The position numbers and the translations under genes were made by a program. From assembly GCF_019931275.1 (NCBI RefSeq), contig NZ_JAIOTY010000002.1:124001-188000 (forward strand): a stretch of DNA of 64,000 nt, written 5' to 3'. The DNA is from Nitratidesulfovibrio sp. SRB-5. GTDB taxonomy: Bacteria > Desulfobacterota > Desulfovibrionia > Desulfovibrionales > Desulfovibrionaceae. Below are positions 1 to 64,000 of the stretch, one piece after another; position 1 is the first letter of the stretch, and each line of letters starts with the position of its first letter. The notes below the pieces were generated by a model that saw nothing but the letters and a program-made list of their open reading frames with translations, was not told where the DNA came from and searched no databases.

Positions 1-1227
1 GCAGCAGGCCTTCATGTGGTTGTCGCCAAGGCGGATGCGCTGGGCGCGGTCGGCCATGGTGAGGGACAGCCCGGGGATGTCGTGCAGCAGGTCCAGCGCG
101 CGCCCGAAGAACGTGGCGGCCTTGGCGGAAAAGCCCATTTCGCGCAGCAGCAGCCCCAGGTTGAGGTTCAGCGCGGGGGATTCCTGCAGCATGGAGACGC
201 GGCACAGGCTGTCGAAGGCGCCCTTGCCGTCGCCACCGCGCAGGCGGACGCTGGCGGTCTTCATGTGCAGCAGGTCCGCGGGGTACCCCAGCGCCCCGAG
301 TTCTTCAAGGCAGGCATCGGCCTCCGCCGGGGGGCAAATGGCCAGCCGTTCCAGCAGGGCCATGATGCGTTGGCTGGGTTCGGAACAGAACATCTGGCCG
401 AACCGGCGCAGATAGTGGCGTACGGCGGGGTGCGCCAGGTGCCGGTTGTCTTCCATGTAATGCCGGCTTCCCGCCAGCTCCGAGAAGACGATGTCGTATC
501 CGGGAAAGTAGTGGACGTTGTCGTGGCGGCGGCAGAATTCGTTGACGGCGGCGTAGAGCGTGAACTTCGAGGCGTTGTTGCCCTGTACGGCATCTTCGTC
601 GCGGTAGGTCACGCGCAGCGGGGTGGGACAGACGCCAACGATGATCTGCATGCGCGGGTTGAAGCGCAACAGCAGGTCGCGCGTGCTTTCGAGGTAGGCG
701 ATGTTCTCGGCCACCGTCAGGAAATGGACCTCGAGGTCGGTGGATTCGCACAGCACGCCGGGGTAGGGGTGCAGGATGAACTCGTCCGTCCGGCGGTTCT
801 TCCACACCTCGATCAGGCTCGGCGTCAGGATGATGACCTCGGTGCGGGACAGGGCTTCCCGCACGTTGCGCTCGATGGCGTTTATCTTGGCGCGGCAGGC
901 GTCGATATCCTGGTCGTAGACGCGATGATGGTTCAGGTCGGTGTACCCGCTGGTGCCGAAAAACAACTGCTCCCGGCTGGTCAGCCGGTTTGCGTGGGCG
1001 TTGTCTATCTCGCGCAGGATGGAGTGGCAGGAATACTTGTACCCTGCCTGCGGCTCCAGGGCGTTGAAGTGGTACATGTCCAGAAACAGTTGCAGATACT
1101 CGCCGAAGCAACTGCCAAGGTTCATGACCGGGGTGTCGTGGGCTATCAGCGGCACATGCGGCAGGTGAACCGCCCGTTCCTCAAGCGGCCATTGGCGGTA
1201 TGCGGGAAATCTGTCGAAGTATTCCAT
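1..1227 (-). CDS. GSCFA-domain protein (C-terminus beyond window edge)
   Basis: The minus-strand frame is open from an ATG at 1227 to the first base of the window: 409 residues without a stop, so the C-terminus is missing. Residues 37-41 read LGSCF, the signature that names the GSCFA family (SGNH/GDSL-hydrolase-like fold, often found in surface-polysaccharide loci). A second stretch near residue 136, TPSLIEVWKN, fits the family. The last ~100 residues are helical and TPR-like (NLNLGLLLREMGFSAKAATF). It lies 28 bases downstream of the preceding gene, as the last visible member of the long glycan operon. By analogy with SGNH enzymes it could add or remove an acyl group on a glycan, but substrate and direction are unknown. 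Family assignment is fairly firm; function is inference. Confidence 0.75.
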   Translation of the reverse strand, partial: MEYFDRFPAYRQWPLEERAVHLPHVPLIAHDTPVMNLGSCFGEYLQLFLDMYHFNALEPQAGYKYSCHSILREIDNAHANRLTSREQLFFGTSGYTDLNHHRVYDQDIDACRAKINAIERNVREALSRTEVIILTPSLIEVWKNRRTDEFILHPYPGVLCESTDLEVHFLTVAENIAYLESTRDLLLRFNPRMQIIVGVCPTPLRVTYRDEDAVQGNNASKFTLYAAVNEFCRRHDNVHYFPGYDIVFSELAGSRHYMEDNRHLAHPAVRHYLRRFGQMFCSEPSQRIMALLERLAICPPAEADACLEELGALGYPADLLHMKTASVRLRGGDGKGAFDSLCRVSMLQESPALNLNLGLLLREMGFSAKAATFFGRALDLLHDIPGLSLTMADRAQRIRLGDNHMKACC

Positions 1228-1255
1228 GGCTCGTTTCGCTGTCGCCCGGGAAGCA

Positions 1256-2374
1256 TCATGCCCCGGGGTGGGCCGTGGTGGACTGGATGATGTCCAGAAC
1301 GCGGTGTTCAAGGTCCGGGGCCAAGGCGACGGCCTGCTCGGCGAAGCGGAGCATGTGCAGCCTGTTGCCCGCGTGATGGGCTTCTAGCGTCTTCGCCACC
1401 AGCATGAGCGCCAGCAGGCGGTTGTCGTCGGGCGCGGTGGACTGCGAAAGGCTCCATATGTCTTCCCCGAGCTGGAAGATGCGCCGGAGTTCCTCCGGCG
1501 TCTTGCGATGGCCCACGCCAAGGTGCGTGGCCAGAAAGGCTTGCTGCTCCGGAGAAATGTCTTCGCGTGGCGTCTTGAACAGTTGCGCAAGATGCTCAGT
1601 TACGGGAAGCTGTTCTATGTCGCCGGAAATCTGGCTGTAGTAGAGCTGGTGGTTGCTGTTCCACGTGGTCGTCGTGGTAATGTGAAAATATGGTTTCCCA
1701 AGACTTGTGCAGTGTCCTATACATGATCCTGGGGTCATGGATGCCGTTATGGTGGCCGGTTCGATTATTTCACGAAGGCGGCGATAGAAGTTTTTATCAT
1801 ATATGTGTCCGGCACATTGCACCGTGAATCCTTTCCTGATGTATTCCTCATGCAGCCCGCGCTGGATGTCCCTCCAGTACATGCACACGCGCACCGTGTC
1901 GAAATCCTTGCCCATTCGTTCCAGCGTGGCGCAGATTTCCGCAACGTCGTAATCGTTTTCCACCCAGTGCGTGGAGTGGCTGGGAAAGAACAGCAGGTTG
2001 CGTCCGAACGCGGCGTGCAGTTCCTCCAGCCTTTCGGGGCGCGGAGGGGATACGTATTCTATCAGGGGCCCCAGCGCGAAGCATGCCTTGTTCGTGGCGC
2101 TGTGAATGACGTCGAACCGGCTGGGCGACCAGCAGCAATAGACGAAGAACGGCGCGTTGATTTCCGTGGCCCAATTGGAATTTCCGAACCGTACGCCATG
2201 TTCGATGATGCTCCGTAACGGCTTTTCGCCCGCAAGGCCGACGTAGCGCTTGAGCATGGAGGCATGCCCGTAGAAGTCGTTGACCTGGAAGGTTTCCACC
2301 GTCTTGAACGGTCGCTCGGCGGCAAGGCGGGCCAGCGTTGCGCTTGTGGAAGCTGCGGCGGACAGGGTGTACAT
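1256..2374 (-). CDS. conserved hypothetical protein of glycan operon (372 aa)
   Basis: I do not recognise this protein with certainty. The start is the ATG at 2374, preceded by GTGGAG at a good distance; an in-frame extension to 2530 has no such site and a composition unlike a real protein. The sequence is globular, without signal peptide or membrane segments. A glycine/serine-rich loop (MTPGSCIGHCTSLGKPYFHI, around residues 243-262) precedes a threonine run and is reminiscent of the nucleotide-sugar-binding end of GT-B enzymes, where a conserved G-x-P segment follows. Its place between the PseG-like gene and the GSCFA gene suggests a glycosyltransferase or other carbohydrate role. That is context only. 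Spacing to the upstream PseG gene is about 160 bases, looser than elsewhere in the operon. Confidence 0.6.
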   Translation of the reverse strand: MYTLSAAASTSATLARLAAERPFKTVETFQVNDFYGHASMLKRYVGLAGEKPLRSIIEHGVRFGNSNWATEINAPFFVYCCWSPSRFDVIHSATNKACFALGPLIEYVSPPRPERLEELHAAFGRNLLFFPSHSTHWVENDYDVAEICATLERMGKDFDTVRVCMYWRDIQRGLHEEYIRKGFTVQCAGHIYDKNFYRRLREIIEPATITASMTPGSCIGHCTSLGKPYFHITTTTTWNSNHQLYYSQISGDIEQLPVTEHLAQLFKTPREDISPEQQAFLATHLGVGHRKTPEELRRIFQLGEDIWSLSQSTAPDDNRLLALMLVAKTLEAHHAGNRLHMLRFAEQAVALAPDLEHRVLDIIQSTTAHPGA

Positions 2375-2533
2375 GTAAACTCCACGGATACGGGCGAATC
2401 GTTTGTGTGACGCCGAGGGGGCAGCGATCAGAGGGGACGCGGGAGGCCGTCCGAGCGCAACCGGGCAGGACGTGTGGGGCATGCGCGAACATGCCGGACG
2501 GACGGGTCTACCGGCATCCTGCCGCCCCATGGA

Positions 2534-3565
2534 TCATGCCGACGGCAGGATGCGTCGGAGCGTTCGGACGAACAGCCCTACGTCCCATGCGGCAAGGCCC
2601 GCTGGTAACATTCCCCTGGCCAGAAATGCCGCGATGACGGCGGCTTCGTTGTCGGTGCTGGCAATGGCCAGCGTGGTGAGCCCGAGCGCCGTGCATTCGT
2701 ACAGCGTGCGCCCACCCGCGCAGAGCACCAGATCCGCGTCGCACAGAATGGGCAGCAGGCGTTCCGGCGCCCTGATCACCGTGGCTGCAAGAGATTCCGC
2801 CAGGGGTTCGATGGGGTTTTCGGCTGCAAAACCCGGACCAAGGATGACCGTCAGGGAAAGCGGCAGCGCGGCCTTCTCCAGCGCGGCAAGCACCTTGCCG
2901 GTAAGGCCCGTGGGGTCCGACCCGCCGAAGGTCAGGACCACGCGCGGTCGGGTGTCCGGGCTGGGGGGAGAGCTTGGGCGACCGGGCCGGACGGGGCTGG
3001 ACTGGGAGTCTGGCATGGCCGGGGCGCCCGGTACACTTGACGCGGCGCGGCCACGGCAACGGCGGGAAAGCGCCATGTCTTCCGGCGGCATGAGGAAGTG
3101 CTTCGGCCCCAGCAGCGCCGTGCGGACCAGGGGGTACATGCCCGGCGTCGCGAGGATGGAGGAATTGAGCACCACGTCTGCGGCGATGTGCGAGCGCCCG
3201 GTATCGTCAAGGTACGCCAGCAGCAGGCCCGCCGAACGGGCAGCCTCCAGCAGGTCCGGCTCCGGGTCGTAGGGCAGGTCGATCACCAGCGTCCGGGCGG
3301 ACGTCCGGCGCAGCGCATCCGGGGTGGGGGGAAGCACGCGTTCGCCCTGGCTGCGGGCGTAGGCCACGCCATCGGGCAGGCCGCCCATGAGCAGGGCGGT
3401 ATCGGTCCCCCGCTGGCGCAGCTCGCGCGAGAGCATCAGGCAGCGCGACAGGTGGCCGTACGACAGCCCCGGCGCGCGCCCCGCGTCCACCCGGAAAAAT
3501 ATCGTATCCGCCGTGCCGGTGCCCTCAAGCAGCAGGTCGCGGAATTCGGGCGAGGATGTCGTCAA
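2534..3565 (-). CDS. PseG/SpsG-type nucleotide-sugar hydrolase
   Basis: The 343-residue protein resembles PseG, which hydrolyses UDP from a 2,4-diacetamido-trideoxy sugar in pseudaminic acid synthesis. It has the GT-B-like plan of that family: near residues 26-45 RVDAG followed by GLSYGHLSRCLML, containing the catalytic-type G-x-GH-x2-RC motif, and in the second half LTFGGSDPTGLTGK and CDADLVLCAGGRTLYECTALG, the loop that contacts the nucleotide. A proline/serine-rich stretch (about residues 165-200) separates the two lobes and is longer than usual. Its ATG lies inside the upstream SpsF-like gene (41-base overlap), so the two are probably translationally coupled. Adjacent SpsF- and SpsE-like genes support a CMP-nonulosonate route. 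The exact sugar substrate cannot be inferred. Confidence 0.82.
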   Translation of the reverse strand: MTTSSPEFRDLLLEGTGTADTIFFRVDAGRAPGLSYGHLSRCLMLSRELRQRGTDTALLMGGLPDGVAYARSQGERVLPPTPDALRRTSARTLVIDLPYDPEPDLLEAARSAGLLLAYLDDTGRSHIAADVVLNSSILATPGMYPLVRTALLGPKHFLMPPEDMALSRRCRGRAASSVPGAPAMPDSQSSPVRPGRPSSPPSPDTRPRVVLTFGGSDPTGLTGKVLAALEKAALPLSLTVILGPGFAAENPIEPLAESLAATVIRAPERLLPILCDADLVLCAGGRTLYECTALGLTTLAIASTDNEAAVIAAFLARGMLPAGLAAWDVGLFVRTLRRILPSA

Positions 3566-4205
3566 AGTCCAGCAACTCCTCTGGGCTGCTGCCCCCGGCT
3601 AGGCGCAGCGCGGCGGCGTAATCGTCGGGCGTGTCCACGGTCAGCCGGACGTCCGGTCGTTGCCACGCCGTGGGAATGGAGGGGGTGCGGATGGCGAACG
3701 CCCCCGGCTGCCGCAGCATGCGCAGGTTGATGTGTTCGCGCTCCGCCGGGTCCGGCGCCGTTGCGGCCACCCGGCGCAGCGCCCCGGCGCTGAAGGCGTC
3801 CACGCCCGCGCCATGGGGGCACCCCTCTGGCAGGGCCACGTAGTCCGCGCCTTGGGCAAGGCCATCCAGCGCAAGGCGCAGCATCTCCAGACTGGTGAAG
3901 GGATTGTCCGCCGTCACGCGCACCGCGCCAGCCGGGACAAAACAGTCCAGACAGCGCAGGTAGCGGGACAGGACGTCTTCGCATTCGCCCCGGACCACGG
4001 GCACGCCGAGCGATGCGGCCAACTCGGCCAGGGCATCGTCCTCGGGCCGGGTCGTGGTGGCCAGGCAGCAGGGCGCATCCAGCCCGCCAGCCAGCAGGCG
4101 GCGCAGCAGAAAGGCCAGCATGGGCACCCCGGCAAGGGGCTTCAGGGCCTTGCCGGGCAGCCGTGTGGAGGCCGCGCGGGCCTGGACGACCACGATGGCG
4201 CGCAT
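3525..4205 (-). CDS. SpsF/NeuA-type cytidylyltransferase
   Basis: A 226-residue nucleotidyltransferase of the SpsF family (spore-coat polysaccharide and legionaminic/pseudaminic clusters). The N-terminus VVVQARAASTRLPGKALKPL is the family signature: a nucleotide-binding loop with conserved R and K. VRVTADNPF near residue 96 takes the place of the metal-binding D-x-P segment, and LTVDTPDDY near residue 190 is the usual C-terminal motif. Members activate a nonulosonic acid with CTP before transfer. The gene starts 10 bases after the SpsE-like gene and overlaps the PseG-like gene, so the three are one translational unit. Whether it accepts a legionaminic, pseudaminic or a modified acid is unknown. 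Confidence 0.85.
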   Translation of the reverse strand: MRAIVVVQARAASTRLPGKALKPLAGVPMLAFLLRRLLAGGLDAPCCLATTTRPEDDALAELAASLGVPVVRGECEDVLSRYLRCLDCFVPAGAVRVTADNPFTSLEMLRLALDGLAQGADYVALPEGCPHGAGVDAFSAGALRRVAATAPDPAEREHINLRMLRQPGAFAIRTPSIPTAWQRPDVRLTVDTPDDYAAALRLAGGSSPEELLDFDDILARIPRPAA

Positions 4206-4215
4206 GCGGACCTTC

Positions 4216-5220
4216 CTAGGCGTTCCTGCCGTCCACGTCGCCCGGGCTCAGGGGGGCATGGGCGGTGAGCGGTCGTACGACCCTGCGCCCCAGCACGGCT
4301 TCGACGGTGCGCGGCGTCAGTTCCGATTCGGGGCGGCAGAACAGCAGGTCGGCCATGGTCAGGGTTTCGCCGGGGGCGATGTCCCGCGCCGCGTACACGC
4401 CGCGGCGGTAGGCGGCGGCATGCTGGCGGTCGGGCCGCCGGTTGAAGAAGTCCTGTCCGCCGAACATGGGGGCCATGCGGCGCATTTCGTCCACCAGGGC
4501 CTGTATGCCCGCAGGGTCCAGGGAGTGGCCGTGGTCGCCGCCGGGAGTGGCAGTGTCCAGCGTGAAGTGGGTTTCGATGATGTCCGCGCCCACGCAGAAG
4601 GCCGCCAGGCAGGCGCTGGAGCCGGGGTAGTGGTCGGACCAGCCCGTGGGCAGTCCGAAGGCGCGCTTCAGCTCGCCGATGGCGGCCAGATTGCAGTCCC
4701 CGGCCTCTGCCGGGTACAGCGACAGGCAGTGCAGCAGGGCGATGTCCGTGGCACCGGCGCGTCGCAACTGGTCGATGGCGGTGCCGGTTTCGTCCAGGGT
4801 GGCCATGCCGGTGGACAGGATGATTGGCTTGCCGGTACGCGCCACGGCGTCCAGCAGATAGGGCGTGGCCAGGTCCATGGAGGCGACCTTGTAGGCCGGT
4901 ACCCCCACGGCTTCCAGCATGGCTACGGCATCCAGGCTGAAGGGCGTGGAAAAGAAGGCGATGCCCGCCTCGCGGGCCGTGTCCGCCAGCGCGCGGGCCT
5001 GTTCCGGGCTCATTTCCGCAGAGCGGATCAGCTCGAAGTGCGGCGCAGTGGGCAGGGCCAGGTCCGCCGCCCGGAACGTCTGGAACTTGACGGCGTCGGC
5101 GCCGGATGCGGCAGCCGCGCGGATCATGGTCCGGGCCTGGTCCAGGCTGCCTTCGTGGTTGAACCCCACTTCGGCAATCAGCAGCGGAAGTCCCGTTTGC
5201 TCGCGCTTGCGCAGATTCAT
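4216..5220 (-). CDS. NeuB/SpsE/PseI-type nonulosonate synthase
   Basis: A 334-residue N-acetylneuraminate-synthase family enzyme, condensing phosphoenolpyruvate with a six-carbon aminosugar to a nine-carbon acid. Visible family motifs are EVGFNHEGS, DAVKFQTF, FFSTPFSLDAV, YKVASMDL, ILSTGMATLDE, ALLHCLSLYPA, GWSDHYPGS and IIETHFTLD, giving a full TIM barrel with its metal-binding histidines. The last ~60 residues form the SAF (antifreeze-like) lid with RGVYAARDIAPGE. The start is the ATG at 5220 with CGGAG upstream; an in-frame extension to 5505 is low-quality sequence antisense-like in composition. It follows the methyltransferase gene by 17 bases. This is one of two NeuB paralogues in the window; the other (32213-33397) belongs to a different branch by eye. 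Confidence 0.9.
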   Translation of the reverse strand: MNLRKREQTGLPLLIAEVGFNHEGSLDQARTMIRAAAASGADAVKFQTFRAADLALPTAPHFELIRSAEMSPEQARALADTAREAGIAFFSTPFSLDAVAMLEAVGVPAYKVASMDLATPYLLDAVARTGKPIILSTGMATLDETGTAIDQLRRAGATDIALLHCLSLYPAEAGDCNLAAIGELKRAFGLPTGWSDHYPGSSACLAAFCVGADIIETHFTLDTATPGGDHGHSLDPAGIQALVDEMRRMAPMFGGQDFFNRRPDRQHAAAYRRGVYAARDIAPGETLTMADLLFCRPESELTPRTVEAVLGRRVVRPLTAHAPLSPGDVDGRNA

Positions 5221-5237
5221 GACATGCTCCGTGGCGA

Positions 5238-6023
5238 TCAGAGATCGAAGACGTAGATGGTGTACTTGTCGGCCCCTTCGAAGCCTTCCCAGCGGTCCAG
5301 CCGGGTGGATGTCCGGCGCTCGTGCTCGCGGAAGGCCTGGCCGAAGTCGTGGTAGGTCAGTATCTTTGCTGGCTTGACGCCCAGCGTGGCGTACAGGTCG
5401 TCGTAATCGTGGGAGACGATGTTGGTCTTGAAGGCGCGCTTGTCCACCAGGTCCTTCGTGGCGTGGCGGGCGGACCATTCCACGTGCACGATGCGCCTGC
5501 GGCACACCCGCACCATTTCGGACAGCGCGTGCAGGATGATGCCCGGATGCAGGTTCATGAACACGCCAAGGGTGAAACCGACGTCGAAGGCGTCATCCTT
5601 GAAGGGCATGGCGCAGGCATCCGCCTGGGCGGCACCGATGTCCAACTGGGGCTTGTAGTCGCGCATGTTGCGCAACTGGGGCAGGCTGAAGTCCAGACCG
5701 CCCACGCGCATCCAGGGGAATTCCTCCTTGGCGCGCTTGACGTTCCAGCCGAAGCCGCAACCGGCCTCGAAGGCCGATTCGTAGCGCTGCTCGGCCAGTT
5801 CCCGCATGATCAGGTCCTGAAAGAACACCTCGCGGTCAAGGTAGCCCGACGCCAGGATCTCGTCGCGGTAGGCGTTGCCGCGCCAGGCCCAGTAGTCGCG
5901 CTGGTCGCGCAGCTTGGGCAGGGTGATGCCGAAGGTCTTGTACAGGAATTCCTTGAGGCGGTATTCCACCTTGAACAGCTCGATACCGCAGACGGTTTTC
6001 CAGTGCTTGTCCTGCGCGCCCAT
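5238..6023 (-). CDS. SAM-dependent methyltransferase (class I)
   Basis: A 261-residue class I methyltransferase. The SAM-binding loop is EAGCGFG at residues 86-92; VGGLDFS follows as the ribose-binding acidic strand, then DACAMPFKDDAFDVGF, the classic motif II region of methyltransferase type 11 proteins. The ATG at 6023 sits one base after the TGA of the upstream radical SAM gene, indicating coupled translation, and supports this start over the ATG at 6074. The N-terminal 80 residues are helical and have no obvious domain. The tight pairing with a radical SAM enzyme suggests that both act on the same intermediate or that the methyltransferase methylates the finished nine-carbon sugar; the substrate is not deducible. 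Confidence 0.8.
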   Translation of the reverse strand: MGAQDKHWKTVCGIELFKVEYRLKEFLYKTFGITLPKLRDQRDYWAWRGNAYRDEILASGYLDREVFFQDLIMRELAEQRYESAFEAGCGFGWNVKRAKEEFPWMRVGGLDFSLPQLRNMRDYKPQLDIGAAQADACAMPFKDDAFDVGFTLGVFMNLHPGIILHALSEMVRVCRRRIVHVEWSARHATKDLVDKRAFKTNIVSHDYDDLYATLGVKPAKILTYHDFGQAFREHERRTSTRLDRWEGFEGADKYTIYVFDL

Positions 6024-6024
6024 A

Positions 6025-7056
6025 TCAGGCCTGTTCCTTGCTTTCGTAAGTGTAGTCCTCGCGGCGTTCATCACCCAGCTGGACGGCTTCCTTCTTCTTC
6101 TTGGCCCCGTGGTGGCACGCGGCGCAGACAGCGCTTTCCAGCCGCCGCCCGGTCAGGTGCAGGGTGCGCTGGTGCTCCTGCAACACGTCCCATGCCTGCT
6201 TCACGCCGGTTTCCCGCACGTTGCCCAGGATTTCCTGCATGGTGAAGTCGGACGGACACTTGAGGTAGTTGCCGGAACTGGTGATGCACAGGCGGTGCCA
6301 CAGGCGCGGGCAGACGAAGGCGGGGTCCGGCACCACGGTGTTGTGGTCGAAATGCATGTCCGGGTTGTAGGCCACGCGGTCCACGATGCCCTTCATGGTG
6401 CGGATGTAGGCCTGCGGATCGTCCTTGATGGCCGACCAGATGCCCTGCACGTTGAGCAGGGTGTGCGCGCCCAGTTCGTCACGCACGCGGCGCAGGGTCT
6501 TCAGCTTGCGCAGCGAGTCCTCGTACTTCAGCGGAACGCGCACGGCTTCGTAGTTGGCGCCCAGGCCGTCGAAGCTCATGGTTATCCAGTCCACCCCGGC
6601 GCCAATGATGCCTCTGGCCAGGTCTTCGGTGATGGGGCCGCCGTTGGTGTTGATCCAGACTTCCCGGACGCCCGCCGCTTTGGCCAGCCGGACCATTTCC
6701 ACGATGTCCGGGTGCAGCAGCGGTTCGCCGCGCATGCTGAACTTGAGGGTGAACAGCCCGTGCCGACCGCACTCCTCCACGATGGAACGGTACATGTCCA
6801 GCGGCATGAAGCCGTTTTCGCCAATGTCCATGTACTGGCGGAAGCAGTGGGTGCACTTGATCTGGCACACGCTGCTGACCTCGATGTCGACGTTGAGCGG
6901 GAACGGGGCCACCTTGCGCTTTCTGGGGTAGGTGTTCCAGGCGTAACGGTTGGCAAGGTAGGCCAGCCGCTTGCCGCTGCTGCGGCGCCATTCGTTCCTC
7001 AGGTATTCCCACTGCGTTTCGCAGCTGAACTGGACACGGGTCTCGGACGTTTTCAT
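6025..7056 (-). CDS. radical SAM enzyme with SPASM-like C-terminus (first of pair)
   Basis: A 343-residue radical SAM protein. The [4Fe-4S] motif is C64-x3-C68-x2-C71 (VCQIKCTHC). FSMRGEPLLHP supplies the GGE-like SAM-binding motif and WITMSFDGLG the later barrel strand. Near the C-terminus, CPRLWHRLCITSSGNYLKCP and a terminal CAAC cluster look like a SPASM-type auxiliary iron-sulfur site. It is clearly paralogous to the product of 7685-8959: both share the FPL-x-VD-x-E lead-in, S-x-RGE-x-L-x-HP and SFDG-x-G-x-x-YE-x-IR/VR-x-P. The stop overlaps the start of the formyltransferase by ATGA on one side and touches the methyltransferase on the other. Members of such pairs may perform dehydration, epimerisation or C-methylation on sugars; the reaction here is unknown. 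Confidence 0.85.
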   Translation of the reverse strand: MKTSETRVQFSCETQWEYLRNEWRRSSGKRLAYLANRYAWNTYPRKRKVAPFPLNVDIEVSSVCQIKCTHCFRQYMDIGENGFMPLDMYRSIVEECGRHGLFTLKFSMRGEPLLHPDIVEMVRLAKAAGVREVWINTNGGPITEDLARGIIGAGVDWITMSFDGLGANYEAVRVPLKYEDSLRKLKTLRRVRDELGAHTLLNVQGIWSAIKDDPQAYIRTMKGIVDRVAYNPDMHFDHNTVVPDPAFVCPRLWHRLCITSSGNYLKCPSDFTMQEILGNVRETGVKQAWDVLQEHQRTLHLTGRRLESAVCAACHHGAKKKKEAVQLGDERREDYTYESKEQA

Positions 7057-7691
7057 GAGGGACTTCCTTCCATGACAGGGGCATAGGTGGCCAGGGACGC
7101 ATCCTGCGGCACAGGATGGAACGCCGGGTCCAGCAAATTTTCGACAGTGCCGCGCACCAGGGGCGCGGCGCCTTCCTTCAGGGTGTCCAGCAGGTCCCCC
7201 AGGGTTTCGTCCCCGCGCAGGGCCAGCCGTACCTGGTGGATGATGGGGCCGGTGTCCACGCCGTCATCTACGAAATGGCTGGTCAGGCCGGTTGCCGGAT
7301 CGCGGTTGCGCAGCACGTGGTGATGCGGCGCAGGCCCCCGGTAGGCGGGCAGAAGCGAGGCGTGCACGTTCACCGTGCCCAGCCTGGCGGCGGTGTACAC
7401 CGGGCGCGGCAGCAGGCGCATGTAGGCGTGCAGCCACAGCACGTCCGCCTTCAGGTCGCGGACCAACTGGCCCAGGTCGGCTGGCTGCACCTGCCGCTCG
7501 TCCCATACGGACAGCCCGGCGGCCCTCGCCCGGCGGCATGCCGCGTCGGCCCACGGGTCGTCCGCCACGGGGGCGCACCGGGTGACCACGCCCAGCAGGT
7601 CCACCTCGGGGCAGGCCAGCAGGGCATCCAGCAGCCGTTCTCCCAACCCCCAGTTGGCGGCCAGCAGCACGCGCAGGGGGGCGGTTACCAT
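7053..7691 (-). CDS. sugar N-formyltransferase-like protein
   Basis: A 212-residue formyltransferase. The core matches the methionyl-tRNA formyltransferase catalytic domain: residues ~105-130 NVHASLLPAYRGPAPHHHVL (catalytic histidine in HASLLP), then TSHFVDDGVDTGPI with the catalytic aspartate. It lacks the ~100-residue C-terminal tRNA-binding domain of housekeeping Fmt, so it more likely transfers a formyl group from formyl-tetrahydrofolate to a sugar amino group, as known for VioF/FdtF-type enzymes. The ATG at 7691 overlaps the end of the upstream radical SAM gene by 7 bases, and its stop overlaps the next start (ATGA). An in-frame extension to 8720 is antisense-like and rejected. The folD gene in this genome provides the one-carbon donor pool. 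Confidence 0.8.
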   Translation of the reverse strand: MVTAPLRVLLAANWGLGERLLDALLACPEVDLLGVVTRCAPVADDPWADAACRRARAAGLSVWDERQVQPADLGQLVRDLKADVLWLHAYMRLLPRPVYTAARLGTVNVHASLLPAYRGPAPHHHVLRNRDPATGLTSHFVDDGVDTGPIIHQVRLALRGDETLGDLLDTLKEGAAPLVRGTVENLLDPAFHPVPQDASLATYAPVMEGSPS

Positions 7692-8959
7692 TTGCGTTCC
7701 ACGATCTGCGCAATGGTGACGTTGGGGTCGCTTTCCGAGCCATGGCGGCATTGCTGGCAGCTGCCGATATCCATGCGCCGGCCTTCGTGGTGCAACTGAC
7801 GGACCTGGTCCATTTTTTCCGAGTGCCACATGTCGCGGATGGACAGGCTGCGGGCGTTGCCGAGGGCGATGTCGGTGGCGTTCCAGCCCGTGCAGCATTG
7901 CCCCACGCCGTCCCAGCCGATGACGATGCGTTCCCACGGGTACTGGCAGACAAAGCCTTCCTTCAGCACCATGGGCCCCTTGAAGTTGATGTACGGGTTC
8001 TTGACCATGTAGTCCGCCACCTCGGCCATGGTGCGCTGGTAGGCGCCGGGGTCGTGGCTGATGGCGGGCCAGACGGTGCACGTGCGGATTTGCGGCAACG
8101 ACGAACCGGCGGCCTCGCGCTTGCGGCGCAGCAGACGCAGGCGGTCCATGCTTTCGGAAAACCTGGCCGGGGCGCGAATGGTTTCGTACACCTCGCCGAT
8201 GCCGTCGAAGGAAACGGCCACGTAGCTCACCCCGTTTTCCACCAGGCAGTCGCTGATGCGTTCGTCGATGTAGAAGGCGTTGGTCAGGAACGACACGTTG
8301 GGAATGCGGGCCGCCGCGTAGGCGATCATTTCCGTGATGCGCGGGTGCGTCAGGGTTTCTCCGCGCCAGGAAAGGCGCACGGAGTACAGGTCGTTGGCGG
8401 CGCACTCGTCGATGAGGTCGCGGAACAGCCCCATGTCCATCTGGCCGGTGCTTTCCAGCATGTCCCGGTAGCACATGGGGCAGCGCATGTTGCAGGTGCT
8501 GGCCGATTCCAGGTCCACGTGCAGCGGGAACGGCGTGACGATCCGGTGCGTGGGCGCCAGGTGCCAGGCCAGCCGGTTGAAGACGTAGTCGACAAAGCGG
8601 CCCTGGTTCAGCGTGAACAGCCAGGCCCGTTCGGGGGTGTCGAAGGGGTGCTGGTGAAAGTTGACGTGCAGCCCGTCGTTCCGGGGGGCGGACGGCTGCC
8701 CGGCCAGTTCGGCGGCGCAATGGCGGTGGCAGGCCGCCACGCCCGGCGGCAGCAGCGGGGCGAAAGCCTCCACGAGGGGCAGGTAGGGGGCGTGGAACGA
8801 CGTCTGGATACCCCCGGGGCCCGGGCGCAGGCCGGGTACGTCGGCCAGGCGCGACAGGAACAGCTTCAGCTCGGGATGCTCCTGGACCGCGGGAGACGGA
8901 GGATTGTCCCAGGAAAGATGCAGTTCGCCCGAGGTTCCGGCGTAGGTGCAGCGCAGCAT
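7685..8959 (-). CDS. radical SAM enzyme with N-terminal extension (second of pair)
   Basis: A 424-residue radical SAM protein with the cluster motif C156-x3-C160-x2-C163 (TCNMRCPMC). LSWRGETLTHP and VAVSFDGIG follow in barrel order. The C-terminal GWDGVGQCC and CQQCRHG cysteines suggest a SPASM/twitch auxiliary cluster. About 145 residues precede the barrel and have no recognised fold; they are absent from the paralogue at 6025-7056. The gene lies 13 bases after the GNAT gene and overlaps the formyltransferase start by 7 bases. Substrate and chemistry are unknown; co-translation with a formyltransferase and a GNAT enzyme argues for aminosugar modification rather than peptide maturation, for which no precursor peptide is visible. 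Confidence 0.83.
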   Translation of the reverse strand: MLRCTYAGTSGELHLSWDNPPSPAVQEHPELKLFLSRLADVPGLRPGPGGIQTSFHAPYLPLVEAFAPLLPPGVAACHRHCAAELAGQPSAPRNDGLHVNFHQHPFDTPERAWLFTLNQGRFVDYVFNRLAWHLAPTHRIVTPFPLHVDLESASTCNMRCPMCYRDMLESTGQMDMGLFRDLIDECAANDLYSVRLSWRGETLTHPRITEMIAYAAARIPNVSFLTNAFYIDERISDCLVENGVSYVAVSFDGIGEVYETIRAPARFSESMDRLRLLRRKREAAGSSLPQIRTCTVWPAISHDPGAYQRTMAEVADYMVKNPYINFKGPMVLKEGFVCQYPWERIVIGWDGVGQCCTGWNATDIALGNARSLSIRDMWHSEKMDQVRQLHHEGRRMDIGSCQQCRHGSESDPNVTIAQIVERKW

Positions 8960-8972
8960 GAAAAACGACCCC

Positions 8973-9776
8973 TTACATGGTGAACGTTAGGTTCCGGAAA
9001 TGGAGCACGTCGTACCGGCGCAAGGGGCGACACCCCACCGCACCGTACAGCGCGGCCGCCGCACGGTTTTCGGCGTGCGCCTCCACCAGCAGGGATCGCT
9101 GGTGCCCATGGCGGGCGATGACCGCTTCCAGCAGCCGCCGACCGACCCCCTGACCCCTGGCCCAGGCCAGTACGCCCACGATGTGCAGGCGGACGGTTTC
9201 CGGATCAAGGTGCAGCGTGGCAATGCCTGCCGGTCGGCCCCCGAGCGTGGCCACTGCCGTCTCCTGGGCGAAGCCCTGGCAATGGTCGGTGATGGAAGCT
9301 TCCCACAGGGCAGCGGCACGGGTGGTACTTATTTCCGGATCCAGGTGATACCGGCTGTATAGCATGTCCCATGCCAAAGGGAGAAACGGCGTGGGATCAG
9401 CTGTGCCTGCGTAAAGCGTGACGTCGTCCCGATCATCCCTGTCCCCCCGTGCGTCACGGGTGCCACGGACGCCGGACGCGCTGGCGGGGCGGTGGTGCAC
9501 CACCTCTACGCCCAGCATTTGCACGCGCCACCCCGGCAACACGGCCTGCATTGCAGACGGTTCGCAGAGTCCGGCAGGCAGTTTTCCGACCACAAGGGCC
9601 GTATGCGCGGCGTCATGCAGTGCGGTCGCCATCGCCGTCAAAAGTTCGTCTGGCAGCCATTCGTCCGGCCACGTGTCATGCGGGCGGGCCTGTACGGGGG
9701 GCTCCCAGTCCAGGCGGGAGCACGGCAGACCGAGTTGGGCGGAATCCCAGGGCAATGGCGTGAGAATGGCGTTCAT
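8973..9776 (-). CDS. GNAT-family N-acetyltransferase
   Basis: A 267-residue protein whose C-terminal half is a GNAT fold. The acetyl-CoA loop reads VLAWARGQGVGRRLLEA (the R/Q-x2-G-x-G/A motif), followed by AHAENRAAAALYGAVGC, the typical last helices and strand. The N-terminal ~120 residues contain LPWDSAQLGLPCSRLDW, typical of WecD/TDP-fucosamine acetyltransferase-like enzymes, so a nucleotide-aminosugar substrate is plausible. The ATG at 9776 overlaps the stop of the WbqC gene (ATGA). A long upstream in-frame extension to 10502 is not used because it is antisense-like and overlaps WbqC completely. Together with the DegT aminotransferase it would install an acetamido group. Confidence 0.82.
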   Translation of the reverse strand: MNAILTPLPWDSAQLGLPCSRLDWEPPVQARPHDTWPDEWLPDELLTAMATALHDAAHTALVVGKLPAGLCEPSAMQAVLPGWRVQMLGVEVVHHRPASASGVRGTRDARGDRDDRDDVTLYAGTADPTPFLPLAWDMLYSRYHLDPEISTTRAAALWEASITDHCQGFAQETAVATLGGRPAGIATLHLDPETVRLHIVGVLAWARGQGVGRRLLEAVIARHGHQRSLLVEAHAENRAAAALYGAVGCRPLRRYDVLHFRNLTFTM

Positions 9777-10453
9777 GCGGCGGCCCCGGAGGCGGACGGC
9801 GCGCCATGTCCCATCATCAGGCCGTCCAGCGCCGAGAGCCCCGCCTCGAACGCGCCATGCAACTGCGGATACACGGGATGCTCGAAGGCCTGCCATTCGA
9901 CGCGCACGCCGTGTTCCCGGAACAGCGACTCGTCCAGGTACGCCCGCGACCCTGTGCCCGTGAGGTAGGCGGTTGCGCCATACAGGCGGCATAACTCCAC
10001 GAGCCGCGCCGTGCCCTGCTGCCGCACCGCGCAGGCCGAGGCCAGCGCCATGGGCGTGGTGATGCCGAAGTGCGCGGCAAGCCAGCGCAGCAGATCCACG
10101 TTGAGGTCCACAAGCCGCTGGTGGGGGCGCGCGTAGAGGGATTCCAGCTGCGGAAACAGTTCCGCGAAGCGCGGGGCGCGGCCATAGGCGGCGCGGATGG
10201 CCGCAAGGTGCTTGCGTTTCCAAGCGTCGCCGTCCAGCTCCACCTCGTTGATGAGCTGGTCGTAGCGGCCCTTCTGCTGCACGGGCACGGTGAGCCAGGC
10301 CGGACCAGCGGCGGTCTTGATCCTGTCGCGGTGGTGCCAGCCACGCCGCAGGAACTGCACGTCGTCGAGCACGATGTACAGGTCGCTGGCGCGCCAGCGG
10401 TCGAAAAAGCCCAGCCAGGGCATGAAATCGGGCTGGTGGATGGTGACGCGCAT
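9773..10453 (-). CDS. WbqC-family protein
   Basis: A 226-residue WbqC-like protein. The N-terminus VTIHQPDFMPWLGFFDRW is the family hallmark, followed by DDVQFLRRGWHHRDRIK and LTVPVQQKGRYDQLIN. WbqC proteins occur in O-antigen and nonulosonic acid gene clusters and their biochemical role is unresolved; a ligase or acyl-type transfer to sugar amines has been considered. The start is the ATG at 10453, 5 bases after the stop of the deacetylase gene; the in-frame extension to 10489 would run into that gene. The stop overlaps the GNAT start. Nothing in the sequence indicates membrane association. Confidence 0.82.
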   Translation of the reverse strand: MRVTIHQPDFMPWLGFFDRWRASDLYIVLDDVQFLRRGWHHRDRIKTAAGPAWLTVPVQQKGRYDQLINEVELDGDAWKRKHLAAIRAAYGRAPRFAELFPQLESLYARPHQRLVDLNVDLLRWLAAHFGITTPMALASACAVRQQGTARLVELCRLYGATAYLTGTGSRAYLDESLFREHGVRVEWQAFEHPVYPQLHGAFEAGLSALDGLMMGHGAPSASGAAA

Positions 10454-10458
10454 GCGGT

Positions 10459-11085
10459 TCAGATGAGATAGCGGACGATTTCGAAGCATTCCGCGTAGTC
10501 AACGCCGATCTTCTGTCCGTCGTTGGAATTAAGTCGGGTGAAGAAGTCGACCCACTGGTAGCGCACCCGTTCCAACTCCGACTTGTGGGACTTGATGACC
10601 TCTATCTTCCGGTCCATGACCCCGGAAATGTCGGAGTAGATGTTGCCCGCGAAGGTGTGGGGGGTGTCGTAGTGGTTGCTGCGGTACATCAGCACGCGGG
10701 GCACATGGCGCGAGGCCATGATGGTGTTCTGCGCGGCGCATTGGTGGTCGCGGTGCAGGTCGTGGATCCAGTGGCAGTAGACCGTGTCTATCTTGCGGTC
10801 CTTGATGAGCCTGTTCAGGGACATGGTGACTTCTTCGTTGAACGGCAGGTAGAACGTCCTGTAGTCCAGCGTCAGCAGTTCCGCGCCCATGATGGCGGCA
10901 GCGGCCTGGCCTTCGGCCAGTGCAATGTCGTCCGAGCGCACCATGTTCCCGTTGGGGTCGGTGTAGCCGGAACTTGTCAGCACCAGCAGGGTGACGTTGT
11001 CACCCTTGCGGACGTGATTCATCAGGGTGCCGCTGCATCCCAGTTCCACATCATCGAAGTGTGCGCCGACCGCCAGAATGTTCAT
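10459..11085 (-). CDS. PIG-L/LmbE-family deacetylase
   Basis: A 208-residue metal-dependent deacetylase of the PIG-L/LmbE family. The metal-binding motif at residues 8-12 is AHFDD (family consensus AHPDD; the proline is phenylalanine here), and the third ligand motif HRDH is at 111-114. These enzymes remove an acetyl group from N-acetyl sugars. The gene overlaps the aminotransferase start by four bases at its 5' end (ATGA-type) and is followed by WbqC. In this operon it could free an amino group which the formyltransferase or WbqC protein then re-acylates, a deacetylation/re-acylation logic that fits the gene set but is inference. Confidence 0.85.
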   Translation of the reverse strand: MNILAVGAHFDDVELGCSGTLMNHVRKGDNVTLLVLTSSGYTDPNGNMVRSDDIALAEGQAAAAIMGAELLTLDYRTFYLPFNEEVTMSLNRLIKDRKIDTVYCHWIHDLHRDHQCAAQNTIMASRHVPRVLMYRSNHYDTPHTFAGNIYSDISGVMDRKIEVIKSHKSELERVRYQWVDFFTRLNSNDGQKIGVDYAECFEIVRYLI

Positions 11086-12227
11086 GTCGCGTCCTGCTGC
11101 AAAAGGTGTGTCCGCAACGCGCCGACAACGTCATGGATCATGGATTCGGTCATGGAAGGAAACAGGGGGAGTGTCAACTCGCGGGCGCAGATCCCGGCGG
11201 CGACGGGTGTCTCGCGAAACTGGTCCGCATAGGCGGTGAAGGACTGCGGGGCAGGGTAATGGATCGACGTCTGTATGCCCTCGCCGCGCATGCCAGCCAT
11301 GACGGCGGCCCGGTCCGGGCCCTGCGGCAGCAGCACGGGCAGGATGTGGCAGGAGGACTGGCGGGTGTCGTCGCTGCTGTCCCAGGGCCGGGACAGGCCG
11401 GGCACGGAATCCAGGGCGCGGGCGTAGCAGTCCGTCAGGTGCCTGCGGCGGTGGTTGTTGGCCGCCAGCTTTGCCAGCTGCACCCGGCCAAGGGCCGCGC
11501 CCATTTCGGTGATGCGGCAGTTGAGCCCCGGCGAGAGCACGTCGTAGCTGTCCGCGCGGCCCTTGTGGCGGTCGAGGGTCAGCGTGGTCATGCCGTGCGA
11601 GCGGAACAGGCGGGCCTGTTCGATGCGCCGGGAATCGCGCGATACGAACATGCCGCCTTCGCCGCAGGACAGGTTCTTGTTGCTGAAGAAGCTGAAGCAG
11701 GCCATGTCCCCGAAGGTGCCGCACTGCCTGCCGTCAAGGGTGGCGCCCACGGCGTGGGCCACGTCTTCCACCAGTACCAGACCGCGCTCGCGGCACAGGG
11801 CCACGATGGGCTCCATGTGGCAGGGCTGCCCGGCATAGTGCACCACCACCACGGCACGGGTGCGGGGGGTAAGGACGCGGGCGATGGTGTCGGCGTTCAT
11901 GTTCCAGTCGCGCGGCGAGGCGCAGTCCGCCAGCACGGGGGTGCCGCCGCACATGGCCACCACGTTGGCGTCGGCCACGAAGGTCAGGGCCGGGACGACC
12001 ACCTCGTCGTCGGGGCGCAGCCCCAGCTGGTGCATGGCGGCATGCAGGGCGGCGGTGCAACTGGACATGGCCAGGCACTGGGCGCCCTGCCCCAGCATGG
12101 CGGCGAATTCCTCTTCGAACAGCCGGGTCTCGTCGCCCATGGTCAGCCAGCGCCGCCGCAGCACGGCCAGCACGGCGTCCTCCTCGCGGGCGTCGAAGTC
12201 CAGGTCAAACAGCGGCACGCGCCACAC
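11082..12227 (-). CDS. DegT/DnrJ/EryC1/StrS aminotransferase
   Basis: A 381-residue PLP-dependent sugar aminotransferase. Features include SSCTAALHAAMHQLGL, EVVVPALTFVADANVV, HYAGQPCHMEPI, LVEDVAHAVGA and the PLP-lysine in FFSNKNLSCGEGGM (K184); the C-terminal SIHYPAP closes the active site. It starts with GTG at 12227, preceded by AAGGAG, and overlaps the nucleotidyltransferase gene by 23 bases. Such enzymes transaminate the 4-keto group of a nucleotide-sugar made by a dehydratase. The LegB-like dehydratase two genes upstream gives it a substrate, so a LegC-like role in making a 4-amino sugar is likely. Confidence 0.9.
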   Translation of the reverse strand: MWRVPLFDLDFDAREEDAVLAVLRRRWLTMGDETRLFEEEFAAMLGQGAQCLAMSSCTAALHAAMHQLGLRPDDEVVVPALTFVADANVVAMCGGTPVLADCASPRDWNMNADTIARVLTPRTRAVVVVHYAGQPCHMEPIVALCRERGLVLVEDVAHAVGATLDGRQCGTFGDMACFSFFSNKNLSCGEGGMFVSRDSRRIEQARLFRSHGMTTLTLDRHKGRADSYDVLSPGLNCRITEMGAALGRVQLAKLAANNHRRRHLTDCYARALDSVPGLSRPWDSSDDTRQSSCHILPVLLPQGPDRAAVMAGMRGEGIQTSIHYPAPQSFTAYADQFRETPVAAGICARELTLPLFPSMTESMIHDVVGALRTHLLQQDAT

Positions 12228-12948
12228 GCGGGGCTCCTTGTCTGAGGAACATGGTGGGGTTGGCCTCGAACATGTCGATGGCCGTCATGTAGTCGTCGGG
12301 GCGTCCGATATCCAGCCAGTACCCGTTGTAGCGGTAGACATGCACGGCGTGCCGGGCACGCATCATGTCCAGCACCAGGTTGTCGAAGCCGTAGGCCTCG
12401 TCGTCGGGGATGAAGTCGAGGATGCGCCGCGATGCCATGTAGATGCCCATGCTGACGTTGTAGTGGACCACGGGCTTTTCGCGGAATCCGTGCAGCGTGT
12501 CATCGCCGTTGAGTTCCAGCACCCCGAATTCCGAGCGCATTTCACGGGGGCAGGTGGCCACCGTGAAGGTGTTGTCCCGCGTGGCGTGGTGGGTGTACAG
12601 GGCGCCGAAATCCAGGTCCGTGAGCACGTCGCCGTTCATGATCAGGAAATGTTCCGGCATGTCGCGGATAAGCTTGAGGGGGCCCATGGTGCCCAGCGGC
12701 TTCTTTTCCATGGAATAGCTGATGTGCACCCCCCAGCGCTTGCCGGAGTTGCAGTAGGCCTTGATGATTTCCGCCTGGTGGTTCACGGCCAGGGTGATGT
12801 CGGTGAACCCGGCTGTGGCCAACTGGCGGATGACCACCTCGAGGATGGGGTACGGGCCTATGGGCATCAGGGGCTTGGGCAGCACCACGGTATAGGGCCG
12901 CAGCCTGCTGCCAAGGCCGCCCGCCAGGATGATCGCGTGCTTAGACAT
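12205..12948 (-). CDS. sugar-phosphate nucleotidyltransferase
   Basis: A 247-residue NTP-transferase with IILAGGLGSRLRPYTVVLPK at residues 6-25, the G-x-G-x-R-L-x-P-x-T-x2-x-P-K nucleotide-binding signature. LIMNGDVLTDLDF supplies the metal-binding aspartate, and YWLDIGRPDDYMTA is the usual C-terminal motif of GDP/dTDP-sugar pyrophosphorylases. The start at 12948 is placed inside the end of the LegB-like gene (overlap of 8 bases), giving coupled translation. Next to a LegB-type dehydratase it may be the PtmE-like enzyme that makes GDP-GlcNAc in legionaminic acid synthesis, but a role with another hexose-1-phosphate is equally possible. Confidence 0.85.
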   Translation of the reverse strand: MSKHAIILAGGLGSRLRPYTVVLPKPLMPIGPYPILEVVIRQLATAGFTDITLAVNHQAEIIKAYCNSGKRWGVHISYSMEKKPLGTMGPLKLIRDMPEHFLIMNGDVLTDLDFGALYTHHATRDNTFTVATCPREMRSEFGVLELNGDDTLHGFREKPVVHYNVSMGIYMASRRILDFIPDDEAYGFDNLVLDMMRARHAVHVYRYNGYWLDIGRPDDYMTAIDMFEANPTMFLRQGAPRVARAAV

Positions 12949-13966
12949 TGTACGCTCCCGCGGTGTACCGCTTGAGGTTGCCGGGGTCCTGGAACCATTG
13001 GGCAGTGATGGCAAGGCCGCTCCGGAATCCTTCGCGGCCCGCGTATTCGGGCGTCCAGCCCGCCAGGGTGCGGGCCAGTGTGTTGTCGCACCACAGGCGC
13101 TCCACTTCGCTGCCCGTGGGGCGCAGGCGCTGGGCGTCGCAGACGATCTCGAAGTCCACGCCCATGGCTTCGCCGATGAGCCGGGCCGTGTCCTCTATGG
13201 AAATCTCGAAGTTGCTGCCGACGTTCACCACCCTGCCCAGTACGCCGGGGGCCTTGGCCATGGCCATGAACCCCCGCACCGTATCCGCCACGAAGTTGAA
13301 GTCACGCGTGGGGGCCAGCGCGCCAAGCTTGATCCGCCGCTGTCCGGCGGCCAGCTGGGTGATGATGGTGGGGATCACCGCCCGGGTGGACTGGCGCGGG
13401 CCATAGGTGTTGAACGGGCGGATGACCGTCACCGGCGTTCCGAAGGCGTGGTGGTAGGACAGGGCGATCTGGTCCGCCCCGATCTTGCTGGCCGAATACG
13501 GAGACTGCGGTTGCAGGGGGTGGTCTTCCGTGATGGGGACGAACCGGGCCGTGCCGTACACCTCGCTGGTGGAGGTGTGCACCAGCCGGGGCACGTCCAG
13601 GTCGCGGCAGGCCTGCACCACGTTCAGGGTGCCGATGACGTTGGTGTCCGCATAGGAGCGGGGCGCCACGTAGGAATAGGGAATGGCGATGAGGGCTGCC
13701 AGGTGGAAGACCACGTTGCACCCGGCCACGGCCCGGCGCATGAAGTGTTCGTCGCGCACGTCGCCCGCGATGATCTCCATGTCCCGCGCATGGGGCGAGC
13801 CGTCCAGCCAGCCGTTGCTGCTGAAGGAGTTGTACTGGACCATGGCGCGCACGTTGTCGCCGCCAAGCAGCAGGGCTTCGGCTAGATGGGAGCCGATGAA
13901 GCCGTCGGCTCCGGTGACGAGTACGGTGCGGCCCGTGGCTGCGAGTGGCGATGCGGTGTTTTCCAC
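12941..13966 (-). CDS. legB: LegB-like NAD-dependent 4,6-dehydratase
   Basis: A 341-residue extended short-chain dehydrogenase. GADGFIGSHLAEA at residues 19-31 is the NAD-binding G-x2-G-x2-G loop. VQYNSFSSNGWLD, LAALIAIPYSYVAPRSYADT, TSTSEVYGTARFVPITEDHP and SPYSASKIGADQIALSY (Y-x3-K pair) match very closely what I know of LegB, the GDP-GlcNAc 4,6-dehydratase of legionaminic acid synthesis. It starts with GTG at 13966 with GAAGAGAG upstream and is the first gene of the operon; a promoter must lie in the long gap 13967-14726. The ortholog assignment is strong at family level; the exact nucleotide (GDP versus UDP) is not visible. Confidence 0.85.
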   Translation of the reverse strand: MENTASPLAATGRTVLVTGADGFIGSHLAEALLLGGDNVRAMVQYNSFSSNGWLDGSPHARDMEIIAGDVRDEHFMRRAVAGCNVVFHLAALIAIPYSYVAPRSYADTNVIGTLNVVQACRDLDVPRLVHTSTSEVYGTARFVPITEDHPLQPQSPYSASKIGADQIALSYHHAFGTPVTVIRPFNTYGPRQSTRAVIPTIITQLAAGQRRIKLGALAPTRDFNFVADTVRGFMAMAKAPGVLGRVVNVGSNFEISIEDTARLIGEAMGVDFEIVCDAQRLRPTGSEVERLWCDNTLARTLAGWTPEYAGREGFRSGLAITAQWFQDPGNLKRYTAGAYNV

Positions 13967-14726
13967 GACAGGCGGCTCTCTTCAGGGTGATTTGGTTGGC
14001 TGCGGGCCCATGCTGCGGGGCTGCGGCTGATTCTGGGGGATATTTTGCAAAAACCGGGCCGCTGTTGCGGCGGCAGGCCGGATGCCGTTACGCCTTGCGC
14101 TGTGCCAGAGCGCCGGATGCGCCAAACGCGGTGCGGCGCACCGTGACGAGCGGGCGGGCAAGGCGGGCGGCCCGGAACGCTACGGGATGGTGCGCCTCCC
14201 CTGCGGGGCGCGTGCGGGCATATGCGGGGAGGCAAGGTGCGTGGGGGGAACATTCTTCCGGCGTTCGCGTGTGCGGTATTACGTCGGGCCGTCATTTCTT
14301 CGACGCGGGGTTGTTCCGGAACGGCTGCCAGCCCCGCCCGCCTCGCCAGCCCCGCAGGGCCCGGCAGGCGCGTGGCAGGATAGGCCGAAGTCGGAAAGCG
14401 CCCGCTTCCCCTTCTTGCTGTCCCTCACGGATGGGAGCGGTGTGGTCCGGGTGTGGGATTCCCATGGAAATCAGGTGCTACGGTTCGCAGGGGGAAGGTA
14501 CCGACTACACCGGGTGGGCGTGCGCCCGCAAGCTGGGGGTGGCGGGAGACAAGAGCAGGGGCAAGAGGGAAGGCGTTGGGGGTGGCGTGCGGCCAGCGCG
14601 CGCGGCGGCGCGTAGCGCGTCTTCAGGCCGGGTCTGGTGCGGGGCCGACGTGGGCAGGGGGGCGGCTGTTCGGCCTGACCCAGGTGTTCGGCCCTGACTA
14701 GGTGTTCGGCCCTGACCCGGCGGGGC
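13967..14726. other. 760-bp gene-free gap between glycan operons
   Basis: No frame here looks like a gene on either strand; the open frames are high-GC artefacts. It must contain the promoter of the operon starting at 13966: the only AT-rich island is at about 14039-14056 (gatattttgcaaaaac). The right end holds three tandem copies of an 18-bp unit built on ggtgttcggccctgac (about 14666-14719), directly after the stop of the double glycosyltransferase. No convincing terminator hairpin with a T tract was seen. Confidence 0.5.
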
Positions 14727-17393
14727 TCACACTCCCAGCACCGCATCCGCCAGTTGCTGCCGTGCAGTGCGCAGGTCGTCGGGCATGCGTGCCCCGGCGG
14801 GGATGGAGCCGTTGCGCACCAGCGCGTCGAACAGCGGGGCCACCGTGGCCCAGCGGAAGCAGCGTTCCCAGTGCGCGCGACCGTTGCGGGCCAGTTCGTC
14901 CGCCAGGTCCGGTCGGGCCAGCAACCGCCCGATCACGCGGGGAAAGTCCTCCAGCGGGGCGATGACGCCGCCGCCTTCGTCGTGCACCGCGTTGCATTGC
15001 GGCGTGGCCACCCACGGGGAGCCAAGGGCCATGGCCTCCAGCACCACCAGCGGCCCCGCGCTTTCGCCCTGCGAGGGCACCAGCAGCAGGTCGGCGTCGC
15101 GGATGAGCGCGGTGGCCTCTTCCGGCGGCAGGGGGCCCAGCATGCGCACGCGCGGGTTCTGCCGTGCCAGTTGCCAGCATTCCTCGAAGTAGCGGCGTTC
15201 CTTTTCCCACGGCAGGGCCCCCCCGGCCAGCACCAGCCGCCAGTCCGGGGTGCCGTCAGAGAGGGCATCGGGGGGGGCGTCGGCCAGGCGGCGCAGCAGG
15301 GCCAGCTGGTTTTTCACCGGCCAGAAGTTGCCCACGCAGGCCAGCAGGGGCACGTCGCGTGGCAGGCCCAGGCGCGCGCGCATGTCCCATGGCGCGGGAG
15401 CGGGGTCCATGGCATGCGGGACAAAGGCCTGCGGCACGCCAAGCTCGGTGAACAGGCGGCTGTCATGCCCGTTTTCCGAAACGGCCACGCAGACGTCGGC
15501 GGCGCGCAGGGTGCGGGCAATGTCGTCCAGAACGCCGCGCTCAGCCCAGTGTTCCATGTTTTCGGCGTTGATGCTGGGCAGCATGATGATGCGCGGGTGC
15601 GGCTGCGGCAGGCCCGCCAGCAAATGGCAGGCCCAGTTGTCCGGGTGGGCCAGCACGATGACCGCGTCGTAGCCGCCGTTGCGGACCAGGGCGCGGTACC
15701 GTTCCGTGTCCGGCCCCATGGTGGGGTCCGTGAACTTGCCGTGGCAGCGAAAGGCGTGGATGGGCATGCCGTGGCGCACTTCCGAGGCCCGGTTCTCCTG
15801 CCAGCGGCAGGCGACTTCCACATGGTGCCCCTGTGCGCGCAGGTGCAGGCCCAGGGTTTCGATGAACAGTTCGGTGCCCCCCACCGAAGGCCAGAAGAAG
15901 TTGCAGGCCAGCAGCACGCGCTTGCCCGCGCGGGGCGGCGCGGCGCAGGGCTGCGCCATGTCGTCCGTCGTTCCGTTTGGCGTTCCGTTTGGCGTTCCGT
16001 TCGTCGTTTCGCCCGGCGCGGCATCCGGCGCGGCACCCCGCGTGCCATCCAGATTCGGAAGGGGCGGGGCGTCGGGGCAGAACCTGCGGATGGTGTCCAC
16101 TCCGCACACGCCGATGGTGTCGTGAAAGAAGCGGATGAACAGTTGCGCGGGGTACAGCCGGGCCGCGCATTCCTGCATGGTCGCGCCGCGTTCGGCGGCG
16201 TGCAGGACATCCAGGACCATGCGTTCCACCCCGTCGATGACCTGAAGCAGTTCGCGCGTGCGCAGTGGCCACAGCCCCAGGCAGAGGCGGTGCATGTCGT
16301 CGTGGTCTTCGCGGCGCAGGTAAGGGGCCGTGGTACCCTCCGGAGCGGTGGCCGTGACGGGGTCCGGCGCGGGCCGCAGGTCTTCCGTCCGGGCCAGCAC
16401 CGCGTGCAGTTCGCGCATGCGTTCGGTCACGCGGGTGGGCAGGTTGCGCCAGTAGGCCACGTCGCGCGCGCCGATGCGGGCGTAGTGGGGCGAGCCGCCG
16501 TGCTTGGCGAACAGCCACACCGCCCCGCCGCCCCGCACCAGCGCGGTGCGCGCCAGCCCCTCCACGCCCACGTCGTGCACGTGGACCGAGCGGCTGTCGT
16601 CGCGGAACAGCACCGGCACCGGCAGCGCGGCCAGGCGCATGCCGAACTCCATGTCCTCCGCGCCCCACTGGCCGCCGGTGAACGCCTCGTCGAAAAGCCC
16701 GGCCTGCACCAACTGCTGCCGGGGCGTGCTGATGTTGCAGGTATAGTACGAGGTGTGCCCGTGCAGCCCGTTGTGGGTGAACGTGGGGTAGCGGAACAGC
16801 AGGTCGCCGTGTTGCAGGGTGTAGCCCCACAGGGTGTCGGTGAAGGGCGGGGCGAAGTCGAACCGGCCCAGCACGGAAACGGGCGTGTCGGCCAGGGCCT
16901 CGTGCAGGGTGGCGTGCAGGGCAAACACGTGGGGCTCTATCAGCGCATCATCGTTGAGAAAATGCACGATGTCGCCCCGCGCCGCGCGGATGCCCGCATT
17001 GCGCGCCTTGCCCGGTCCGCCCCGCCTGGGCATGGCGATGGTCCGAAGGGTGAACGGCGGGTGGTGCCCGGCCAGGAAATCTGCGGTCCCGTCGGTGGAG
17101 GCGTCGTCCACCACGATCACCTCGAACCGGTCGCGGGGCAGGGTTTGCCGTTCCAGGCAGTGCAGGCAGCGTTGCAGGATGTCCAGCCGGTTGCAGGTGG
17201 GAATGACCACGGAATAGCCCGGCGCGGCAAGCGCGGCGATGCGTTCACGCACGGCCAGCGCCAGGGGCTGGCCAGCGTGCAGGGACAAGGCCCGCGCAGC
17301 CAGGGCGCTGGCGGCCTGCACGTCGCCGCGCGCCATGCTGCGTTCGGCTTCCGCCGCCAGCGCGGCGGCCTTGTGTTCGACGAGTTCCTGCAT
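14727..17393 (-). CDS. two-domain glycosyltransferase (GT2 + GT4)
   Basis: An 888-residue fusion. Residues ~58-300 are a GT2 domain: YSVVIPTCNRLD, FEVIVVDDASTDGTADFL, GPGKARNAGIRAARG and the metal-site equivalent HFLNDD. A helical middle part (~300-450) leads to a linker with three NGTP/NGTT repeats (DNA 15964-16008). Residues ~488-880 are a GT4 domain: LLACNFFWPSVGGTELFIET, LACVGNFWPVKNQ and LVPSQGESAGPLVVLEAMAL, the E-x7-E donor-site region with an S in the centre. The start at 17393 has GGAGAGG close by; an ATG at 17429 is an alternative. It is last in a three-gene block after the CDP-alcohol phosphotransferase and the LicC-like enzyme. Two sequential glycosyl transfers by one polypeptide are likely. 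Confidence 0.85.
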   Translation of the reverse strand: MQELVEHKAAALAAEAERSMARGDVQAASALAARALSLHAGQPLALAVRERIAALAAPGYSVVIPTCNRLDILQRCLHCLERQTLPRDRFEVIVVDDASTDGTADFLAGHHPPFTLRTIAMPRRGGPGKARNAGIRAARGDIVHFLNDDALIEPHVFALHATLHEALADTPVSVLGRFDFAPPFTDTLWGYTLQHGDLLFRYPTFTHNGLHGHTSYYTCNISTPRQQLVQAGLFDEAFTGGQWGAEDMEFGMRLAALPVPVLFRDDSRSVHVHDVGVEGLARTALVRGGGAVWLFAKHGGSPHYARIGARDVAYWRNLPTRVTERMRELHAVLARTEDLRPAPDPVTATAPEGTTAPYLRREDHDDMHRLCLGLWPLRTRELLQVIDGVERMVLDVLHAAERGATMQECAARLYPAQLFIRFFHDTIGVCGVDTIRRFCPDAPPLPNLDGTRGAAPDAAPGETTNGTPNGTPNGTTDDMAQPCAAPPRAGKRVLLACNFFWPSVGGTELFIETLGLHLRAQGHHVEVACRWQENRASEVRHGMPIHAFRCHGKFTDPTMGPDTERYRALVRNGGYDAVIVLAHPDNWACHLLAGLPQPHPRIIMLPSINAENMEHWAERGVLDDIARTLRAADVCVAVSENGHDSRLFTELGVPQAFVPHAMDPAPAPWDMRARLGLPRDVPLLACVGNFWPVKNQLALLRRLADAPPDALSDGTPDWRLVLAGGALPWEKERRYFEECWQLARQNPRVRMLGPLPPEEATALIRDADLLLVPSQGESAGPLVVLEAMALGSPWVATPQCNAVHDEGGGVIAPLEDFPRVIGRLLARPDLADELARNGRAHWERCFRWATVAPLFDALVRNGSIPAGARMPDDLRTARQQLADAVLGV
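15964..16008. repeat. 12-bp in-frame minisatellite in linker
   Basis: Three near-identical copies of cgttccgtttgg are followed by a degenerate fourth. They encode Asn-Gly-Thr-Pro repeats between the GT2 and GT4 domains. Because the unit is a multiple of three, copy-number changes would alter linker length without a frameshift. Confidence 0.8.
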
Positions 17394-17461
17394 CCTCTCC
17401 GTCCGTGTGGTTCCGCATTGTGGCCACATGGGCCAGTGGGCCCTTGGTGGCGGTGGCGCCG

Positions 17462-18139
17462 TTACCCGTTGGCGAAGGTGGCCTGCACCTGCTGCCAGTC
17501 TTCCAGAAAGTCCACTTCGATGCAGCGGTACGCCGAAATGTCGTGGGGCTTCCACGCCACGCCTTCGCGCAGGCACAGCTCCATGCCCTTTTCGAAGTAG
17601 TCCATGTCGTCGCAGCGTTGCAGCGCATCCACGAAGGCGGGCAGGTCGGCGCGGGAAATCATGTTGATGCCCACGGCCTCGCCCTGCGGGTTGGCCACGG
17701 TCTTGGATATTTCCGCGATGTTGCCCGTGCCGTCCACGCGGTACTTCACCTCTTCTTCGGCACAGCGCTTCTTGTCCACGCACACCAGGTTCTCTCCGGC
17801 CCTTGCCATCACCTCGGGCAGGATGTCGCCGTCGAACACCACGTCACCGTTCATCCACAGCACGTCCTCGTCCAGGCGGGACAGGCAGTGCAGCAGGCTC
17901 TTGGAGGTGTTGGTCACGTAGTACACCGGGTTGTAGCAGTACAATACGTCCGGGTACTCCTCCATGATCAGGGACATCTTGAACCCCACGACCACGATGA
18001 CCTTGGTGATGCCCGCCTCGCGCAGCAGGCGTATCTGGCGGCCGAGGATGCGTTCGCCCGTGGGCAGCACCGACAGCGACTTCGGGAACGGGCGGCCAAG
18101 GCGTGTCCCGACCCCCGCGGCAAGAATGACGGCGTACAT
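17462..18139 (-). CDS. LicC-like NTP-transferase (CDP-alcohol synthesis)
   Basis: A 225-residue nucleotidyltransferase with AVILAAGVGTRLGRPFPKSL at residues 3-22 and LWMNGDVVFDGDILPEV around the metal-binding aspartate. CIEVDFLEDWQ at the C-terminus is the E-x-D-x2-x-DW motif common in LicC/phosphocholine and inositol-phosphate cytidylyltransferases. The ATG at 18139 lies one base after the TGA of the CDP-glycerol-type phosphotransferase gene (TGAGATG), so both are co-translated. The pairing suggests that this enzyme makes a CDP-activated phospho-alcohol which the neighbour transfers. The alcohol (glycerol, ribitol, choline or other) is not determined by the sequence. Confidence 0.8.
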   Translation of the reverse strand: MYAVILAAGVGTRLGRPFPKSLSVLPTGERILGRQIRLLREAGITKVIVVVGFKMSLIMEEYPDVLYCYNPVYYVTNTSKSLLHCLSRLDEDVLWMNGDVVFDGDILPEVMARAGENLVCVDKKRCAEEEVKYRVDGTGNIAEISKTVANPQGEAVGINMISRADLPAFVDALQRCDDMDYFEKGMELCLREGVAWKPHDISAYRCIEVDFLEDWQQVQATFANG

Positions 18140-18140
18140 C

Positions 18141-19298
18141 TCAACACTCCTTGTTACTGGTTACCAGGTCCTTGATGTGCTTGCACACGCGGTGGGCCGA
18201 CTGGGCGTCGACCCGTGCGAAGACGGTGTCCCGCAACCCGCGCCTGGCTTCGGCATGCGGGTCTTCCCCGTGCATGGCGGTGCGAAGGATGGCGGAAGCG
18301 AGTTCTTCCTGCGAACGGACGTGCAGCCCCGGTGTCATGGAGGCGTAGTCGTAGAAGAGTTCCCTGTCGCGCGAGATGTACTTTTCCTTGTCGTAGGGAA
18401 AGAAGATCAGCGGTTTGTCCAGCAGCATGAAGTCGAAGTATATGGAGGAGTAGTCCGTTATCAGCGCATCGGCCATGGGCAGCAGGGGATAGATGTCGCT
18501 CGCGCTGTCGTGCACGATGAAGCCCTGCAACTTGCGGAAGGACTCCACCCTGACGAGATGGTGGAACTTGGCGAGGAATATGATGTTGTGGCGAACGCAG
18601 AAGGCGTTGATGAACAGGGGGGCGATGATGCCGTCTTCCAGAAACGAGCCGCCCGTGTCGCGGAAGGTGGGCATGTACACCACCACCTTGCCGCCCGCCT
18701 TGCGGTGGCGCGCCACGTGGGCATACAGGTCCACGTCCGCGCCCAGCATGTCGTTGCGGCCGGGGGCACGCAGGAGCACGTCGTTGCGCGCGAAGCCCAG
18801 CTCCGGAAAGGCATCCGCCTGGAATACCCTGGAGAACAGCTGCTCGGTCATCCAGGGTGAAGTGGACGGGACGGAGGCATAGCCGGAGTACCGCCGGGTG
18901 AGCCAGGCGGCCTTTTCCGGTGTCATGTTCACGGCGGAAGAAATTTCCGGGAAGCCGATTTTTTTCAGGGGTACCCCGTGCCACAGCTGGATCACGGGCA
19001 CGCGGGGCAGGGGCATCTGCTTCAGGGCCGTGTTGTCCACGAAGTCGTCCAGCACGATGGCGGCGGCGTCCTCCAGGTCGGCGGGGGTGCAGCGGGCAAG
19101 CACGGGCAGGCCCGCCTCTCGCAGTTGCTTGTGGTCGTCGCCGGGGTCCGCCGCCAGCAGGGGGTCGAAGCCGTAGTCGGCGGCAACCGCTTGCAGGAAG
19201 GCATATTTGACGTTGAGAAGGCCGCCCATCTTTCCGGCAAAGACCACCTTGGGGCGATTGGCCGGGCCTTTCTTTCCGTCTGTCGCGAGCATGTGCAT
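18141..19298 (-). CDS. CDP-glycerol-type phosphotransferase (TagB/TagF family)
   Basis: A 385-residue member of the CDP-glycerol:poly(glycerophosphate) glycerophosphotransferase family. Motifs: VIQLWHGVPLKKIGF (H-G-x2-x-K), VVYMPTFRDTG, FLAKFHHLV, ADALITDYSSIYFDFMLLDK and PLIFFPYDKEKY. These are the hallmark residues of wall-teichoic-acid enzymes, known also from Gram-negative capsule loci. No membrane segment is seen; family members act at the cytoplasmic face. The start at 19298 is the first of two methionines (MHM); the gene heads the block that continues with the LicC-like and GT2-GT4 genes. It implies a phosphodiester-linked glycan. Confidence 0.87.
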   Translation of the reverse strand: MHMLATDGKKGPANRPKVVFAGKMGGLLNVKYAFLQAVAADYGFDPLLAADPGDDHKQLREAGLPVLARCTPADLEDAAAIVLDDFVDNTALKQMPLPRVPVIQLWHGVPLKKIGFPEISSAVNMTPEKAAWLTRRYSGYASVPSTSPWMTEQLFSRVFQADAFPELGFARNDVLLRAPGRNDMLGADVDLYAHVARHRKAGGKVVVYMPTFRDTGGSFLEDGIIAPLFINAFCVRHNIIFLAKFHHLVRVESFRKLQGFIVHDSASDIYPLLPMADALITDYSSIYFDFMLLDKPLIFFPYDKEKYISRDRELFYDYASMTPGLHVRSQEELASAILRTAMHGEDPHAEARRGLRDTVFARVDAQSAHRVCKHIKDLVTSNKEC

Positions 19299-19624
19299 CT
19301 CGATGATCTCGAACGCGGGTGTCCCTGCCTTCCGTCAGGACTCCGGCGGACGTCCTTTTCCGTCCGGAGTCGTTGTCGCTTCCGTGTCCCCCAGCCCTGG
19401 CAGAACGTTTGCGTGCATCTACAGGGGCATGGGACAGGTGCGGGGCGCCCTGTGCGGAACCACGGCGCGGCGGTGTCAACGCAGCGTGGCGGTGCCGGTC
19501 CGGGCCGGTGGCCGGTATTGCGAAATGGTATGCAAGTAGTGTGCAAGCAATGCGCAAGTGCCGGACCTGCGGAGGAGCAGGAACCGTCCGCATGGCGGAA
19601 CGCGTGGCCGGGTTCCGGGCGGGT
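19299..19624. promoter_or_regulatory. gap with three phased 11-bp repeats upstream of teichoic-like block
   Basis: No gene is seen. The most AT-rich part (19520-19560) carries GCAAG three times at an exact 11-bp spacing (19532, 19543, 19554). It lies ~235 bases upstream of the phosphotransferase start on the minus strand. Phasing with the helical turn suggests a cooperative protein site or part of a promoter; no consensus -35/-10 pair can be defended. Confidence 0.35.
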
Positions 19625-20761
19625 CTACACCCGCCGCGCGTCGAACACGCTGATGTAGTGCGGCCCCCGCCCCCCGCGCGAGCAGTCGTCGATGTAGGCG
19701 CACGATGCGGCGATGGTGGCGTCGAACAGGGGGACCAGCTCCGGCATGCGGCACACCTCGCCTATGTAGGTGCGGGTGGAGTCGTGGAAGAAGGTGGGCG
19801 GCAGGGGCGATTCGCCGTGCAGGTACTTCAGCGAGGCCAGGGTGGTGTTGGCGTAGACGGCGGTGTCGAATCCGTGCGCCCGGCAGCGCGCGGCGATTTC
19901 CACGGGGTGGAACAGGTGCTTGTCTTCCGCCGTGCTCTTGTCGATGTCCTGGCGGCAGTAGAATTCCACCATGCGCCGGAACAGGTCGATCAGTTCCAGT
20001 TGGCGCGGGGTCACCTCCACCCCGCGCGCGGCGGCCAGCTCCGGCATCTGGGCCACCAGCACGCCCATCAGCAGCAGGGCCTCGCGGCAGGGTTCCTCGA
20101 ACACCAGATGCCCGCCGGGGCGCAGCACCCGCGCGGCCTGGGCCAGAAAGGCGTCCACATCGGCCACGTGGTGCAGGGTGGCGCGCATGGCGATGCACGA
20201 CAGGCTGGCGTCGGGGATTTCCTGCATGGCGTCGCCGGACAGGATGCCCAGCCGGACGGTGCCGGGGCCGGACATGTCGGAGCCAGCCATGCCGGGAATG
20301 GTCATGCCGGGGGCGGCAGGGGCGTTGTCGTCCGCCCGCCATGCCACGCCGTGGGCATCCAGCCGCTGGCCCAGAATGCGCAGGAAGCCCGGCGAGGTAT
20401 CGGTAAGCAGCAACAGCGGAAAGGGATTTTCCTTGGCCAGCCCCAGGCTGAGATAGCCGAAGCCGCAGCCTATCTCCAGCGCTGGGGCGGACATGTCCGC
20501 GCCCGTGCCCCGCAGCAGGGCCGCCAGCCCCTGCCCCGTGTCGAAGGGGGCGGGGTCTTCGCCGTGGTGGGCGGTGTAGGTGGCCTCGTCGTGAAAGAAC
20601 GGGCGGGCATCGCCCAGCAGCAGCATGCCGTCCTGGGCGCGCTGGGTGGCCAGCCAGGCAAGAAGGGGATGCGTGGCGTCGCCGGGATGTGCGTCAGAGG
20701 ATGCCGCGTGGCGGGGGGCGCCCGCCATATTGCCGTTCGGGGTGCTGCAATCCTGTGTCAT
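19625..20761 (-). CDS. SAM-dependent methyltransferase
   Basis: A 378-residue class I methyltransferase. LEIGCGFGYLSLGLA at about residue 90 is motif I, LLLLTDTSPGFL the acidic strand, and MRATLHHVADVDAFLAQAAR plus VLRPGGHLVFEEP give the HHV and LRPGG motifs of the ubiquinone/type 11 methyltransferase group. The start at 20761 has GGAG eight bases upstream; the in-frame extension to 21211 overlaps the radical SAM gene and is rejected. It lies 58 bases after the radical SAM gene and is the last gene of the block that begins at 34056. As elsewhere in the locus, a radical SAM enzyme and a methyltransferase are adjacent. Confidence 0.82.
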   Translation of the reverse strand: MTQDCSTPNGNMAGAPRHAASSDAHPGDATHPLLAWLATQRAQDGMLLLGDARPFFHDEATYTAHHGEDPAPFDTGQGLAALLRGTGADMSAPALEIGCGFGYLSLGLAKENPFPLLLLTDTSPGFLRILGQRLDAHGVAWRADDNAPAAPGMTIPGMAGSDMSGPGTVRLGILSGDAMQEIPDASLSCIAMRATLHHVADVDAFLAQAARVLRPGGHLVFEEPCREALLLMGVLVAQMPELAAARGVEVTPRQLELIDLFRRMVEFYCRQDIDKSTAEDKHLFHPVEIAARCRAHGFDTAVYANTTLASLKYLHGESPLPPTFFHDSTRTYIGEVCRMPELVPLFDATIAASCAYIDDCSRGGRGPHYISVFDARRV

Positions 20762-20819
20762 GCGGGCATCTCCTGCTCGTGGGGTTGTGCGAAAGGGGTG
20801 AGGGCCGGGGCGCGGCGCG

Positions 20820-22307
20820 TCAGGCATGGCCGTGTTCCAGAATGTCGGCGCAGCGGGCCAGTGCCGGGTCGGGGTGGGCGGCGGCCAGCGCGCGCAGCCG
20901 GGCCAGCGCGTCCGGGTCTGACGGAAGGGCGCGGGCCTCGGGGTGGTGCAGGGCGGCCAGTTCCACGGGCAGGCGGCGCTGGTCGGCGGGCAGGAAGAAT
21001 TCGCCCGGTGCGGCGGCCAGGATGCGCACCACCCAGTCCGGTGCGTTGCGCAGGATGGCGCGCACCTTCTGCACGAATTGCAGTTCCTGCGCCACAGGCA
21101 GGGGGCAGCGGTCGCAGACCGTGCCTGCCGTGCCGCCGGTGCCGGAAACATCGGACGCCGGAGCGTGGTCGACGCCGCTATTCCTTCCGTTGCCGCCATC
21201 GCCCGCCGCAAAGGCCGCGCGGGTGCGGAGAAAGGCCGGGGCGTTCCACGCCGCGCCGAAGTCGGGGTGCGCGTCCAGCCGGGTGAAGTCGTCGTCGGCG
21301 TCGGTGGCCACGCAGCACGGCCCGAACGCGCCGTCCGGGTAGATCATGCCGCTGTAGTACAGCCAGTCGCAGCGGCGGCGGGGCTTGTCCTTTCCGCCGC
21401 GCCCTTCTGCCCCACGGCCTTCCGCAGTGTCCCCCGCAGTGTCTTCCGCAGTATCCACGGGGGCGGGTGCGGGCGGCATGCCGTCCGCCGCCAGCCGTTG
21501 CACCAGCGTTTCGCGCCGGGTCAGGCCCGCCTCGTACGCCGGGCCGGAAATGGGCCGCTGCGGCATGGGGATGGTCATGGGGTGCACCCCCTGCTCGCCG
21601 GGGTCGCCGGGGGGCAGGGCGTAGCCGGGAAAGAATTCCAGCAGGTCCAGCCCCATGTCCGTGGCCATGGCGCGGGCTGCGTCCACCTCGTGCTGGTTGT
21701 GGGCAAACAGCAGAAAGCGCCATTCCAGCAGGGGGAATTGCAGGCCCATTTTCCGCTTGCGCCGGGCCAGTCCCGCCAGGTTGTCCATGACCAGCCCGAA
21801 GTCGCCCCCGCGCCGGTATTGGGCATAGGTCGCCGCGCTGGCCCCGTCCACCGATGCGCTGAGCATGCCGAGGCCGGAACGCAGCAGCGCCTCCTGCCGG
21901 GCCGGTGACAGGGGCACGCTGAGGTTGGTGGAAACCACGGTGAACGCCTCTTCGCCGGCGGTGCGGGCCAGGTGCTCGTGCAGGCGCGGGTGCAGCAGCG
22001 GTTCTCCGGCGCTGAAGTACCAGGCCAGGAACAGGTCCGGGGCCACGTCTGCGGCCAGCCGTTCGTGCAGGGCCGCGTCCATCAGGGACCGGCCCCGGCG
22101 GATGGTGGCGTTGCCCACGGCGCAGTACGGGCAGTGCAACTGGCACAGGGTGGCGCAGTCCACGGTGAGGTCGAAGGGGTGGTGCGCCACGCGCGCGGCC
22201 CCGGCGCGGCGGGCGCGCAGGGCCAGCAGGAAGTTGGCGTACTTGCGCGCCTCGCGCCGGGCATCGCGCACGCGGGGCAGGATGTGCGGCAGGGCCAGGT
22301 CACCCAC
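20820..22307 (-). CDS. radical SAM enzyme with SPASM-like C-terminus (third in locus)
   Basis: A 495-residue radical SAM protein. The cluster motif is C55-x3-C59-x2-C62 (LCQLHCPYC); FSAGEPLLHP gives the GE motif and LSASVDGAS the later strand. Towards the C-terminus CDWLYYSGMIYPDGAFGPCC and CDRCPLP fit SPASM cluster ligands. Between them an acidic Thr/Ala/Glu-rich stretch (VDTAEDTAGDTAEG) is encoded by 12-bp repeats at about 21419-21460. The N-terminal region is helical. The start at 22307 overlaps the end of the GT2 gene by eight bases. The sequence is more distant from the two radical SAM enzymes at 6025 and 7685 than those are from each other. No substrate can be named. Confidence 0.82.
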   Translation of the reverse strand: MGDLALPHILPRVRDARREARKYANFLLALRARRAGAARVAHHPFDLTVDCATLCQLHCPYCAVGNATIRRGRSLMDAALHERLAADVAPDLFLAWYFSAGEPLLHPRLHEHLARTAGEEAFTVVSTNLSVPLSPARQEALLRSGLGMLSASVDGASAATYAQYRRGGDFGLVMDNLAGLARRKRKMGLQFPLLEWRFLLFAHNQHEVDAARAMATDMGLDLLEFFPGYALPPGDPGEQGVHPMTIPMPQRPISGPAYEAGLTRRETLVQRLAADGMPPAPAPVDTAEDTAGDTAEGRGAEGRGGKDKPRRRCDWLYYSGMIYPDGAFGPCCVATDADDDFTRLDAHPDFGAAWNAPAFLRTRAAFAAGDGGNGRNSGVDHAPASDVSGTGGTAGTVCDRCPLPVAQELQFVQKVRAILRNAPDWVVRILAAAPGEFFLPADQRRLPVELAALHHPEARALPSDPDALARLRALAAAHPDPALARCADILEHGHA

Positions 22308-23346
22308 GGCGGGCCTCCGTATCGTTGTCTGACGGCGGTTGCGGCGCGGTCGCGCCGTGTCCTTCCGTGAAAAAGCTGCGTTCCTCGTCGGTCAGCACCA
22401 CCCGTTCCGCCACCGGATGCGGGGCGTTGGCGCCCTGTGCTCCCGGTACGCCCGGTGCGTCCGGTGTGACGGGGCCAACCGTACTCACCATCTCCTCGCG
22501 CCACGCGCCGGGCGGGGCGGGTTCCCGCTCGCGGGCCATCAGGGTGAGCCGCTTGGAATGCTCCAGCAGCCGGGCGAAGCGCCCCGGCGCGTGCAGGCCG
22601 TTTTCACGCCCCTCGTGGCTGCGCACCGAATACAGGGTGTGCGGCACATGGATGAAGCGCGCCCCGCCCAGGGCAAAGCGCAGGAAGCATTCGTGGTCGT
22701 CGGCGTCGGCGGTTTCGTCAAAGGGGCCGAAGCGGTCGTGCAGGGCGCGGCGGTACAGCTTGGCCACCCCGCACAGGTACCAGTTGCGGAACGAGGCATC
22801 GAAGGAATGCTCCGGCAGGCGGAATTCGCGCAGGATGCGCATGTCGTCGTCCACCACGAACATGTCGGCGTAGGCGAAGTCGGCCACGTCATCCAGCAGG
22901 GGGCGGGCCAGGGCGGAGAACAGCTGCGGGTGGCAGATGTCGTCCGCCGGGACGAAGGTGCAGTACTCGCCCGTGCAGTGGGCAAGGCCCCGGTTGTAGT
23001 TGGCCGTGGAGCCGCCGTTGGCCTCCGCCCGCAGGAACACGATGCGTCGGCCCGTGCGCGCGTAGCGGGGGTGCACGGCGCGCTCGATGACGTCCTCCGC
23101 CGCGTCGTAGCGGCAGGCGTACGAGGCGGTGGCCCCGGCCACGTCGCGCAGAAAGCGCCGGATCACCGCCACGGAATCGTCGGTGGAGGCGTCGTCGGTG
23201 ATGACGATTTCCAGCTTGGGGTAATCCTGGAACATCAGCGAATCGAGGCAGGCCCCGATGTACCGCCCATGGTTGTAGCTGGGCACCACCACCGAGATCA
23301 GCGGATGGCCGGAGCCGACGGCGGCGTGGTGCTGGTCCGTGCTCAT
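22300..23346 (-). CDS. family 2 glycosyltransferase
   Basis: A 348-residue GT2 enzyme. LISVVVPSYNHGRYIGACLD and LEIVITDDASTDDSV form the nucleotide-binding half; NGGSTANYNRGLAHC and YCTFVPADDICHP give the D-x-D-equivalent ADD. CGVAKLYRRALHDRFGPFDE and ADADDHECFLRFAL provide the acceptor-side ED-like motif. The C-terminal ~70 residues are Pro/Ala-rich and probably unstructured. The ATG at 23346 overlaps the stop of the giant upstream gene (ATGA). No membrane segment is present, so it acts in the cytoplasm on a lipid- or protein-linked acceptor. Confidence 0.87.
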   Translation of the reverse strand: MSTDQHHAAVGSGHPLISVVVPSYNHGRYIGACLDSLMFQDYPKLEIVITDDASTDDSVAVIRRFLRDVAGATASYACRYDAAEDVIERAVHPRYARTGRRIVFLRAEANGGSTANYNRGLAHCTGEYCTFVPADDICHPQLFSALARPLLDDVADFAYADMFVVDDDMRILREFRLPEHSFDASFRNWYLCGVAKLYRRALHDRFGPFDETADADDHECFLRFALGGARFIHVPHTLYSVRSHEGRENGLHAPGRFARLLEHSKRLTLMAREREPAPPGAWREEMVSTVGPVTPDAPGVPGAQGANAPHPVAERVVLTDEERSFFTEGHGATAPQPPSDNDTEARRG

Positions 23347-26300
23347 GGCTGCTCCGTGGCGGGGGGTGCCGCGTTGTCCCCGGTGGCATTCCCGCCGGGT
23401 TTTTCCGCACCCTGCATGCCGTAGTAGCTGGCCCGGAACGGCGCGGTGTAGTCCCCGGCGGCAAGCAGGGCGCGGGCCAGTCCTGCGGGCGGGGCTGCGG
23501 GCGTGCAGGCCAGCAGGGCGGCGTTGATGGCCGCCGGGTCGCGCATCAGGGGTACCGGCAGGCGCAGGCCGTAGTTCCACGCGGCCATGCGCTCGGCGGG
23601 CGCGCCCAGGTCGAAGGTGACCGGGTACAGTCCGGCCAGCACCGCCTCGGACAGGGTGTAGGAATATGTTTCCGGCCACACGGCGGGCAGGAAGGCCAGG
23701 TGGTGGCCGCCGTGCCCGCTTCCGTCCGCTCCGGTTCCGTTTGCCGAGCCCAGCAGACCGGGCAGTTCGTCCGCGTCGTAGCGGCCCGTGACGGTCACCC
23801 CAAGCTCGCGCAGCACGTCGTCGCGGTCGGTGTAGCCCACCACCGTGAAGTGCAGGGGCAGCCCGGCCTCGCGGGCGTGGCGGGCGCAGGCTTCCAGCAC
23901 GTGCGAGCCCTTGTGCGGGCCGATGGCCCCGATCACCGCCACCCGCAACACCTCGTCGGGCTTGCGGGGGGCGGGGGTGGGGGCGTCGCCTTCGGGCCGG
24001 GCCGTGGCCGCATGGGGCCTGATGGCACGGGTCAGGGGCGAGGTTTCCTGATGGGGACGCACGGTGATGCGCGCCGCGCAACCGGGGAAATGGGCGGCCA
24101 GCCGCCGCGCCGTGTCGTTGCTGGGCGTGAAGACCACGCGGGCGCCATCCAGCAGCGTGCCCCATGCCGCGCGCCAGCGCACGATGTCCGTGTTGCCCAG
24201 TTGCGGCGTTTCCGTCGCGATGCACGCCCCGCAACGCCACGGCGCGCCGTGCGCAGTCCCCCCGTCTCCGTCCAGCGCGGTGGGGCAGGGGTAGCCGTCC
24301 GGGCCGATGCAGGTGATGCGCGGGCACAGGGCGGACAGGTCGTGCGCGGTGACGTCGTAGGGGATTTCCAGCAGCCGGGCCAGCAGCGGCAGCAGCTCCG
24401 GCGCGGCGTGGGGGTACCCGGCCAGGTTGTGCACGTGGATGTGGGCCACGCGCAGGTCGGCCAGCACTTCCAGCAGCGCGCCGAAGTCGGGCGGCAGGTC
24501 GAAGGCCAGGTTGGGCAGGTGCAGGGGGCCAGCGTCGCAGGTGGGAGCGGTCCCGCAGGCCGGACCAGCGCCGCAGGCAGGTTCAGGCAGATTCAACGTC
24601 CACACGCAGCCCGCGTCGTTGCCGCGCGGGCGCAGCACCAGCGCGGGCGTGCCCTCCGCCGCCAGCCGGTCGCACAGGTCACGCACATGGCGTTCGGTGC
24701 CGCCGCCCCAGTTGTGGGTGACCATCAGCACCGGGCGGGTCGCGTCATTACCGCGTGCTTGCGCCGCAGTGCTGCCGGGCGCTTGCGCCCCGTCCGTGCC
24801 GGGCGACCACGTCGTGCCGGGAAAGCGCCGCGCCAGTGCGCCGCGCAGCCGCGCCAGGTCCAGAGCCCGGCGGGCCGGACGGGCCGGGTCCGCCGCGCAG
24901 TGGGCGGCCACGGTGCGCAGGTAGTCCGGGTACATCCGCTGAATGGTCGCGAAGGCCGTTTCCTTGAGCGGCGCGGCATCATCGCCGAAGGACATTTCGC
25001 CCGCGTGACGCACGAAGACATCGGCGGCCAGCAGATGGCGCCAGCCCAGCGCGGCGGCGCGCATGCAGAAGTCATTTTCCTCGCCGTAGCCCCGGCCGAA
25101 GGTGGCCTCGTCGAAGAGGCCGGTTTCCGTCAGGCAGGCCCGGCGGATCAGCATGCAGAAGCCCACCGCCGTGGGAATGTCCACGGCCACCCCGGCGTTG
25201 ACCGTGGCGGCCAGCGCGTCCAGCGCGGCGCTGTCCAGTTCCAGCCCGGCGCGGTTGTCGCGTTCCGTCACCGGGTAGCTGCAAATGGTGGCGTTGTTGG
25301 ACAGCGGGGTGACGCTGCCCGCGTCGGGCCGGGCGTCCAGGTGCGCCGCCAGACGGCCCAGCCAGCCGGGAAAGACCACGGTGTCCGAGTTCAGCAGCAC
25401 CACGTCGCATTCCGGGTGCAGGGCCATGCCCGCGTTGACCGAGGCCACGAAGCCCCGGTTGGCGGAGTGCTCCACCAGTTCAACCAGCCCCAGCCCGGCC
25501 AGGCGGCGCAGTGCCTGCGCCAGGTTCGGTTCCGGGCTGGCGTCGTTGACCACCACCACACGGGCGCGTGGCGCGGCGGCGTCTGCAGGTTCAAGGTCCG
25601 CGACCAGCACGGAATGCAGGCAGGCCAGGGTCTGGTCCGTTCCCGCGTACACCGGCACGATGACGTCGATGACCGGGCGGTGCGGCGTGCCGCCTGATGC
25701 ATCAGACAGCGCCGCCCGGCGCGCCGCCAGTGCCGTCCAGATGGTTGCATCCGCAAGGTCGGGCGGTGCGGGCCACGGCTCGCGGGTGTCCGGCTCGCTG
25801 ATGGTCGGGCGTTCCGGGGCGGTGGCCTCCAGCGCGTCCAGCAGGCGGGCGCGGGCGTCTTTCGTGACGGACGGAATTGTCGGTGATACCGGGGCAGTCG
25901 CCTCCATTGCACTGTCCAGCCCCGCCAGCAGGGCTTCCGCCGCGCTGGCTGCCGTGCGCAGGGTGGTGATGCGTCCGTGCTGGCGACCGGAGCGGGCGTT
26001 GGCCGCCACGCAGTGTTCCTCTGCCCGCTTGCGGCGCAGGTCGGACAGGGCCAGGTCCAGCCGCACGGCGGCGGGGATGCGCTCTTCCGGCTGGCCGTAG
26101 GCGCGGGTTTCCAGCAGGGCGCGGGCAAGATGGACAGGGTCGCGGATTTCCGTGCCGCAGGGCGCTGGCAGGCTGCCGTCTTCCAGCCGTTCGCGCGGGA
26201 TGCACAGCAGCGCGCCCTCTTCCGCCGCGCCGAACACGTTGCGGCTGGCCCCCCGGAAATTGGCGGGGTTGAAGGCGGGCAGGCGCAGGTGGAACACCGC

Positions 26301-28391
26301 GTAGCCCCAGGCCAGCGCTTGCCGCGCGCAGGGCCAGGCCCGTGCGAAGCCGGGGCATTCCAGATGCAGCACCGGGCGGCAGGCCCGGATGGTGTCCGCC
26401 GACCCGCGCAGGATGGCGGCCTCGTCCCCTTCGGCGTCAATTTTGATGAGGTCCAGCCGCCCGGCGGTGTCCGCCGTTCCGGCTTCTGGCCTGATGATCT
26501 CCAGCCGCCCGGCGGTGCCCGGCCTTTCCGGCGCGGGCAGGTGCAGCCCCAGTCCGTCGATGGTCAGCAGGGGGATTTCGTCAGCGGGATGCGTCGCGTC
26601 CTGCGGTACATTGCCCGTATCCAGCAGGCGCACTGCGTTCAGGTTCTGCCCTTCCGGCGCGACAATGCGCGGCACCCGCGCCGTGCCTGCCCGGCCCGCC
26701 GCCCCGGCCCGCACCGGGGTGACCACGCCCGCAAGGTTGTTTACGGCCACGGTGCGTTGCAGCAGGGAGAACACCTCTGCCTGCGGTTCCAGCGCGGTCA
26801 CCTGCCCGCTTGCCCCCACCATGCGGGCAAAGGCCACGGCGTGGCTGCCCACGTTGGATCCCACGTCCAGCACGCGGCCCCCGGCGGGCGCGTAGGGGGC
26901 CAGCGCATCCAGTTCCGCCTGCGCCCATTCGCCGTAGATGGCCAGGGCCATGCCCACCGGGCCGTCGAAATCGAAGTGATGGATGACGCCCTGTCGGCAC
27001 GGTGTGGCCATGACGTGGTCTTCAAGGTGCGGGGGCAGGCCGCCGGTCGGGATGTTGCCGGATGCCATGCTGCCGGTTGGGGCGCTCCCTTCCGGGGCAT
27101 CCGGCGTGGGGGCCACGTCGGCTCCAACCGCCGTCATGCCCCGGCCCCTGGGCCGCGCGTCTGCGTCCGTCGCACATGCGCCGTCCCCGTCTTCCCCACC
27201 TTCTGCCGCGTCGTCGTACAGGAACAGTTCCAGCGGCCCCACGGTGAACAGGTCTCCCTCCCGTTCCGAAGGGTCGAAGCGGACGGAGCGCAGCACGCCT
27301 TCGCCGCGCATGGCGGTTTCCACGTCGGCGCGGGTGAAGCCGTTCATGTGCGGCACGGAGTGCAGGGTGCGGTCGGCGTACACGGCCCCGCTTTCCTCCA
27401 GCCGGAAGTAGGCCTTGGCGAAGTTGTGCTCGCGGAATTCGCTCAGGTTGGCCGAGCGCACGTTGACCATGGCGATGCGCTGCACGTCCACGCCGGGCAG
27501 GCGGTAGGTGATGCCGGGGTCGCCGGTGACGGCGCGGAACACCGGCTGGATGGCGCCCAGGCGTTCACGGTCTGTCCCGCCGTCAAGCCCGGTGGGCAGC
27601 GCGGCATTCGGATCGCCGCCCGCCACGGGCACGGCGTTGGCGATGCGTTCCGGCCATACCAGCAGATGGCGCAGGGGCCGCGTCTTGCGCAGTTCCGCCG
27701 CGAAGGAGATGCCCGATTCGTCGCGCAGGTTGATGCTGCACAGTCTGGGGTCGTCCGAGGCGGCGCAGGGCGTGCGCCGGGCGGCAAAGCCGCACTCCTC
27801 CGCCGCCCGGCGCAGGCTGGTGAAGTCGTGCAGCCAGCGGTGGCCGCCCATGCGCAGGCCGGTGTTCACGGCGTCCATGCCGTTGCGGCAGCGCATCACG
27901 TCGGCGAAGTAGTCGCCGCTGCCCACAAGCACGGCGGGGTCGAAGCGCTGGCCGTAGGTCCACAACTGGCCGATGTCCGGGGTGAGCAGCCGGGCCACCC
28001 CGCCGGGCCGCAGCAGCACGTTCATGGAGCACAGGATGTACAGCTGCTCGGTAAGGAAGAAATGCTCGATGACGTCTTCCGCGTAGAAGGCGGCCACCTG
28101 CCCGGCAAGGCGGCGCGGCCACACGTCCAGCAGGCGGCATTCGCGCACCCGCTCGTCGTGGGGCAGGAAGTCCAGATTCACGAAGCCGTCCAGCACCGCG
28201 CCGCCGCAGCCCAGATGCACGTATGCCCCCGCGGCGTCCGCGCCCTGCCAGTCGTCGTGCGACCAGGCGAACCACGCGGCCAGGCGGGGATTGCAGCGGG
28301 ATAGACCCGCCATATCGGGAAGGCTGGCCGTGTCCGGCGTGGCGGAGGCGTGGGGAGTGTCGGTCATGGTGGCGATGTGGGGGCTGGTCAT
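23343..28391 (-). CDS. 1682-aa methyltransferase-methyltransferase-GT2-GT4 fusion
   Basis: A very large modular enzyme. Residues ~57-220: a methyltransferase-like domain (YVHLGCGGAVLDGFVNLDF, FYAEDVIEHFF, LLRPGGVARLLTPD). Residues ~470-740: an FkbM-family methyltransferase (VLDVGSNVGSHAVAFARMVG, VTALEPQAEVFSLL, DLIKIDAEGDEAAILRGS). Residues ~910-1140: GT2 (VIDVIVPVYAGTDQTLACLH, VVVVNDASPE, NRGFVASVNAGM, LLNSDTVVFPGWL). Residues ~1220-1660: GT4 (LMVTHNWGGGTERHVRDLCD, VAVIGAIGPHKG, FLPAVWPETYSYTLSEAVLA). I chose the ATG at 28391 (AGGA about ten bases upstream); an ATG at 28367 is possible. Linkers are Ala/Pro/Gly-rich. One chain could add two sugars and two methyl groups. The order of action and acceptor are unknown. 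Confidence 0.85.
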   Translation of the reverse strand: MTSPHIATMTDTPHASATPDTASLPDMAGLSRCNPRLAAWFAWSHDDWQGADAAGAYVHLGCGGAVLDGFVNLDFLPHDERVRECRLLDVWPRRLAGQVAAFYAEDVIEHFFLTEQLYILCSMNVLLRPGGVARLLTPDIGQLWTYGQRFDPAVLVGSGDYFADVMRCRNGMDAVNTGLRMGGHRWLHDFTSLRRAAEECGFAARRTPCAASDDPRLCSINLRDESGISFAAELRKTRPLRHLLVWPERIANAVPVAGGDPNAALPTGLDGGTDRERLGAIQPVFRAVTGDPGITYRLPGVDVQRIAMVNVRSANLSEFREHNFAKAYFRLEESGAVYADRTLHSVPHMNGFTRADVETAMRGEGVLRSVRFDPSEREGDLFTVGPLELFLYDDAAEGGEDGDGACATDADARPRGRGMTAVGADVAPTPDAPEGSAPTGSMASGNIPTGGLPPHLEDHVMATPCRQGVIHHFDFDGPVGMALAIYGEWAQAELDALAPYAPAGGRVLDVGSNVGSHAVAFARMVGASGQVTALEPQAEVFSLLQRTVAVNNLAGVVTPVRAGAAGRAGTARVPRIVAPEGQNLNAVRLLDTGNVPQDATHPADEIPLLTIDGLGLHLPAPERPGTAGRLEIIRPEAGTADTAGRLDLIKIDAEGDEAAILRGSADTIRACRPVLHLECPGFARAWPCARQALAWGYAVFHLRLPAFNPANFRGASRNVFGAAEEGALLCIPRERLEDGSLPAPCGTEIRDPVHLARALLETRAYGQPEERIPAAVRLDLALSDLRRKRAEEHCVAANARSGRQHGRITTLRTAASAAEALLAGLDSAMEATAPVSPTIPSVTKDARARLLDALEATAPERPTISEPDTREPWPAPPDLADATIWTALAARRAALSDASGGTPHRPVIDVIVPVYAGTDQTLACLHSVLVADLEPADAAAPRARVVVVNDASPEPNLAQALRRLAGLGLVELVEHSANRGFVASVNAGMALHPECDVVLLNSDTVVFPGWLGRLAAHLDARPDAGSVTPLSNNATICSYPVTERDNRAGLELDSAALDALAATVNAGVAVDIPTAVGFCMLIRRACLTETGLFDEATFGRGYGEENDFCMRAAALGWRHLLAADVFVRHAGEMSFGDDAAPLKETAFATIQRMYPDYLRTVAAHCAADPARPARRALDLARLRGALARRFPGTTWSPGTDGAQAPGSTAAQARGNDATRPVLMVTHNWGGGTERHVRDLCDRLAAEGTPALVLRPRGNDAGCVWTLNLPEPACGAGPACGTAPTCDAGPLHLPNLAFDLPPDFGALLEVLADLRVAHIHVHNLAGYPHAAPELLPLLARLLEIPYDVTAHDLSALCPRITCIGPDGYPCPTALDGDGGTAHGAPWRCGACIATETPQLGNTDIVRWRAAWGTLLDGARVVFTPSNDTARRLAAHFPGCAARITVRPHQETSPLTRAIRPHAATARPEGDAPTPAPRKPDEVLRVAVIGAIGPHKGSHVLEACARHAREAGLPLHFTVVGYTDRDDVLRELGVTVTGRYDADELPGLLGSANGTGADGSGHGGHHLAFLPAVWPETYSYTLSEAVLAGLYPVTFDLGAPAERMAAWNYGLRLPVPLMRDPAAINAALLACTPAAPPAGLARALLAAGDYTAPFRASYYGMQGAEKPGGNATGDNAAPPATEQP

Positions 28392-28467
28392 GCGGGGCGG
28401 TATCCTGCAGGTGCGGGCGGTTATGTGCGGCGGTGGATGGTGCGCGGGGTCCGGCCAGATTTGGACC

Positions 28468-28520
28468 CGGTCAAGTCCGGTCAAGTCTGGCCAAGTCCGA
28501 TCAGTTTCGATCAGGGCCGG
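28468..28520. repeat. ~10-bp tandem repeats upstream of giant gene
   Basis: Five imperfect copies of a 10-bp unit, best form cggtcaagtc, lie in the 150-bp gap between the methyltransferase relic and the start of the 1682-residue gene. Units are one helical turn apart. There is no clear -10/-35 pair beside them. Confidence 0.55.
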
Positions 28521-28542
28521 GGCCGGGCGCTTGGGAGCGCGT

Positions 28543-28846
28543 TCAGGCGCGGGGCTTCACGCCCATGCGGCCCGTGTAGTCGGTGCGGGTCAGCAGCGGC
28601 GGGGTGCCCCCGGCGCGGGCAAGGTCCGCGAAATAGGCGTCCACGGCGCGGCCCACACCGGGAAAGTGGCCGTAGTCGTCGATGCACAGCACCCCGCCCG
28701 GCGACAGGCGCGGGTAGAGGTGGGTCAGTTCGTGCAGCACCGAGGCATCGCGCCACGCGAAGCAGGCGTCCCAGAACTGCGCGTCGGTGATGCGGGGTAG
28801 CGGGAGCGAGGGCGCCCCGTTCTGGGTTGATTGAGGCGGTGTTCAC
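28543..28846 (-). pseudogene. relic of TylF/MycF-type methyltransferase
   Basis: Downstream of the NeuA-like gene a GTG at 28846 overlaps that gene's stop codon (GTGA), as a normal co-translated start would, but after about 18 codons its frame becomes nonsense. In a neighbouring frame (the same one as the upstream gene, after its TGA) a good protein segment appears: ITDAQFWDACFAW, then HELTHLYPRLSPGGVLCIDD, YGHFPGVGRAVDAYF and TRTDYTGRMGVKP, ending at 28543. This is the C-terminal ~80 residues of macrocin-O-methyltransferase (TylF) family proteins, normally ~250 residues. The SAM-binding N-terminal two thirds are absent. I read it as a deleted and frameshifted remnant; a short functional remnant starting at the GTG at 28740 cannot be excluded. 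Confidence 0.6.
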
Positions 28847-31017
28847 GGGGTGTTTCCTGTGGCGGCTTGAGCGGTGATGTCGGGGTGTCCGCCATGGACG
28901 GCCAGGGCCATGCCCCGCGCGGCGTCCAGGCGCGAGGCCACCAGTGTGGCCTGGGCGCGACCGATGGGGATGGGGTGATAGGCTAGGCTGGCGGATTCGT
29001 CGGGGCCGGAATCGTGCGGGGCGGGGGCGCCATCGACGATGCCTTCCGTTGTGCTTTCTGTGGTGCCGCCCCCAACGCGCAGCAGGGTCAGCGCGCCGTC
29101 GCGGCACAGCACACCGGGCAGGTCCTGCCGCCGGGCGGGCACGCCCGGTGCGGAAAGCACGGAACCTACCGCGTCCACCCGCTTGAGGTGCGCGGGGTGC
29201 ACCGGCGCGGGCGATACGGAACATGCGGGCAGGTCGCGTCCGGCGTTGGCGGCGGCAAGGGCTGCCCGCGCCGAGCCGACGAAGGCGCGCAGGGTGGCCG
29301 CATCCAGCAGGGCGGCGCGTCCGTCGATGCACAGGATGTCCCGCCCGAAAACTTCAGGTGCATGGGTGACAATAGCAGGCCCGGCCGTGCTTGCCGCCGC
29401 AAGGTCGCCAGCGTTCAGCAGCGGCACAGGCCACGCGGCGCGGCGAGTGGCGAGAAATTGCGGCAGGGGCAGCAGGTCCAGCCCGTAACGGTGGGCCACG
29501 GCACGGGCCATGGCCCCTTCACCGCACACGGCCAGCGGGACGTGGGGCAGGGCGGCGCGTACCGCGTCCAGTACCCGGCACGGCGCGGGTATGCCAGCGA
29601 TGCGCAGGTACGGCCCGTCCGTGCCTTCCGCGTCTTCCGGCGCATCCGGCACATTCGGCACATTCGGCACATCCGTCATGTCCGGCGCATCCGGCGCATC
29701 CGGCACATTCGGCACATTCGGTACATCCGGCGCGCCGGGCGGCTCCAACCCTTCGGGCGGCAGCACCACAACGCAGGCCAGGTCGGCAGGGGCCGCCATG
29801 TTCTCCATGCCGGGGGTAACGGGCGCAGCCGGTACACCGGGCCGGGCGTCCGTCCCGCCGTTTACTGCGGCGTGGTGCGCGCCATCGTGCGCGGCCACGT
29901 CCGCCGGGGTGCACGCCGGAAACGGGTCGTCCCCGTCCAGCAGCAGGCGGCAGGTGGCGAGGTCCCACGGCTCGTCGATGTCCACGCCCTGCCGGGCGGA
30001 CAGCACGTGGGCCAGGGGTTCCGCCGGGGGCGCGGGAATGTCGGTCATGTACTGCCGGAACCACGGCTGCACATGGTAGTACGGGCGGTTGCAGGTGATG
30101 GAAAACGCGCCGCATTGCAGAAACCGCTCGTCGTCCGGGTAACCGTGTTCCGGGCGACCATGTCCCGGGCAGCCGTCTTCCGGTCCTGATTCGTTCGTGC
30201 CGTCGCCTTTCGTCGGGGCCGGTCCGCCGTCAAGCGGGCGGAAGTCCGGGGTCAGGAATTCCAGCGACACGGCGGGCAGGCGGGCCACGGTCTGGAGCGA
30301 GGGGCGGTTGGCCGCCGCCAGCCGGTCCACGGCGCGGCGCATCTCGTCCGGGTGCAGGCAGGGGTGGGTGGCCGAGACGGACAGCAGAAAGTCGGGCACG
30401 CGCCGCTCCACCAGCAGCATCCACACCTGCGCGTAGACCCAGACGTCCAGCGGCGACGCCTCGTCCGTGGCCAGTTCCGCCGGACGCAGGAAAGGCACGT
30501 CCGCCCCGGCGGCGCGGGCTGCCGCGGCGATGTCCGGGCAGTCGGTGTTGACCATGACCCGCGTGATGGACGCCACCGACCGGCAGGCCGCCACGGCCCG
30601 CGCGATGAGCGGCGCGCCGCCCACCGTGCGCAGCGCCTTGCGGGGCACCCCGCGCGAACCGCCGCGCGCCGCGATGACGGCCACCACGTCCCATTCCGCG
30701 CGCGGGATGTTCACGTCGCGCCGGGCCGGGTCGCACAAATGCTGGTGACGCACCCGCCCGCAGTCCACGATCCAGTCGTACAGGACGGAGGATGGCAGGC
30801 CGTGGGCCAGTACCCGGTGTACACCGCTGTCCGCGCGGCCCAGCCACGATTCCGTCACCGCCAGCACGCACTGTTCGGCGGGCATGATGGCCTGATCGGG
30901 TAAATGGGGAAGGCCGCGCGAAGGGGCAAGGTCGGGCAGGCGGGACTGGTCGGGACGATGGGGACGGACACCGGGCGCGCCGGGCTGCGCGGGCGAAAGG
31001 GGATGGCGCGCGCTCAT
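28843..31017 (-). CDS. NeuA-like cytidylyltransferase with long C-terminal region
   Basis: A 724-residue protein whose residues ~108-370 resemble acylneuraminate cytidylyltransferase: VVAVIAARGGSRGVPRKALR is the CTP-binding signature, followed by VMVNTDCPDIAAAARAAGAD, PFLRPAELATDEASPLDV and LLSVSATHPCLHPDEM; GVDIDEPWDLATCRLLLDG is the usual C-terminal motif. Typical NeuA is ~230 residues, so the N-terminal 108 and C-terminal ~340 residues are extra. The C-terminal part, after a VPN/APD repeat linker, contains PAPCRVLDAVRAALPHVPLA and DILCIDGRAALLDAATLRAF, fold unknown. The start at 31017 has GGGGAG upstream and overlaps the GT4 stop (ATGA). It would activate the acid made by the NeuB paralogue two genes upstream. 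Confidence 0.78.
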   Translation of the reverse strand: MSARHPLSPAQPGAPGVRPHRPDQSRLPDLAPSRGLPHLPDQAIMPAEQCVLAVTESWLGRADSGVHRVLAHGLPSSVLYDWIVDCGRVRHQHLCDPARRDVNIPRAEWDVVAVIAARGGSRGVPRKALRTVGGAPLIARAVAACRSVASITRVMVNTDCPDIAAAARAAGADVPFLRPAELATDEASPLDVWVYAQVWMLLVERRVPDFLLSVSATHPCLHPDEMRRAVDRLAAANRPSLQTVARLPAVSLEFLTPDFRPLDGGPAPTKGDGTNESGPEDGCPGHGRPEHGYPDDERFLQCGAFSITCNRPYYHVQPWFRQYMTDIPAPPAEPLAHVLSARQGVDIDEPWDLATCRLLLDGDDPFPACTPADVAAHDGAHHAAVNGGTDARPGVPAAPVTPGMENMAAPADLACVVVLPPEGLEPPGAPDVPNVPNVPDAPDAPDMTDVPNVPNVPDAPEDAEGTDGPYLRIAGIPAPCRVLDAVRAALPHVPLAVCGEGAMARAVAHRYGLDLLPLPQFLATRRAAWPVPLLNAGDLAAASTAGPAIVTHAPEVFGRDILCIDGRAALLDAATLRAFVGSARAALAAANAGRDLPACSVSPAPVHPAHLKRVDAVGSVLSAPGVPARRQDLPGVLCRDGALTLLRVGGGTTESTTEGIVDGAPAPHDSGPDESASLAYHPIPIGRAQATLVASRLDAARGMALAVHGGHPDITAQAATGNTP
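29641..29735. repeat. 9-bp in-frame minisatellite encoding VPN/APD linker
   Basis: About ten copies of a 9-bp unit (variants cggcacatt, cggcacatc, cggcgcatc) encode a three-residue repeat in the linker of the NeuA-like protein. Length changes keep the frame, so this is a candidate length-variable tract. Confidence 0.85.
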
Positions 31018-32213
31018 GGCCGGTCTCCCCGGCTTTCCCGATCACCCTGCCCGCTGACGACGGGCGCGGCTTCCGGAATGGCGGTTGCCGCATCGGCGGG
31101 CGCATCACCCAGCGCCGCCTGGTGCCGCGCCGCGTGCACCACATCCGGCAGGGTCACGGCAAAAAAACGTTCCGCCGGGGTGTCCAGCGCAAGATCCGGC
31201 TGGCGCCAGTCGCGGGCGGCGGCCACGGGGTCGTGGGCCAGCGATGCGTAGGCCGCGCCGTATGCGGCGGCGATGCGTTCCGGCTGCCAGTGGGCTTCCA
31301 TCCAGGCTCGCGCGGCGCGGCCCGCCCCTTGCGCGTCTGCCGGATGGTCCAGCAGGTGGCCCAGCACGTGGGCCGCATCCTCCAGCCGCACGTCGATGAA
31401 CGGACAGCCATCCGTTTCCGCCATGCGCGCCAGCACCCGGCGGCAGCGGCCATCCAGGTGGGCCAGAACCGGCTTGCCCTGGGCCAGCCCTTCCAGCCCG
31501 GTCAGGTGCCAGCTGCCGGTGACCAGGTCGTCCACCACGATGCGGGACAGTCGCTTGGCGGCAAGGGTGGCGGCCAGCGGCGTCTTGTGCACCAGGTGCC
31601 AGCTTGCCCCGCGCGGCAGGCACGCGGCGCGCACGGCGGCCTCGGCCTCTGGCCGGGCCTTGGTGTTCCAGCGGTCGGCCCAGGCCGAATGCAGCCGGGT
31701 GGGCGACAGGAACACGTCGTGGCGCAACGGGCCGTGCAGGGCAGGGTCGTGCGGCAGATGGTCCGCGTCGTGGATGGGCAGGGGATTGGGCACCACCCGC
31801 GCGCGGGGGTAGCAGCGTTCCTGAAACTGGCCCACCACCAGCGCGGGGATGGACTGGGCCAGCAGCGCGGCGGGGGTGATGTCCATGCGGCCCGCCACCA
31901 GCCCCGGTTCGCTGTGGAACTGGCGGATCACGAGCGTGCCCCTTTCCGCCAGCGCGCGAAAGTCGATGGGCGCGAAGTGGCGCGAATCCAGGTCCAGATA
32001 GTTGTGGAAGTGGATGATGTCGGCCTGCTCCGCCAGTTCGCGGGCGAGGCCCGGCGTTTCGTCGAACACCACGTCCTGCCCGAAGTCCTCGCTGCCGTAT
32101 CGCGTCAGGTCCACCAGCCGGGCCGTGCAGCCGGGCAGATGGGCGTTCAGCGCCCGCACCAGGCGCAGCGGCGCGCCCGCCAGCGGGGTGACGGCGAAAT
32201 GGACCACGCGCAT
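31014..32213 (-). CDS. GT4-like glycosyltransferase
   Basis: A 399-residue GT-B-type protein. The N-terminus RVVHFAVTPLAGAPLRLVRA resembles GT4 enzymes (substrate loop after the first strand); ADIIHFHNYLDLDSRHF and VVGQFQERCYPRARVVPNPL are typical of the interdomain region. The second domain contains VTGSWHLTGLEGLAQGKPVL, the E-G-x-A-x-G-x-P-V donor-binding motif. Translation starts at 32213, overlapping the stop of the NeuB-like gene (TGATG). The last ~50 residues are acidic/Ala-rich. It probably transfers the CMP-activated acid or a preceding sugar; donor unknown. Confidence 0.8.
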   Translation of the reverse strand: MRVVHFAVTPLAGAPLRLVRALNAHLPGCTARLVDLTRYGSEDFGQDVVFDETPGLARELAEQADIIHFHNYLDLDSRHFAPIDFRALAERGTLVIRQFHSEPGLVAGRMDITPAALLAQSIPALVVGQFQERCYPRARVVPNPLPIHDADHLPHDPALHGPLRHDVFLSPTRLHSAWADRWNTKARPEAEAAVRAACLPRGASWHLVHKTPLAATLAAKRLSRIVVDDLVTGSWHLTGLEGLAQGKPVLAHLDGRCRRVLARMAETDGCPFIDVRLEDAAHVLGHLLDHPADAQGAGRAARAWMEAHWQPERIAAAYGAAYASLAHDPVAAARDWRQPDLALDTPAERFFAVTLPDVVHAARHQAALGDAPADAATAIPEAAPVVSGQGDRESRGDRP

Positions 32214-33397
32214 CACGCGGCCCCGGCCTTGCGGCGGATTTCGGACCCGGCTCCGGCCCCGGATTCGGACCCGGACGGGGCTTCCGGAATGTCCGGTTCG
32301 CCCGTGTGCACCGGCATGGCCAGCATGGCGGGCAAAAGCTGCCCGTCGCGCGGCAGGGCCACGGTCAGGGCATTGCCGATCACCGCGTCCCACAACTCCG
32401 GCGACAGGCCGTCGCCGGGGCTTTTCACGGTCAGGTCGTCCGGGGCCAGCACCGTGCCCGCCGCAAGGTTCCGCGCGGCCACCAGACTTTTGCGCAGCTT
32501 CACGGCCATGGCCGCCTCGTGTGGGGTGACGCGCTTTTCGGCCACGCCCATGGCCTGTTCCACCTCGCGGATCATCCGGACCATGAGGGCCAGGTCGTCC
32601 GGTTCCAGCGATGCCTGATGGTCGGTGCCGCGCTGGGTGCGGTCGAGGGTGAAGTGGCGCTCCACCAGACACGCCCCGCGCGCCACGGCGGCCACGCTGG
32701 GGCCAATGCCCCGCTCGTGGCCGGAATAGCCCACGGGCAGGCCGTAGCGCCGGGCCAGCTGGTCCATCACCGGCAGGGCGATGTCCGCCTCGTCGCAGGG
32801 GTAGCTGGAATTGCAGTGCAGCACCACCACGCCGCCCCGCCCGGCGGAAAGCTCGGCCACGGCCCGGTCCACCTGGGCAAGGGTGCTCATGCCCGTGGAC
32901 AGCACCACCGGCAGCCCCAGCGCGGCCACCCGGCGCAGCATGGGCACGTTGACCACGTCGGCGGAGCAGACCTTCAGCAGTTCCACCTTCAGCTCGGCCA
33001 GCACGTCCAGGCTGGGCGCGTCCCAGGCGGAGGCGAAGAAGACCATGCCCAGGGATTCCGCCAGTTGCTTCAGTTCTGCGAACCGGGCGGCGGAAAGTTC
33101 CAGCGCGTCGCGGTGTTCGCCGTAGGTGGGGCCGAAGCTGTTGGGGCCGCCGTAGGCGGCGCGCGCGCCCTCTGTGGTGAGCAGGGCGGAAGTGTCGCGC
33201 TTCTGGAACTTCACGGCGTCGGCACCGGCGCGGGCGGCCTCGCGCACCATGCGCCGGGCGGTGTCCATGTCGCCCTGGTGGTTGTTGCCCACTTCGGCCA
33301 CCACAAGGCACGGGCTGCCGGGGCCGATGCGCCTGCCGGAAGCCAGGGTGATGCAGGGGGCGGCGGAGCCGCCCGCGATGTTGGCGGGTGCGTTCAT
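32213..33397 (-). CDS. NeuB-family nonulosonate synthase (second copy)
   Basis: A 394-residue NeuB-family synthase. Motifs in order: VVAEVGNNHQGDMDTA, DAVKFQKRDTSALL, MVFFASAWDAPSLDVL, LLKVCSADVVN, VVLSTGMSTLAQVD, VVVLHCNSSYPCDEAD, VGYSGHERGI and CLVERHFTLDRTQRGTDH, then an SAF domain with KSLVAARNLAAGTVLAPDDL. Some positions differ from the copy at 4216-5220 (for example N-N-H-Q-G for F-N-H-E-G and K-V-C-S for K-V-A-S), so the two probably use different aminosugars or serve different glycans. The C-terminal ~30 residues are low-complexity. It overlaps its neighbours at both ends by 1-4 bases and so belongs to the block controlled from 34094-34122. Confidence 0.88.
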   Translation of the reverse strand: MNAPANIAGGSAAPCITLASGRRIGPGSPCLVVAEVGNNHQGDMDTARRMVREAARAGADAVKFQKRDTSALLTTEGARAAYGGPNSFGPTYGEHRDALELSAARFAELKQLAESLGMVFFASAWDAPSLDVLAELKVELLKVCSADVVNVPMLRRVAALGLPVVLSTGMSTLAQVDRAVAELSAGRGGVVVLHCNSSYPCDEADIALPVMDQLARRYGLPVGYSGHERGIGPSVAAVARGACLVERHFTLDRTQRGTDHQASLEPDDLALMVRMIREVEQAMGVAEKRVTPHEAAMAVKLRKSLVAARNLAAGTVLAPDDLTVKSPGDGLSPELWDAVIGNALTVALPRDGQLLPAMLAMPVHTGEPDIPEAPSGSESGAGAGSEIRRKAGAA

Positions 33398-34056
33398 AAC
33401 AGCACGACGACCTCCCGCGCCGATTCGGGCATGCCGGGCATGGCCAGCAGCTGTTGCTGGATGGTGCGCTGGTGCGCGAACGAGGCCACCACCACCGCGT
33501 CCACGGCCAACTGGCCGGGTGCGGCCAGCAGGGCCGCCGGGGGCTGCACGGTGTGCCCGTGAAAGGGGGTGCCGTGCTTGGCGGTGTCGTTGTCCACCAC
33601 CAGGGTGACGGCAAAGGGGGTGCCTTCCAGCGCCGCAAGCACCACTTCGCCCGTTTCGGCGGCCCCGAACAGGGCCAGATGCAGCGGGGCGGGGCAGGGG
33701 GGCGCATCCGGCGCGCGGCCTTCCGCCAGCGGTTCCAGCCGCCGCCGCACCAGTTCCTTGATGGAGGCGAACCCGCGCACCATCTCGGCGCAGTACTGCT
33801 CCATCATGTGGCGCCGTGCCTCCTGCCCCTTGTCGGTCAGCCGGTAGGCAAAGCTCTTGCGGTTCACCGGGGCGAACTGGACCATGCCCTCGCGGTGCAG
33901 TTCCGCCAGGTACTGATTGACCATGGCGCTGCTGGTGCGGCTGAACCGGGCCAGCTGGGTCTGGCTGAGCCTTTCGTTCTCGGTCAGCGCCTGCACCACG
34001 GACAGCAGGCGCAGCTTTTTGGACGGACGGATGTAGTCCTTGCCCTGGAAGAACAT
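33394..34056 (-). CDS. winged-helix regulator fused to PglD-N/CoA-binding-like domain
   Basis: A 220-residue protein and first gene of the block. Residues ~10-95 are a MarR/ArsR-like winged helix: LLSVVQALTENERLSQTQLA, then FSRTSSAMVNQYLAELHREG (recognition helix) and FAYRLTDKGQEARRH (wing). Residues ~125-220 resemble the Rossmann-like N-terminal domain of PglD/sugar-modifying enzymes: LHLALFGAAETGEVVLAALE, VTLVVDNDTAKHGTPFHGH and VVASFAHQRTIQQQLLA. I infer a DNA-binding protein that senses a nucleotide, CoA or nucleotide-sugar ligand. The ATG at 34056 is preceded by a GGGGG stretch. The inverted repeat just upstream is a likely site for autoregulation. The gene ends in an ATGA overlap with the NeuB gene. 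Confidence 0.75.
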   Translation of the reverse strand: MFFQGKDYIRPSKKLRLLSVVQALTENERLSQTQLARFSRTSSAMVNQYLAELHREGMVQFAPVNRKSFAYRLTDKGQEARRHMMEQYCAEMVRGFASIKELVRRRLEPLAEGRAPDAPPCPAPLHLALFGAAETGEVVLAALEGTPFAVTLVVDNDTAKHGTPFHGHTVQPPAALLAAPGQLAVDAVVVASFAHQRTIQQQLLAMPGMPESAREVVVLL

Positions 34057-34064
34057 GAGGCCCC

Positions 34065-34100
34065 CGAAAAATCGTTCAGTATGTTTATGATCGATTTTCG
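34065..34100 (-). promoter_or_regulatory. inverted repeat overlapping promoter of glycan block C
   Basis: Left arm cgaaaaatcg (34065-34074) and right arm cgattttcg (34092-34100) form an imperfect inverted repeat with a 17-base centre. The right arm overlaps the -10 element of the promoter at 34094-34122, and the left arm is nine bases before the regulator's start codon. This geometry suits a repressor operator, most simply for the encoded winged-helix protein. Confidence 0.55.
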
Positions 34101-34122
34101 CAGGCCGAGGGGGATGTGTCAA
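34094..34122 (-). promoter_or_regulatory. sigma-70-type promoter of glycan block C
   Basis: On the minus strand, TTGACA (34117-34122, perfect -35) is followed after exactly 17 bases by GAAAAT (34094-34099, 4 of 6 to TATAAT). The regulator start codon lies ~38 bases further. This is the best promoter match in the window. Confidence 0.65.
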
Positions 34123-34541
34123 GCAGGGTGCGAAAAAATCACGGCTGGCGCGGGTTGGCGGGGAATGTGCCATGCCCGCGCGGGGTTGCGTCGGGTGCGG
34201 TGCATGCCGTCGGGGCGCCGGGCGCAAGGGGACGGGGAGCGGATGAAGGGGGGCGGCCACCCAGCCGCTCCGGCATCGTGGCGGCCCGGCACGGCACCGG
34301 CGTTGCATGCGCGCGGTGCGGCGGCGGATTTTGCCGCGTGGCCGTGCCGCCCTTCCGTCGGTCTGTCCCTTGCGCACAGCGGTTATTCTTGACGCATGGC
34401 GGCTTCCGGGGCAGTGCTCATGAACGCGCGGCACAGGGGCAAGGCCCCGCTCGGGGGAGTTCGGGCCGCCGCGCGTGAGACACCACGGACGCACGAACAT
34501 TCGGGGCATGCCACGCGCCAGGGCATGTTGCAGGAGCATCA

Positions 34542-35510
34542 ATGGCATTGTTCGGCAAGAAGGACGAGGAACACGCGGCGAACCTGGTGTTCCAGCAACT
34601 GCGCCTTGCGGCGGACCGCCGGGCGCGATTCTACGTGGTGGTGCGCACCCGTGACGGCAAGCAGCATTCGCTGCCGGGGCTCATCGAATCGTACGAGGGC
34701 CCCACGCTGCTCATCGACATGTCCAGCGGGGTGCGGCTTTCATCGGCGTGGAAGGGGCAGACGGTGGAATGCTACTTCCGCATAGTGGCCATGGCCCCCC
34801 AGCGCACGGAACAGCATTTCATGTTCGCCTCGCGCATTCTCGACATCCGCGCCCTGTTCACCGGGCTCATCGTGGAATTGCAGAAGCCCGCCGCCATCGA
34901 GTCGGGCCAGCGCCGCCGCAGCGTGCGGGTGCGCCCGGTGCCGGAACTGGTGGGCCTGCTGGAAATGCGCCGCGACCAGTCACCCGATGACGGCCCGCTG
35001 CCCCTGGCCGCGCTGGACGGCTACCAGCGCATCATCGGGATGGCTGCCCAGAATCCGCTGGAGGGCGAGGCGCCAACGGTTCCCCCGGCCCCCGCACCCG
35101 CCGCCGACCAGGCCCCCGTGCCCGCCTCCAGCCCGGCCAGCGACCCGCAGCCCGGCCTTGTGGATATTTCTGCCGGGGGGCTGCGCGCCTGCATCGCCCC
35201 CCGCGCGGGCGAGGACGGGGAAAAGGGGCCGCTGGCGCGTGGCGACAGGGTGGTGCTGCGCGCCATCCTGCACTGGCCCGGCGGCGCGCATCAGCCACTG
35301 GACGTGCTGCTGAAGGCGGAGGTTTCCACACGCATGTCCACGGGCAGCGTGGCCGGCGGGGCGGATGTGGGCGTGGAGTTTCTGGCCGACGGCAAGGTCG
35401 ACGCCGACGGCACGGTGACCTGGGTGCCCGTGCGCGACGGGGTGTACCGCATCGCCCAGTGGGTGAATGCCGTGTACATGGAATACATGCGCAAGGTGCG
35501 TTCGCAGTAG
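34542..35510 (+). CDS. PilZ-domain protein (c-di-GMP-binding, YcgR-like)
   Basis: A 322-residue protein. The N-terminal ~110 residues have the YcgR-N-like barrel (YVVVRTRDGKQHSLPGLIES, GPTLLIDMSSG). The PilZ domain starts with QRRRSVRVRPVPE near residue 124 (R-x3-R c-di-GMP-binding motif) and has LVDISAGGLRACI near residue 206 (D/N-x-S-x2-G). A Pro/Ala-rich insertion of ~45 residues separates these two motifs, which is unusual, since they are normally ~25 residues apart. The start at 34542 has GGAG upstream (caggagcatca). It stands alone, divergent from the glycan operon; c-di-GMP control of motility or surface glycan is a reasonable inference. Confidence 0.82.
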   Translation: MALFGKKDEEHAANLVFQQLRLAADRRARFYVVVRTRDGKQHSLPGLIESYEGPTLLIDMSSGVRLSSAWKGQTVECYFRIVAMAPQRTEQHFMFASRILDIRALFTGLIVELQKPAAIESGQRRRSVRVRPVPELVGLLEMRRDQSPDDGPLPLAALDGYQRIIGMAAQNPLEGEAPTVPPAPAPAADQAPVPASSPASDPQPGLVDISAGGLRACIAPRAGEDGEKGPLARGDRVVLRAILHWPGGAHQPLDVLLKAEVSTRMSTGSVAGGADVGVEFLADGKVDADGTVTWVPVRDGVYRIAQWVNAVYMEYMRKVRSQ

Positions 35511-35689
35511 AGGCGCGGTGGACGTTCCGCCGCCCGGGCGCGCGGCACGCCTTTTCCCGCCATCCGGGGTTTTCTGCCGGGGCCGTCGCACCCGTGCTGG
35601 GCGCGGCGGCCCCGGCATGTTCCGGCTACAGGCTGATTTCACGGTACATTTGTGTAACGTGATTTGACAATATTCGCACGGCGCGTGGC

Positions 35690-35718
35690 TTGACGCACTT
35701 GCCGCCGGATGGTCTACA
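35690..35718 (+). promoter_or_regulatory. possible promoter of peptide ABC operon
   Basis: TTGACG (35690-35695) and TCTACA (35713-35718) are separated by 17 bases, about 140 bases before the binding-protein gene. The -10 is only 3 of 6. A second TTGACA at 35664-35669 has no acceptable -10. The rest of the gap 35511-35857 shows nothing else. Confidence 0.3.
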
Positions 35719-35857
35719 GGACTGTCGGTCTCATTGCACTGGACAACGCATCGCGGGCATCACTGGTGCCGACAGGACGGCCACGGGACGAGCCGTCCGC
35801 ACAGGCCATGCCGGGCCCGCGTGGCGTCATTGTAGCAACAACCGCTGGAGGTACTGG

Positions 35858-37420
35858 ATGAAACGGACTCTCGTACTGCTTCTGATGATGTTGGCGGCCG
35901 TGCTGGCGTTCGGCCCCAAGGCCGAAGCCGCGGAAGGCAAGACCTTCCGCGTCGGCATCTCGTCCGACCCTGAATCGCTCGATCCGCACATGCAGCTTTC
36001 CGGGCCCATGCTGGCATACTCGCACTGGGTGTTCGATCCCCTGGTGCGCTGGACCCAGGACATGAAGTTCGAGCCGCGCCTGGCCGAAAAGTGGGAGCAG
36101 ATCAACCCCACCACCATGCGCTTCCACCTGCGCAAGGGCGTCAAGTTCCACAGCGGCAACCCGCTCACCGCCGCCGACGTGGCCTGGACCGTCAAGCGCC
36201 TGAAGGAATCCCCCGACTTCAAGGGCCTGTACGTCAAGTTCGCCGAGCCCAAGGTGGTGGACGACAACACCATCGACATCATCACCACCGAGCCCTACGG
36301 CCTGGTGATGAACCTTGCCACCTACATCTTCCCCATGGATTCCAAGTTCTACTCCGGCACCGACGCCGCTGGCCAGCCCAAGGGCGCAGTGGTGAAGAAC
36401 GGCGCCTCGTTCGCCAACGAGAACGCCTCGGGCACCGGCCCGTTCATGGTGGCCCAGCGTGAACATGGCGTGAAGCTGGTGCTGAAGGCCAACCCCAACT
36501 ACTGGGGCAAGCACGGCAACGTCGAGACCATCGAACTTACCCCCATCAAGAACGAAGCCACCCGCGTGGCCGCCATCCTGAAGGGCGACGTGGACTTCAT
36601 CACCCCCGTGCCCGTGCAGGACTACGACCAGCTGGCCAAGAACCCCGATGTGGAGCTGATCACCATGGCCAGCACCCGCATCATCACCTTCCAGCTGAAC
36701 CAGAAGCGCAACCCCGCCCTGGCCAACCCCAAGGTGCGTGAAGCCATCATCGCCGCCACCGACCATGCGGGCATCGTGGCCAAGATCATGAAGGGCTACA
36801 CCGTGGTCACCCAGCAGCAGGCGCCCAAGGGCTACCCCGGCTACATTGCCGACCTGAAGCCCCGCTTCGACCTGGCCAAGGCCCAGAAGCTGATGAAGGA
36901 AGCGGGCTACGAAAAGGGTCTGGAACTGACCATGATCGCGCCCAACAACCGCTACGTGAACGACGAAAAGGTGGCCCAGGCCTTCGTTTCCATGATGGCC
37001 AAGATCGGCATCAAGGTGAACCTGAAGACCATGCCCAAGGCCCAGTACTGGGATGAGTACGACGCCCAGGTTGCCGACATCCAGATGATCGGCTGGCACC
37101 CGGATACCGAAGACACCGCCAACTACGGCGAATACCTGCTGATGTGCGCCAACAAGGACACCGGCATGGGCCAGTACAACAGCGGCAACTACTGCAACAA
37201 GAAGTACGATGCGCTGATCGAGGAAGCCAACCGCACCACCGATCCCAAGAAGCGCGACGCACTGCTGCAGGATTCCGAAAAGCTGGCCTACGACGAGGCC
37301 GCCTTCGTGCCGCTGCACATGGAACCGCTGTCGTGGGCTGCCCGCAAGACGGTGACGAACGCCAAGGCGATCATCAACGTGCAGGACTTCCCCTATTTCG
37401 GTGACGTGGTGATGAAGTAA
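35858..37420 (+). CDS. peptide ABC transporter substrate-binding protein
   Basis: A 520-residue extracytoplasmic solute-binding protein of family 5 (DppA/OppA/NikA). Residues 1-24 are a signal peptide (MKRTLVLLLMMLAAVLAFG, cleavage probably after AEA). The mature part begins FRVGISSDPESLDPHMQLS and has the family motifs MRFHLRKGVKFHSGNPLTAA, PGYIADLKPRFDLAKAQKLM and YDEAAFVPLHMEPL. There is no lipobox cysteine, so it is a soluble periplasmic protein. The ATG at 35858 has GGAG eight bases upstream; the longer frame from 35690 has no signal peptide at its start. Codon usage is strongly biased to C-ending codons, suggesting high expression. Ligand is probably a di- or oligopeptide; heme or nickel are alternatives in this family. 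Confidence 0.92.
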   Translation: MKRTLVLLLMMLAAVLAFGPKAEAAEGKTFRVGISSDPESLDPHMQLSGPMLAYSHWVFDPLVRWTQDMKFEPRLAEKWEQINPTTMRFHLRKGVKFHSGNPLTAADVAWTVKRLKESPDFKGLYVKFAEPKVVDDNTIDIITTEPYGLVMNLATYIFPMDSKFYSGTDAAGQPKGAVVKNGASFANENASGTGPFMVAQREHGVKLVLKANPNYWGKHGNVETIELTPIKNEATRVAAILKGDVDFITPVPVQDYDQLAKNPDVELITMASTRIITFQLNQKRNPALANPKVREAIIAATDHAGIVAKIMKGYTVVTQQQAPKGYPGYIADLKPRFDLAKAQKLMKEAGYEKGLELTMIAPNNRYVNDEKVAQAFVSMMAKIGIKVNLKTMPKAQYWDEYDAQVADIQMIGWHPDTEDTANYGEYLLMCANKDTGMGQYNSGNYCNKKYDALIEEANRTTDPKKRDALLQDSEKLAYDEAAFVPLHMEPLSWAARKTVTNAKAIINVQDFPYFGDVVMK

Positions 37421-37429
37421 TGACGAACG

Positions 37430-37462
37430 GGCGCGGCTGGTTACCAGACCACCGCGCCTTTT
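37430..37462 (+). terminator. intrinsic terminator/attenuator after binding-protein gene
   Basis: GGCGCGG (37430-37436) pairs with CCGCGCC (37452-37458), with additional inner TGG/CCA pairing, and is followed by TTTT. It lies ten bases after the stop and 525 bases before the first permease gene, so most transcripts may end here, giving more binding protein than permease. Confidence 0.75.
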
Positions 37463-37987
37463 CGACGGTTTTGTGAAGGCGGGCGGGCAGGGGAACACCC
37501 CTTGCCTGCCCCGCCGAAATTTTGTAGCCCACCGGGCGGGGATCACCCCGTTACCGACGCGCGGCATTCCGCCGCCCTCCGCATTCCGGCTTTCGGCTGG
37601 GCATTCTGCCAGCCTGTCCGGACCCGCGGCGAGCGTTCCCAGCAGGCCCACCGGAGCACGGTGCGCTGATCGAGGCCGGGTTGCGGACAACGCCGCGCAC
37701 GCCGTTTCGCGCCTTCGCGCTTTCGTGGCCGCCGCCTGCGGACCCGCTGCCCCTGCCCCGCAGGGCGCCATGGATCAAGCCGTGGCCGGGACGCACGCAT
37801 GCACGGGCCCCGCAGCGCGCGGGCGCTGCCGCCGTCAGTCCGACCCCGTTTCCGTGGCGTGCGGGGGGGCACCGTGTGGCGCCCGCATCGAACGGGCCCG
37901 CATGGTGTGACCCGCATCGTGTGACAATGACGCGCGGCACGCGGCACCGCGGCAACCAGCAACGCCGTTACCGGCAACGAGACGCAC
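37463..37987. other. 525-bp gap inside the ABC transporter locus
   Basis: No convincing gene on either strand; open frames here are short or antisense-like. The permease start at 37988 is preceded by only a weak ribosome site. A separate promoter for the permease/ATPase genes may exist but no motif stands out. Confidence 0.4.
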
Positions 37988-38965
37988 ATGTTCGCATTCA
38001 TCGTCCGCAGGGTGGCGCAAGCCCTGCTGGTCATGTTCATCATCAGCTTCATCGGGTTCGCCATCAAGCAGTCCGTCGGCGACCCCACGCGCGAAATGGT
38101 GGGCGTGTCCGTATCCGTCAAGGAACGCGAGGCCCTGCGCGAAAAGCTGGGGCTTAACGACCCGTACCTGGTCCAGTGGGCGCGCTTCACCAAGAACGCC
38201 GTGCAGGGCGACCTGGGCACCTCGTACTTCTACCGCAAGCCCGCGCTGGACGTGATCCTGGCCAAGGCCCCGGCCACGCTTGAGCTGGTCTTCGTGGCCC
38301 AGTGCATCATCGTGCTGATCTCGGTGCCGGTGGGCGTGTATTCCGCCTGCCGCCCGCGCTCGGTGCTGTCGCGCCTGTTCATGGGCATCAGCATCGTGGG
38401 GGTTTCGGTGCCGGTGTTCCTGACGGCCATCTTCATGATCTACATATTTTCGGTGCACCTTGGCTGGCTGCCCTCGTTCGGGCGCGGCAACCCGGTGGAG
38501 ATATTCCCGGGGTGGACATCGGTGCTGACCACCTGGTCCAACTTCAAGCACATCATCCTGCCGTCCATCGCCCTGTCGTCCATCATGCTGCCGCTGTTCA
38601 TCCGGCTGATCCGTGCCGAGATGAAGGAGGCGCTGGAGACCGAGTACGTGAAGTTCGCGCGGGCCAAGGGTCTGCCCGAATGGCGCGTGGTGATGGTGCA
38701 CGCCTTCAAGAACACCCTGTTGCCGGTCATCACCGTGGGGGGCGTGCAGCTTGGCATCATGATCGCCTTCACCATCCTGACCGAGACGGTGTTCCAGTGG
38801 CAGGGCATGGGCTTCATGTTCGTGGAGGCCGTGGAGCGCGCCGACACCGCGCTGCTGGTGGCCTACCTGATCTTTGTCGGGGCCATCTTCGTTACCGTGA
38901 ACACGGTGGTGGACCTGATCTACGGTTTCGTGAATCCCATGGTCCGCATCGCGGGGAGGAAGTAG
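37988..38965 (+). CDS. peptide ABC transporter permease (DppB-like)
   Basis: A 325-residue inner-membrane permease. The N-terminus FIVRRVAQALLVMFIISFIG is the first transmembrane helix, followed by the periplasmic loop with LGLNDPYLVQWARFTKNAVQ GDLG typical of DppB/OppB. About six transmembrane helices are visible. The EAA loop that contacts the ATPase reads YVKFARAKGLPEWRVVMVHA. It is followed one base later by the DppC-like gene, so both are co-translated. It forms the heterodimeric channel with that protein. Confidence 0.92.
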   Translation: MFAFIVRRVAQALLVMFIISFIGFAIKQSVGDPTREMVGVSVSVKEREALREKLGLNDPYLVQWARFTKNAVQGDLGTSYFYRKPALDVILAKAPATLELVFVAQCIIVLISVPVGVYSACRPRSVLSRLFMGISIVGVSVPVFLTAIFMIYIFSVHLGWLPSFGRGNPVEIFPGWTSVLTTWSNFKHIILPSIALSSIMLPLFIRLIRAEMKEALETEYVKFARAKGLPEWRVVMVHAFKNTLLPVITVGGVQLGIMIAFTILTETVFQWQGMGFMFVEAVERADTALLVAYLIFVGAIFVTVNTVVDLIYGFVNPMVRIAGRK

Positions 38966-38966
38966 C

Positions 38967-39887
38967 ATGGCCGGTCTTCTGAAACGTTTCCGCCAGTCGT
39001 ACTTCCTGTATTCCTTCCTGCGCGACCCGGTGGCGGTGACCAGCTTCGCCCTGTTCGTCATCCTGGCCGCATCGGCCCTGCTGGCCCCGGTCATTGCCCC
39101 GCACAACCCGTTCGACGGCGCCAACATCGACATCATGGACGCGGAAACGCCCCCCCTGTGGAAGGACGGCGGCAACCCGGCCTTCCTGCTGGGCACCGAC
39201 AACCAGGGGCGCGACCTGTTCTCGGCCATACTGTACGGCATGCGCGTTTCCCTGCTGATCGGGGTGGGCGCCGTGGCCATGCAGGCGTGCATCGGCATCA
39301 TGGTGGGCCTGCTTTCCGGCTACGGCAGCCGCAGGCTGGACAACATCCTGATGCGCATAGCCGACGTGCAGCTGTCGTTTTCGTCGTACATGGTGGCCAT
39401 CTTCCTGGGGGCCATCGTGCAGATGACCTTTGGCGTGGGCCGCTACGAGCAGGTGGCCGTGCCCTTTCTGGTGCTGGTCATCGGCCTTGCCGAATGGCCT
39501 CAGTACGCGCGCACAGTGCGCGCATCGGTGCTGGCCGAGAAGAAGAAGGAATACGTGGAGGCGGCGCGGGTCATCGGCCTTCGTCCGTTCCGCATCATGT
39601 GGCGGCACATCCTGCCCAACACGCTCACCCCGGTGCTGGTCATATCCACCGTGCAGGTGGCCAACGCCATCATGAGCGAGGCGGCGCTGTCGTTCCTGGG
39701 GCTGGGCATGCCGGTGACCAAGCCTTCGCTGGGCTCGCTGATCAAGTCGGGCTTCCAGTACTTCTTCAGCGGCAGCTGGTGGATCACGCTGTTTCCCGGC
39801 GTTGTGCTGATCCTGCTGGTGCTGTCCATCAACCTGCTTGGCGACTGGCTGCGGGACTTCCTGAATCCCAAGCTGTACAAGGACTAG
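38967..39887 (+). CDS. peptide ABC transporter permease (DppC-like)
   Basis: A 306-residue permease partner. It has the DppC/OppC arrangement: a cytoplasmic N-terminal tail, one helix (VTSFALFVILAASALLAPVI), then a periplasmic segment with FLLGTDNQGRDLFSAILYGM, the family signature, and five further helices. The EAA loop reads YVEAARVIGLRPFRIMWRHI. The final part contains AALSFLGLGMPVTKPSLGSL, also typical. The ATG is one base after the DppB-like stop, and the first ATPase gene begins four bases after its own stop. Confidence 0.92.
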   Translation: MAGLLKRFRQSYFLYSFLRDPVAVTSFALFVILAASALLAPVIAPHNPFDGANIDIMDAETPPLWKDGGNPAFLLGTDNQGRDLFSAILYGMRVSLLIGVGAVAMQACIGIMVGLLSGYGSRRLDNILMRIADVQLSFSSYMVAIFLGAIVQMTFGVGRYEQVAVPFLVLVIGLAEWPQYARTVRASVLAEKKKEYVEAARVIGLRPFRIMWRHILPNTLTPVLVISTVQVANAIMSEAALSFLGLGMPVTKPSLGSLIKSGFQYFFSGSWWITLFPGVVLILLVLSINLLGDWLRDFLNPKLYKD

Positions 39888-39890
39888 TCC

Positions 39891-40892
39891 ATGCAACCGC
39901 TGCTCGACGTATCCAACCTTACCGTCAAGTTCGCGCTGCGCGACACCGCGCTTACCGCCGTCAACGACGTCTCGTTCACCCTGGCCAAGGGCGAGCGCCT
40001 GGGCCTTGTGGGCGAATCGGGCGCGGGCAAGTCCGTCACCGGGTTCTCCATCCTGAACCTGGTGTCCAAGCCCGGCTTCATCGCGGGCGGCTCCGTTCTG
40101 TTCGAGGGCAAGGACCTGACCACGGCCAGCGCGGAAACCCTGCGCGACATACGCGGCAACAGGATCAGCATGATCTTTCAGGATCCCATGATGACCCTGA
40201 ACCCGGTGCTGACCGTGGGCACGCAGATGATCGAAACCATCCTTGCCCACAAGAAGGTGACCCGCAAGGAAGCCGAGGCCATTGCCCTGGACAAGCTGCG
40301 CAAGGTCTACATTCCCTCGCCGGAGCGCCGTCTGGCCCAGTACCCGCACGAATTTTCGGGCGGCATGCGCCAGCGCATCGTCATCGCCATCGCGCTGCTG
40401 ACCTCGCCGTCGCTGATCATCGCCGACGAACCCACCACCGCGCTGGACGTGACCATCCAGGCCGAGATCATGGACCTGCTGCTGGAGCTGTGCCAGTCGG
40501 AGGACATGGGCCTCATCCTGATTACCCATGACCTTGGCGTGGTCTCGCAGGTTACCCAGAAGATCGCGGTGATGTACGCGGGGGGCATCGTGGAAATGGG
40601 CGACACCGCCAGGGTGGTGGGCGAGCCGCTGCACCCCTACACGCGGGGTCTGCTGGGCGCGCTGCCGCAGTGTGCGGACAAGGCCGACTGCGGCCTTGCG
40701 GATGTGGCCGCACCCCGCGCGCGCCGCCGCCTGAACCAGATCCCCGGCAGTATGCCCAGCCTTTCCGACGTGCCGCGCGGCTGTCCGTTCAACAACCGCT
40801 GCGAACTGTGCGAAACCGTGTGCACCACCACCCGGCCGCTGCTGGAAAAGAAAAGCGACGGGCGGATGGCTGCCTGCCACATGGTAGCCTAA
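39891..40892 (+). CDS. peptide ABC transporter ATPase (DppD-like)
   Basis: A 333-residue ABC ATPase. Walker A is GLVGESGAGKSVTG (residues ~38-51), the Q-loop MIFQDPMMTLNP, the signature FSGGMRQRIVIAIAL, Walker B PSLIIADEPTTALD and the H-loop LITHDLGVV. The C-terminal oligopeptide-transporter extension has PYTRGLLGALPQ and a cysteine cluster (CPFNNRCELCETVC) that in this subfamily may hold an iron-sulfur cluster. It pairs with the next ATPase to energise the importer. Confidence 0.93.
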   Translation: MQPLLDVSNLTVKFALRDTALTAVNDVSFTLAKGERLGLVGESGAGKSVTGFSILNLVSKPGFIAGGSVLFEGKDLTTASAETLRDIRGNRISMIFQDPMMTLNPVLTVGTQMIETILAHKKVTRKEAEAIALDKLRKVYIPSPERRLAQYPHEFSGGMRQRIVIAIALLTSPSLIIADEPTTALDVTIQAEIMDLLLELCQSEDMGLILITHDLGVVSQVTQKIAVMYAGGIVEMGDTARVVGEPLHPYTRGLLGALPQCADKADCGLADVAAPRARRRLNQIPGSMPSLSDVPRGCPFNNRCELCETVCTTTRPLLEKKSDGRMAACHMVA

Positions 40893-40905
40893 GGGGGACA
40901 CGGGA

Positions 40906-41925
40906 ATGACCAACCAGATCACCGCACTGCTTTCGCTGCGCAACGTCGTCAAGCATTTCGACATTTCCGGCGGGCTGCTGGACCAGCTGCGCATTTCCGG
41001 CGGCCGCATCACCCGCAAGCGCACCGTGGTGCATGCCGTCAACGACGTGAGTTTCGACATCCTGCCCGGCGAAACCCTGAGCGTGGTGGGCGAATCGGGC
41101 TGCGGCAAGTCCACCCTGGCGCGTACCGTCATCGGCCTGTACCGGGCCACCGGCGGCGAAATCCTGTACCGGGGCGAACGCATCGACAACCTGAGCGACA
41201 ACGGCATGCTGCCCTACCGCACCCGCATGCAGATGGTCTTTCAGGACCCCTACGCCTCGCTGAACCCGCGCATGAAGGTGCGCGAGATTCTGGAAGAGCC
41301 GGTGCGCTTCCACAACCCCGGCATCTCCGACGCCGACGTGCGTTCCCGCGTGGCCGACGTCATGGAACAGGTGGGCGTGAACCCGCTGTGGGGCGTGCGC
41401 TACCCGCACGAATTCTCCGGCGGGCAGCGCCAGCGCATCTCCATCGCCCGCGCCCTGGTTGTAGACCCCGAGTTCATCGTGGCGGACGAGCCCATCTCTG
41501 CGCTGGACGTGTCCATTCAGGCGCAGGTGCTCAACCTGATGATGGACATGCAGGAAAAGCGCAACCTGACCTACCTGTTCATCAGCCACGACCTTTCGGT
41601 AGTGGAGCACATCTCCACCCGCGTGGCCGTGATGTACCTGGGCAGCCTGTGCGAACTGGCCAGCGCCGAAGACCTGTTCGGCAACCCGCGCCACCCGTAC
41701 ACCCGGGCCCTGCTGTCGGCCATCCCGCGCATCGGCGGCAAGGCCGCCGGGCACATCAAGCTGTCCGGCGACGTGCCCACGCCCATCAACCTGCCCACGG
41801 GCTGCGTGTTCCATGGCCGATGCCAGCACGCCAACGCGCGCTGCATGCAGGAAGTGCCCAAGGCCCGCCAGCTTGAAGGCGGCGCGCAGGTGGCCTGCCA
41901 CGGCGTGGAGGAAGGGCGGATTTAG
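40906..41925 (+). CDS. peptide ABC transporter ATPase (DppF-like)
   Basis: A 339-residue ABC ATPase with Walker A VVGESGCGKSTLA, Q-loop MVFQDPYASLNP, signature FSGGQRQRISIARAL, Walker B EFIVADEPISALD and H-loop FISHDLSVV. As in DppF, about 30 residues precede the first core motif, and the C-terminus has PYTRALLSAIPR and a cysteine set (CVFHGRCQHANARC). It begins 13 bases after the DppD-like stop (aagggggacacgggaATG). It is the last gene of the importer operon, which ends before the hairpin at 42072. Confidence 0.93.
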   Translation: MTNQITALLSLRNVVKHFDISGGLLDQLRISGGRITRKRTVVHAVNDVSFDILPGETLSVVGESGCGKSTLARTVIGLYRATGGEILYRGERIDNLSDNGMLPYRTRMQMVFQDPYASLNPRMKVREILEEPVRFHNPGISDADVRSRVADVMEQVGVNPLWGVRYPHEFSGGQRQRISIARALVVDPEFIVADEPISALDVSIQAQVLNLMMDMQEKRNLTYLFISHDLSVVEHISTRVAVMYLGSLCELASAEDLFGNPRHPYTRALLSAIPRIGGKAAGHIKLSGDVPTPINLPTGCVFHGRCQHANARCMQEVPKARQLEGGAQVACHGVEEGRI

Positions 41926-42071
41926 CGAGCGGTGTAGGTTTTATAGATGAATTAGGGAAGGGGCCCCTTTAACGCTCTGCGGTCCTCATCCGTAAGCTTC
42001 GCGCGTTGCGCTCACCTAACGGCTGAGGCAAAGGGTCTCCCTCCCCGAACCCCTCCCCCCAAAATTTTTTC

Positions 42072-42107
42072 AAAGTCCCCCGCCGCGCTGAAGCGGCGGG
42101 GGACTTT
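42072..42107. terminator. long hairpin between convergent genes
   Basis: AAAGTCCCCCGCCGC (42072-42086) pairs perfectly with GCGGCGGGGGACTTT (42093-42107) across a 6-base loop. It separates the plus-strand ABC operon from the convergent aminotransferase gene and ends in TTT on both strands, so it may act in both directions. The DNA just before it (41945-42070) is a run of C-rich tracts with a palindrome (aaggggcccctt, 41957-41968). Confidence 0.8.
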
Positions 42108-42157
42108 GCGTTACTGGGGGCGGTTCTGTGGGAACCTCTGGCGAGCCTCGGTGCTTG

Positions 42158-43372
42158 CTAGGCCAACACATCCGCCATGCGCTCAAGCGCGGTGCGCAGC
42201 AGGGCACGCGGGCAGCCCAGGTTCAGGCGCAGCCAGCCATCGCCCTCCGGGCCGAAGCTGGAACCGGGGCTGGGCACCACGCCCGCATCAAAGCGCACGC
42301 GGTGCAGCAGGTCCGCCTCTGCAAGGCCCAGCGGGCGAAAGTCCACCCATGAAAGGTAGGTGCCCTGCGGCTGCATGACCCGCACGCCGGGCAGGCGCGC
42401 GGTCAGCACGTCGCGCACCAGCGCGGCGTTGCCCGCGATGTAGTCCATCAACGCGTCCAGCCACGGGCCGCCGTGGCGGCAGGCCGCCTCGGTGGTGGCC
42501 AGCCCGAACATGTTGGGGTGGCGGATGCCGAGGCCCGTCAGCTCCGCGCGGAAGGTGCGGCGCAGGGTGTCGTCCTCGATGACCACATGGGCCAGCCCAG
42601 CGCCGGGCACGTTGAACGCCTTGGCGGCGGACACGGCGGTGATGGTGCGTTCGGCCACTTCCGGGGCCAGGCTGGCCAGCACGGTGTGCGTGTGGCCGGG
42701 CAGCAGCAGGTCGTGGTGAATTTCATCGCTGACCATGAGCGTGCCGTGCTTCAGGCACAGTTCGGCCACGCGGGTCAGTTCCGCGCGGGTCCACACCCGA
42801 CCGCCGGGGTTGTGCGGGCTGCACAGCAGCAACACCCTGGCCCCGCGCCCGCCATCGGCAAGGGCCGTGTCCAGCGCGTCGAAATCCATTTCGTGGAAGG
42901 GGTTGCCCCCGGCATCCGTGGTGAGGGCCAGCGGGTTGGCCAGCACCCGGCAGCCCGCATCCTGCACCGCCGCGCGGAAGGGCGGGTAGATGGGCGTCTG
43001 GATGACCACGCCGTCGCCGGGCCGGGTGAACAGGCGCACCGACAGGCACAGCGAGGCCACCACGGTGGGCAGGGGCAGCAGGTGGCGGGGGTTCACGGTC
43101 CAGCCGTGGCGGGTGGCCAGCCAGTGGGACACGGCCTCGCGGCAGGCTGTTCCATCTGCGGGGTAGCCGAACACGCCACGCTCGGCCAGCCGGGCCACGG
43201 CATCGCGCACCGCCGGGGGTGAGGCAAAGTCCATGTCGGCCACCCACAGGGGAATGGCGTTGGCGGCTTCATCCGGCGAAAGGTTGAACATGCGCCCCAT
43301 GTCGTCCCATTTCAGGCTGCCGGTGTTGCGTCGGTCGGGGGCGTGGTCGAAGTCGAAGCTGTGGTCGGGCAT
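42158..43372 (-). CDS. MalY/PatB-type PLP aminotransferase (C-S lyase)
   Basis: A 404-residue fold-type I PLP enzyme of the MalY/PatB group, which cleaves cystathionine or other C-S bonds. LKWDDMGRMF and AIPLWVADMDFASPPAV are the typical lead-in; VIQTPIYPPFRAAV, LLLCSPHNPGGRVWTRAEL, LMVSDEIHHDLLLPG and the PLP-lysine in AVSAAKAFNVPGAGLAHVVI follow. The C-terminus has WLRLNLGCPRALL. Length is normal for the family. The gene stands alone, convergent with the ABC operon. Its upstream region (43373-43615) has no clear promoter but a string of imperfect tgccggtcgtagcc repeats (43491-43575). Confidence 0.9.
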   Translation of the reverse strand: MPDHSFDFDHAPDRRNTGSLKWDDMGRMFNLSPDEAANAIPLWVADMDFASPPAVRDAVARLAERGVFGYPADGTACREAVSHWLATRHGWTVNPRHLLPLPTVVASLCLSVRLFTRPGDGVVIQTPIYPPFRAAVQDAGCRVLANPLALTTDAGGNPFHEMDFDALDTALADGGRGARVLLLCSPHNPGGRVWTRAELTRVAELCLKHGTLMVSDEIHHDLLLPGHTHTVLASLAPEVAERTITAVSAAKAFNVPGAGLAHVVIEDDTLRRTFRAELTGLGIRHPNMFGLATTEAACRHGGPWLDALMDYIAGNAALVRDVLTARLPGVRVMQPQGTYLSWVDFRPLGLAEADLLHRVRFDAGVVPSPGSSFGPEGDGWLRLNLGCPRALLRTALERMADVLA

Positions 43373-43615
43373 GGCGATGGGTGACGCGGTCGTCGGGTTT
43401 GCGGGGCGGGTGGTGTGGTTCGAAAAGGCATCGGGCGGCGCGCCGTGTGCGGCGCACTGCCTCTGCCGGATCCAGACCCAGCGGAGGCCGCGGCTGCCGG
43501 GCTTTGCCGGTCGTGTCGGTCGTAGCCGGTTGTTGCCGGTCGTAGCCAGCCGTTGCCGGTAGTGCCGGTCACGGTCGGGAGCCGTCGGGATGTCCCTTGC
43601 GAGGTCGTACGGCCC

Positions 43616-44098
43616 CTATACGCGCAGCATGGCTCCGTGGGGCAGGGGCGGGACCGCCTCGTTGTCGGACGCGGCGCCGACCACGTTGTCCGGCTGTTGC
43701 CCGGCTAGGCGTCCGCACTCGGCGCGCCAGTGCCGCCCCACCTGCACGAAGTTTTCCAGGATCCGCAGCATGACCTCCACGTCCAGCAACCGCAGGGGCA
43801 GGACCATCTGCAACAGCACGGACCCCGCCTCGGCATTGACGGAAAGTGTGGCCCCGGCGGTGTCGCGGAAGAAGGTCTGCCCTTCCAGCAGGGCGGCATA
43901 CAGGGCTTGGCGGCCTTCAGCGGGCAGCGGGGCCACCTCGGTGTACAGCAGTACCTGATCCGGCCCTTCCAGATGATAGGCGCTGACCAGCATGTCGTCG
44001 ATGCCGATCACCACGCTGACGCCGTTGTCGATGGACAGTTCACCCTGAAGCAGGCGTTCGCCCACGCCGCGCATGAGGCTGCCGAAAGCATCTTGCAT
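43616..44098 (-). CDS. CesT-type type III secretion chaperone
   Basis: A 160-residue acidic protein with the size and pattern of class I type III secretion chaperones (CesT/SycE fold). FGSLMRGVGERLL forms the first helix, SIDNGVSVVIGIDD and LVSAYHLEGPDQVLLYTEVA the strands, and PLPAEGRQALYAALLEGQTF the GQ-x-F-like helix typical of the family; ATLSVNAEAGSVLLQMVLPL gives the remaining strands and MLRILENFVQVGRHW the last helix. The ATG at 44098 has GGAG upstream; the frame to 44200 is too long. It lies directly downstream of a large unrecognised gene, as chaperones often do with their effector. No secretion machinery gene is in the window. Confidence 0.72.
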   Translation of the reverse strand: MQDAFGSLMRGVGERLLQGELSIDNGVSVVIGIDDMLVSAYHLEGPDQVLLYTEVAPLPAEGRQALYAALLEGQTFFRDTAGATLSVNAEAGSVLLQMVLPLRLLDVEVMLRILENFVQVGRHWRAECGRLAGQQPDNVVGAASDNEAVPPLPHGAMLRV

Positions 44099-44271
44099 GA
44101 TATTCTCCTGCCCGCGCGGCAGGAACGCGCGCGGTGGCTGTGTGTGACTGGGCGACGGGTGCTTGCGGGGGCATGCGCCCCGACCGGGTTCCGGCAGCAA
44201 CGCGGGCTGTCGGGGGGGCTGGCCCCGTCAGGCCCAGGCAACCCCGGTCAGGCCCGGTATCCCCGGTCAGG

Positions 44272-44304
44272 CCCGATCAGGTCCAACGGGACCAGCCGAT
44301 CGGG
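44272..44304. other. hairpin between effector candidate and chaperone
   Basis: CCCGATC (44272-44278) pairs with GATCGGG (44298-44304), with an inner GGTCC/GGACC stem. There is no T tract, so it is more likely an RNA-processing or stability element than a terminator; it sits among imperfect ccccggtcaggcccg repeats (44236-44280). Confidence 0.4.
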
Positions 44305-44338
44305 CGCGTCCGCCTCTACGGGGCACGTCCGCCGTCCG

Positions 44339-45877
44339 CTACGTGTGGCCGCTCATCTGAAGGTGCGTCAGTTCGCTGGTGCCGTCGGGGTGCACCACGT
44401 AGTCCATCTCGCAGTCGAACGGGGTGCCGGGCGGCCTGCGGAATTCCATGCGGATGTCGCCGTTGTCCTCGCGGTGCAGGCTGATGTTCATGGCGCAGTG
44501 CTCCGAACGGGGCGCCCCGGTCATGAACGACAGGTTGCGCACCAGTGCAAGCCCGGCTTGCGACATGCCGAACATGACCACCAGGGCCTGGCCGGGGTTG
44601 CCTTCGCCGCACAGGGCCACGACCTGTTCGCGAATGTCGCGGGTCATGGCGTTGGGGTTGCCCCCTGCGTATCGGGCCTTGTCGGCGGCGTCCATGTGGG
44701 TGTCGTCGTTGACGTCGATGCTGTGCTGGCCCTGGGGGGTGGTGAAGGTGAACGTGGAGTGCACCCCGTCTTCCTGCCCCATGCGGTGCAGGTCCGCACC
44801 AAGTTGCGCCTCGGCGGCGTCCAGGGTGCCGTGCGGCGTCAGGGAGTACAGGGGGGCAGTGCTGACAAGATCGTGCAGCGCGATGGGGCCGGGTTGCAGG
44901 GCAAGCTGGGCGGCCACGTCGTGCCGCATGCCCGCGCACATGGATAACAGGACCAGTACGGGGACATCCGGCCTGTCCTGCGCGGCCTGCTCCATTTGCG
45001 CACGCAGGAAGTCCGACAACGCCCCGCCGAGTTTCAGGGGGGAATCGCCCATCCCTTCGGGCATGGGGGCGTTGTTGGTGCAGGCGTTCCATATGGTGGC
45101 CGCGGCAAGGGGGCCTTGGGGCTGGGCGGCGCGCATTGTCGGCAGCTTTTCCAGCATCAGGGCCACCGTGCCCATGTCGGTGCTGTTGCCGCAGAACATG
45201 GCGCGCATGTAGCTCATGTCCTTGGCCAGTTGCGGTGGCACGCGCTCCATCACGTCGCGGTAGCTGCGGTCCGGGGTGTGGTCCACGGCGGCGCGGTAGG
45301 CGGCAAGGCAGGGCAGCTCGCCGGAGCTGATCTGCTGGAACAGCTTGTCGGGGGTGAAGAATTCCTTGCCGCTGTGGCCCGGACCCTGCGCAAGGTAGTC
45401 CTGGGTCAGTTGCCTGCATTCCGCCTTTTGTCCTTCCGTCCAGTTCTTTCCGGCGAAAAAAGCGTCCATGGCGGGGGTGAGCGTGGCCCCCTCGAAAAGG
45501 GGGTTGTCGCCGGTGAACTGCTGTACCAGCGTGGAGTTCATGCGGGCCACTTCCTGCCTGCCCGCCTCCACGTCGCGCAGCAGGTCGCGCACCACGCAGG
45601 CCCGCAGCGGCTTGCCCTGGGCCTGCAAGTGTTCCAGCCTGGCCTCTGCGATATTGGCCACGTCCGGGCCGTAGAGCGACAGGATGGCGCTGCGCAGGCT
45701 GTCGATGGTGGCGCGGTGCGTGGCCTGCCCGGTGAAAAACGCGCCAAGGCGCCCGGTCTGCTCCATCCGTCCGTTCCGGAACACCACGCTGCTGGTTGTG
45801 TCGTTGCCCTGCGCCGCATGGGCGAACGCGTCGAGAACCTGTGCGGCATTGTCCGGGTGCATGGTAATGGGGGCCAT
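44339..45877 (-). CDS. unrecognised 512-aa protein, candidate type III effector
   Basis: I do not recognise this protein. It has no signal peptide and no membrane segment. The start at 45877 has AAGGA upstream; the N-terminal ~40 residues (MAPITMHPDNAAQVLDAFAH, then QGNDTTSSVVFRNG) are Ser/Thr/Asn-rich as in many type III secretion signals. The rest is a mostly helical, soluble protein with several cysteines (MFCGNSTDMG, NACTNNAPMPEG, LLSMCAGMRHDVA) and a beta-rich end (MNISLHREDNGDIRMEFRRP, FDCEMDYVVHPDG). The adjacent CesT-type chaperone is the main reason to suspect an effector. No enzymatic motif can be defended. GC content is a little lower than that of neighbours. Confidence 0.6.
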   Translation of the reverse strand: MAPITMHPDNAAQVLDAFAHAAQGNDTTSSVVFRNGRMEQTGRLGAFFTGQATHRATIDSLRSAILSLYGPDVANIAEARLEHLQAQGKPLRACVVRDLLRDVEAGRQEVARMNSTLVQQFTGDNPLFEGATLTPAMDAFFAGKNWTEGQKAECRQLTQDYLAQGPGHSGKEFFTPDKLFQQISSGELPCLAAYRAAVDHTPDRSYRDVMERVPPQLAKDMSYMRAMFCGNSTDMGTVALMLEKLPTMRAAQPQGPLAAATIWNACTNNAPMPEGMGDSPLKLGGALSDFLRAQMEQAAQDRPDVPVLVLLSMCAGMRHDVAAQLALQPGPIALHDLVSTAPLYSLTPHGTLDAAEAQLGADLHRMGQEDGVHSTFTFTTPQGQHSIDVNDDTHMDAADKARYAGGNPNAMTRDIREQVVALCGEGNPGQALVVMFGMSQAGLALVRNLSFMTGAPRSEHCAMNISLHREDNGDIRMEFRRPPGTPFDCEMDYVVHPDGTSELTHLQMSGHT

Positions 45878-46284
45878 GGTACGTCCTTTCTGTCTGCTGC
45901 GGTGGGGTGCGTTCCTTCCGGTTCTGGCACTGCGGAGCGCAACGTTGCGGAGGTGGCGCGGGGTTCGGGGGCGCCGCGCCTGTGCCATGACGCGGAAAAA
46001 GCAAACGCCGTGCCGGGTTTGGGGTCATGGAGCCGCCTGCAACGTGTCTGCGGGGACAGTACGGCAAAAATTCCGGGAAATGAACGTGGCCGGTGGCGCC
46101 CATGCCGGATTTTTCCGTCGTTGTTGCAGGGTCTCGCCCGTGCAGGGGGCACCGGGCGGCACCGGGAAGGCGGCACGGGCAACAGCGGTGGCATTGCCGG
46201 GTGCGGCATGTTGCTGCGTTGCAAACGGTGTTGGCATGACGGACCCCCCACGGGTGCAGTCTGCCCCTTTCTCCACCCGCAAAC
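45878..46284. other. gap upstream of effector candidate
   Basis: No gene seen. It is less GC-rich than its surroundings, especially 45990-46085. A short palindrome ttccgggaa (46071-46079) inside an A-rich stretch could be a regulator site for the effector candidate, about 195 bases upstream of its start; no defensible -35/-10 pair. Confidence 0.35.
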
Positions 46285-46314
46285 GCGAAAACCGCCGATG
46301 ACGGCGGTTTTCGC
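46285..46314 (-). terminator. terminator after nrdD
   Basis: GCGAAAACCGCC (46285-46296) and GGCGGTTTTCGC (46303-46314) form a perfect 12-bp stem with a 6-base loop, 46 bases after the nrdD stop. On the minus strand the descending arm carries GGTTTTCGCGTTT, giving a T-rich end. Confidence 0.7.
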
Positions 46315-46359
46315 ATTGCTGGGTCGGCCCGCAGGGAGCGGGGCGGGCGGAGTCGTGGC

Positions 46360-48405
46360 CTAGAACCCGTTGTAGCAGACGCGGTCGTCGTATTCGACCT
46401 GCTTGCCCTTGTTCCACTGGGACACGGGGCGGTAGTAGCCCACGATGCGGGTGTACACTTCCGTGGCCTGGCCGCAGTCGGGGCATTCGTGCTGTTCGCC
46501 TTGGAGGTAGCCGTGGTCCTTGCACACCGAGAAGGTGGGAGTGACAGACAGGTACGGCAGGCGCGTCTGGGTGAAGGCCTTGATGATGAACTTCTTCAGG
46601 GCCTCGGTGTCGGCCACGGATTCACCAAGGTAGGTGTGGAACACCGAACCGCCGGTGTACAGCGGTTGCAGCTTGTTCTGGTGGTCCAGCGCGGCGAACA
46701 CGTCTTCGGTCATGCCCACGGGCAGGGCGGTGGAGTTGGTGTAGTACGGCGTGCCGTTGCCCGAGGCCTTGATTTCGGAATAGAGCGACTTGTCGATCTT
46801 GGCCAGCCGGTAGCTGGTGCCCTCGGCGGGGGTGGCTTCCAGGTTGTACAGGGTGCCGGTTTCTTCCTGGAAGCGCGCGGTCAGGTTGCGCAGGTGGTTC
46901 AGGGTGCGCTGCATCAGCCGCACGCCCGCCTCGGTTTCAATGCCCTTGCCCAGCAGGTTCTGGCAGGCCTCGTGCCCGCCCACCAGGCCGATGGTGGAAA
47001 AATGCCCGGCAAAGCCGTGCTTGAGGTACCGGCGCGACCACGGGAACATGCCGCGTTCCAGGTTGGCGGTCACCAGCTTGCGCTTGAATTCCAGCGAATC
47101 GCGGGCCAGTTCCGCGTATTCGGTCACCATGTCCAGAAAGTCCTCTTCGCCCTGGGCAAGGTAGGCCAGCTTGGGCAGGTTCAGGGTGACCACCCCGATG
47201 GACCCGGTCAGGTCGCCCGCGCCGAACAGCCCCCCCACCTTGTTGCGCAACTGCCGCAGGTCCATCTGCAACCGGCAGCACATGGAGCGCACGTCTTCGG
47301 GGTTGAGGTTGGAATTGATGAAGTTCTGGAAGTAGGGCGCGCCGTACTTGGCGGTAAGCTTAAGCAAGAGGTCGCCGATCTCCGAATCCCACGGGAAGTC
47401 CTTGGTGACGTTGTACGTGGGAATGGGAAAGGAAAAGATGCGGCCATGGAAGTCGCCGTCCAGCATCACTTCCAGGAAGGCGCGGTTCAGCATTTCCATT
47501 TCCGGCGCGTATTCGCCGTAGACCGAATCCCTGTATGCGCCGCCGATGATGACGGGTTCGGTGGCGATGTGCTTGGGCGGAACGAGGTCGAAGGTCAGGT
47601 TGGTGAACGGGCTCTGGCCGCCCCAGCGCGAGGTTGTGTTCAGGTTGAACACGAACTTCTGCATGGCCTGGCGCACCTGCTTGTAGGTCAGGCCGTCGTT
47701 GCGCACGAAGGGGGCAAGGTAGGTGTCCACGTTGTTGAAGGCCTGGGCGCCCGCCCATTCGTTCTGCAACGTACCGAGGAAGTTGATCATCTGGCCCATG
47801 GCGGTGTCCAGATGCTTGGCGGGCCCGGCGCTGGACCGGTTTTCCAGGTTGAACCCTTCCAGCAGCAGGTCGCGCAGGCTCCAGCCTGCGCAGTAGCCCG
47901 CAAGGCCAAAGGACAGGTCGTGGATGTGGAAGTAGCCGTGGTCGTGGGCCTGGCGCACTTCCTCGGGGTACTTCTCGAGCGCGTACTTGGCCTGCAGGGT
48001 GCCGGAAAGGTGCAGCATCAGGCCCTGGAACGAGTGCGTCATGTTGGCGTTCTCGTTCACGCGCCAGTCGGCCTTGGTGAGGTAGTTGTCGATGGTCTCG
48101 GAAATGTCGAGGAAGGCGGCCTTCTGCTCGCGCAGGGTGCGGCGCGTTTCGCGGTAGATGATGTACCGCTTGGCCACCGCGTACAGGCGCGATTCCATCA
48201 GCACCTGTTCCACGGTGTCCTGCACCTGTTCCTGCTCGGGAATCTCGCAGTCCGCGAGTTTCAGCTCCACCCTGTGGGCGATGCGCCTGGAGAGCAGCGG
48301 GTCCTTAATGCCGTTGGCTTTCAGGGCCTTCAGGATGGCTTCCGCGATGCGGTCCGTGGACCACGTCTCCAGCCGTCCGTCGCGTTTCAGAATCTGCTTC
48401 GGCAT
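46360..48405 (-). CDS. nrdD: anaerobic (class III) ribonucleoside-triphosphate reductase
   Basis: A 681-residue NrdD. Residues 1-95 are an ATP-cone (QILKRDGRLETWSTDRIAEA), the allosteric site. The glycyl-radical enzyme core follows, with NMTHSFQGLMLHLSG, HDHGYFHIHDLSFGLAGYCA and SSAGPAKHLDTAMGQMINFL. Near the C-terminus CKDHGYLQGEQHECPDC is the zinc-binding cysteine set. The last residues are DRVCYNGF, with the radical glycine next to last; in many NrdD the glycyl loop is followed by more residues. It reduces NTPs to dNTPs without oxygen, activated by NrdG encoded just upstream with a 101-base overlap. Confidence 0.95.
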   Translation of the reverse strand: MPKQILKRDGRLETWSTDRIAEAILKALKANGIKDPLLSRRIAHRVELKLADCEIPEQEQVQDTVEQVLMESRLYAVAKRYIIYRETRRTLREQKAAFLDISETIDNYLTKADWRVNENANMTHSFQGLMLHLSGTLQAKYALEKYPEEVRQAHDHGYFHIHDLSFGLAGYCAGWSLRDLLLEGFNLENRSSAGPAKHLDTAMGQMINFLGTLQNEWAGAQAFNNVDTYLAPFVRNDGLTYKQVRQAMQKFVFNLNTTSRWGGQSPFTNLTFDLVPPKHIATEPVIIGGAYRDSVYGEYAPEMEMLNRAFLEVMLDGDFHGRIFSFPIPTYNVTKDFPWDSEIGDLLLKLTAKYGAPYFQNFINSNLNPEDVRSMCCRLQMDLRQLRNKVGGLFGAGDLTGSIGVVTLNLPKLAYLAQGEEDFLDMVTEYAELARDSLEFKRKLVTANLERGMFPWSRRYLKHGFAGHFSTIGLVGGHEACQNLLGKGIETEAGVRLMQRTLNHLRNLTARFQEETGTLYNLEATPAEGTSYRLAKIDKSLYSEIKASGNGTPYYTNSTALPVGMTEDVFAALDHQNKLQPLYTGGSVFHTYLGESVADTEALKKFIIKAFTQTRLPYLSVTPTFSVCKDHGYLQGEQHECPDCGQATEVYTRIVGYYRPVSQWNKGKQVEYDDRVCYNGF

Positions 48406-49021
48406 GCTTCCTCCGGGGGGGCACGTAATCCTGTATCTTCAGGTCGAATCCGGCGGGAAGCTGGCTGCGGGCCGCTTCCACGTCGTCATCGGAAAGCACG
48501 GGAACGCGGGTGAGGCGGAACATGAAGGCATCGGGCTGCGCCTGGGCCAGCGCGAAGATGCGCGAAAGCGCGGTGCGGGCCTCGTCCGGGCTGGTGGTGC
48601 CGCCGGACAGGCGCGGGTAGAGGGCAAAAGGCCCTTTGACGTCGATGGAGAAGGCGTCGGCCAGCCCGTCGCGCAGCAGCAGTTCCACCACGTCGGGGCG
48701 CAGGCCGTTGCTGTCCACCTTCACGGGCAGGCCGAAACGGCGCAGGCCGCGCAGCATGTCCGCGAAGCCGTCGACCATGGTCGCTTCCCCCCCGGTCACG
48801 ACCACCCCGTCCAGCCAGTGGCGGCGGGCTTCGATGTAGGATTCGATGGCGGCGCGGGAGAGCAGGGGCAGGGTGTCGGCATGCCAGGCCAGCTGCCAGT
48901 TGTGGCAGGTGGGGCAGCGCATGTTGCAGCCGCCCAGAAAGATGACGCAACTACTGTAGCCGGGCCAGTCGCAGAGGCTCAGGCGCTCGAAGCCATGCAC
49001 GTGGTTCCATGCGGAGGACAT
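48305..49021 (-). CDS. nrdG: anaerobic ribonucleotide reductase activase
   Basis: A 238-residue radical SAM activase. GFERLSLCDWPGYSSCVIFL leads to the cluster motif C-x3-C-x2-C in GGCNMRCPTCHNWQLA (C32, C36, C39). VVVTGGEATMVDGFADML gives the GGE motif and SIDVKGPFALYP the later strand. It generates the glycyl radical in NrdD. The last ~35 residues (from PPRRKHAEADSETRR on) are Arg/His/Glu-rich, lie past the family's normal end and are encoded inside the first 101 bases of nrdD in another frame. The start ATG at 49021 is followed by a compact N-terminus; it is the first gene of the nrd operon. Confidence 0.92.
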   Translation of the reverse strand: MSSAWNHVHGFERLSLCDWPGYSSCVIFLGGCNMRCPTCHNWQLAWHADTLPLLSRAAIESYIEARRHWLDGVVVTGGEATMVDGFADMLRGLRRFGLPVKVDSNGLRPDVVELLLRDGLADAFSIDVKGPFALYPRLSGGTTSPDEARTALSRIFALAQAQPDAFMFRLTRVPVLSDDDVEAARSQLPAGFDLKIQDYVPPRRKHAEADSETRRTAGDVVHGPHRGSHPEGPESQRH

Positions 49022-49435
49022 GACGGGAAGTATCCTTGTCCGGGCGGCGAGATCCCGGAAACGAAAAGCCCCTTGGCGGCGCCTTGCGGCAGGTGCGTTG
49101 CGGTGCTCCGCGCCGTCAAGAAAGTGTCTAGTAAATTTTTAACCCGGCGGGTTAGTTCGAGCCGAAGCCTACTGCACCCATATTTTTTTGTATAGTGGGG
49201 TGTTTTGGAAAAGCCAGTCCTTAACCCGTTAGGGGGTGGAATACCGGGCTATTTTTTCCCGGTTTTCTGCCGTCGGCAGGGGTGGTTGGGGCCTTTGTGC
49301 CTGTCTTTTCACAGGCTGCGCGCGGCGTTGTGCGCATGGTGCGCGGCAGTGGCATTTCGTTGCGGCACGTGGCGCTGCGCGACGCAATGATTCATCGTGA
49401 TTTCAGAGTGATGCCTTGTGAATTTCGTGCTGGGG
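49022..49435. promoter_or_regulatory. AT-rich leader upstream of nrdGD
   Basis: No gene is seen. 49128-49265 is strikingly AT-rich for this genome. It contains the palindrome-like aacccggcgggtt (49141-49153), an AT tract with tatttttttgtatag (49180-49195), and a small hairpin accggg/cccggt (49243-49263) followed by TTT on the plus strand. This is the expected place of the nrd promoter and of an oxygen- or dNTP-responsive site, but no established box could be matched. Confidence 0.4.
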
Positions 49436-49468
49436 AAAAATAGGTGCCGCCGGAGTTCCGGCGGCACC
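49436..49468 (-). terminator. intrinsic terminator after cheX
   Basis: On the minus strand GGTGCCGCCGG and CCGGCGGCACC (49443-49453 / 49458-49468) form a perfect 11-bp stem with a 4-base loop and are followed by TATTTTT. It lies about 100 bases after the cheX stop and is one of the best terminators here. Confidence 0.88.
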
Positions 49469-49570
49469 GTACACAGCAAGGCAGGGGTATTGTGGATACG
49501 CTGACGGTGGAAAACTCTCGTGCGTTCCCGCACGCGTCCCGACGGCGGCGCCACCTGGGCCCGGAGGCGG

Positions 49571-50035
49571 CTACTCGAAGCAGAACTCCACGGTGAAGTC
49601 GCCGTGGGGCGTGCCGAAGGGAATGGCGATGATGGGCGCCTTGGTGACGTGGCTGATGGTGTGCCCGTCGCCCATGATAACCGAGGGGGTGGCCCCCTGG
49701 AAGGTCATGCCCATTTCGGCAAGGCCCGCGCGGGCCTGGCCGGAGATCATGTTGGTCACCTCGCCCACGGCGTCCTTGATGTCCTGGACGATGTCCTGGA
49801 TGTCGTCGCCCAGCATGGCCTTCACCAGGGCGATGGCGCACTTCTTGGTGAAGGTCACCGAGATGGTGCCGTTCTTGTACCCGGTAATGCCGATGACGGC
49901 AGATACGTCGCCCTTGGCCACGTTGTTCTTCTTCACGTAGGGGGGCCCAGCCGTGGGGGTGATGCCCGCCATGGTGGACAGCACGTTGATGGTGGCCGCG
50001 ACGAAGGGCTTTGCGACTTCGATGCCGCTGCTCAT
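49571..50035 (-). CDS. cheX: CheX-type chemotaxis protein
   Basis: A 154-residue CheX/CheC-family protein. The N-terminus IEVAKPFVAATINVLSTMAG and GITGYKNGTISVTFTKKCAI, then MLGDDIQDIVQDIKDAVGEV TNMISGQAR, follow the CheX pattern, in which a conserved E-x2-N pair (E and N in GEVTNM) is the catalytic site for dephosphorylating CheY-P. TFQGATPSVIMGDGHTI and IPFGTPHGDFTVEFCFE complete the fold. The ATG at 50035 has AAGGAG upstream. It stands alone, so it serves a chemotaxis system elsewhere. Confidence 0.9.
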   Translation of the reverse strand: MSSGIEVAKPFVAATINVLSTMAGITPTAGPPYVKKNNVAKGDVSAVIGITGYKNGTISVTFTKKCAIALVKAMLGDDIQDIVQDIKDAVGEVTNMISGQARAGLAEMGMTFQGATPSVIMGDGHTISHVTKAPIIAIPFGTPHGDFTVEFCFE

Positions 50036-50400
50036 GGTATGGCTCCTTGACGGTGGGCGTGCCCCCCCCTCCCGTGATGTGGCGGGGTGGCGAGGGCGCA
50101 CTGAACAACCTACTGGAAACGGGCTGGGGCCGTCCAGTGCCAAGGCGCTCGTTTCACGCAAATGGCCGGGAAACGCGGCCCACATCGCCGGGCAAGGGCG
50201 AAGACTGCGGCGTCGCGGTGCGGCTCTGCACGTGGCGGGCGCAGCGCATGCACGGGCCATGCATCGTGCGGGCGGTGAAGGGGAAGCGTGCGCGCGGGCG
50301 CGCCAGTGTCATGCGGGATTGGCGCGCGACGTGCGCAGCATGGTGCGGGCGCCTGGCGGGGGCGCGGGAGGATGCCGTACCGCAAGCCTGCGCGTGGCGG
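50036..50400. other. 365-bp gap upstream of cheX
   Basis: No gene and no recognisable element were found. It is GC-rich and codes only for antisense-like frames; the cheX promoter should be near its left end but no consensus is visible. Confidence 0.35.
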
Positions 50401-50727
50401 CTAATGCAGAACGCTGGCAGAGGCTTCCGCCTTGGCGGCGTTCAGGTTGCCCGCGATGGCGGTGTAGACGCGGTGCTGTGTGCCCACCTTGGCTTCAAGA
50501 TGAGCCAGGGCGGCGGAGAAATGGGTCACGGCTTCGTCGGTGCGGCCACGCAGGCGGCAGACCAGCCCGAGATTGTTGCGGATCTTGGCCTCGAACCCGA
50601 CAAGCCCAAGGGCCATGGCCTGGCGCAGGGCCTGCGAAAGCAGAAAGTCCGCGTTGGCGAGGTTGCCTTCCGAAAGGGCCTGCATGCCCTGCCTGTTCAA
50701 AGCGCCGATCCGGCTTGCTGCGCACAT
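50401..50727 (-). CDS. small TPR-like protein
   Basis: A 108-residue helical protein with about two and a half TPR-type repeats: NRQGMQALSEGNLANADFLL, then KIRNNLGLVCRLRGRTDEAV THFSAALAHLE (the W/L-G-Y-A-F pattern is partly kept). The ATG at 50727 has AAGGA upstream. It lies 224 bases after the DUF2325 gene and probably in its Fur-controlled transcript. Interestingly both proteins begin with MCAA. From memory a Fur-regulated pair of hypothetical genes (genY/genZ) is described in Desulfovibrio vulgaris; this pair may correspond, which I cannot verify. Probable role: protein-protein interaction. Confidence 0.7.
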   Translation of the reverse strand: MCAASRIGALNRQGMQALSEGNLANADFLLSQALRQAMALGLVGFEAKIRNNLGLVCRLRGRTDEAVTHFSAALAHLEAKVGTQHRVYTAIAGNLNAAKAEASASVLH

Positions 50728-50951
50728 GGTCTTTGTCCTTGGTCCAGAAATGTGATGCGGTGATGGCGTGGCGCCGTGCTTTCCGTCCGGGGTGGTGCCC
50801 CATGGTGCCCCATGGTGCCGCTGGCGTCGCTGACGCCGCCGCGGAGCCCCGGCATGAAGCGTGGGTGCGGCTGCGCCGGGCGGGTCGCATCCGCGCGCTT
50901 TGCGGGTAAGGGCCGGGGTTCCACGGCGGTGGCGTCGTCGTGCCTGAAATT

Positions 50952-51230
50952 CTAGTTGGTGGTGTCCAGGGCCTGACGCAGTGTGGAAACGCCGCAGCTG
51001 TGCAGCATCTGCACGGGAATGCTGTTGGCCTTGGCGTGCTGCACCACCTCGCGCTTGGCAGCGTGCGAGATCTTGTTGGTGAACACGATGACCAGGTCCG
51101 CCTGGCCGAGCTTGTCGGCGATGCGGTTCTCCTTGCCCGTGAACACCTTGAGGTCCACGCCGCTGGCGAGGGCTGCATTGATGTAGTCGCGCTTCAGTCT
51201 GTCCATTCCGCCGATGAGTGCTGCGCACAT
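50952..51230 (-). CDS. DUF2325-family protein under Fur-type control
   Basis: A 92-residue protein of the DUF2325 type. AALIGGMDRLKRDYINAALA, then ADKLGQADLVIVFTNKISHA and VVQHAKANSIPVQMLHSCGV (with H-S-C-G-V near the end) match the family's pattern: a small Rossmann-like fold with a conserved cysteine. Function is unknown in the literature I know. The ATG at 51230 has AAGGAG nine bases upstream. A Fur-like operator lies inside its promoter (51269-51297), so expression should rise in iron shortage. Confidence 0.8.
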   Translation of the reverse strand: MCAALIGGMDRLKRDYINAALASGVDLKVFTGKENRIADKLGQADLVIVFTNKISHAAKREVVQHAKANSIPVQMLHSCGVSTLRQALDTTN

Positions 51231-51268
51231 GTGAGGCTCCTTCCGACGAGTCTCGCGTCGTTTTGTCC

Positions 51269-51297
51269 TGTTTAATGAAAACGATTTTCATTGTCAA
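51269..51297 (-). promoter_or_regulatory. promoter of DUF2325/TPR genes
   Basis: On the minus strand TTGACA (51292-51297) is followed after 17 bases by TAAACA (51269-51274). The spacer is entirely occupied by the Fur-like operator. The start codon is ~40 bases further on. Confidence 0.6.
51274..51292. promoter_or_regulatory. Fur-type operator
   Basis: The 19-bp AATGAAAACGATTTTCATT has 8-bp perfect inverted arms around a 3-base centre, close to the classical iron box. It lies between the -35 and -10 elements, where a bound repressor would block RNA polymerase. Confidence 0.75.
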
Positions 51298-51632
51298 CAC
51301 GAGCGCGTGAATTTTTATGCTGCCCATGCGCTGCGCAGCGTGTTCCGGGAGGATTCCGGTGGCAATTGGCGGGCAAAACCCTGGAACTGTCGACTGTTAT
51401 TGCGCGGCGGGGCATTGCGTACGACGTGGTCTGCCCCGTGACGAGGCAGGGGCGGATTGGCGCGGCGGGATGCGCGGCGCGGGGCGTAACGCGTGCGGGC
51501 CGCGCGTCCCGGCAAGAACGAGCGGCCCGTGCGGAATGTGCCGAAACGGGCAGGTATGGAGGGGCGTCGGGCGCGGGGGGCGTCCGGGCGGAGCGCCGTG
51601 CGATGCGAAGCGGGGAGTTTCGGGACGCGGGG
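51298..51632. other. gap between Fur-box promoter and ferredoxin
   Basis: About 335 bases with no gene visible. The ferredoxin on the minus strand ends at 51633, and no hairpin with a T tract follows it. Confidence 0.35.
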
Positions 51633-51827
51633 CTATTCCTCGCGCCACTCGATACATTCCACCGGACAGGTGGAGATGGCGTCTTCCACGCATTCCGCGG
51701 TGGTATTGGGGTCGATGACCTCCGCATATTCGCCTGCGCTGGACATTCTGAACGCCTCGGGGCAAAGTTCGACGCACGATTCGCACGCCATGCATTCGTC
51801 CTGATCAAGGTACAGATACTTCGCCAT
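51633..51827 (-). CDS. single-cluster ferredoxin, D. gigas type
   Basis: A 64-residue acidic ferredoxin. Cysteines are C12, C15, C18 (CMACESC), C22, C46, C54 (TCP) and C58. Spacing matches Desulfovibrio gigas ferredoxin shifted by four residues: C12/15/18/54 would hold a [4Fe-4S] cluster (convertible to 3Fe-4S) and C22-C46 would form the disulfide. C58 is additional. It is a soluble electron carrier, in sulfate reducers linked to pyruvate oxidation or hydrogenases. The ATG at 51827 has a very strong AAGGAGG. It is divergent from the helical repeat gene at 51927 across 99 bases, so the two share a promoter region. Confidence 0.92.
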   Translation of the reverse strand: MAKYLYLDQDECMACESCVELCPEAFRMSSAGEYAEVIDPNTTAECVEDAISTCPVECIEWREE

Positions 51828-51926
51828 GGTGGCCTCCTTGGGCTGTTTGCTCCATGGCATAGCATGGCCGAAGCGTCGAGCACAACGGGCGGGGCGCACG
51901 GCGTCCAACGCAGCGGAGGCAACCCG

Positions 51927-52559
51927 GTGGCATCCAAAGGCGACGCGCGCCAGGCGCGCGAGTACCTGGCGCGAGCCAAGGCATATTTTCACAGGCACGA
52001 CGTGCCCCGCGCCCTGGCGGCCACCGCCGCCGGCGTGCAACCCATCGTGGACGGCGGCATCGTCGGGCGCGACCTGGCCGAACTGCACGGCGCGCTGCGC
52101 GAGATGGTGCAGATGCTCTCGCGCGACGAGGACGTGAAGACGCGTGCCATGGCGATTTCGCCGCGCGGGCTGACCTTCGAGAAGGGGGCCGAGAAGCAGT
52201 TGCTGGCCATGCTGGCGCGCATTCTGCGGTCCATGCGCGACGAGCAGGAGCAGGAAACCTACGAGCAGGCCATTGCCCGCAAGCAGCAGCTGGACAAGCT
52301 GCTGCTGCACGGCAAGCGGTTGCTGGAACACAAGAAGGTGGGCGAGGCGGACGAGGCCTTCACCGAGGCCACGGGCTTCTACCGCAACGAACACCGGCTG
52401 TTTCTGCTCATGGGCAAGGCCATGCTGGATGCGGGAGAACCCAAGCGCGCCCTGCGCCACCTGCGCAAGGCCATGGAGGTGGACCCGGACAAGGAGCAGG
52501 CCAGGCGGGTGCACGATACGGCCCTGGCCCGCAGCAAGGGCGAGCCCGATCCGGCGTGA
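51927..52559 (+). CDS. TPR-like helical repeat protein
   Basis: A 210-residue soluble helical protein. I prefer the GTG at 51927, preceded by GGAGG at eight bases, over the ATG at 51864. The first half (AREYLARAKAYFHRHDVPRA) and the last half (LDKLLLHGKRLLEHKKVGEA, DEAFTEATGFY, LLMGKAMLDAGEPKRALRHL) are TPR-like helix pairs; the centre has a Lys/Glu-rich coiled segment (MRDEQEQETYEQAIARKQQL). It probably acts as a scaffold. Conserved in relatives by impression only. Confidence 0.7.
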   Translation: MASKGDARQAREYLARAKAYFHRHDVPRALAATAAGVQPIVDGGIVGRDLAELHGALREMVQMLSRDEDVKTRAMAISPRGLTFEKGAEKQLLAMLARILRSMRDEQEQETYEQAIARKQQLDKLLLHGKRLLEHKKVGEADEAFTEATGFYRNEHRLFLLMGKAMLDAGEPKRALRHLRKAMEVDPDKEQARRVHDTALARSKGEPDPA

Positions 52560-52680
52560 TGCCCCGGCGTTGCCCGGCACCCCGGTTCTGCCTGACGCCG
52601 GGCGCGTCCGACTGGCGCCGGGCGGGCAGGGGGCCGACAGCGGACAGGCACCGGACCGGGGACCGGGGCCAGACCGGCCC

Positions 52681-52764
52681 GGAAATCCGGCAGGCACAGG
52701 AAATCCGGCAGGCACGACGCCCTCATGCACGCGAAACGTTCCGCGTGCATGAGGGCGTCGTGCC
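52681..52764. repeat. 23-bp perfect inverted repeat with 8-base loop, after direct repeat
   Basis: Arms at 52711-52733 and 52742-52764 are perfectly complementary (the arm begins GGCACGACGCCCTCATGCAC); the loop is aaacgttc. Just before it, GGAAATCCGGCAGGCAC occurs twice in tandem (52681-52697, 52699-52715), the second copy overlapping the left arm. No T tract follows. It lies in a 405-bp gap (52560-52964) between convergent genes that has no gene of its own. Confidence 0.85.
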
Positions 52765-52964
52765 GTTGCGGCGCAGGGAGAATGACAGGCTGCGTGCCGG
52801 TCAGGGGACAGCGACAGGGCGATTACAACAGGGGGACAACATCAGGGCGCAACATCAGGGCGGCAACGGCAATTGGTGCCCCGTTGCGGCGGGTTGCCGG
52901 GAGGCTGGCGGCGGGCTGGGGTCCGGCTGGCGTCCAACTGCCGGGAGGCAGCCCGGAGGGCGGC

Positions 52965-53246
52965 CTACAGGTCCAGCAGGCGGGCCACCCGTTCCGGATC
53001 CAGCGAGCGGTGCGCATCGCCGGAGGGGGCGGCCAGCATGTCCATGACCGCGCTGTAGGCCAGGTCGGCCTCGGCGGTGGGCACCTCGGCATTGGCGGCC
53101 TGCCCTGCCGGGGCAGCATGGGCGGACTGGGCACCGGTGGCGCCAAGCGAGGAACGCTTGGCTTCGGTGGTCTCGCGGGCGTGCGCCAGCAGCGTGTCGA
53201 TGCGAGAGAAGGTATCCTGCGAAATGGTGGTGATGCCCGTGGTCAT
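52965..53246 (-). CDS. small hypothetical protein (93 aa)
   Basis: I do not recognise this protein. Start ATG at 53246 follows AGGAGG at seven bases, a strong initiation site that supports a real gene. The sequence is soluble with an N-terminal helix (ITTISQDTFSRIDTLLAHAR), an Ala/Ser-rich middle (GATGAQSAHAAPAGQAANAE) and a C-terminal helix (RSLDPERVARLLDL). The size and the disordered middle recall anti-sigma factors of the FlgM kind, but the key region is not convincing. It is divergent from coaX across 267 bases. Confidence 0.6.
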   Translation of the reverse strand: MTTGITTISQDTFSRIDTLLAHARETTEAKRSSLGATGAQSAHAAPAGQAANAEVPTAEADLAYSAVMDMLAAPSGDAHRSLDPERVARLLDL

Positions 53247-53513
53247 GGCGGCCTCCTGGAAGTTTTTTCCGTATGCCCGGGCAGGAATGCAAGTGACGTG
53301 CAAAACCGCAGGCGACGTGCCCTGTCATCTTCGTTATTCCCATCATTCCCGGCGGGCCCGGCAGGCCGCGAACCGTTGCGAATCGGGCCGCTTTGAGGTA
53401 GGCGAAGCGGCGCGCCACGGTTGCGTTTCCGTCCGAACAGGCTACACTTGCGCAAAGGTGCATCACGCACGGGACGGCAGCGGCCACATCCATACCCGAC
53501 TGGCGGAAGCGGC

Positions 53514-54302
53514 ATGACCCAGCATTTTCTGCTGTTCGACATAGGCAACACCAACGTCAAGATCGGCATCGCGGTGGAAACCGCCGTGCTGACTTCGTAC
53601 GTGCTGCCCACAGACCCCGGCCAGACGGCCGACTCCATCGGGCTGCGCCTGCTGGAGGTGCTGCGCCATGCCGGGCTGGGACCGGCGGACGTGGGGGCCT
53701 GCGTGGCCAGTTCGGTGGTGCCCGGCGTCAACCCGCTGATCCGCCGCGCCTGCGAACGCTACCTGTACCGCAAACTGCTGTTCGCCCCCGGCGACATCGC
53801 CATTCCGCTGGAAAACCGTTACGAACGGCCCGCCGAAGTGGGCGCGGACCGGTTGGTGGCGGCCTATGCCGCCCGGAGGATGTACCCCGGCCCCCGGTCG
53901 CTGGTATCCGTGGATTTCGGCACCGCCACCACGTTTGACTGTGTGGAAGGCGGTGCGTATCTTGGTGGTTTGATCTGTCCCGGCGTGCTGTCGTCCGCCG
54001 GGGCGTTGTCGTCGCGCACGGCCAAGCTGCCGCGCATCAGCCTGGAAGTGGAAGAGGATTCGCCGGTCATCGGGCGGTCCACCACCACCAGCCTGAACCA
54101 CGGCTTCATTTTCGGCTTTGCCGCCATGACCGAAGGGGTGCTGGCTCGCCTGCGCGGCGTGCTGCCCGGCCCCACGGAGGTGGTGGCCACGGGCGGATTC
54201 GCCCGGGACATCGCGCGGGTGAGCAGCTGTTTCGACCACGTCAGGCCAGACCTTTTGCTGGAGGGCCTGCGGCTGTTGTATATGGAACGTGACGCGCGCT
54301 AG
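53514..54302 (+). CDS. coaX: type III pantothenate kinase
   Basis: A 262-residue CoaX, an ASKHA-fold kinase phosphorylating pantothenate, the first step of coenzyme A synthesis. FLLFDIGNTNVKIGIAVE holds the P-loop-like D-x-G-N-T motif; RYERPAEVGADRLVAAYAAR is the pantothenate/dimer motif; SVDFGTATTFDCVEGGAYLG GLICPG is the third signature. VVATGGFARDIA near the end binds adenosine. The start at 53514 is preceded by GGCGGAAG; the longer frame from 53421 has no site. It is followed by the tandem-repeat array and eno. Confidence 0.93.
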   Translation: MTQHFLLFDIGNTNVKIGIAVETAVLTSYVLPTDPGQTADSIGLRLLEVLRHAGLGPADVGACVASSVVPGVNPLIRRACERYLYRKLLFAPGDIAIPLENRYERPAEVGADRLVAAYAARRMYPGPRSLVSVDFGTATTFDCVEGGAYLGGLICPGVLSSAGALSSRTAKLPRISLEVEEDSPVIGRSTTTSLNHGFIFGFAAMTEGVLARLRGVLPGPTEVVATGGFARDIARVSSCFDHVRPDLLLEGLRLLYMERDAR

Positions 54303-54374
54303 GGATTGCGGCGCGCCGCGTCGGAGCCGGATTTTCGACGTGCCGCTGGCGGCATGGGTATTTGCCGATATAAC
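54303..54374. other. sequence between coaX and repeat array
   Basis: Short segment with a degenerate repeat-like core (cgcgccgcgtc near 54311-54321), probably a decayed outer copy of the array unit. Confidence 0.4.
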
Positions 54375-56116
<1,742 letters not shown>

Positions 56117-56136
56117 CGGGCTGTCGCGTACATCGG

Positions 56137-56167
56137 GGGAGGGGGCCTGCGTGGCTCCCTCCCTTTT
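56137..56167 (+). terminator. terminator after eno
   Basis: GGGAGGG (56137-56143) pairs with CCCTCCC (56157-56163) and is followed by TTTT, about 20 bases after the enolase stop. Confidence 0.85.
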
Positions 56168-56228
56168 GCTTTCGGGCGGGGGGAGAGCGGCAGGGTGTTG
56201 CACGCGGTTCGGCAGAGAATTTCAGTTT

Positions 56229-56336
56229 GAACCCGCCCCCAAAAAGGGGGTTCGGGGGAGCATGCTCCCCCGGCGGGGTACGGGGCAGCGCCCCGATATT
56301 TTAAAGGCCGCCACTTTCCCGCAAGGGACAAGGCGG
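56229..56336. other. structured intergenic element with four hairpins
   Basis: In sequence: CCCCC-aaaaa-GGGGG (56236-56250), an 18-bp palindrome GGGGGAGCATGCTCCCCC (56254-56271), CGGGGC-agc-GCCCCG (56281-56295) followed by atatttt, and a hairpin CCGCC...GGCGG (56308-56336) with an inner TCCC-GCAA-GGGA stem whose GCAA is a GNRA tetraloop. It sits between eno's terminator and folD. Similar C/G-rich palindromic tracts flank the ABC operon end (41945-42107). It may be a dispersed REP-like element or a folD leader RNA. Confidence 0.65.
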
Positions 56337-56433
56337 CAATACATGGCGGATGCAACCGGAACGCAGGACGGTGCCGGGCAGCGGAATCAGACAGGCGGCG
56401 CGCACGCGCGCCGGATTTCGGGAGGTTGGAGAG

Positions 56434-57297
56434 ATGTTGCTGCTCGACGGCAAGGCGACGGCTGCGGCCATTCGCGCGGAGCTGAAGGAAGAAGTGGCGG
56501 CGGGGCTTGCGGCGGCGGGCCGCGCGCCGGGGTTGGCGGTCATTCTGGTGGGTGAGGATCCCGCCTCGCAGGTGTACGTGCGCAACAAGGAGCGCGGCTG
56601 CGAAGAGGCGGGCATCCGGTCCGAGGCGTTTCGCCTGCCTGCGGACACCACGCAGGAAACGCTGGAAGTGCTCATCGACGAACTGAACGGGCGCGCGGAC
56701 ATTGACGGCATTCTGCTGCAACTGCCGCTGCCCAAGGGGTTGAACAGCCAGCGCTGTCTGGAGCGCATCAGCCCCAGAAAGGACGTGGACGGCTTTCACC
56801 CCGAAAACATGGGGCGTCTGGCGCTGGGGCTGCCGGGCTTTCGCCCGTGCACCCCGGCGGGGGTGATGACCCTGCTGGAACGGTATGACCTGTCGCCTTC
56901 GGGCAAGAAGGCCGTGGTGGTGGGGCGCAGCAACATCGTGGGCAAGCCGCTGGCGCTGATGCTGGGCGCGCCCGGCAAGTACGCCAACGCCACGGTGACG
57001 GTGTGCCATTCCGGCACGCCGAACCTGGCCGAAGAGTGTCGCCAGGCGGACTTCCTGTTCGTGGCGGCGGGGCGGCCCTGCCTGGTCACCTCGGACATGG
57101 TCAAGCCCGGCGCCGTGGTGGTGGACGTGGGCATCCACCGCACCGACGAAGGGCTGGTGGGCGACTGCAAGTACGACGACATCAGCTGCATCGCATCGGC
57201 CATGACTCCGGTGCCCGGCGGCGTGGGGCCCATGACCATTGCCCAGTTGCTCATCAACACCGTGATCTCGTGGAAGGGCCGCACCGCTGCGGCGTAG
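56434..57297 (+). CDS. folD: bifunctional methylene-THF dehydrogenase/cyclohydrolase
   Basis: A 287-residue FolD, interconverting methylene-, methenyl- and 10-formyl-tetrahydrofolate. [20 protein letters not shown] contains the catalytic lysine (Y-V-x2-K), [13 protein letters not shown] the substrate strand, [19 protein letters not shown] and [11 protein letters not shown] the active site, [19 protein letters not shown] the NADP-binding loop and [15 protein letters not shown] the C-terminal signature. The ATG at 56434 has GGAG/GGAGAG upstream. 10-formyl-THF from this enzyme is the likely donor for the sugar formyltransferase at 7053-7691. Confidence 0.97.
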
Positions 57298-57326
57298 CCA
57301 GAATCCGAAATATTTAGTCTGCATGC

Positions 57327-57359
57327 GCGCCGCGCGGGGAATGCCCGCGCGGCGCTTTT
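57327..57359 (+). terminator. terminator after folD
   Basis: A perfect 12-bp stem GCGCCGCGCGGG/CCCGCGCGGCGC (57327-57338, 57344-57355) with a 5-base loop is followed by TTTTATTATTT, 30 bases after the folD stop. Confidence 0.92.
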
Positions 57360-57468
57360 ATTATTTGCGGGCGACGCTATGCGTGGCGCGGCACGTGGTG
57401 TAACATGAAAGAACTATGCCGCACATGTGCGTGACGGCGGCGTTTGAATCACCACAAGGAGGGCTTCT

Positions 57469-57858
57469 ATGCGCAATGTATTCATGAAGATGGCGCTGTC
57501 TGCGGCGCTTGTTCTGGCCCTGGGCCTGCCGTCCCTGGGCTTTGCGGCAGAGGCCGCGCCCGCCCCGGCAGACCATGGCGTCCACGACGCCAAACCCGCT
57601 GGCGAAGGGCCGAAGATGATGATGGATGGCGCCGACACCATGATGCACATGAAGGACATGTCCAAGGGCGAGATGATGATGCAGCAGGGCAAGGGGATGA
57701 TGGACAAGAACGCCCCCATGACCCCCGGCAGGAAGAAGATGATGGAAGGACATGACAAGATGATGCAGGGCAAGAAGATGATGATGGAAGGCCATACCAT
57801 GATGATGGACGGCAAGAAGATGATGGACATGGAGGCCGCCGGGGCTCCGAAACAATAG
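57469..57858 (+). CDS. exported methionine-rich protein
   Basis: A 129-residue protein. Residues 1-27 are a clear signal peptide (FMKMALSAALVLALGLPSLG, cleavage after FAA or AEA). The mature part is extraordinarily rich in Met (about 30% between residues 48 and 124), with Lys, Asp, Gly and His, in imperfect repeats of the type MMxGxxMM, HDKMMQGKKMMMEGHTMMMD. There are no cysteines. Similar Met-rich 'MxKDx' repeat proteins are known as uncharacterised exported proteins; Met/His clusters bind Cu(I)/Ag(I) or act as oxidant sinks, so a periplasmic metal or redox buffer is plausible. The ATG at 57469 has AAGGAGG upstream. Monocistronic between two terminators. Confidence 0.8.
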   Translation: MRNVFMKMALSAALVLALGLPSLGFAAEAAPAPADHGVHDAKPAGEGPKMMMDGADTMMHMKDMSKGEMMMQQGKGMMDKNAPMTPGRKKMMEGHDKMMQGKKMMMEGHTMMMDGKKMMDMEAAGAPKQ

Positions 57859-57920
57859 CGGCAAAGCCGCTCCGGTCGGACGCAGCCAGAAGCAGTCCGG
57901 TGCAGGGTGTGCTTTTCGGG

Positions 57921-57950
57921 CGGGGTCATGGAAGCATGACCCCGTTGTCG
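57921..57950 (+). terminator. terminator after Met-rich gene
   Basis: CGGGGTCATG (57921-57930) and CATGACCCCG (57935-57944) form a perfect 10-bp stem with a gaag tetraloop, followed by TTGTCGTT, about 60 bases after the stop. Confidence 0.7.
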
Positions 57951-58046
57951 TTGCGGCGGGTGGCCGGACCGCACGGCAGAAAAAACAGTGGAGCCCTTGC
58001 GGGCAGTTCCTGCCGCCTTGCGCGCCTTGTCAAGATTATCTATCTT

Positions 58047-58072
58047 TACATTCCAATGTATTGCCTAATGTA
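58047..58072 (+). promoter_or_regulatory. palindrome upstream of flgE promoter
   Basis: TACATT-cc-AATGTA (58047-58060) is a perfect 6-bp-arm palindrome; a further AATGTA half-site lies at 58067-58072, in an AT-rich island just upstream of the sigma-54-like promoter. It could bind an activator or IHF-like protein. Confidence 0.4.
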
Positions 58073-58081
58073 ACCCAGCGC

Positions 58082-58097
58082 TGGCACGGCTCGTGCT
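58082..58097 (+). promoter_or_regulatory. sigma-54-type promoter of flgE
   Basis: TGGCACGGCTCGTGCT matches the -24/-12 consensus TGGCACG-N4-TTGCW in all but one base and has the correct GG/GC spacing. It lies 110 bases upstream of the flgE start. Confidence 0.65.
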
Positions 58098-58207
58098 TTG
58101 CGACTCCGCAGGGAAGAATCTTCCCCGGTTCCGCGTGCCCGCCTTCCACCGGGAAGGCAGGCGAGACGCGTTACGGACCGGGGTACTTCGCGCCCGAGGA
58201 GATACGC

Positions 58208-59713
58208 ATGTTACGCGCCCTCTATTCCGGCGCCACCGGCATGAAAACCCTGGCGCAGGGCATGCAGGCGGTCAGCAACAACCTGGCCAACGTGAACACC
58301 GTGGGGTTCAAGCAACAGCAGGCGCTGTTCGAGGACCTCATGAGCCAGTACGCGGGCACGGGAAACTCGGCATCCACCTCCATCAGCCAGGTGGGTCTGG
58401 GCACGCGCCTGACGGATATCCGGACCGTGTACGGGCAGGGATCGTACGAATCGGGCACCGATATCACCGACCTGTCCATCAACGGCAAGGGGTTCTTCCA
58501 GGTTTCGCTGGACGGCAAGACGCATTACACCCGCGCGGGCAACTTCCGGTTCGACAAGGGCGGAAACCTGGTGGACCCCAACGGCTTCGTGCTGAACGGG
58601 CGGGCCATCACCAACGGGGTGGAGGGTGCCACCGGCCCCATCAGCCTGCCGCCGGGCGCGGACGGGCGCAACGTCATGCCCGCCAAGGCCACCACGTCCA
58701 TCACGGCGCTGAACAACCTGGGTTCGGGCGACAGGTCGTCGGATGCGGCCAACCCGTACTTTTCGCTGCTGTCCAAGTGGAACGGCACGGCGCAAAGTCC
58801 CCTGGGCGATTCGGCCTACACGTACAAGCAGTCCATCAAGGTTTACGACGCCACGGGCAACGCCCATGACGTGACCATCTATTTCGACGGCGCCGGGCAG
58901 AGCGGCGGCAACAAGCATTTCGAATTCGTGGTGAGCATGGACCCGGCGCACGACGGTTCGGGCATGGCCGGGACATCCGCGGCGGGGCTGCTGATGTCCG
59001 GCACGCTTACCTTCAATTCGTCCGGCCAGTTGGTGAACATGTCCGCCTACACGCCCACGGGCACCGACGCCACCAACCTCAGCAACTGGGCTCCGGCGTC
59101 GTTCGGCGCGGGCGGATTGCCCCAGTTCACCGCCACCTTTGCAAGCGGCGGCGGAACGCAGGTGGTGGGGCTGGACCTTGGCCTGACCTCGTCCACAGGG
59201 GCCTGGACGGCGGGGGCTGGCAGTCCGGCTGCCGTGGGCAGCAACGCATCCAACCTGATGGGCATGGGCGGGGCCACCCTGGCGGCGGTCAGCACCACGG
59301 CCTACGGCGGCAGTTCGTCGGAAATCCGGTCGAAGCAGGACGGCTACGCACAGGGCTTTCTGGCGGGCATCGACATCAGCGCCGACGGGATCATCACGGG
59401 GCGCTACAGCAACGGACAGAACGACGACCTGTACCACATCACCCTGTACCGCTTCACCAGCGAGGACGGCCTGCGCCGCGAGGGCATGAACCACTTCTCC
59501 GCCACGCTGGAATCCGGCGCGGCGCAAGAGGGCCTGCCCGACACCCAGAACTACGGCACCGTGGCGGCCAAGAGCCTGGAACAGTCCAACGTGTCCATGG
59601 AGCGGGAGTTCGTGAACATGATCATCTACCAGCGCGGCTTCCAGACCAACTCCAAGTCGATCATGACGGCGGATTCCATGATCCAGAAGGCGCTGGAACT
59701 GAAGCGCACGTAG
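58208..59713 (+). CDS. flgE: flagellar hook protein FlgE
   Basis: A 501-residue hook protein. The N-terminus MLRALYSGATGMKTLAQGMQ followed by AVSNNLANVNTVGFKQQQAL is the rod/hook signature and coiled D0 region; FFQVSLDGKTHYTRAGNFRF begins D1. The central part is a Gly/Ser/Thr-rich variable domain. The C-terminus SLEQSNVSMEREFVNMIIYQ RGFQTNSKSI is the conserved partner helix. The start at 58208 has GAGGAG upstream and begins exactly at the family's normal position; the frame to 58061 would run over the promoter. It is monocistronic: sigma-54-like promoter before and terminator after. It is exported through the flagellar type III apparatus. Confidence 0.95.
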   Translation: MLRALYSGATGMKTLAQGMQAVSNNLANVNTVGFKQQQALFEDLMSQYAGTGNSASTSISQVGLGTRLTDIRTVYGQGSYESGTDITDLSINGKGFFQVSLDGKTHYTRAGNFRFDKGGNLVDPNGFVLNGRAITNGVEGATGPISLPPGADGRNVMPAKATTSITALNNLGSGDRSSDAANPYFSLLSKWNGTAQSPLGDSAYTYKQSIKVYDATGNAHDVTIYFDGAGQSGGNKHFEFVVSMDPAHDGSGMAGTSAAGLLMSGTLTFNSSGQLVNMSAYTPTGTDATNLSNWAPASFGAGGLPQFTATFASGGGTQVVGLDLGLTSSTGAWTAGAGSPAAVGSNASNLMGMGGATLAAVSTTAYGGSSSEIRSKQDGYAQGFLAGIDISADGIITGRYSNGQNDDLYHITLYRFTSEDGLRREGMNHFSATLESGAAQEGLPDTQNYGTVAAKSLEQSNVSMEREFVNMIIYQRGFQTNSKSIMTADSMIQKALELKRT

Positions 59714-59746
59714 TGTGCCGTTTTGGCAGAACCACCAGGCAGCATG

Positions 59747-59778
59747 AAAGGCCGCTTCCGGAACCGGGGGCGGCCTTT
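59747..59778. terminator. terminator between flgE and convergent transporter gene
   Basis: AAAGGCCGC (59747-59755) pairs with GCGGCCTTT (59770-59778). The stem ends with TTT in both directions and lies between convergent stops. Confidence 0.75.
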
Positions 59779-59806
59779 GGCGTTGTGCGGGGGGACGGGC
59801 GGGGTG

Positions 59807-60769
59807 TTACTTTTTTCCGCCCGGCTGCGTGGCGGTGCCGTTTGGCGCGGATTCATCCGGCGCGGCCTTGTCGGGCACGGTGGCGCCGCGCCCTTGCGAC
59901 AGCAGCACGCCCACCAGCACCAGGGCTGACGCCGCGTACTGCTGCGGCGTCAGCTGGTCGCCCAGCAGCACCCGGCCCATGAGCAGGGTGATTACCGGAA
60001 TCAGGTTGATGAACGCCGAAGCCTGCCCGGCGGGCAGGCGGCTGACCCCGAAGTTGTACAGCCCGTAAGCCCCCAGCGAGATGCACGTGCCCAGATAGAC
60101 CACGGACAGCGTGGGCAGCAGCGGGAAGGCATCGGGCAACTGCGTGGTGGGCAGGAACAGCAGCGGCAGAAAGAACGCGCTGCCCGCCAGAGACTGCACG
60201 GCGGTGATGAACAGCGGGGGATACGTGGCGGACAGCTTCTTGGCGTTGATGACATAGCCGGTGGCGCTGACCATGGCGCATAATTCCAGCAGGTTGCCCA
60301 GCAGGGGGTTGGGCGCGTTGTCGGAACTGGTCCCGCCAAGGCTCAGCCAGATAACCCCGATGATGGCCAGCACGAATCCGGACCACACCCGGCGGGCCAG
60401 CCGTTCGCCCAGCACGATCCACGCGGCCAAGGCCACGCACAGCGGCATCACCGAAACGATCATGCCCGCCTGCGAGGCCGATGTGTAGCGCAGGGCGTAC
60501 GCCTCGAACACGAAGTACAGGCACGGTTCGCACAGCGCCATGGCGCCGAGGCGCTTCCAGTCGCCCTTGCGGTAACGCACGTGGCGAAAGTTGCGCCACA
60601 GGGCCAGGAACACCGCCGACGAAATGCCCATGCGGCCGAACACCACCACCATGGGGTCGAACCCTTCCAGCGCCACCTTCATGGCGATGAACGAACTGCT
60701 CCACAGCAGCATGGCCAGCAGCAATGCCAGAGTGGCGGAAGAGACGGGGACGGTGCGTGATGCGGACAT
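59807..60769 (-). CDS. EamA/DMT-family transporter
   Basis: A 320-residue membrane protein with ten hydrophobic segments in two EamA halves. The first half begins ATLALLLAMLLWSSSFIAMK and has LGERLARRVWSGFVLAIIGV; the second repeats LLELCAMVSATGYVINAKKL and LGDQLTPQQYAASALVLVGV. The L-G-E/L-G-D motifs at the end of helix 4 and 9 are typical of drug/metabolite transporters of the RhaT/YdcZ group. The C-terminal tail is charged. I chose the ATG at 60769; an upstream one at 60853 is possible but would add a non-family basic stretch. Substrate unknown. Confidence 0.87.
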   Translation of the reverse strand: MSASRTVPVSSATLALLLAMLLWSSSFIAMKVALEGFDPMVVVFGRMGISSAVFLALWRNFRHVRYRKGDWKRLGAMALCEPCLYFVFEAYALRYTSASQAGMIVSVMPLCVALAAWIVLGERLARRVWSGFVLAIIGVIWLSLGGTSSDNAPNPLLGNLLELCAMVSATGYVINAKKLSATYPPLFITAVQSLAGSAFFLPLLFLPTTQLPDAFPLLPTLSVVYLGTCISLGAYGLYNFGVSRLPAGQASAFINLIPVITLLMGRVLLGDQLTPQQYAASALVLVGVLLSQGRGATVPDKAAPDESAPNGTATQPGGKK

Positions 60770-61205
60770 GGCGGTGCAGGGAGCAAAAGGTGCAGGGCGC
60801 GCGCCGCGCCGGGATGCCGGGCGGCGGCATGTAGCCTGGGCAGCGCTGTGCATGCCCGGCGCATTGCCGAAGGAATGCCGGTCGCCACGCCGTACGGTGT
60901 CAACGGCAGGACCGGTGGGCGCACACTATCCGCGCGGTGTCCGGGTGTCCACTGGCATGGGCTGGGGCGGTGCTTTCGCTGGCGTCTTTTCTTGCGGGCC
61001 AGTGGGCGCATGTGCCCCGGCGGCGGCCATGCGCAATGCGGGCGGCGTGCGGCGTCCGGAGTGGCGGCTGCCAATGGCAACTGGCCCGCCAATGGCGACG
61101 CCCCGGCGGCAGGTGCCGTCGGGGCGTCCGGGATCCGTCATGCGAGGCATGAAGGGGGCTGAACAGGAAGAAGGCCGGGGGGCGCGGCGGATTGTCCGCC
61201 GGGCG
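60770..61205. other. gap between transporter and mucR
   Basis: No gene seen. A small hairpin GGCGGA-ttg-TCCGCC (61186-61200) lies just downstream of the mucR stop and may be a weak terminator, without a T tract. Confidence 0.35.
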
Positions 61206-61607
61206 CTACGCCTGCTTGCGGCGCTTCTCCCACAGCTTCATGTCCTTCATCTTCTTGCGGCGCTCGCGTTGCAGCGACTTGCACACCAGGGGCATGTCCT
61301 TGCGGTAGCCGTATTTGTCCCTGTAGCTGTCAGGTGTGAGGTCGTGAGAAGCCAGGTGCTTGCGGGTCAGGATCTTGAAGGTCTTGCCACATTCCAGACA
61401 GGTGATGGACTTTTCCTTCAGCGCCTTTGCAGCGTCGGGCAGCGGTGCTTCGGGAGCGGCCTGCTCTTCGCAGGGAACGCCATCGCTAATCTGACGGATG
61501 GCCAGCGCGATCTTCTGCACCATGGAACTGATCTCTTCCTCGTTCATGGTGCGGACGCTGGCCTGAGCCTTCACGATGTCGAGGGCCTGCTTGAGATATT
61601 CTTCCAT
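61206..61607 (-). CDS. Ros/MucR-type transcriptional regulator
   Basis: A 133-residue MucR/Ros-family protein. The C-terminal half has the single prokaryotic zinc finger: ITCLECGKTFKILTRKHLAS (C-x2-C), then HDLTPDSYRDKYGYRKDMPL, the hallmark L-T-P-x2-Y-R-x-K-Y-G motif, and a basic tail (SLQRERRKKMKDMKLWEKRR) that contacts DNA. The N-terminal helix (MEEYLKQALDIVKAQASVRT) mediates oligomerisation in the family. In alphaproteobacteria MucR silences exopolysaccharide, motility and virulence genes; here a role in controlling the glycan or flagellar genes is possible but not shown. The ATG at 61607 has AAAGGAG upstream. Confidence 0.92.
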   Translation of the reverse strand: MEEYLKQALDIVKAQASVRTMNEEEISSMVQKIALAIRQISDGVPCEEQAAPEAPLPDAAKALKEKSITCLECGKTFKILTRKHLASHDLTPDSYRDKYGYRKDMPLVCKSLQRERRKKMKDMKLWEKRRKQA

Positions 61608-62005
61608 TTCGGTTCTCCTTTGCGGTGGCGGGTGTGCAACGTCATGGATGGTGCCACGCTGGTCGCCATCATCGCACTCCGCATGCGGAATGCCGCTTCC
61701 AATGTTGCATGATGCACAATTTTTCCGGTAGACGTCATGCTCTTTCGTGCTCAGCAACGCGCATGCGCACTGCATTATCACCATGCGATGTGCAATACCA
61801 TTATTTTTTTACATGCAAAATTACACACCTGGCGCAGCGTGGCAGTGGGTGAAAACGCAACGCCGCTCCAGGATGTGATAGGGGAGCGGCGAATGGGTTG
61901 CGGCACTCGCGGAATAGGTGGTGCGCGCATGCGGAAGCTGCGGGCAGAGAAGTGCGGCGTCATGCGATGCCATGCCGGGGAACCGTTACGCCCCTCTGCC
62001 GGGCG
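61608..62005 (-). promoter_or_regulatory. AT-rich leader of mucR with palindromes
   Basis: Between 61700 and 61860 the DNA is far more AT-rich than the genome average, with TA steps that MucR/H-NS-like proteins favour. Palindromes: CCGCATGCGG (61679-61688) and TGCAT-g-ATGCA (61706-61716). A GATAAT -10-like hexamer is readable on the minus strand near 61780. A hairpin CGCCGCTCC/GGAGCGGCG (61861-61891) may end the preceding minus-strand VOC transcript. No gene seen. Confidence 0.5.
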
Positions 62006-62620
62006 TCATGCCGGGTCGTGTTTCAGGGGAGGCCAGGCGTTGCGCTTGGTCCGCAGGAAATCGTCGCCTTCTCCCGGGTACACCCGGCGGTCGGCCAACG
62101 GCGTGGGTGTGGTGACCGGCGGCCAGTGACCGGGCGTCGGGTCCGGCCCCTCCAGTGCGGCGGGCACGGGCTGGGTATCGGTCATGCGCGGATTCGCCCG
62201 CACGTCCACGCCGTGCACCGGCGCGGAAAACTCGATGGCCAGCCCGTTGGGGTCGAAGCTGTACAGCGAGTGGATGAAGCCGTGGTCCACCAGTTCCGAA
62301 CACCAGAATCCCGCTGCCTCCAGCCTGTCCTTGAGTTCCCACAGGTCGTCGTCCGTCGCCACGCCCACGGAAACGTGGTCGAACACCACGGCTCCGCGCA
62401 CGGGCGCGCCGTGGTCCTTTTCCTCCACGGGGGTCACGCCGTCCCACTCGAAGAAGGCAATCATGTCCACGGGCGACACTTCGAAGAAGTACTGGCGGTA
62501 GCCGGAGTGGCCCAGCCCGGCCACGATGCGCATGCCGAGCAGGTCGCGCCAGAAACGAACGGTGGACTCCATGTCGCCGGTGACCATGGCCAGATGGTTG
62601 AAGCCGGTATAGCGGGGCAT
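62006..62620 (-). CDS. VOC (glyoxalase/dioxygenase fold) protein
   Basis: A 204-residue protein with a vicinal-oxygen-chelate domain in the first ~140 residues: FNHLAMVTGDMESTVRFWRD LLGM is the first beta-alpha-beta unit with a metal-type histidine, FDHVSVGVATDDDLWELKDR the second with H-V, and SLYSFDPNGLAIEFS ends with the metal-type glutamate. The three residues H, H and E could bind Fe(II), Mn or Ni. The C-terminal ~55 residues are Pro-rich and unlike the family. The ATG at 62620 has AGGAG upstream. It lies just after the peroxiredoxin gene. Substrate unknown. Confidence 0.8.
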   Translation of the reverse strand: MPRYTGFNHLAMVTGDMESTVRFWRDLLGMRIVAGLGHSGYRQYFFEVSPVDMIAFFEWDGVTPVEEKDHGAPVRGAVVFDHVSVGVATDDDLWELKDRLEAAGFWCSELVDHGFIHSLYSFDPNGLAIEFSAPVHGVDVRANPRMTDTQPVPAALEGPDPTPGHWPPVTTPTPLADRRVYPGEGDDFLRTKRNAWPPLKHDPA

Positions 62621-62649
62621 CGGGGCTCCTGATGGCTTGCGTGAAGATG

Positions 62650-63561
62650 CTAGGGGGAGGGCAGGGCATCCAGCGCCCGCAGGATGATGTCCAGCGGGGG
62701 GCGCTTGTTCACGTCGGATACGTGGATGTGCCGGATGATGCCCTGCCTGTCGATGATGACAAGGGCGCGTTCCGCCATGCCGTCGCCGCGCAGCAGGCCG
62801 TAGGACGCGGCAACCGCGCCGTGCGGCCAGAAGTCGGACAGCACCGGAAACCACACGCCGCCGACAGCGCCGCCGACTTCGCCTTGCCGGGGTACGGCTG
62901 TCTGCCCCTTGCGGGGCGGAGGTGAGGACTGGCCCGCGCCGTGCCCCTCATCGTTACCGTTTCCGGGGGTGCGCTCGACCATCTCGCGGGTCCACGCGTA
63001 CAGCGAGGGCAGGTTGTCGGTGGTGATGCCCAGCAGCACCGCGCCGCGCCGTTCGAATTCCTCGCGGGCAATGTTGTAGCCCGGCCATTGCCCGGAACAG
63101 ACCGGGGTGAACGCGGCAGGCACGAATGAAAGAACCACGGCGCGCTTGCCCCGGAAGTCGGACAACCGGATCGTGCCGGTGTCTGTGCCGCTGGTTGATG
63201 TGTACGGACCGGGCAGGGCAGGCAGGACGAAGTCGGGCGCGGTGTCGCCTACTGCCACCTTCAGTACGCTGTCCACCGGCTTGCGGGGGGCATCCGGGTA
63301 GATCAGGTCTTGCAGACCGGCGGCCTGCAACGGCACGGCAACGGCCAGCACGCCCAGAAGGGCCAGTGCCAGGATGGCGGCGGCCAGAAGGAGGCCAGTG
63401 CGGCCAGTGAGCCAGTACGGCGTGCCGGGGGCCGAAGATGTCTGGGTCGTGCGATCTGGGCGATCTGGGCGACCTGGGCGACCTGGGCGACCCGTGCGGC
63501 CAGCGGGAACAGTGCGGCCCGGGGGCGGGTTGCCCGTGCAGGATGCGGTAGTGCGTGGCAT
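62650..63561 (-). CDS. membrane-anchored peroxiredoxin (AhpC/TSA)-like protein
   Basis: About 303 residues from the ATG at 63561; an ATG at 63633 that overlaps the upstream stop (TGATG) would add 24 basic residues. The N-terminal tail has RPGRPGRPDRPD repeats from 9-bp DNA repeats, then one membrane helix (GLLLAAAILALALLGVLAVA), placing the catalytic domain in the periplasm. GDTAPDFVLPAL begins the AhpC fold; FVPAAFTPVCSGQWPGYN holds the peroxidatic cysteine in the T-P-V-C motif. A low-complexity insertion (PPPRKGQTAVPRQGEVG) interrupts the domain; LVIIDRQGIIRHIHVSDVNK is the last strand. No resolving cysteine is evident, so 1-Cys type. It may use the neighbouring thioredoxin-like protein as reductant. 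Confidence 0.78.
   Translation of the reverse strand: MPRTTASCTGNPPPGRTVPAGRTGRPGRPGRPDRPDRTTQTSSAPGTPYWLTGRTGLLLAAAILALALLGVLAVAVPLQAAGLQDLIYPDAPRKPVDSVLKVAVGDTAPDFVLPALPGPYTSTSGTDTGTIRLSDFRGKRAVVLSFVPAAFTPVCSGQWPGYNIAREEFERRGAVLLGITTDNLPSLYAWTREMVERTPGNGNDEGHGAGQSSPPPRKGQTAVPRQGEVGGAVGGVWFPVLSDFWPHGAVAASYGLLRGDGMAERALVIIDRQGIIRHIHVSDVNKRPPLDIILRALDALPSP
63450..63492. repeat. 9-bp in-frame repeats in peroxiredoxin N-terminus
   Basis: Units cgatctggg/cgacctggg in tandem encode the Arg-Pro-Gly/Asp repeat in front of the membrane helix. Confidence 0.8.
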
Positions 63562-63632
63562 GGCTGGTACCCTCTTTCGGGGCGGCGTATCGACGGAGCG
63601 GCGGGGCAGCCGGGGGGGGGCGCCCGTGGGCA

Positions 63633-64000
63633 TCAGTTGCTGCGTTTGGCGATGGCGGAAAGCTCGTCCAGAAAGGCCTGCGGGGAGGCCATGCGCCCGG
63701 TGCGCGAGAACAGCGTGGCGGGCGCGGCGGGATTTTTCAGCGAAACCAGAAAGAAATGCGGCGTGCCTGGTTCGCCCACCTGCTCATGCACGGCCAGGTC
63801 CGGATCGGCGAACAGAGGGATGGTCACCCCGTACCGCTCGCGGAAGAGGTCCACTTCCATGCGGGTATTGCCCGCCCCCACGCCGATGACCGTGATGCGG
63901 TCCTTCAGGGGCGAGGCGGCCAGCAACTCGGCAAGGCGGTTCATGTGCGGGGCCTCGCGCTGGCAGTGCGGGCAGTACATGCTGAAGATTTCGATCAGCA
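63633..64000 (-). CDS. thioredoxin-fold protein, TlpA-like (N-terminus beyond window)
   Basis: The frame is open to the right edge, so the N-terminus is missing; 121 residues are visible. IFSMYCPHCQREAPHMNRLA contains the redox motif C-P-H-C typical of TlpA/DsbA-like proteins, followed by ITVIGVGAGNTRMEVDLFRE RYGVTIPLFADPDLAVHEQV and the cis-proline site GTPHFFLVS. Family members reduce or form disulfides in the periplasm. Its TGA overlaps a possible ATG of the peroxiredoxin gene, suggesting an operon and a reductant-peroxidase pair. Confidence 0.82.
   Translation of the reverse strand, partial: LIEIFSMYCPHCQREAPHMNRLAELLAASPLKDRITVIGVGAGNTRMEVDLFRERYGVTIPLFADPDLAVHEQVGEPGTPHFFLVSLKNPAAPATLFSRTGRMASPQAFLDELSAIAKRSN

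Follow-up and report, generated by a model that had tools for sequence, protein, structure and literature searches.

What does a bacterial operon make when it combines genes for a nonulosonic acid (NulO) with two radical SAM enzymes, a formyltransferase and a methyltransferase? Such an operon lies at the left end of the window, the 64,000-nucleotide stretch of Nitratidesulfovibrio sp. SRB-5 DNA analysed here (G000:C2:124001-188000; contig NZ_JAIOTY010000002.1). This swappable operon very probably directs the synthesis of a bacterial sialic acid relative and its remodelling by unusual enzymes, and the enzyme set, which includes two radical enzymes and a predicted amide ligase, points to an uncharacterised cell-surface sugar. 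In our main reading, to which we give a probability of roughly 0.6, the operon would produce a CMP-activated nonulosonic acid with remodelled substituents for a strain-variable surface glycan.

Operon organization

Fifteen minus-strand genes run from position 13966 to the left edge of the window, overlapping or abutting at all 14 junctions (-56 to +17 bp once the starts of the nucleotidyltransferase (NTase), WbqC and NeuB genes are corrected; -56 to +13 bp with the initial starts). This layout agrees with the sequence-only reading, and every gene family named there was found as a minus-strand open frame, the PseG match scoring below its cut-off. None of the 14 complete frames contains an internal stop, and their GC3 is 0.73-0.90. 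Coordinates listed here are for the corrected starts; in the family scans, the starts of NTase, WbqC and NeuB differed from these by a few codons.

12941..13966, minus strand: LegB-type NAD-dependent 4,6-dehydratase (TIGR04180, 498.1 bits; cut-off 475)
12205..12948, minus strand: sugar-1-phosphate nucleotidyltransferase, NTase (PF00483, 137 bits)
11082..12227, minus strand: DegT-family aminotransferase (PF01041, 350 bits)
10459..11085, minus strand: PIG-L N-deacetylase, BshB1-like (PF02585, 66.5 bits)
9773..10453, minus strand: WbqC-family protein, predicted BshC-like ligase fold
8973..9776, minus strand: GNAT N-acyltransferase (PF00583, 40 bits, residues 167-245)
7685..8959, minus strand: rSAM1, radical SAM/SPASM protein with twitch domain (PF04055 and PF13186)
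7053..7691, minus strand: Formyl_trans_N formyltransferase, FMT (PF00551, 98.5 bits)
6025..7056, minus strand: rSAM2, the hallmark radical SAM/SPASM protein, with twitch domain
5238..6074, minus strand: SAM-dependent methyltransferase, MT (PF13649, 42.6 bits)
4216..5220, minus strand: NeuB-family nonulosonate synthase (NeuB, 248 bits, and SAF domain)
3525..4205, minus strand: SpsF-like CMP-sugar cytidylyltransferase (PF02348, 73.8 bits)
2534..3565, minus strand: PseG/SpsG-like nucleotide-sugar hydrolase (TIGR03590, 84.2 bits; no Pfam match)
1256..2530, minus strand: 424-aa protein (no Pfam or NCBIfam match)
1..1311, minus strand: GSCFA-family protein, C-terminal part left of the window (PF08885, 147 bits)

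The operon continues beyond the left window edge, where the complete GSCFA frame (512 aa, L004:17774-19312) is followed by an 828-aa frame and then a change of strand. On visual inspection the 828-aa product looks like a glycosyltransferase, and it resembles the double glycosyltransferase of the locus. Homologues of the 424-aa protein were found among loci L044-L073 only in G005, the closest relative, and G090, and the GSCFA protein is present also in G090 and in G175, a genome of another genus.

Core pathway

The core of the operon is very probably a NulO pathway. It holds what such pathways have in general, a CMP-transferase and a NeuB-family synthase in which E17, K45, K111, H197 and H218, which we take to be the catalytic residues, are invariant (12 sequences). 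A plain legionaminic (Leg) or pseudaminic (Pse) pathway is rejected because model cut-offs are missed and there is no LegG. Among the Leg-pathway models only LegB exceeds its cut-off, and the aminotransferase, nearer PseC (282 bits, cut-off 423.5) than LegC (TIGR04181, 189 bits, cut-off 420), reaches neither. The PseB, PseC, PseG and PseI models all stay below their NCBIfam cut-offs: the LegB gene gives just 59.5 bits with PseB (cut-off 407.75), the PseG-like protein falls short of 153.55 bits, and the synthase gives 272 bits with PseI (cut-off 340.25) and 287 bits with NeuB_NnaB (cut-off 399.65). The best NCBIfam match of NTase is mannose-1-P guanylyltransferase, at 132 bits far below the cut-off of 440.

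In the best reading of these similarities, the LegB, NTase, DegT, GNAT, PseG-like, NeuB and SpsF proteins would yield a CMP-nonulosonate via neither the standard Leg nor the standard Pse route. From the observed gene content, conserved residues and linkage and the predicted fold similarity, we infer substrates, step order and product, here and for the tailoring enzymes, as follows. NTase would make an NDP-GlcNAc-type sugar, which LegB would dehydrate at C4/C6; DegT would aminate it and GNAT then N-acylate it; the PseG/SpsG-like hydrolase would take off the nucleotide; NeuB would condense the hexose with phosphoenolpyruvate to a nine-carbon 2-keto sugar acid; and SpsF would activate this with CMP.

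A radical SAM enzyme could instead substitute for LegG, epimerising the LegB-derived hexose to the NeuB substrate and making the product a Leg stereoisomer. Consistent with this, the cassette has no LegG hydrolysing 2-epimerase or NeuC-type gene, and the sole Epimerase_2 gene of the genome, outside the cassette, is WecB-like (207.1 bits, cut-off 210.15), matched no NeuC model at E 1e-20 and gave a single weak BLAST match among loci L044-L073, in L058. The neomycin C epimerase NeoN, which is a radical SAM enzyme, is a possible precedent. However, rSAM2 also accompanies a PseC/PseG/PseI pathway, which is not known to need a LegG-replacing epimerase, and the six-enzyme Leg route of Bacillus subtilis has SpsG and, as far as the available text describes it, no radical SAM enzyme among the six (PMC7439481). 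We consider this epimerisation quite unlikely and retain the reading in which the radical SAM enzymes tailor the NulO.

Tailoring enzymes

The best NCBIfam match of PIG-L is BshB1 (TIGR04001, 77 bits, E 1.7e-21), short of the cut-off of 182.5, and H9, D11, D12, H111 and H114, to which we assign presumed functional roles, are invariant in 13 sequences. PIG-L and WbqC are each the sole match of their family in the genome. The structure model of WbqC matches the bacillithiol ligase BshC in a single structural comparison at 12% identity, a likeness of fold and not of function; against the PDB, WbqC gave nothing by sequence, including no match to BshC, and three chance-level matches by profile. Bacillithiol synthesis uses the deacetylase BshB and the ligase BshC. 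Since WbqC has a predicted fold like that of BshC and the adjacent PIG-L scores best with BshB1, deacetylate-then-acylate chemistry is suggested, with PIG-L and WbqC as a candidate pair of deacetylase and acylating ligase; from the model, the odds that WbqC is an amide-forming ligase are about even. PIG-L would strip an N-acetyl group from precursor or product, and WbqC would acylate the amine exposed in this way with a carboxylic acid, an amino acid being the likeliest.

FMT has Fmt as its best NCBIfam match (106 bits, below the cut-off of 201.5), and its N108, H110 and D146, presumably the Asn-His-Asp formyltransferase triad, are invariant in 10 sequences; it would formylate an amine on either the sugar or the newly attached amino acid. 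MT weakly matches the pseudaminic acid-associated methylase TIGR03587 (37 bits, cut-off 112). Its gene is broken in G005, and the methylation step therefore looks optional.

Both radical SAM proteins carry the twitch-type cysteines, a CX3CX2C motif and four auxiliary-cluster cysteines (C-x17-C ... CxxC). These are C156/C160/C163 and C338/C356/C401/C404 in rSAM1 (kept in 9/9 sequences), where about 140 residues precede the radical SAM domain, and C64/C68/C71 and C249/C267/C311/C314 in rSAM2 (16/16). The nearest solved relative of both profiles is BtrN, matched by rSAM1 at E 2e-12 and by rSAM2 across both domains at E 7e-15; single-domain E-values are modest (best 1e-5 and 1e-7, respectively). 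Auxiliary cysteines are spaced 18/45/3 in rSAM1 and 18/44/3 in rSAM2, and 18/45/3 in BtrN as taken from the printed alignment. BtrN carries out a two-electron oxidation of an aminocyclitol, according to the available part of PMC9012708. As rSAM1 and rSAM2 are of the BtrN twitch type, oxidation of sugar carbons is favoured, and BtrN-like oxidation by at least one of them is a tentative assignment that we rate just short of even. Together they would oxidise or otherwise radically alter amino-sugar carbons in the fashion of BtrN.

The position of BtrN as nearest structure may reflect a scarcity of solved enzymes of this kind. The best NCBIfam match of both proteins is TIGR04317, a tungsten-oxidoreductase maturase model; the match reaches 83-86 of the 380 bits required, and a role as peptide or metalloenzyme maturase is weakly excluded.

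The sequence-only reading had the sugar deacetylated and re-acylated (formyl), methylated and radically modified. The deacetylase/ligase-like pair and the BtrN-type radical SAM proteins refine the first and last of these, and methylation looks optional.

Conservation and distribution

Comparison of gene order across genomes, which had been proposed as a check, found the operon in other genera. G175 keeps the order LegB, NTase, DegT, PIG-L, WbqC, GNAT, rSAM1, FMT, rSAM2, MT, NeuB, SpsF, PseG, and G199, from a second other genus, keeps it from LegB as far as NeuB. Because this order recurs, the operon is more than a chance run of genes. The rSAM1, rSAM2 and PIG-L proteins are 75-82% identical to those of G175.

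Within its own genus the rSAM2 hallmark gene is found in 2/8 genomes, in a hypervariable slot where gene sets are exchanged, as might be expected if the core were an ordinary Leg or Pse pathway and the extra genes unrelated passengers of a surface-glycan locus. Against such a passenger role stand the order fixed across genera with overlapping or abutting frames, the identities to G175 and the repeated co-occurrence in distant phyla; it is rejected because gene order is conserved, and we hold it to be very unlikely.

Co-occurrence was counted at 18 rSAM2 loci, namely the present one, G175, G199 and 15 from a homologue search (each of the pairs L059/L044, L060/L045 and L061/L047 is one contig and enters the count once), some query sequences deriving from loci counted. 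A formyltransferase is present in 15 loci, PIG-L and WbqC in 13 each, cytidylyltransferase in 12, NeuB in 11, MT in nine, and LegB and NTase in eight each. NeuB or a CMP-transferase stands beside rSAM2 in 14/18 loci from several phyla; the other four comprise three contigs of <5.3 kb and the 21-kb L067, with rSAM2 alone. PIG-L adjoins WbqC in 9/12 loci holding both. All 18 loci match rSAM1, but in L066, L067 and L068 the match is rSAM2 itself; of the remaining 15, ten are orthologues at >=52% and five (L069-L073) are 26-28% identical to the window's rSAM1.

In a Woesearchaeote locus, rSAM2, MT, PIG-L, WbqC and a fused formyltransferase-GNAT protein accompany a pseudaminic-type pathway whose PseC (547 bits, cut-off 423.5), PseG (155.8, cut-off 153.55) and PseI (501, cut-off 340.25) all exceed their cut-offs. 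On a Rhizobium plasmid, LegB, NTase, rSAM2, NeuB, SpsF, WbqC and PIG-L occur together, with a distant DegT match (29%) 2.3 kb upstream of LegB. The glycan stretches L057 and L058 have DegT, WbqC and related radical SAM matches and no NeuB match.

The last two stretches are compatible with an operon for two sugars, in which LegB, NTase, DegT and FMT make a formylated 4-amino-4,6-dideoxyhexose and NeuB, SpsF and PseG a plain nonulosonate, while PIG-L, WbqC and both radical SAM proteins modify this hexose or some other residue in the glycan. Among formyltransferase-family members with solved structures are enzymes named for NDP-4-amino sugars, e.g. ArnA and a GDP-4-amino-4,6-dideoxymannose formyltransferase. 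Yet rSAM2 keeps company with NeuB and CMP-transferase in more loci than with LegB or NTase, and the Rhizobium locus keeps its set with only the distant DegT match. We judge two sugars unlikely; the tailoring enzymes probably act on the NulO of the operon or its precursor, and in the best reading of these loci a portable set of decoration genes would act on a CMP-nonulosonate. The earlier proposal of a NulO pathway with added tailoring is upheld insofar as the extra genes accompany NulO genes across phyla; formylation by itself is not new.

If the main reading is correct, a widespread and transferable tailoring set makes surface sugars that standard screens for sialic, legionaminic and pseudaminic acids could miss or misassign, and it provides enzymes with which amide exchange and radical oxidation could be tested on complex amino sugars. 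A more specific and doubtful proposal is that bacillithiol logic is applied to a NulO across bacteria and one or more archaeal lineages, with PIG-L and WbqC swapping acetyl for an amino acid, an Fmt-like enzyme N-formylating the amino group of that amino acid, and two BtrN-like radical SAM dehydrogenases oxidising the sugar. WbqC would then be a general family of amino-sugar acyl ligases, and the products a class of nonulosonic acids that are oxidised and bear N-formyl-aminoacyl groups.

Comparison with known systems

Open-licence literature, which gives weak grounds for absence, yielded no paper on radical SAM with nonulosonic or legionaminic acid, on pseudaminic acid with WbqC, or on a viosamine/glycyl/O-antigen link; of its papers mentioning WbqC, none is by title on WbqC function, and the available parts of PMC8743553 and PMC6309461 hold nothing relevant to a NeuB-radical SAM link.

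Like the Campylobacter-type CMP-Leg pathway (LegB/C/H/G/I/F), the operon has a LegB equivalog and aminotransferase, GNAT, NeuB and cytidylyltransferase roles; unlike it, it lacks LegG, has an aminotransferase below the LegC cut-off and a synthase below that of NeuB, and carries in addition PIG-L, WbqC, rSAM1, rSAM2 and the formyl- and methyltransferases. The B. subtilis sps pathway (SpsM/C/D/G/E/F) makes Leg with six enzymes including SpsG, SpsE and SpsF, roles that the PseG-like, NeuB and SpsF-like proteins would fill here; in the available text, SpsM prefers UDP-GlcNAc, whereas the operon has LegB and a dedicated nucleotidyltransferase, and the tailoring genes are absent among the six (PMC7439481).

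Formylated NulO and methylated, extended NulO are already known. Halorubrum sp. PV6 has 5-N-formyl-legionaminic acid and, as here, NulO genes alongside a formyltransferase candidate, but it has its own NeuC-type LegG, and the accessible text makes no mention of radical or PIG-L (PMC6137143). The Shewanella oneidensis flagellin glycan (sfmABCDE) contains a probable nonulosonic acid of 274 Da that is extended by a 236 Da moiety, on which methyl groups are optional; its cluster likewise encodes a methyltransferase together with a predicted carboxylate-amine ligase, but this ligase belongs to the ATP-grasp type rather than to WbqC, and radical is not mentioned in the part of the paper available (PMC3765264). 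Natural nonulosonates can bear amino acids on their amines, as in Leg5Ac7NMeGlu and Leg5Ac7AcAla, for which the available portions of the reports name no aminoacylating gene (PMC2674064, PMC7371886).

The BshB/BshC pair may correspond to PIG-L and WbqC, judged by closest model and closest predicted fold, respectively, and differs in the missed BshB1 cut-off, in WbqC-BshC sequence similarity, which was not found, and in the nonulosonate operon context here. BtrN, the twitch radical SAM dehydrogenase of the butirosin pathway, shares AdoMet and twitch domain matches and the auxiliary cysteine pattern with rSAM1 and rSAM2; it is distant from both, and rSAM1 differs further by its additional N-terminal residues.

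Eleven contigs totaling 4.12 Mb make up the assembly holding the window. Minus-strand genes running from 13966 to the left edge number 14 whole and one cut, and their junctions of -56 to +17 bp confirm the fifteen-gene operon noticed in the sequence-only reading. Gene order is LegB, nucleotidyltransferase (NTase), DegT, PIG-L, WbqC, GNAT, rSAM1, formyltransferase, rSAM2, methyltransferase, NeuB, SpsF, PseG, a 424-aa protein and GSCFA.

13966 to left edge, minus strand: the operon
7685..8959, minus strand: rSAM1, twitch-domain radical SAM protein
6025..7056, minus strand: rSAM2, twitch-domain radical SAM protein and hallmark of the set

The 14 complete genes have GC3 values of 0.73-0.90 and no internal stops. 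Read on past the left edge, the cut gene gives a GSCFA frame of 512 aa; the next frame, of 828 aa, is similar to the locus's double glycosyltransferase. Upstream of the operon, a 760 bp gap precedes genes for that 909-aa double glycosyltransferase, a nucleotidyltransferase, a CDP-glycerol-type transferase, and a methyltransferase.

Against NCBIfam models, only LegB scored above its cut-off (498 vs 475 bits), and DegT (PseC 282/423.5, LegC 189/420 bits), NeuB (NeuB model 287/399.65, PseI 272/340.25 bits) and the PseG-like hydrolase (84/153.55 bits) scored below theirs. The cassette contains no LegG, and the genome's sole Epimerase_2 gene is WecB-like, slightly below the WecB model cut-off. The operon NeuB retains the residues invariant among 12 homologues. 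Given the missed Leg/Pse cut-offs, the lack of LegG and the retained NeuB residues, we take the core as a probable nonulosonate pathway of unsettled stereochemistry. The compared genomes of the genus keep a second NeuB (32213-33397) together with a neighbor that looks by eye like a cytidylyltransferase (about 28843-31017). With a third NeuB some 70 kb beyond the left edge (G000:C2:54124-54819), the genome has three nonulosonate synthase genes.

The CX3CX2C motif and four-cysteine twitch pattern are present in all aligned sequences of rSAM2 (16/16) and rSAM1 (9/9). In profile searches the nearest solved structure for both is BtrN, with whole-sequence E-values over two domains each of 7e-15 (rSAM2) and 2e-12 (rSAM1) and weaker single-domain values of at best 1e-7 and 1e-5, respectively. 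Auxiliary cysteine spacing is 18/44/3 in rSAM2 and 18/45/3 in rSAM1, vs 18/45/3 for BtrN as read from its printed alignment. Because BtrN carries out a two-electron oxidation of an aminocyclitol (PMC9012708), sugar oxidation is the leading reading for rSAM1 and rSAM2, short of proof since solved structures are few among such enzymes.

Only the window's genome and its closest relative (G005, the MAG Desulfovibrio sp. Rs511_bin20) carry the cassette among five same-genus genomes compared. In the relative (L059, G005:C32), identity to the window is 85-98% for 12 operon proteins and 63% for the 424-aa protein; of the methyltransferase and GSCFA genes only remnants are left. Located between rSAM2 and NeuB (L044:6470-6830, same contig), the methyltransferase is disrupted and shorter, while adjoining genes are 96-98% identical; an assembly fault in the MAG is a possible cause. 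Its GSCFA gene is an N-terminal piece beside a glycosyltransferase-like frame (L044:2144-2320).

Three other genus genomes (G003, G006, G007) keep the block from 35690-37420 (solute-binding protein) via the second NeuB to 19625 (methyltransferase) at 62-95% identity, and on the opposite flank G006 and G007 also retain the histidine kinase. The cassette is absent from the ~14 kb between these flanks, where matches were to a GTdual-like gene (G007) and NTP3-, Glyphos- and DegT-like genes (G006). G003's adjoining stretch stops before the opposite flank and contains low-identity WbqC-, DegT- and radical SAM-like genes, with no NeuB match. The slot's gene-swapping pattern is that of a surface-glycan locus, for which LPS, capsule or flagellin would all be possible. 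A different contig carries one Maf/MptE-like gene. The upstream glycan block also holds a third radical SAM gene (20820-22307), which has no SPASM match and is kept at 84-92% in four genus relatives.

The window's order recurs in another genus (G175), the 424-aa gene, not found there, being the sole exception, and in a third (G199) as far as NeuB, with no SpsF or PseG match in that stretch. An rSAM2 orthologue occurs in two of eight genomes of the genus (own counted); an order-wide search matched 21 of 297 genomes at E 1e-25, six of them (own counted) at least 70% identical, and a class-wide profile search exceeded 600 bits in 7/348, thus the set is patchy. A genome-collection scan yielded 15 rSAM2 loci (46-98% identity) titled delta- or other Proteobacteria, Desulfobacterales, Omnitrophota, Woesearchaeota, Nitrospinaceae, Nitrospirae, Pelagibacteraceae and Planctomycetes. 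Together with those of the window, G175 and G199 they make 18 loci, seven of them in stretches of at most 12.4 kb; tblastn found formyltransferase in 15, PIG-L and WbqC in 13 each, cytidylyltransferase in 12, NeuB and DegT in 11 each, PseG in 10, methyltransferase in 9, and LegB and NTase in 8 each. An rSAM1 orthologue is present in 10, with a distant rSAM1-like gene in five further loci, and PIG-L adjoins WbqC in 9 of the 12 loci having both (separated in L060, L063 and L069). NeuB or cytidylyltransferase accompanies rSAM2 in 14/18; the other four are three contigs under 5.3 kb and L067 (21 kb), which has rSAM2 alone. This lone homologue (L067:9995-11080, 53% identity) sits among genes that look by eye like housekeeping genes, with no nonulosonate gene found in the 21 kb.

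The proposal of a deacetylated, formylated, methylated and radically modified nonulosonate-like sugar stands in part, sharpened to a nonulosonate core with a BtrN-type radical SAM pair; with the methyltransferase in half of the loci and a remnant in the closest relative, methylation appears dispensable for the unit.

In a Woesearchaeal locus (L066) the set, including a formyltransferase-GNAT fusion, lies alongside PseC, PseG and PseI above cut-offs and a PseB-like enzyme below (351/407.75 bits), so it looks portable between nonulosonate backbones. A Rhizobium megaplasmid has a simpler version: LegB (61% identity), NTase (59%), a second short-chain enzyme, rSAM2 (33%), NeuB (38%), SpsF (39%), WbqC (45%) and PIG-L (44%). 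A divergent second NeuB-like gene (26-29% identity) adjoins an rSAM2-like gene in L049:8456-9493, L050:12981-14021 and L051:10749-11786 and lies downstream of the methyltransferase in L064:12740-13798, perhaps for a second keto-acid sugar. A carbamoyltransferase directly precedes an rSAM1-like gene at L069:6070-7863 (Pfam) and L072:3310-5082 (by similarity), and B12-binding radical SAM genes follow rSAM2 in L069 and L065.

The cassette, whose sugar product is predicted from its genes, is of real enzymological interest. The operon formyltransferase is closest to methionyl-tRNA formyltransferases, with its Asn-His-Asp triad intact, and formyl-legionaminate is already described from Halorubrum (PMC6137143). 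For a route through SpsE, SpsF and SpsG, the closest precedent is the legionaminate (sps) pathway of B. subtilis (PMC7439481). There is precedent for altering a nonulosonate at a later stage: EpaA/EpaB, enzymes carrying reductase or dehydrogenase domains, convert pseudaminate to its 8-epimer (PMC12053666). A heavily extended, methylated nonulosonate is described on Shewanella flagellin (PMC3765264).
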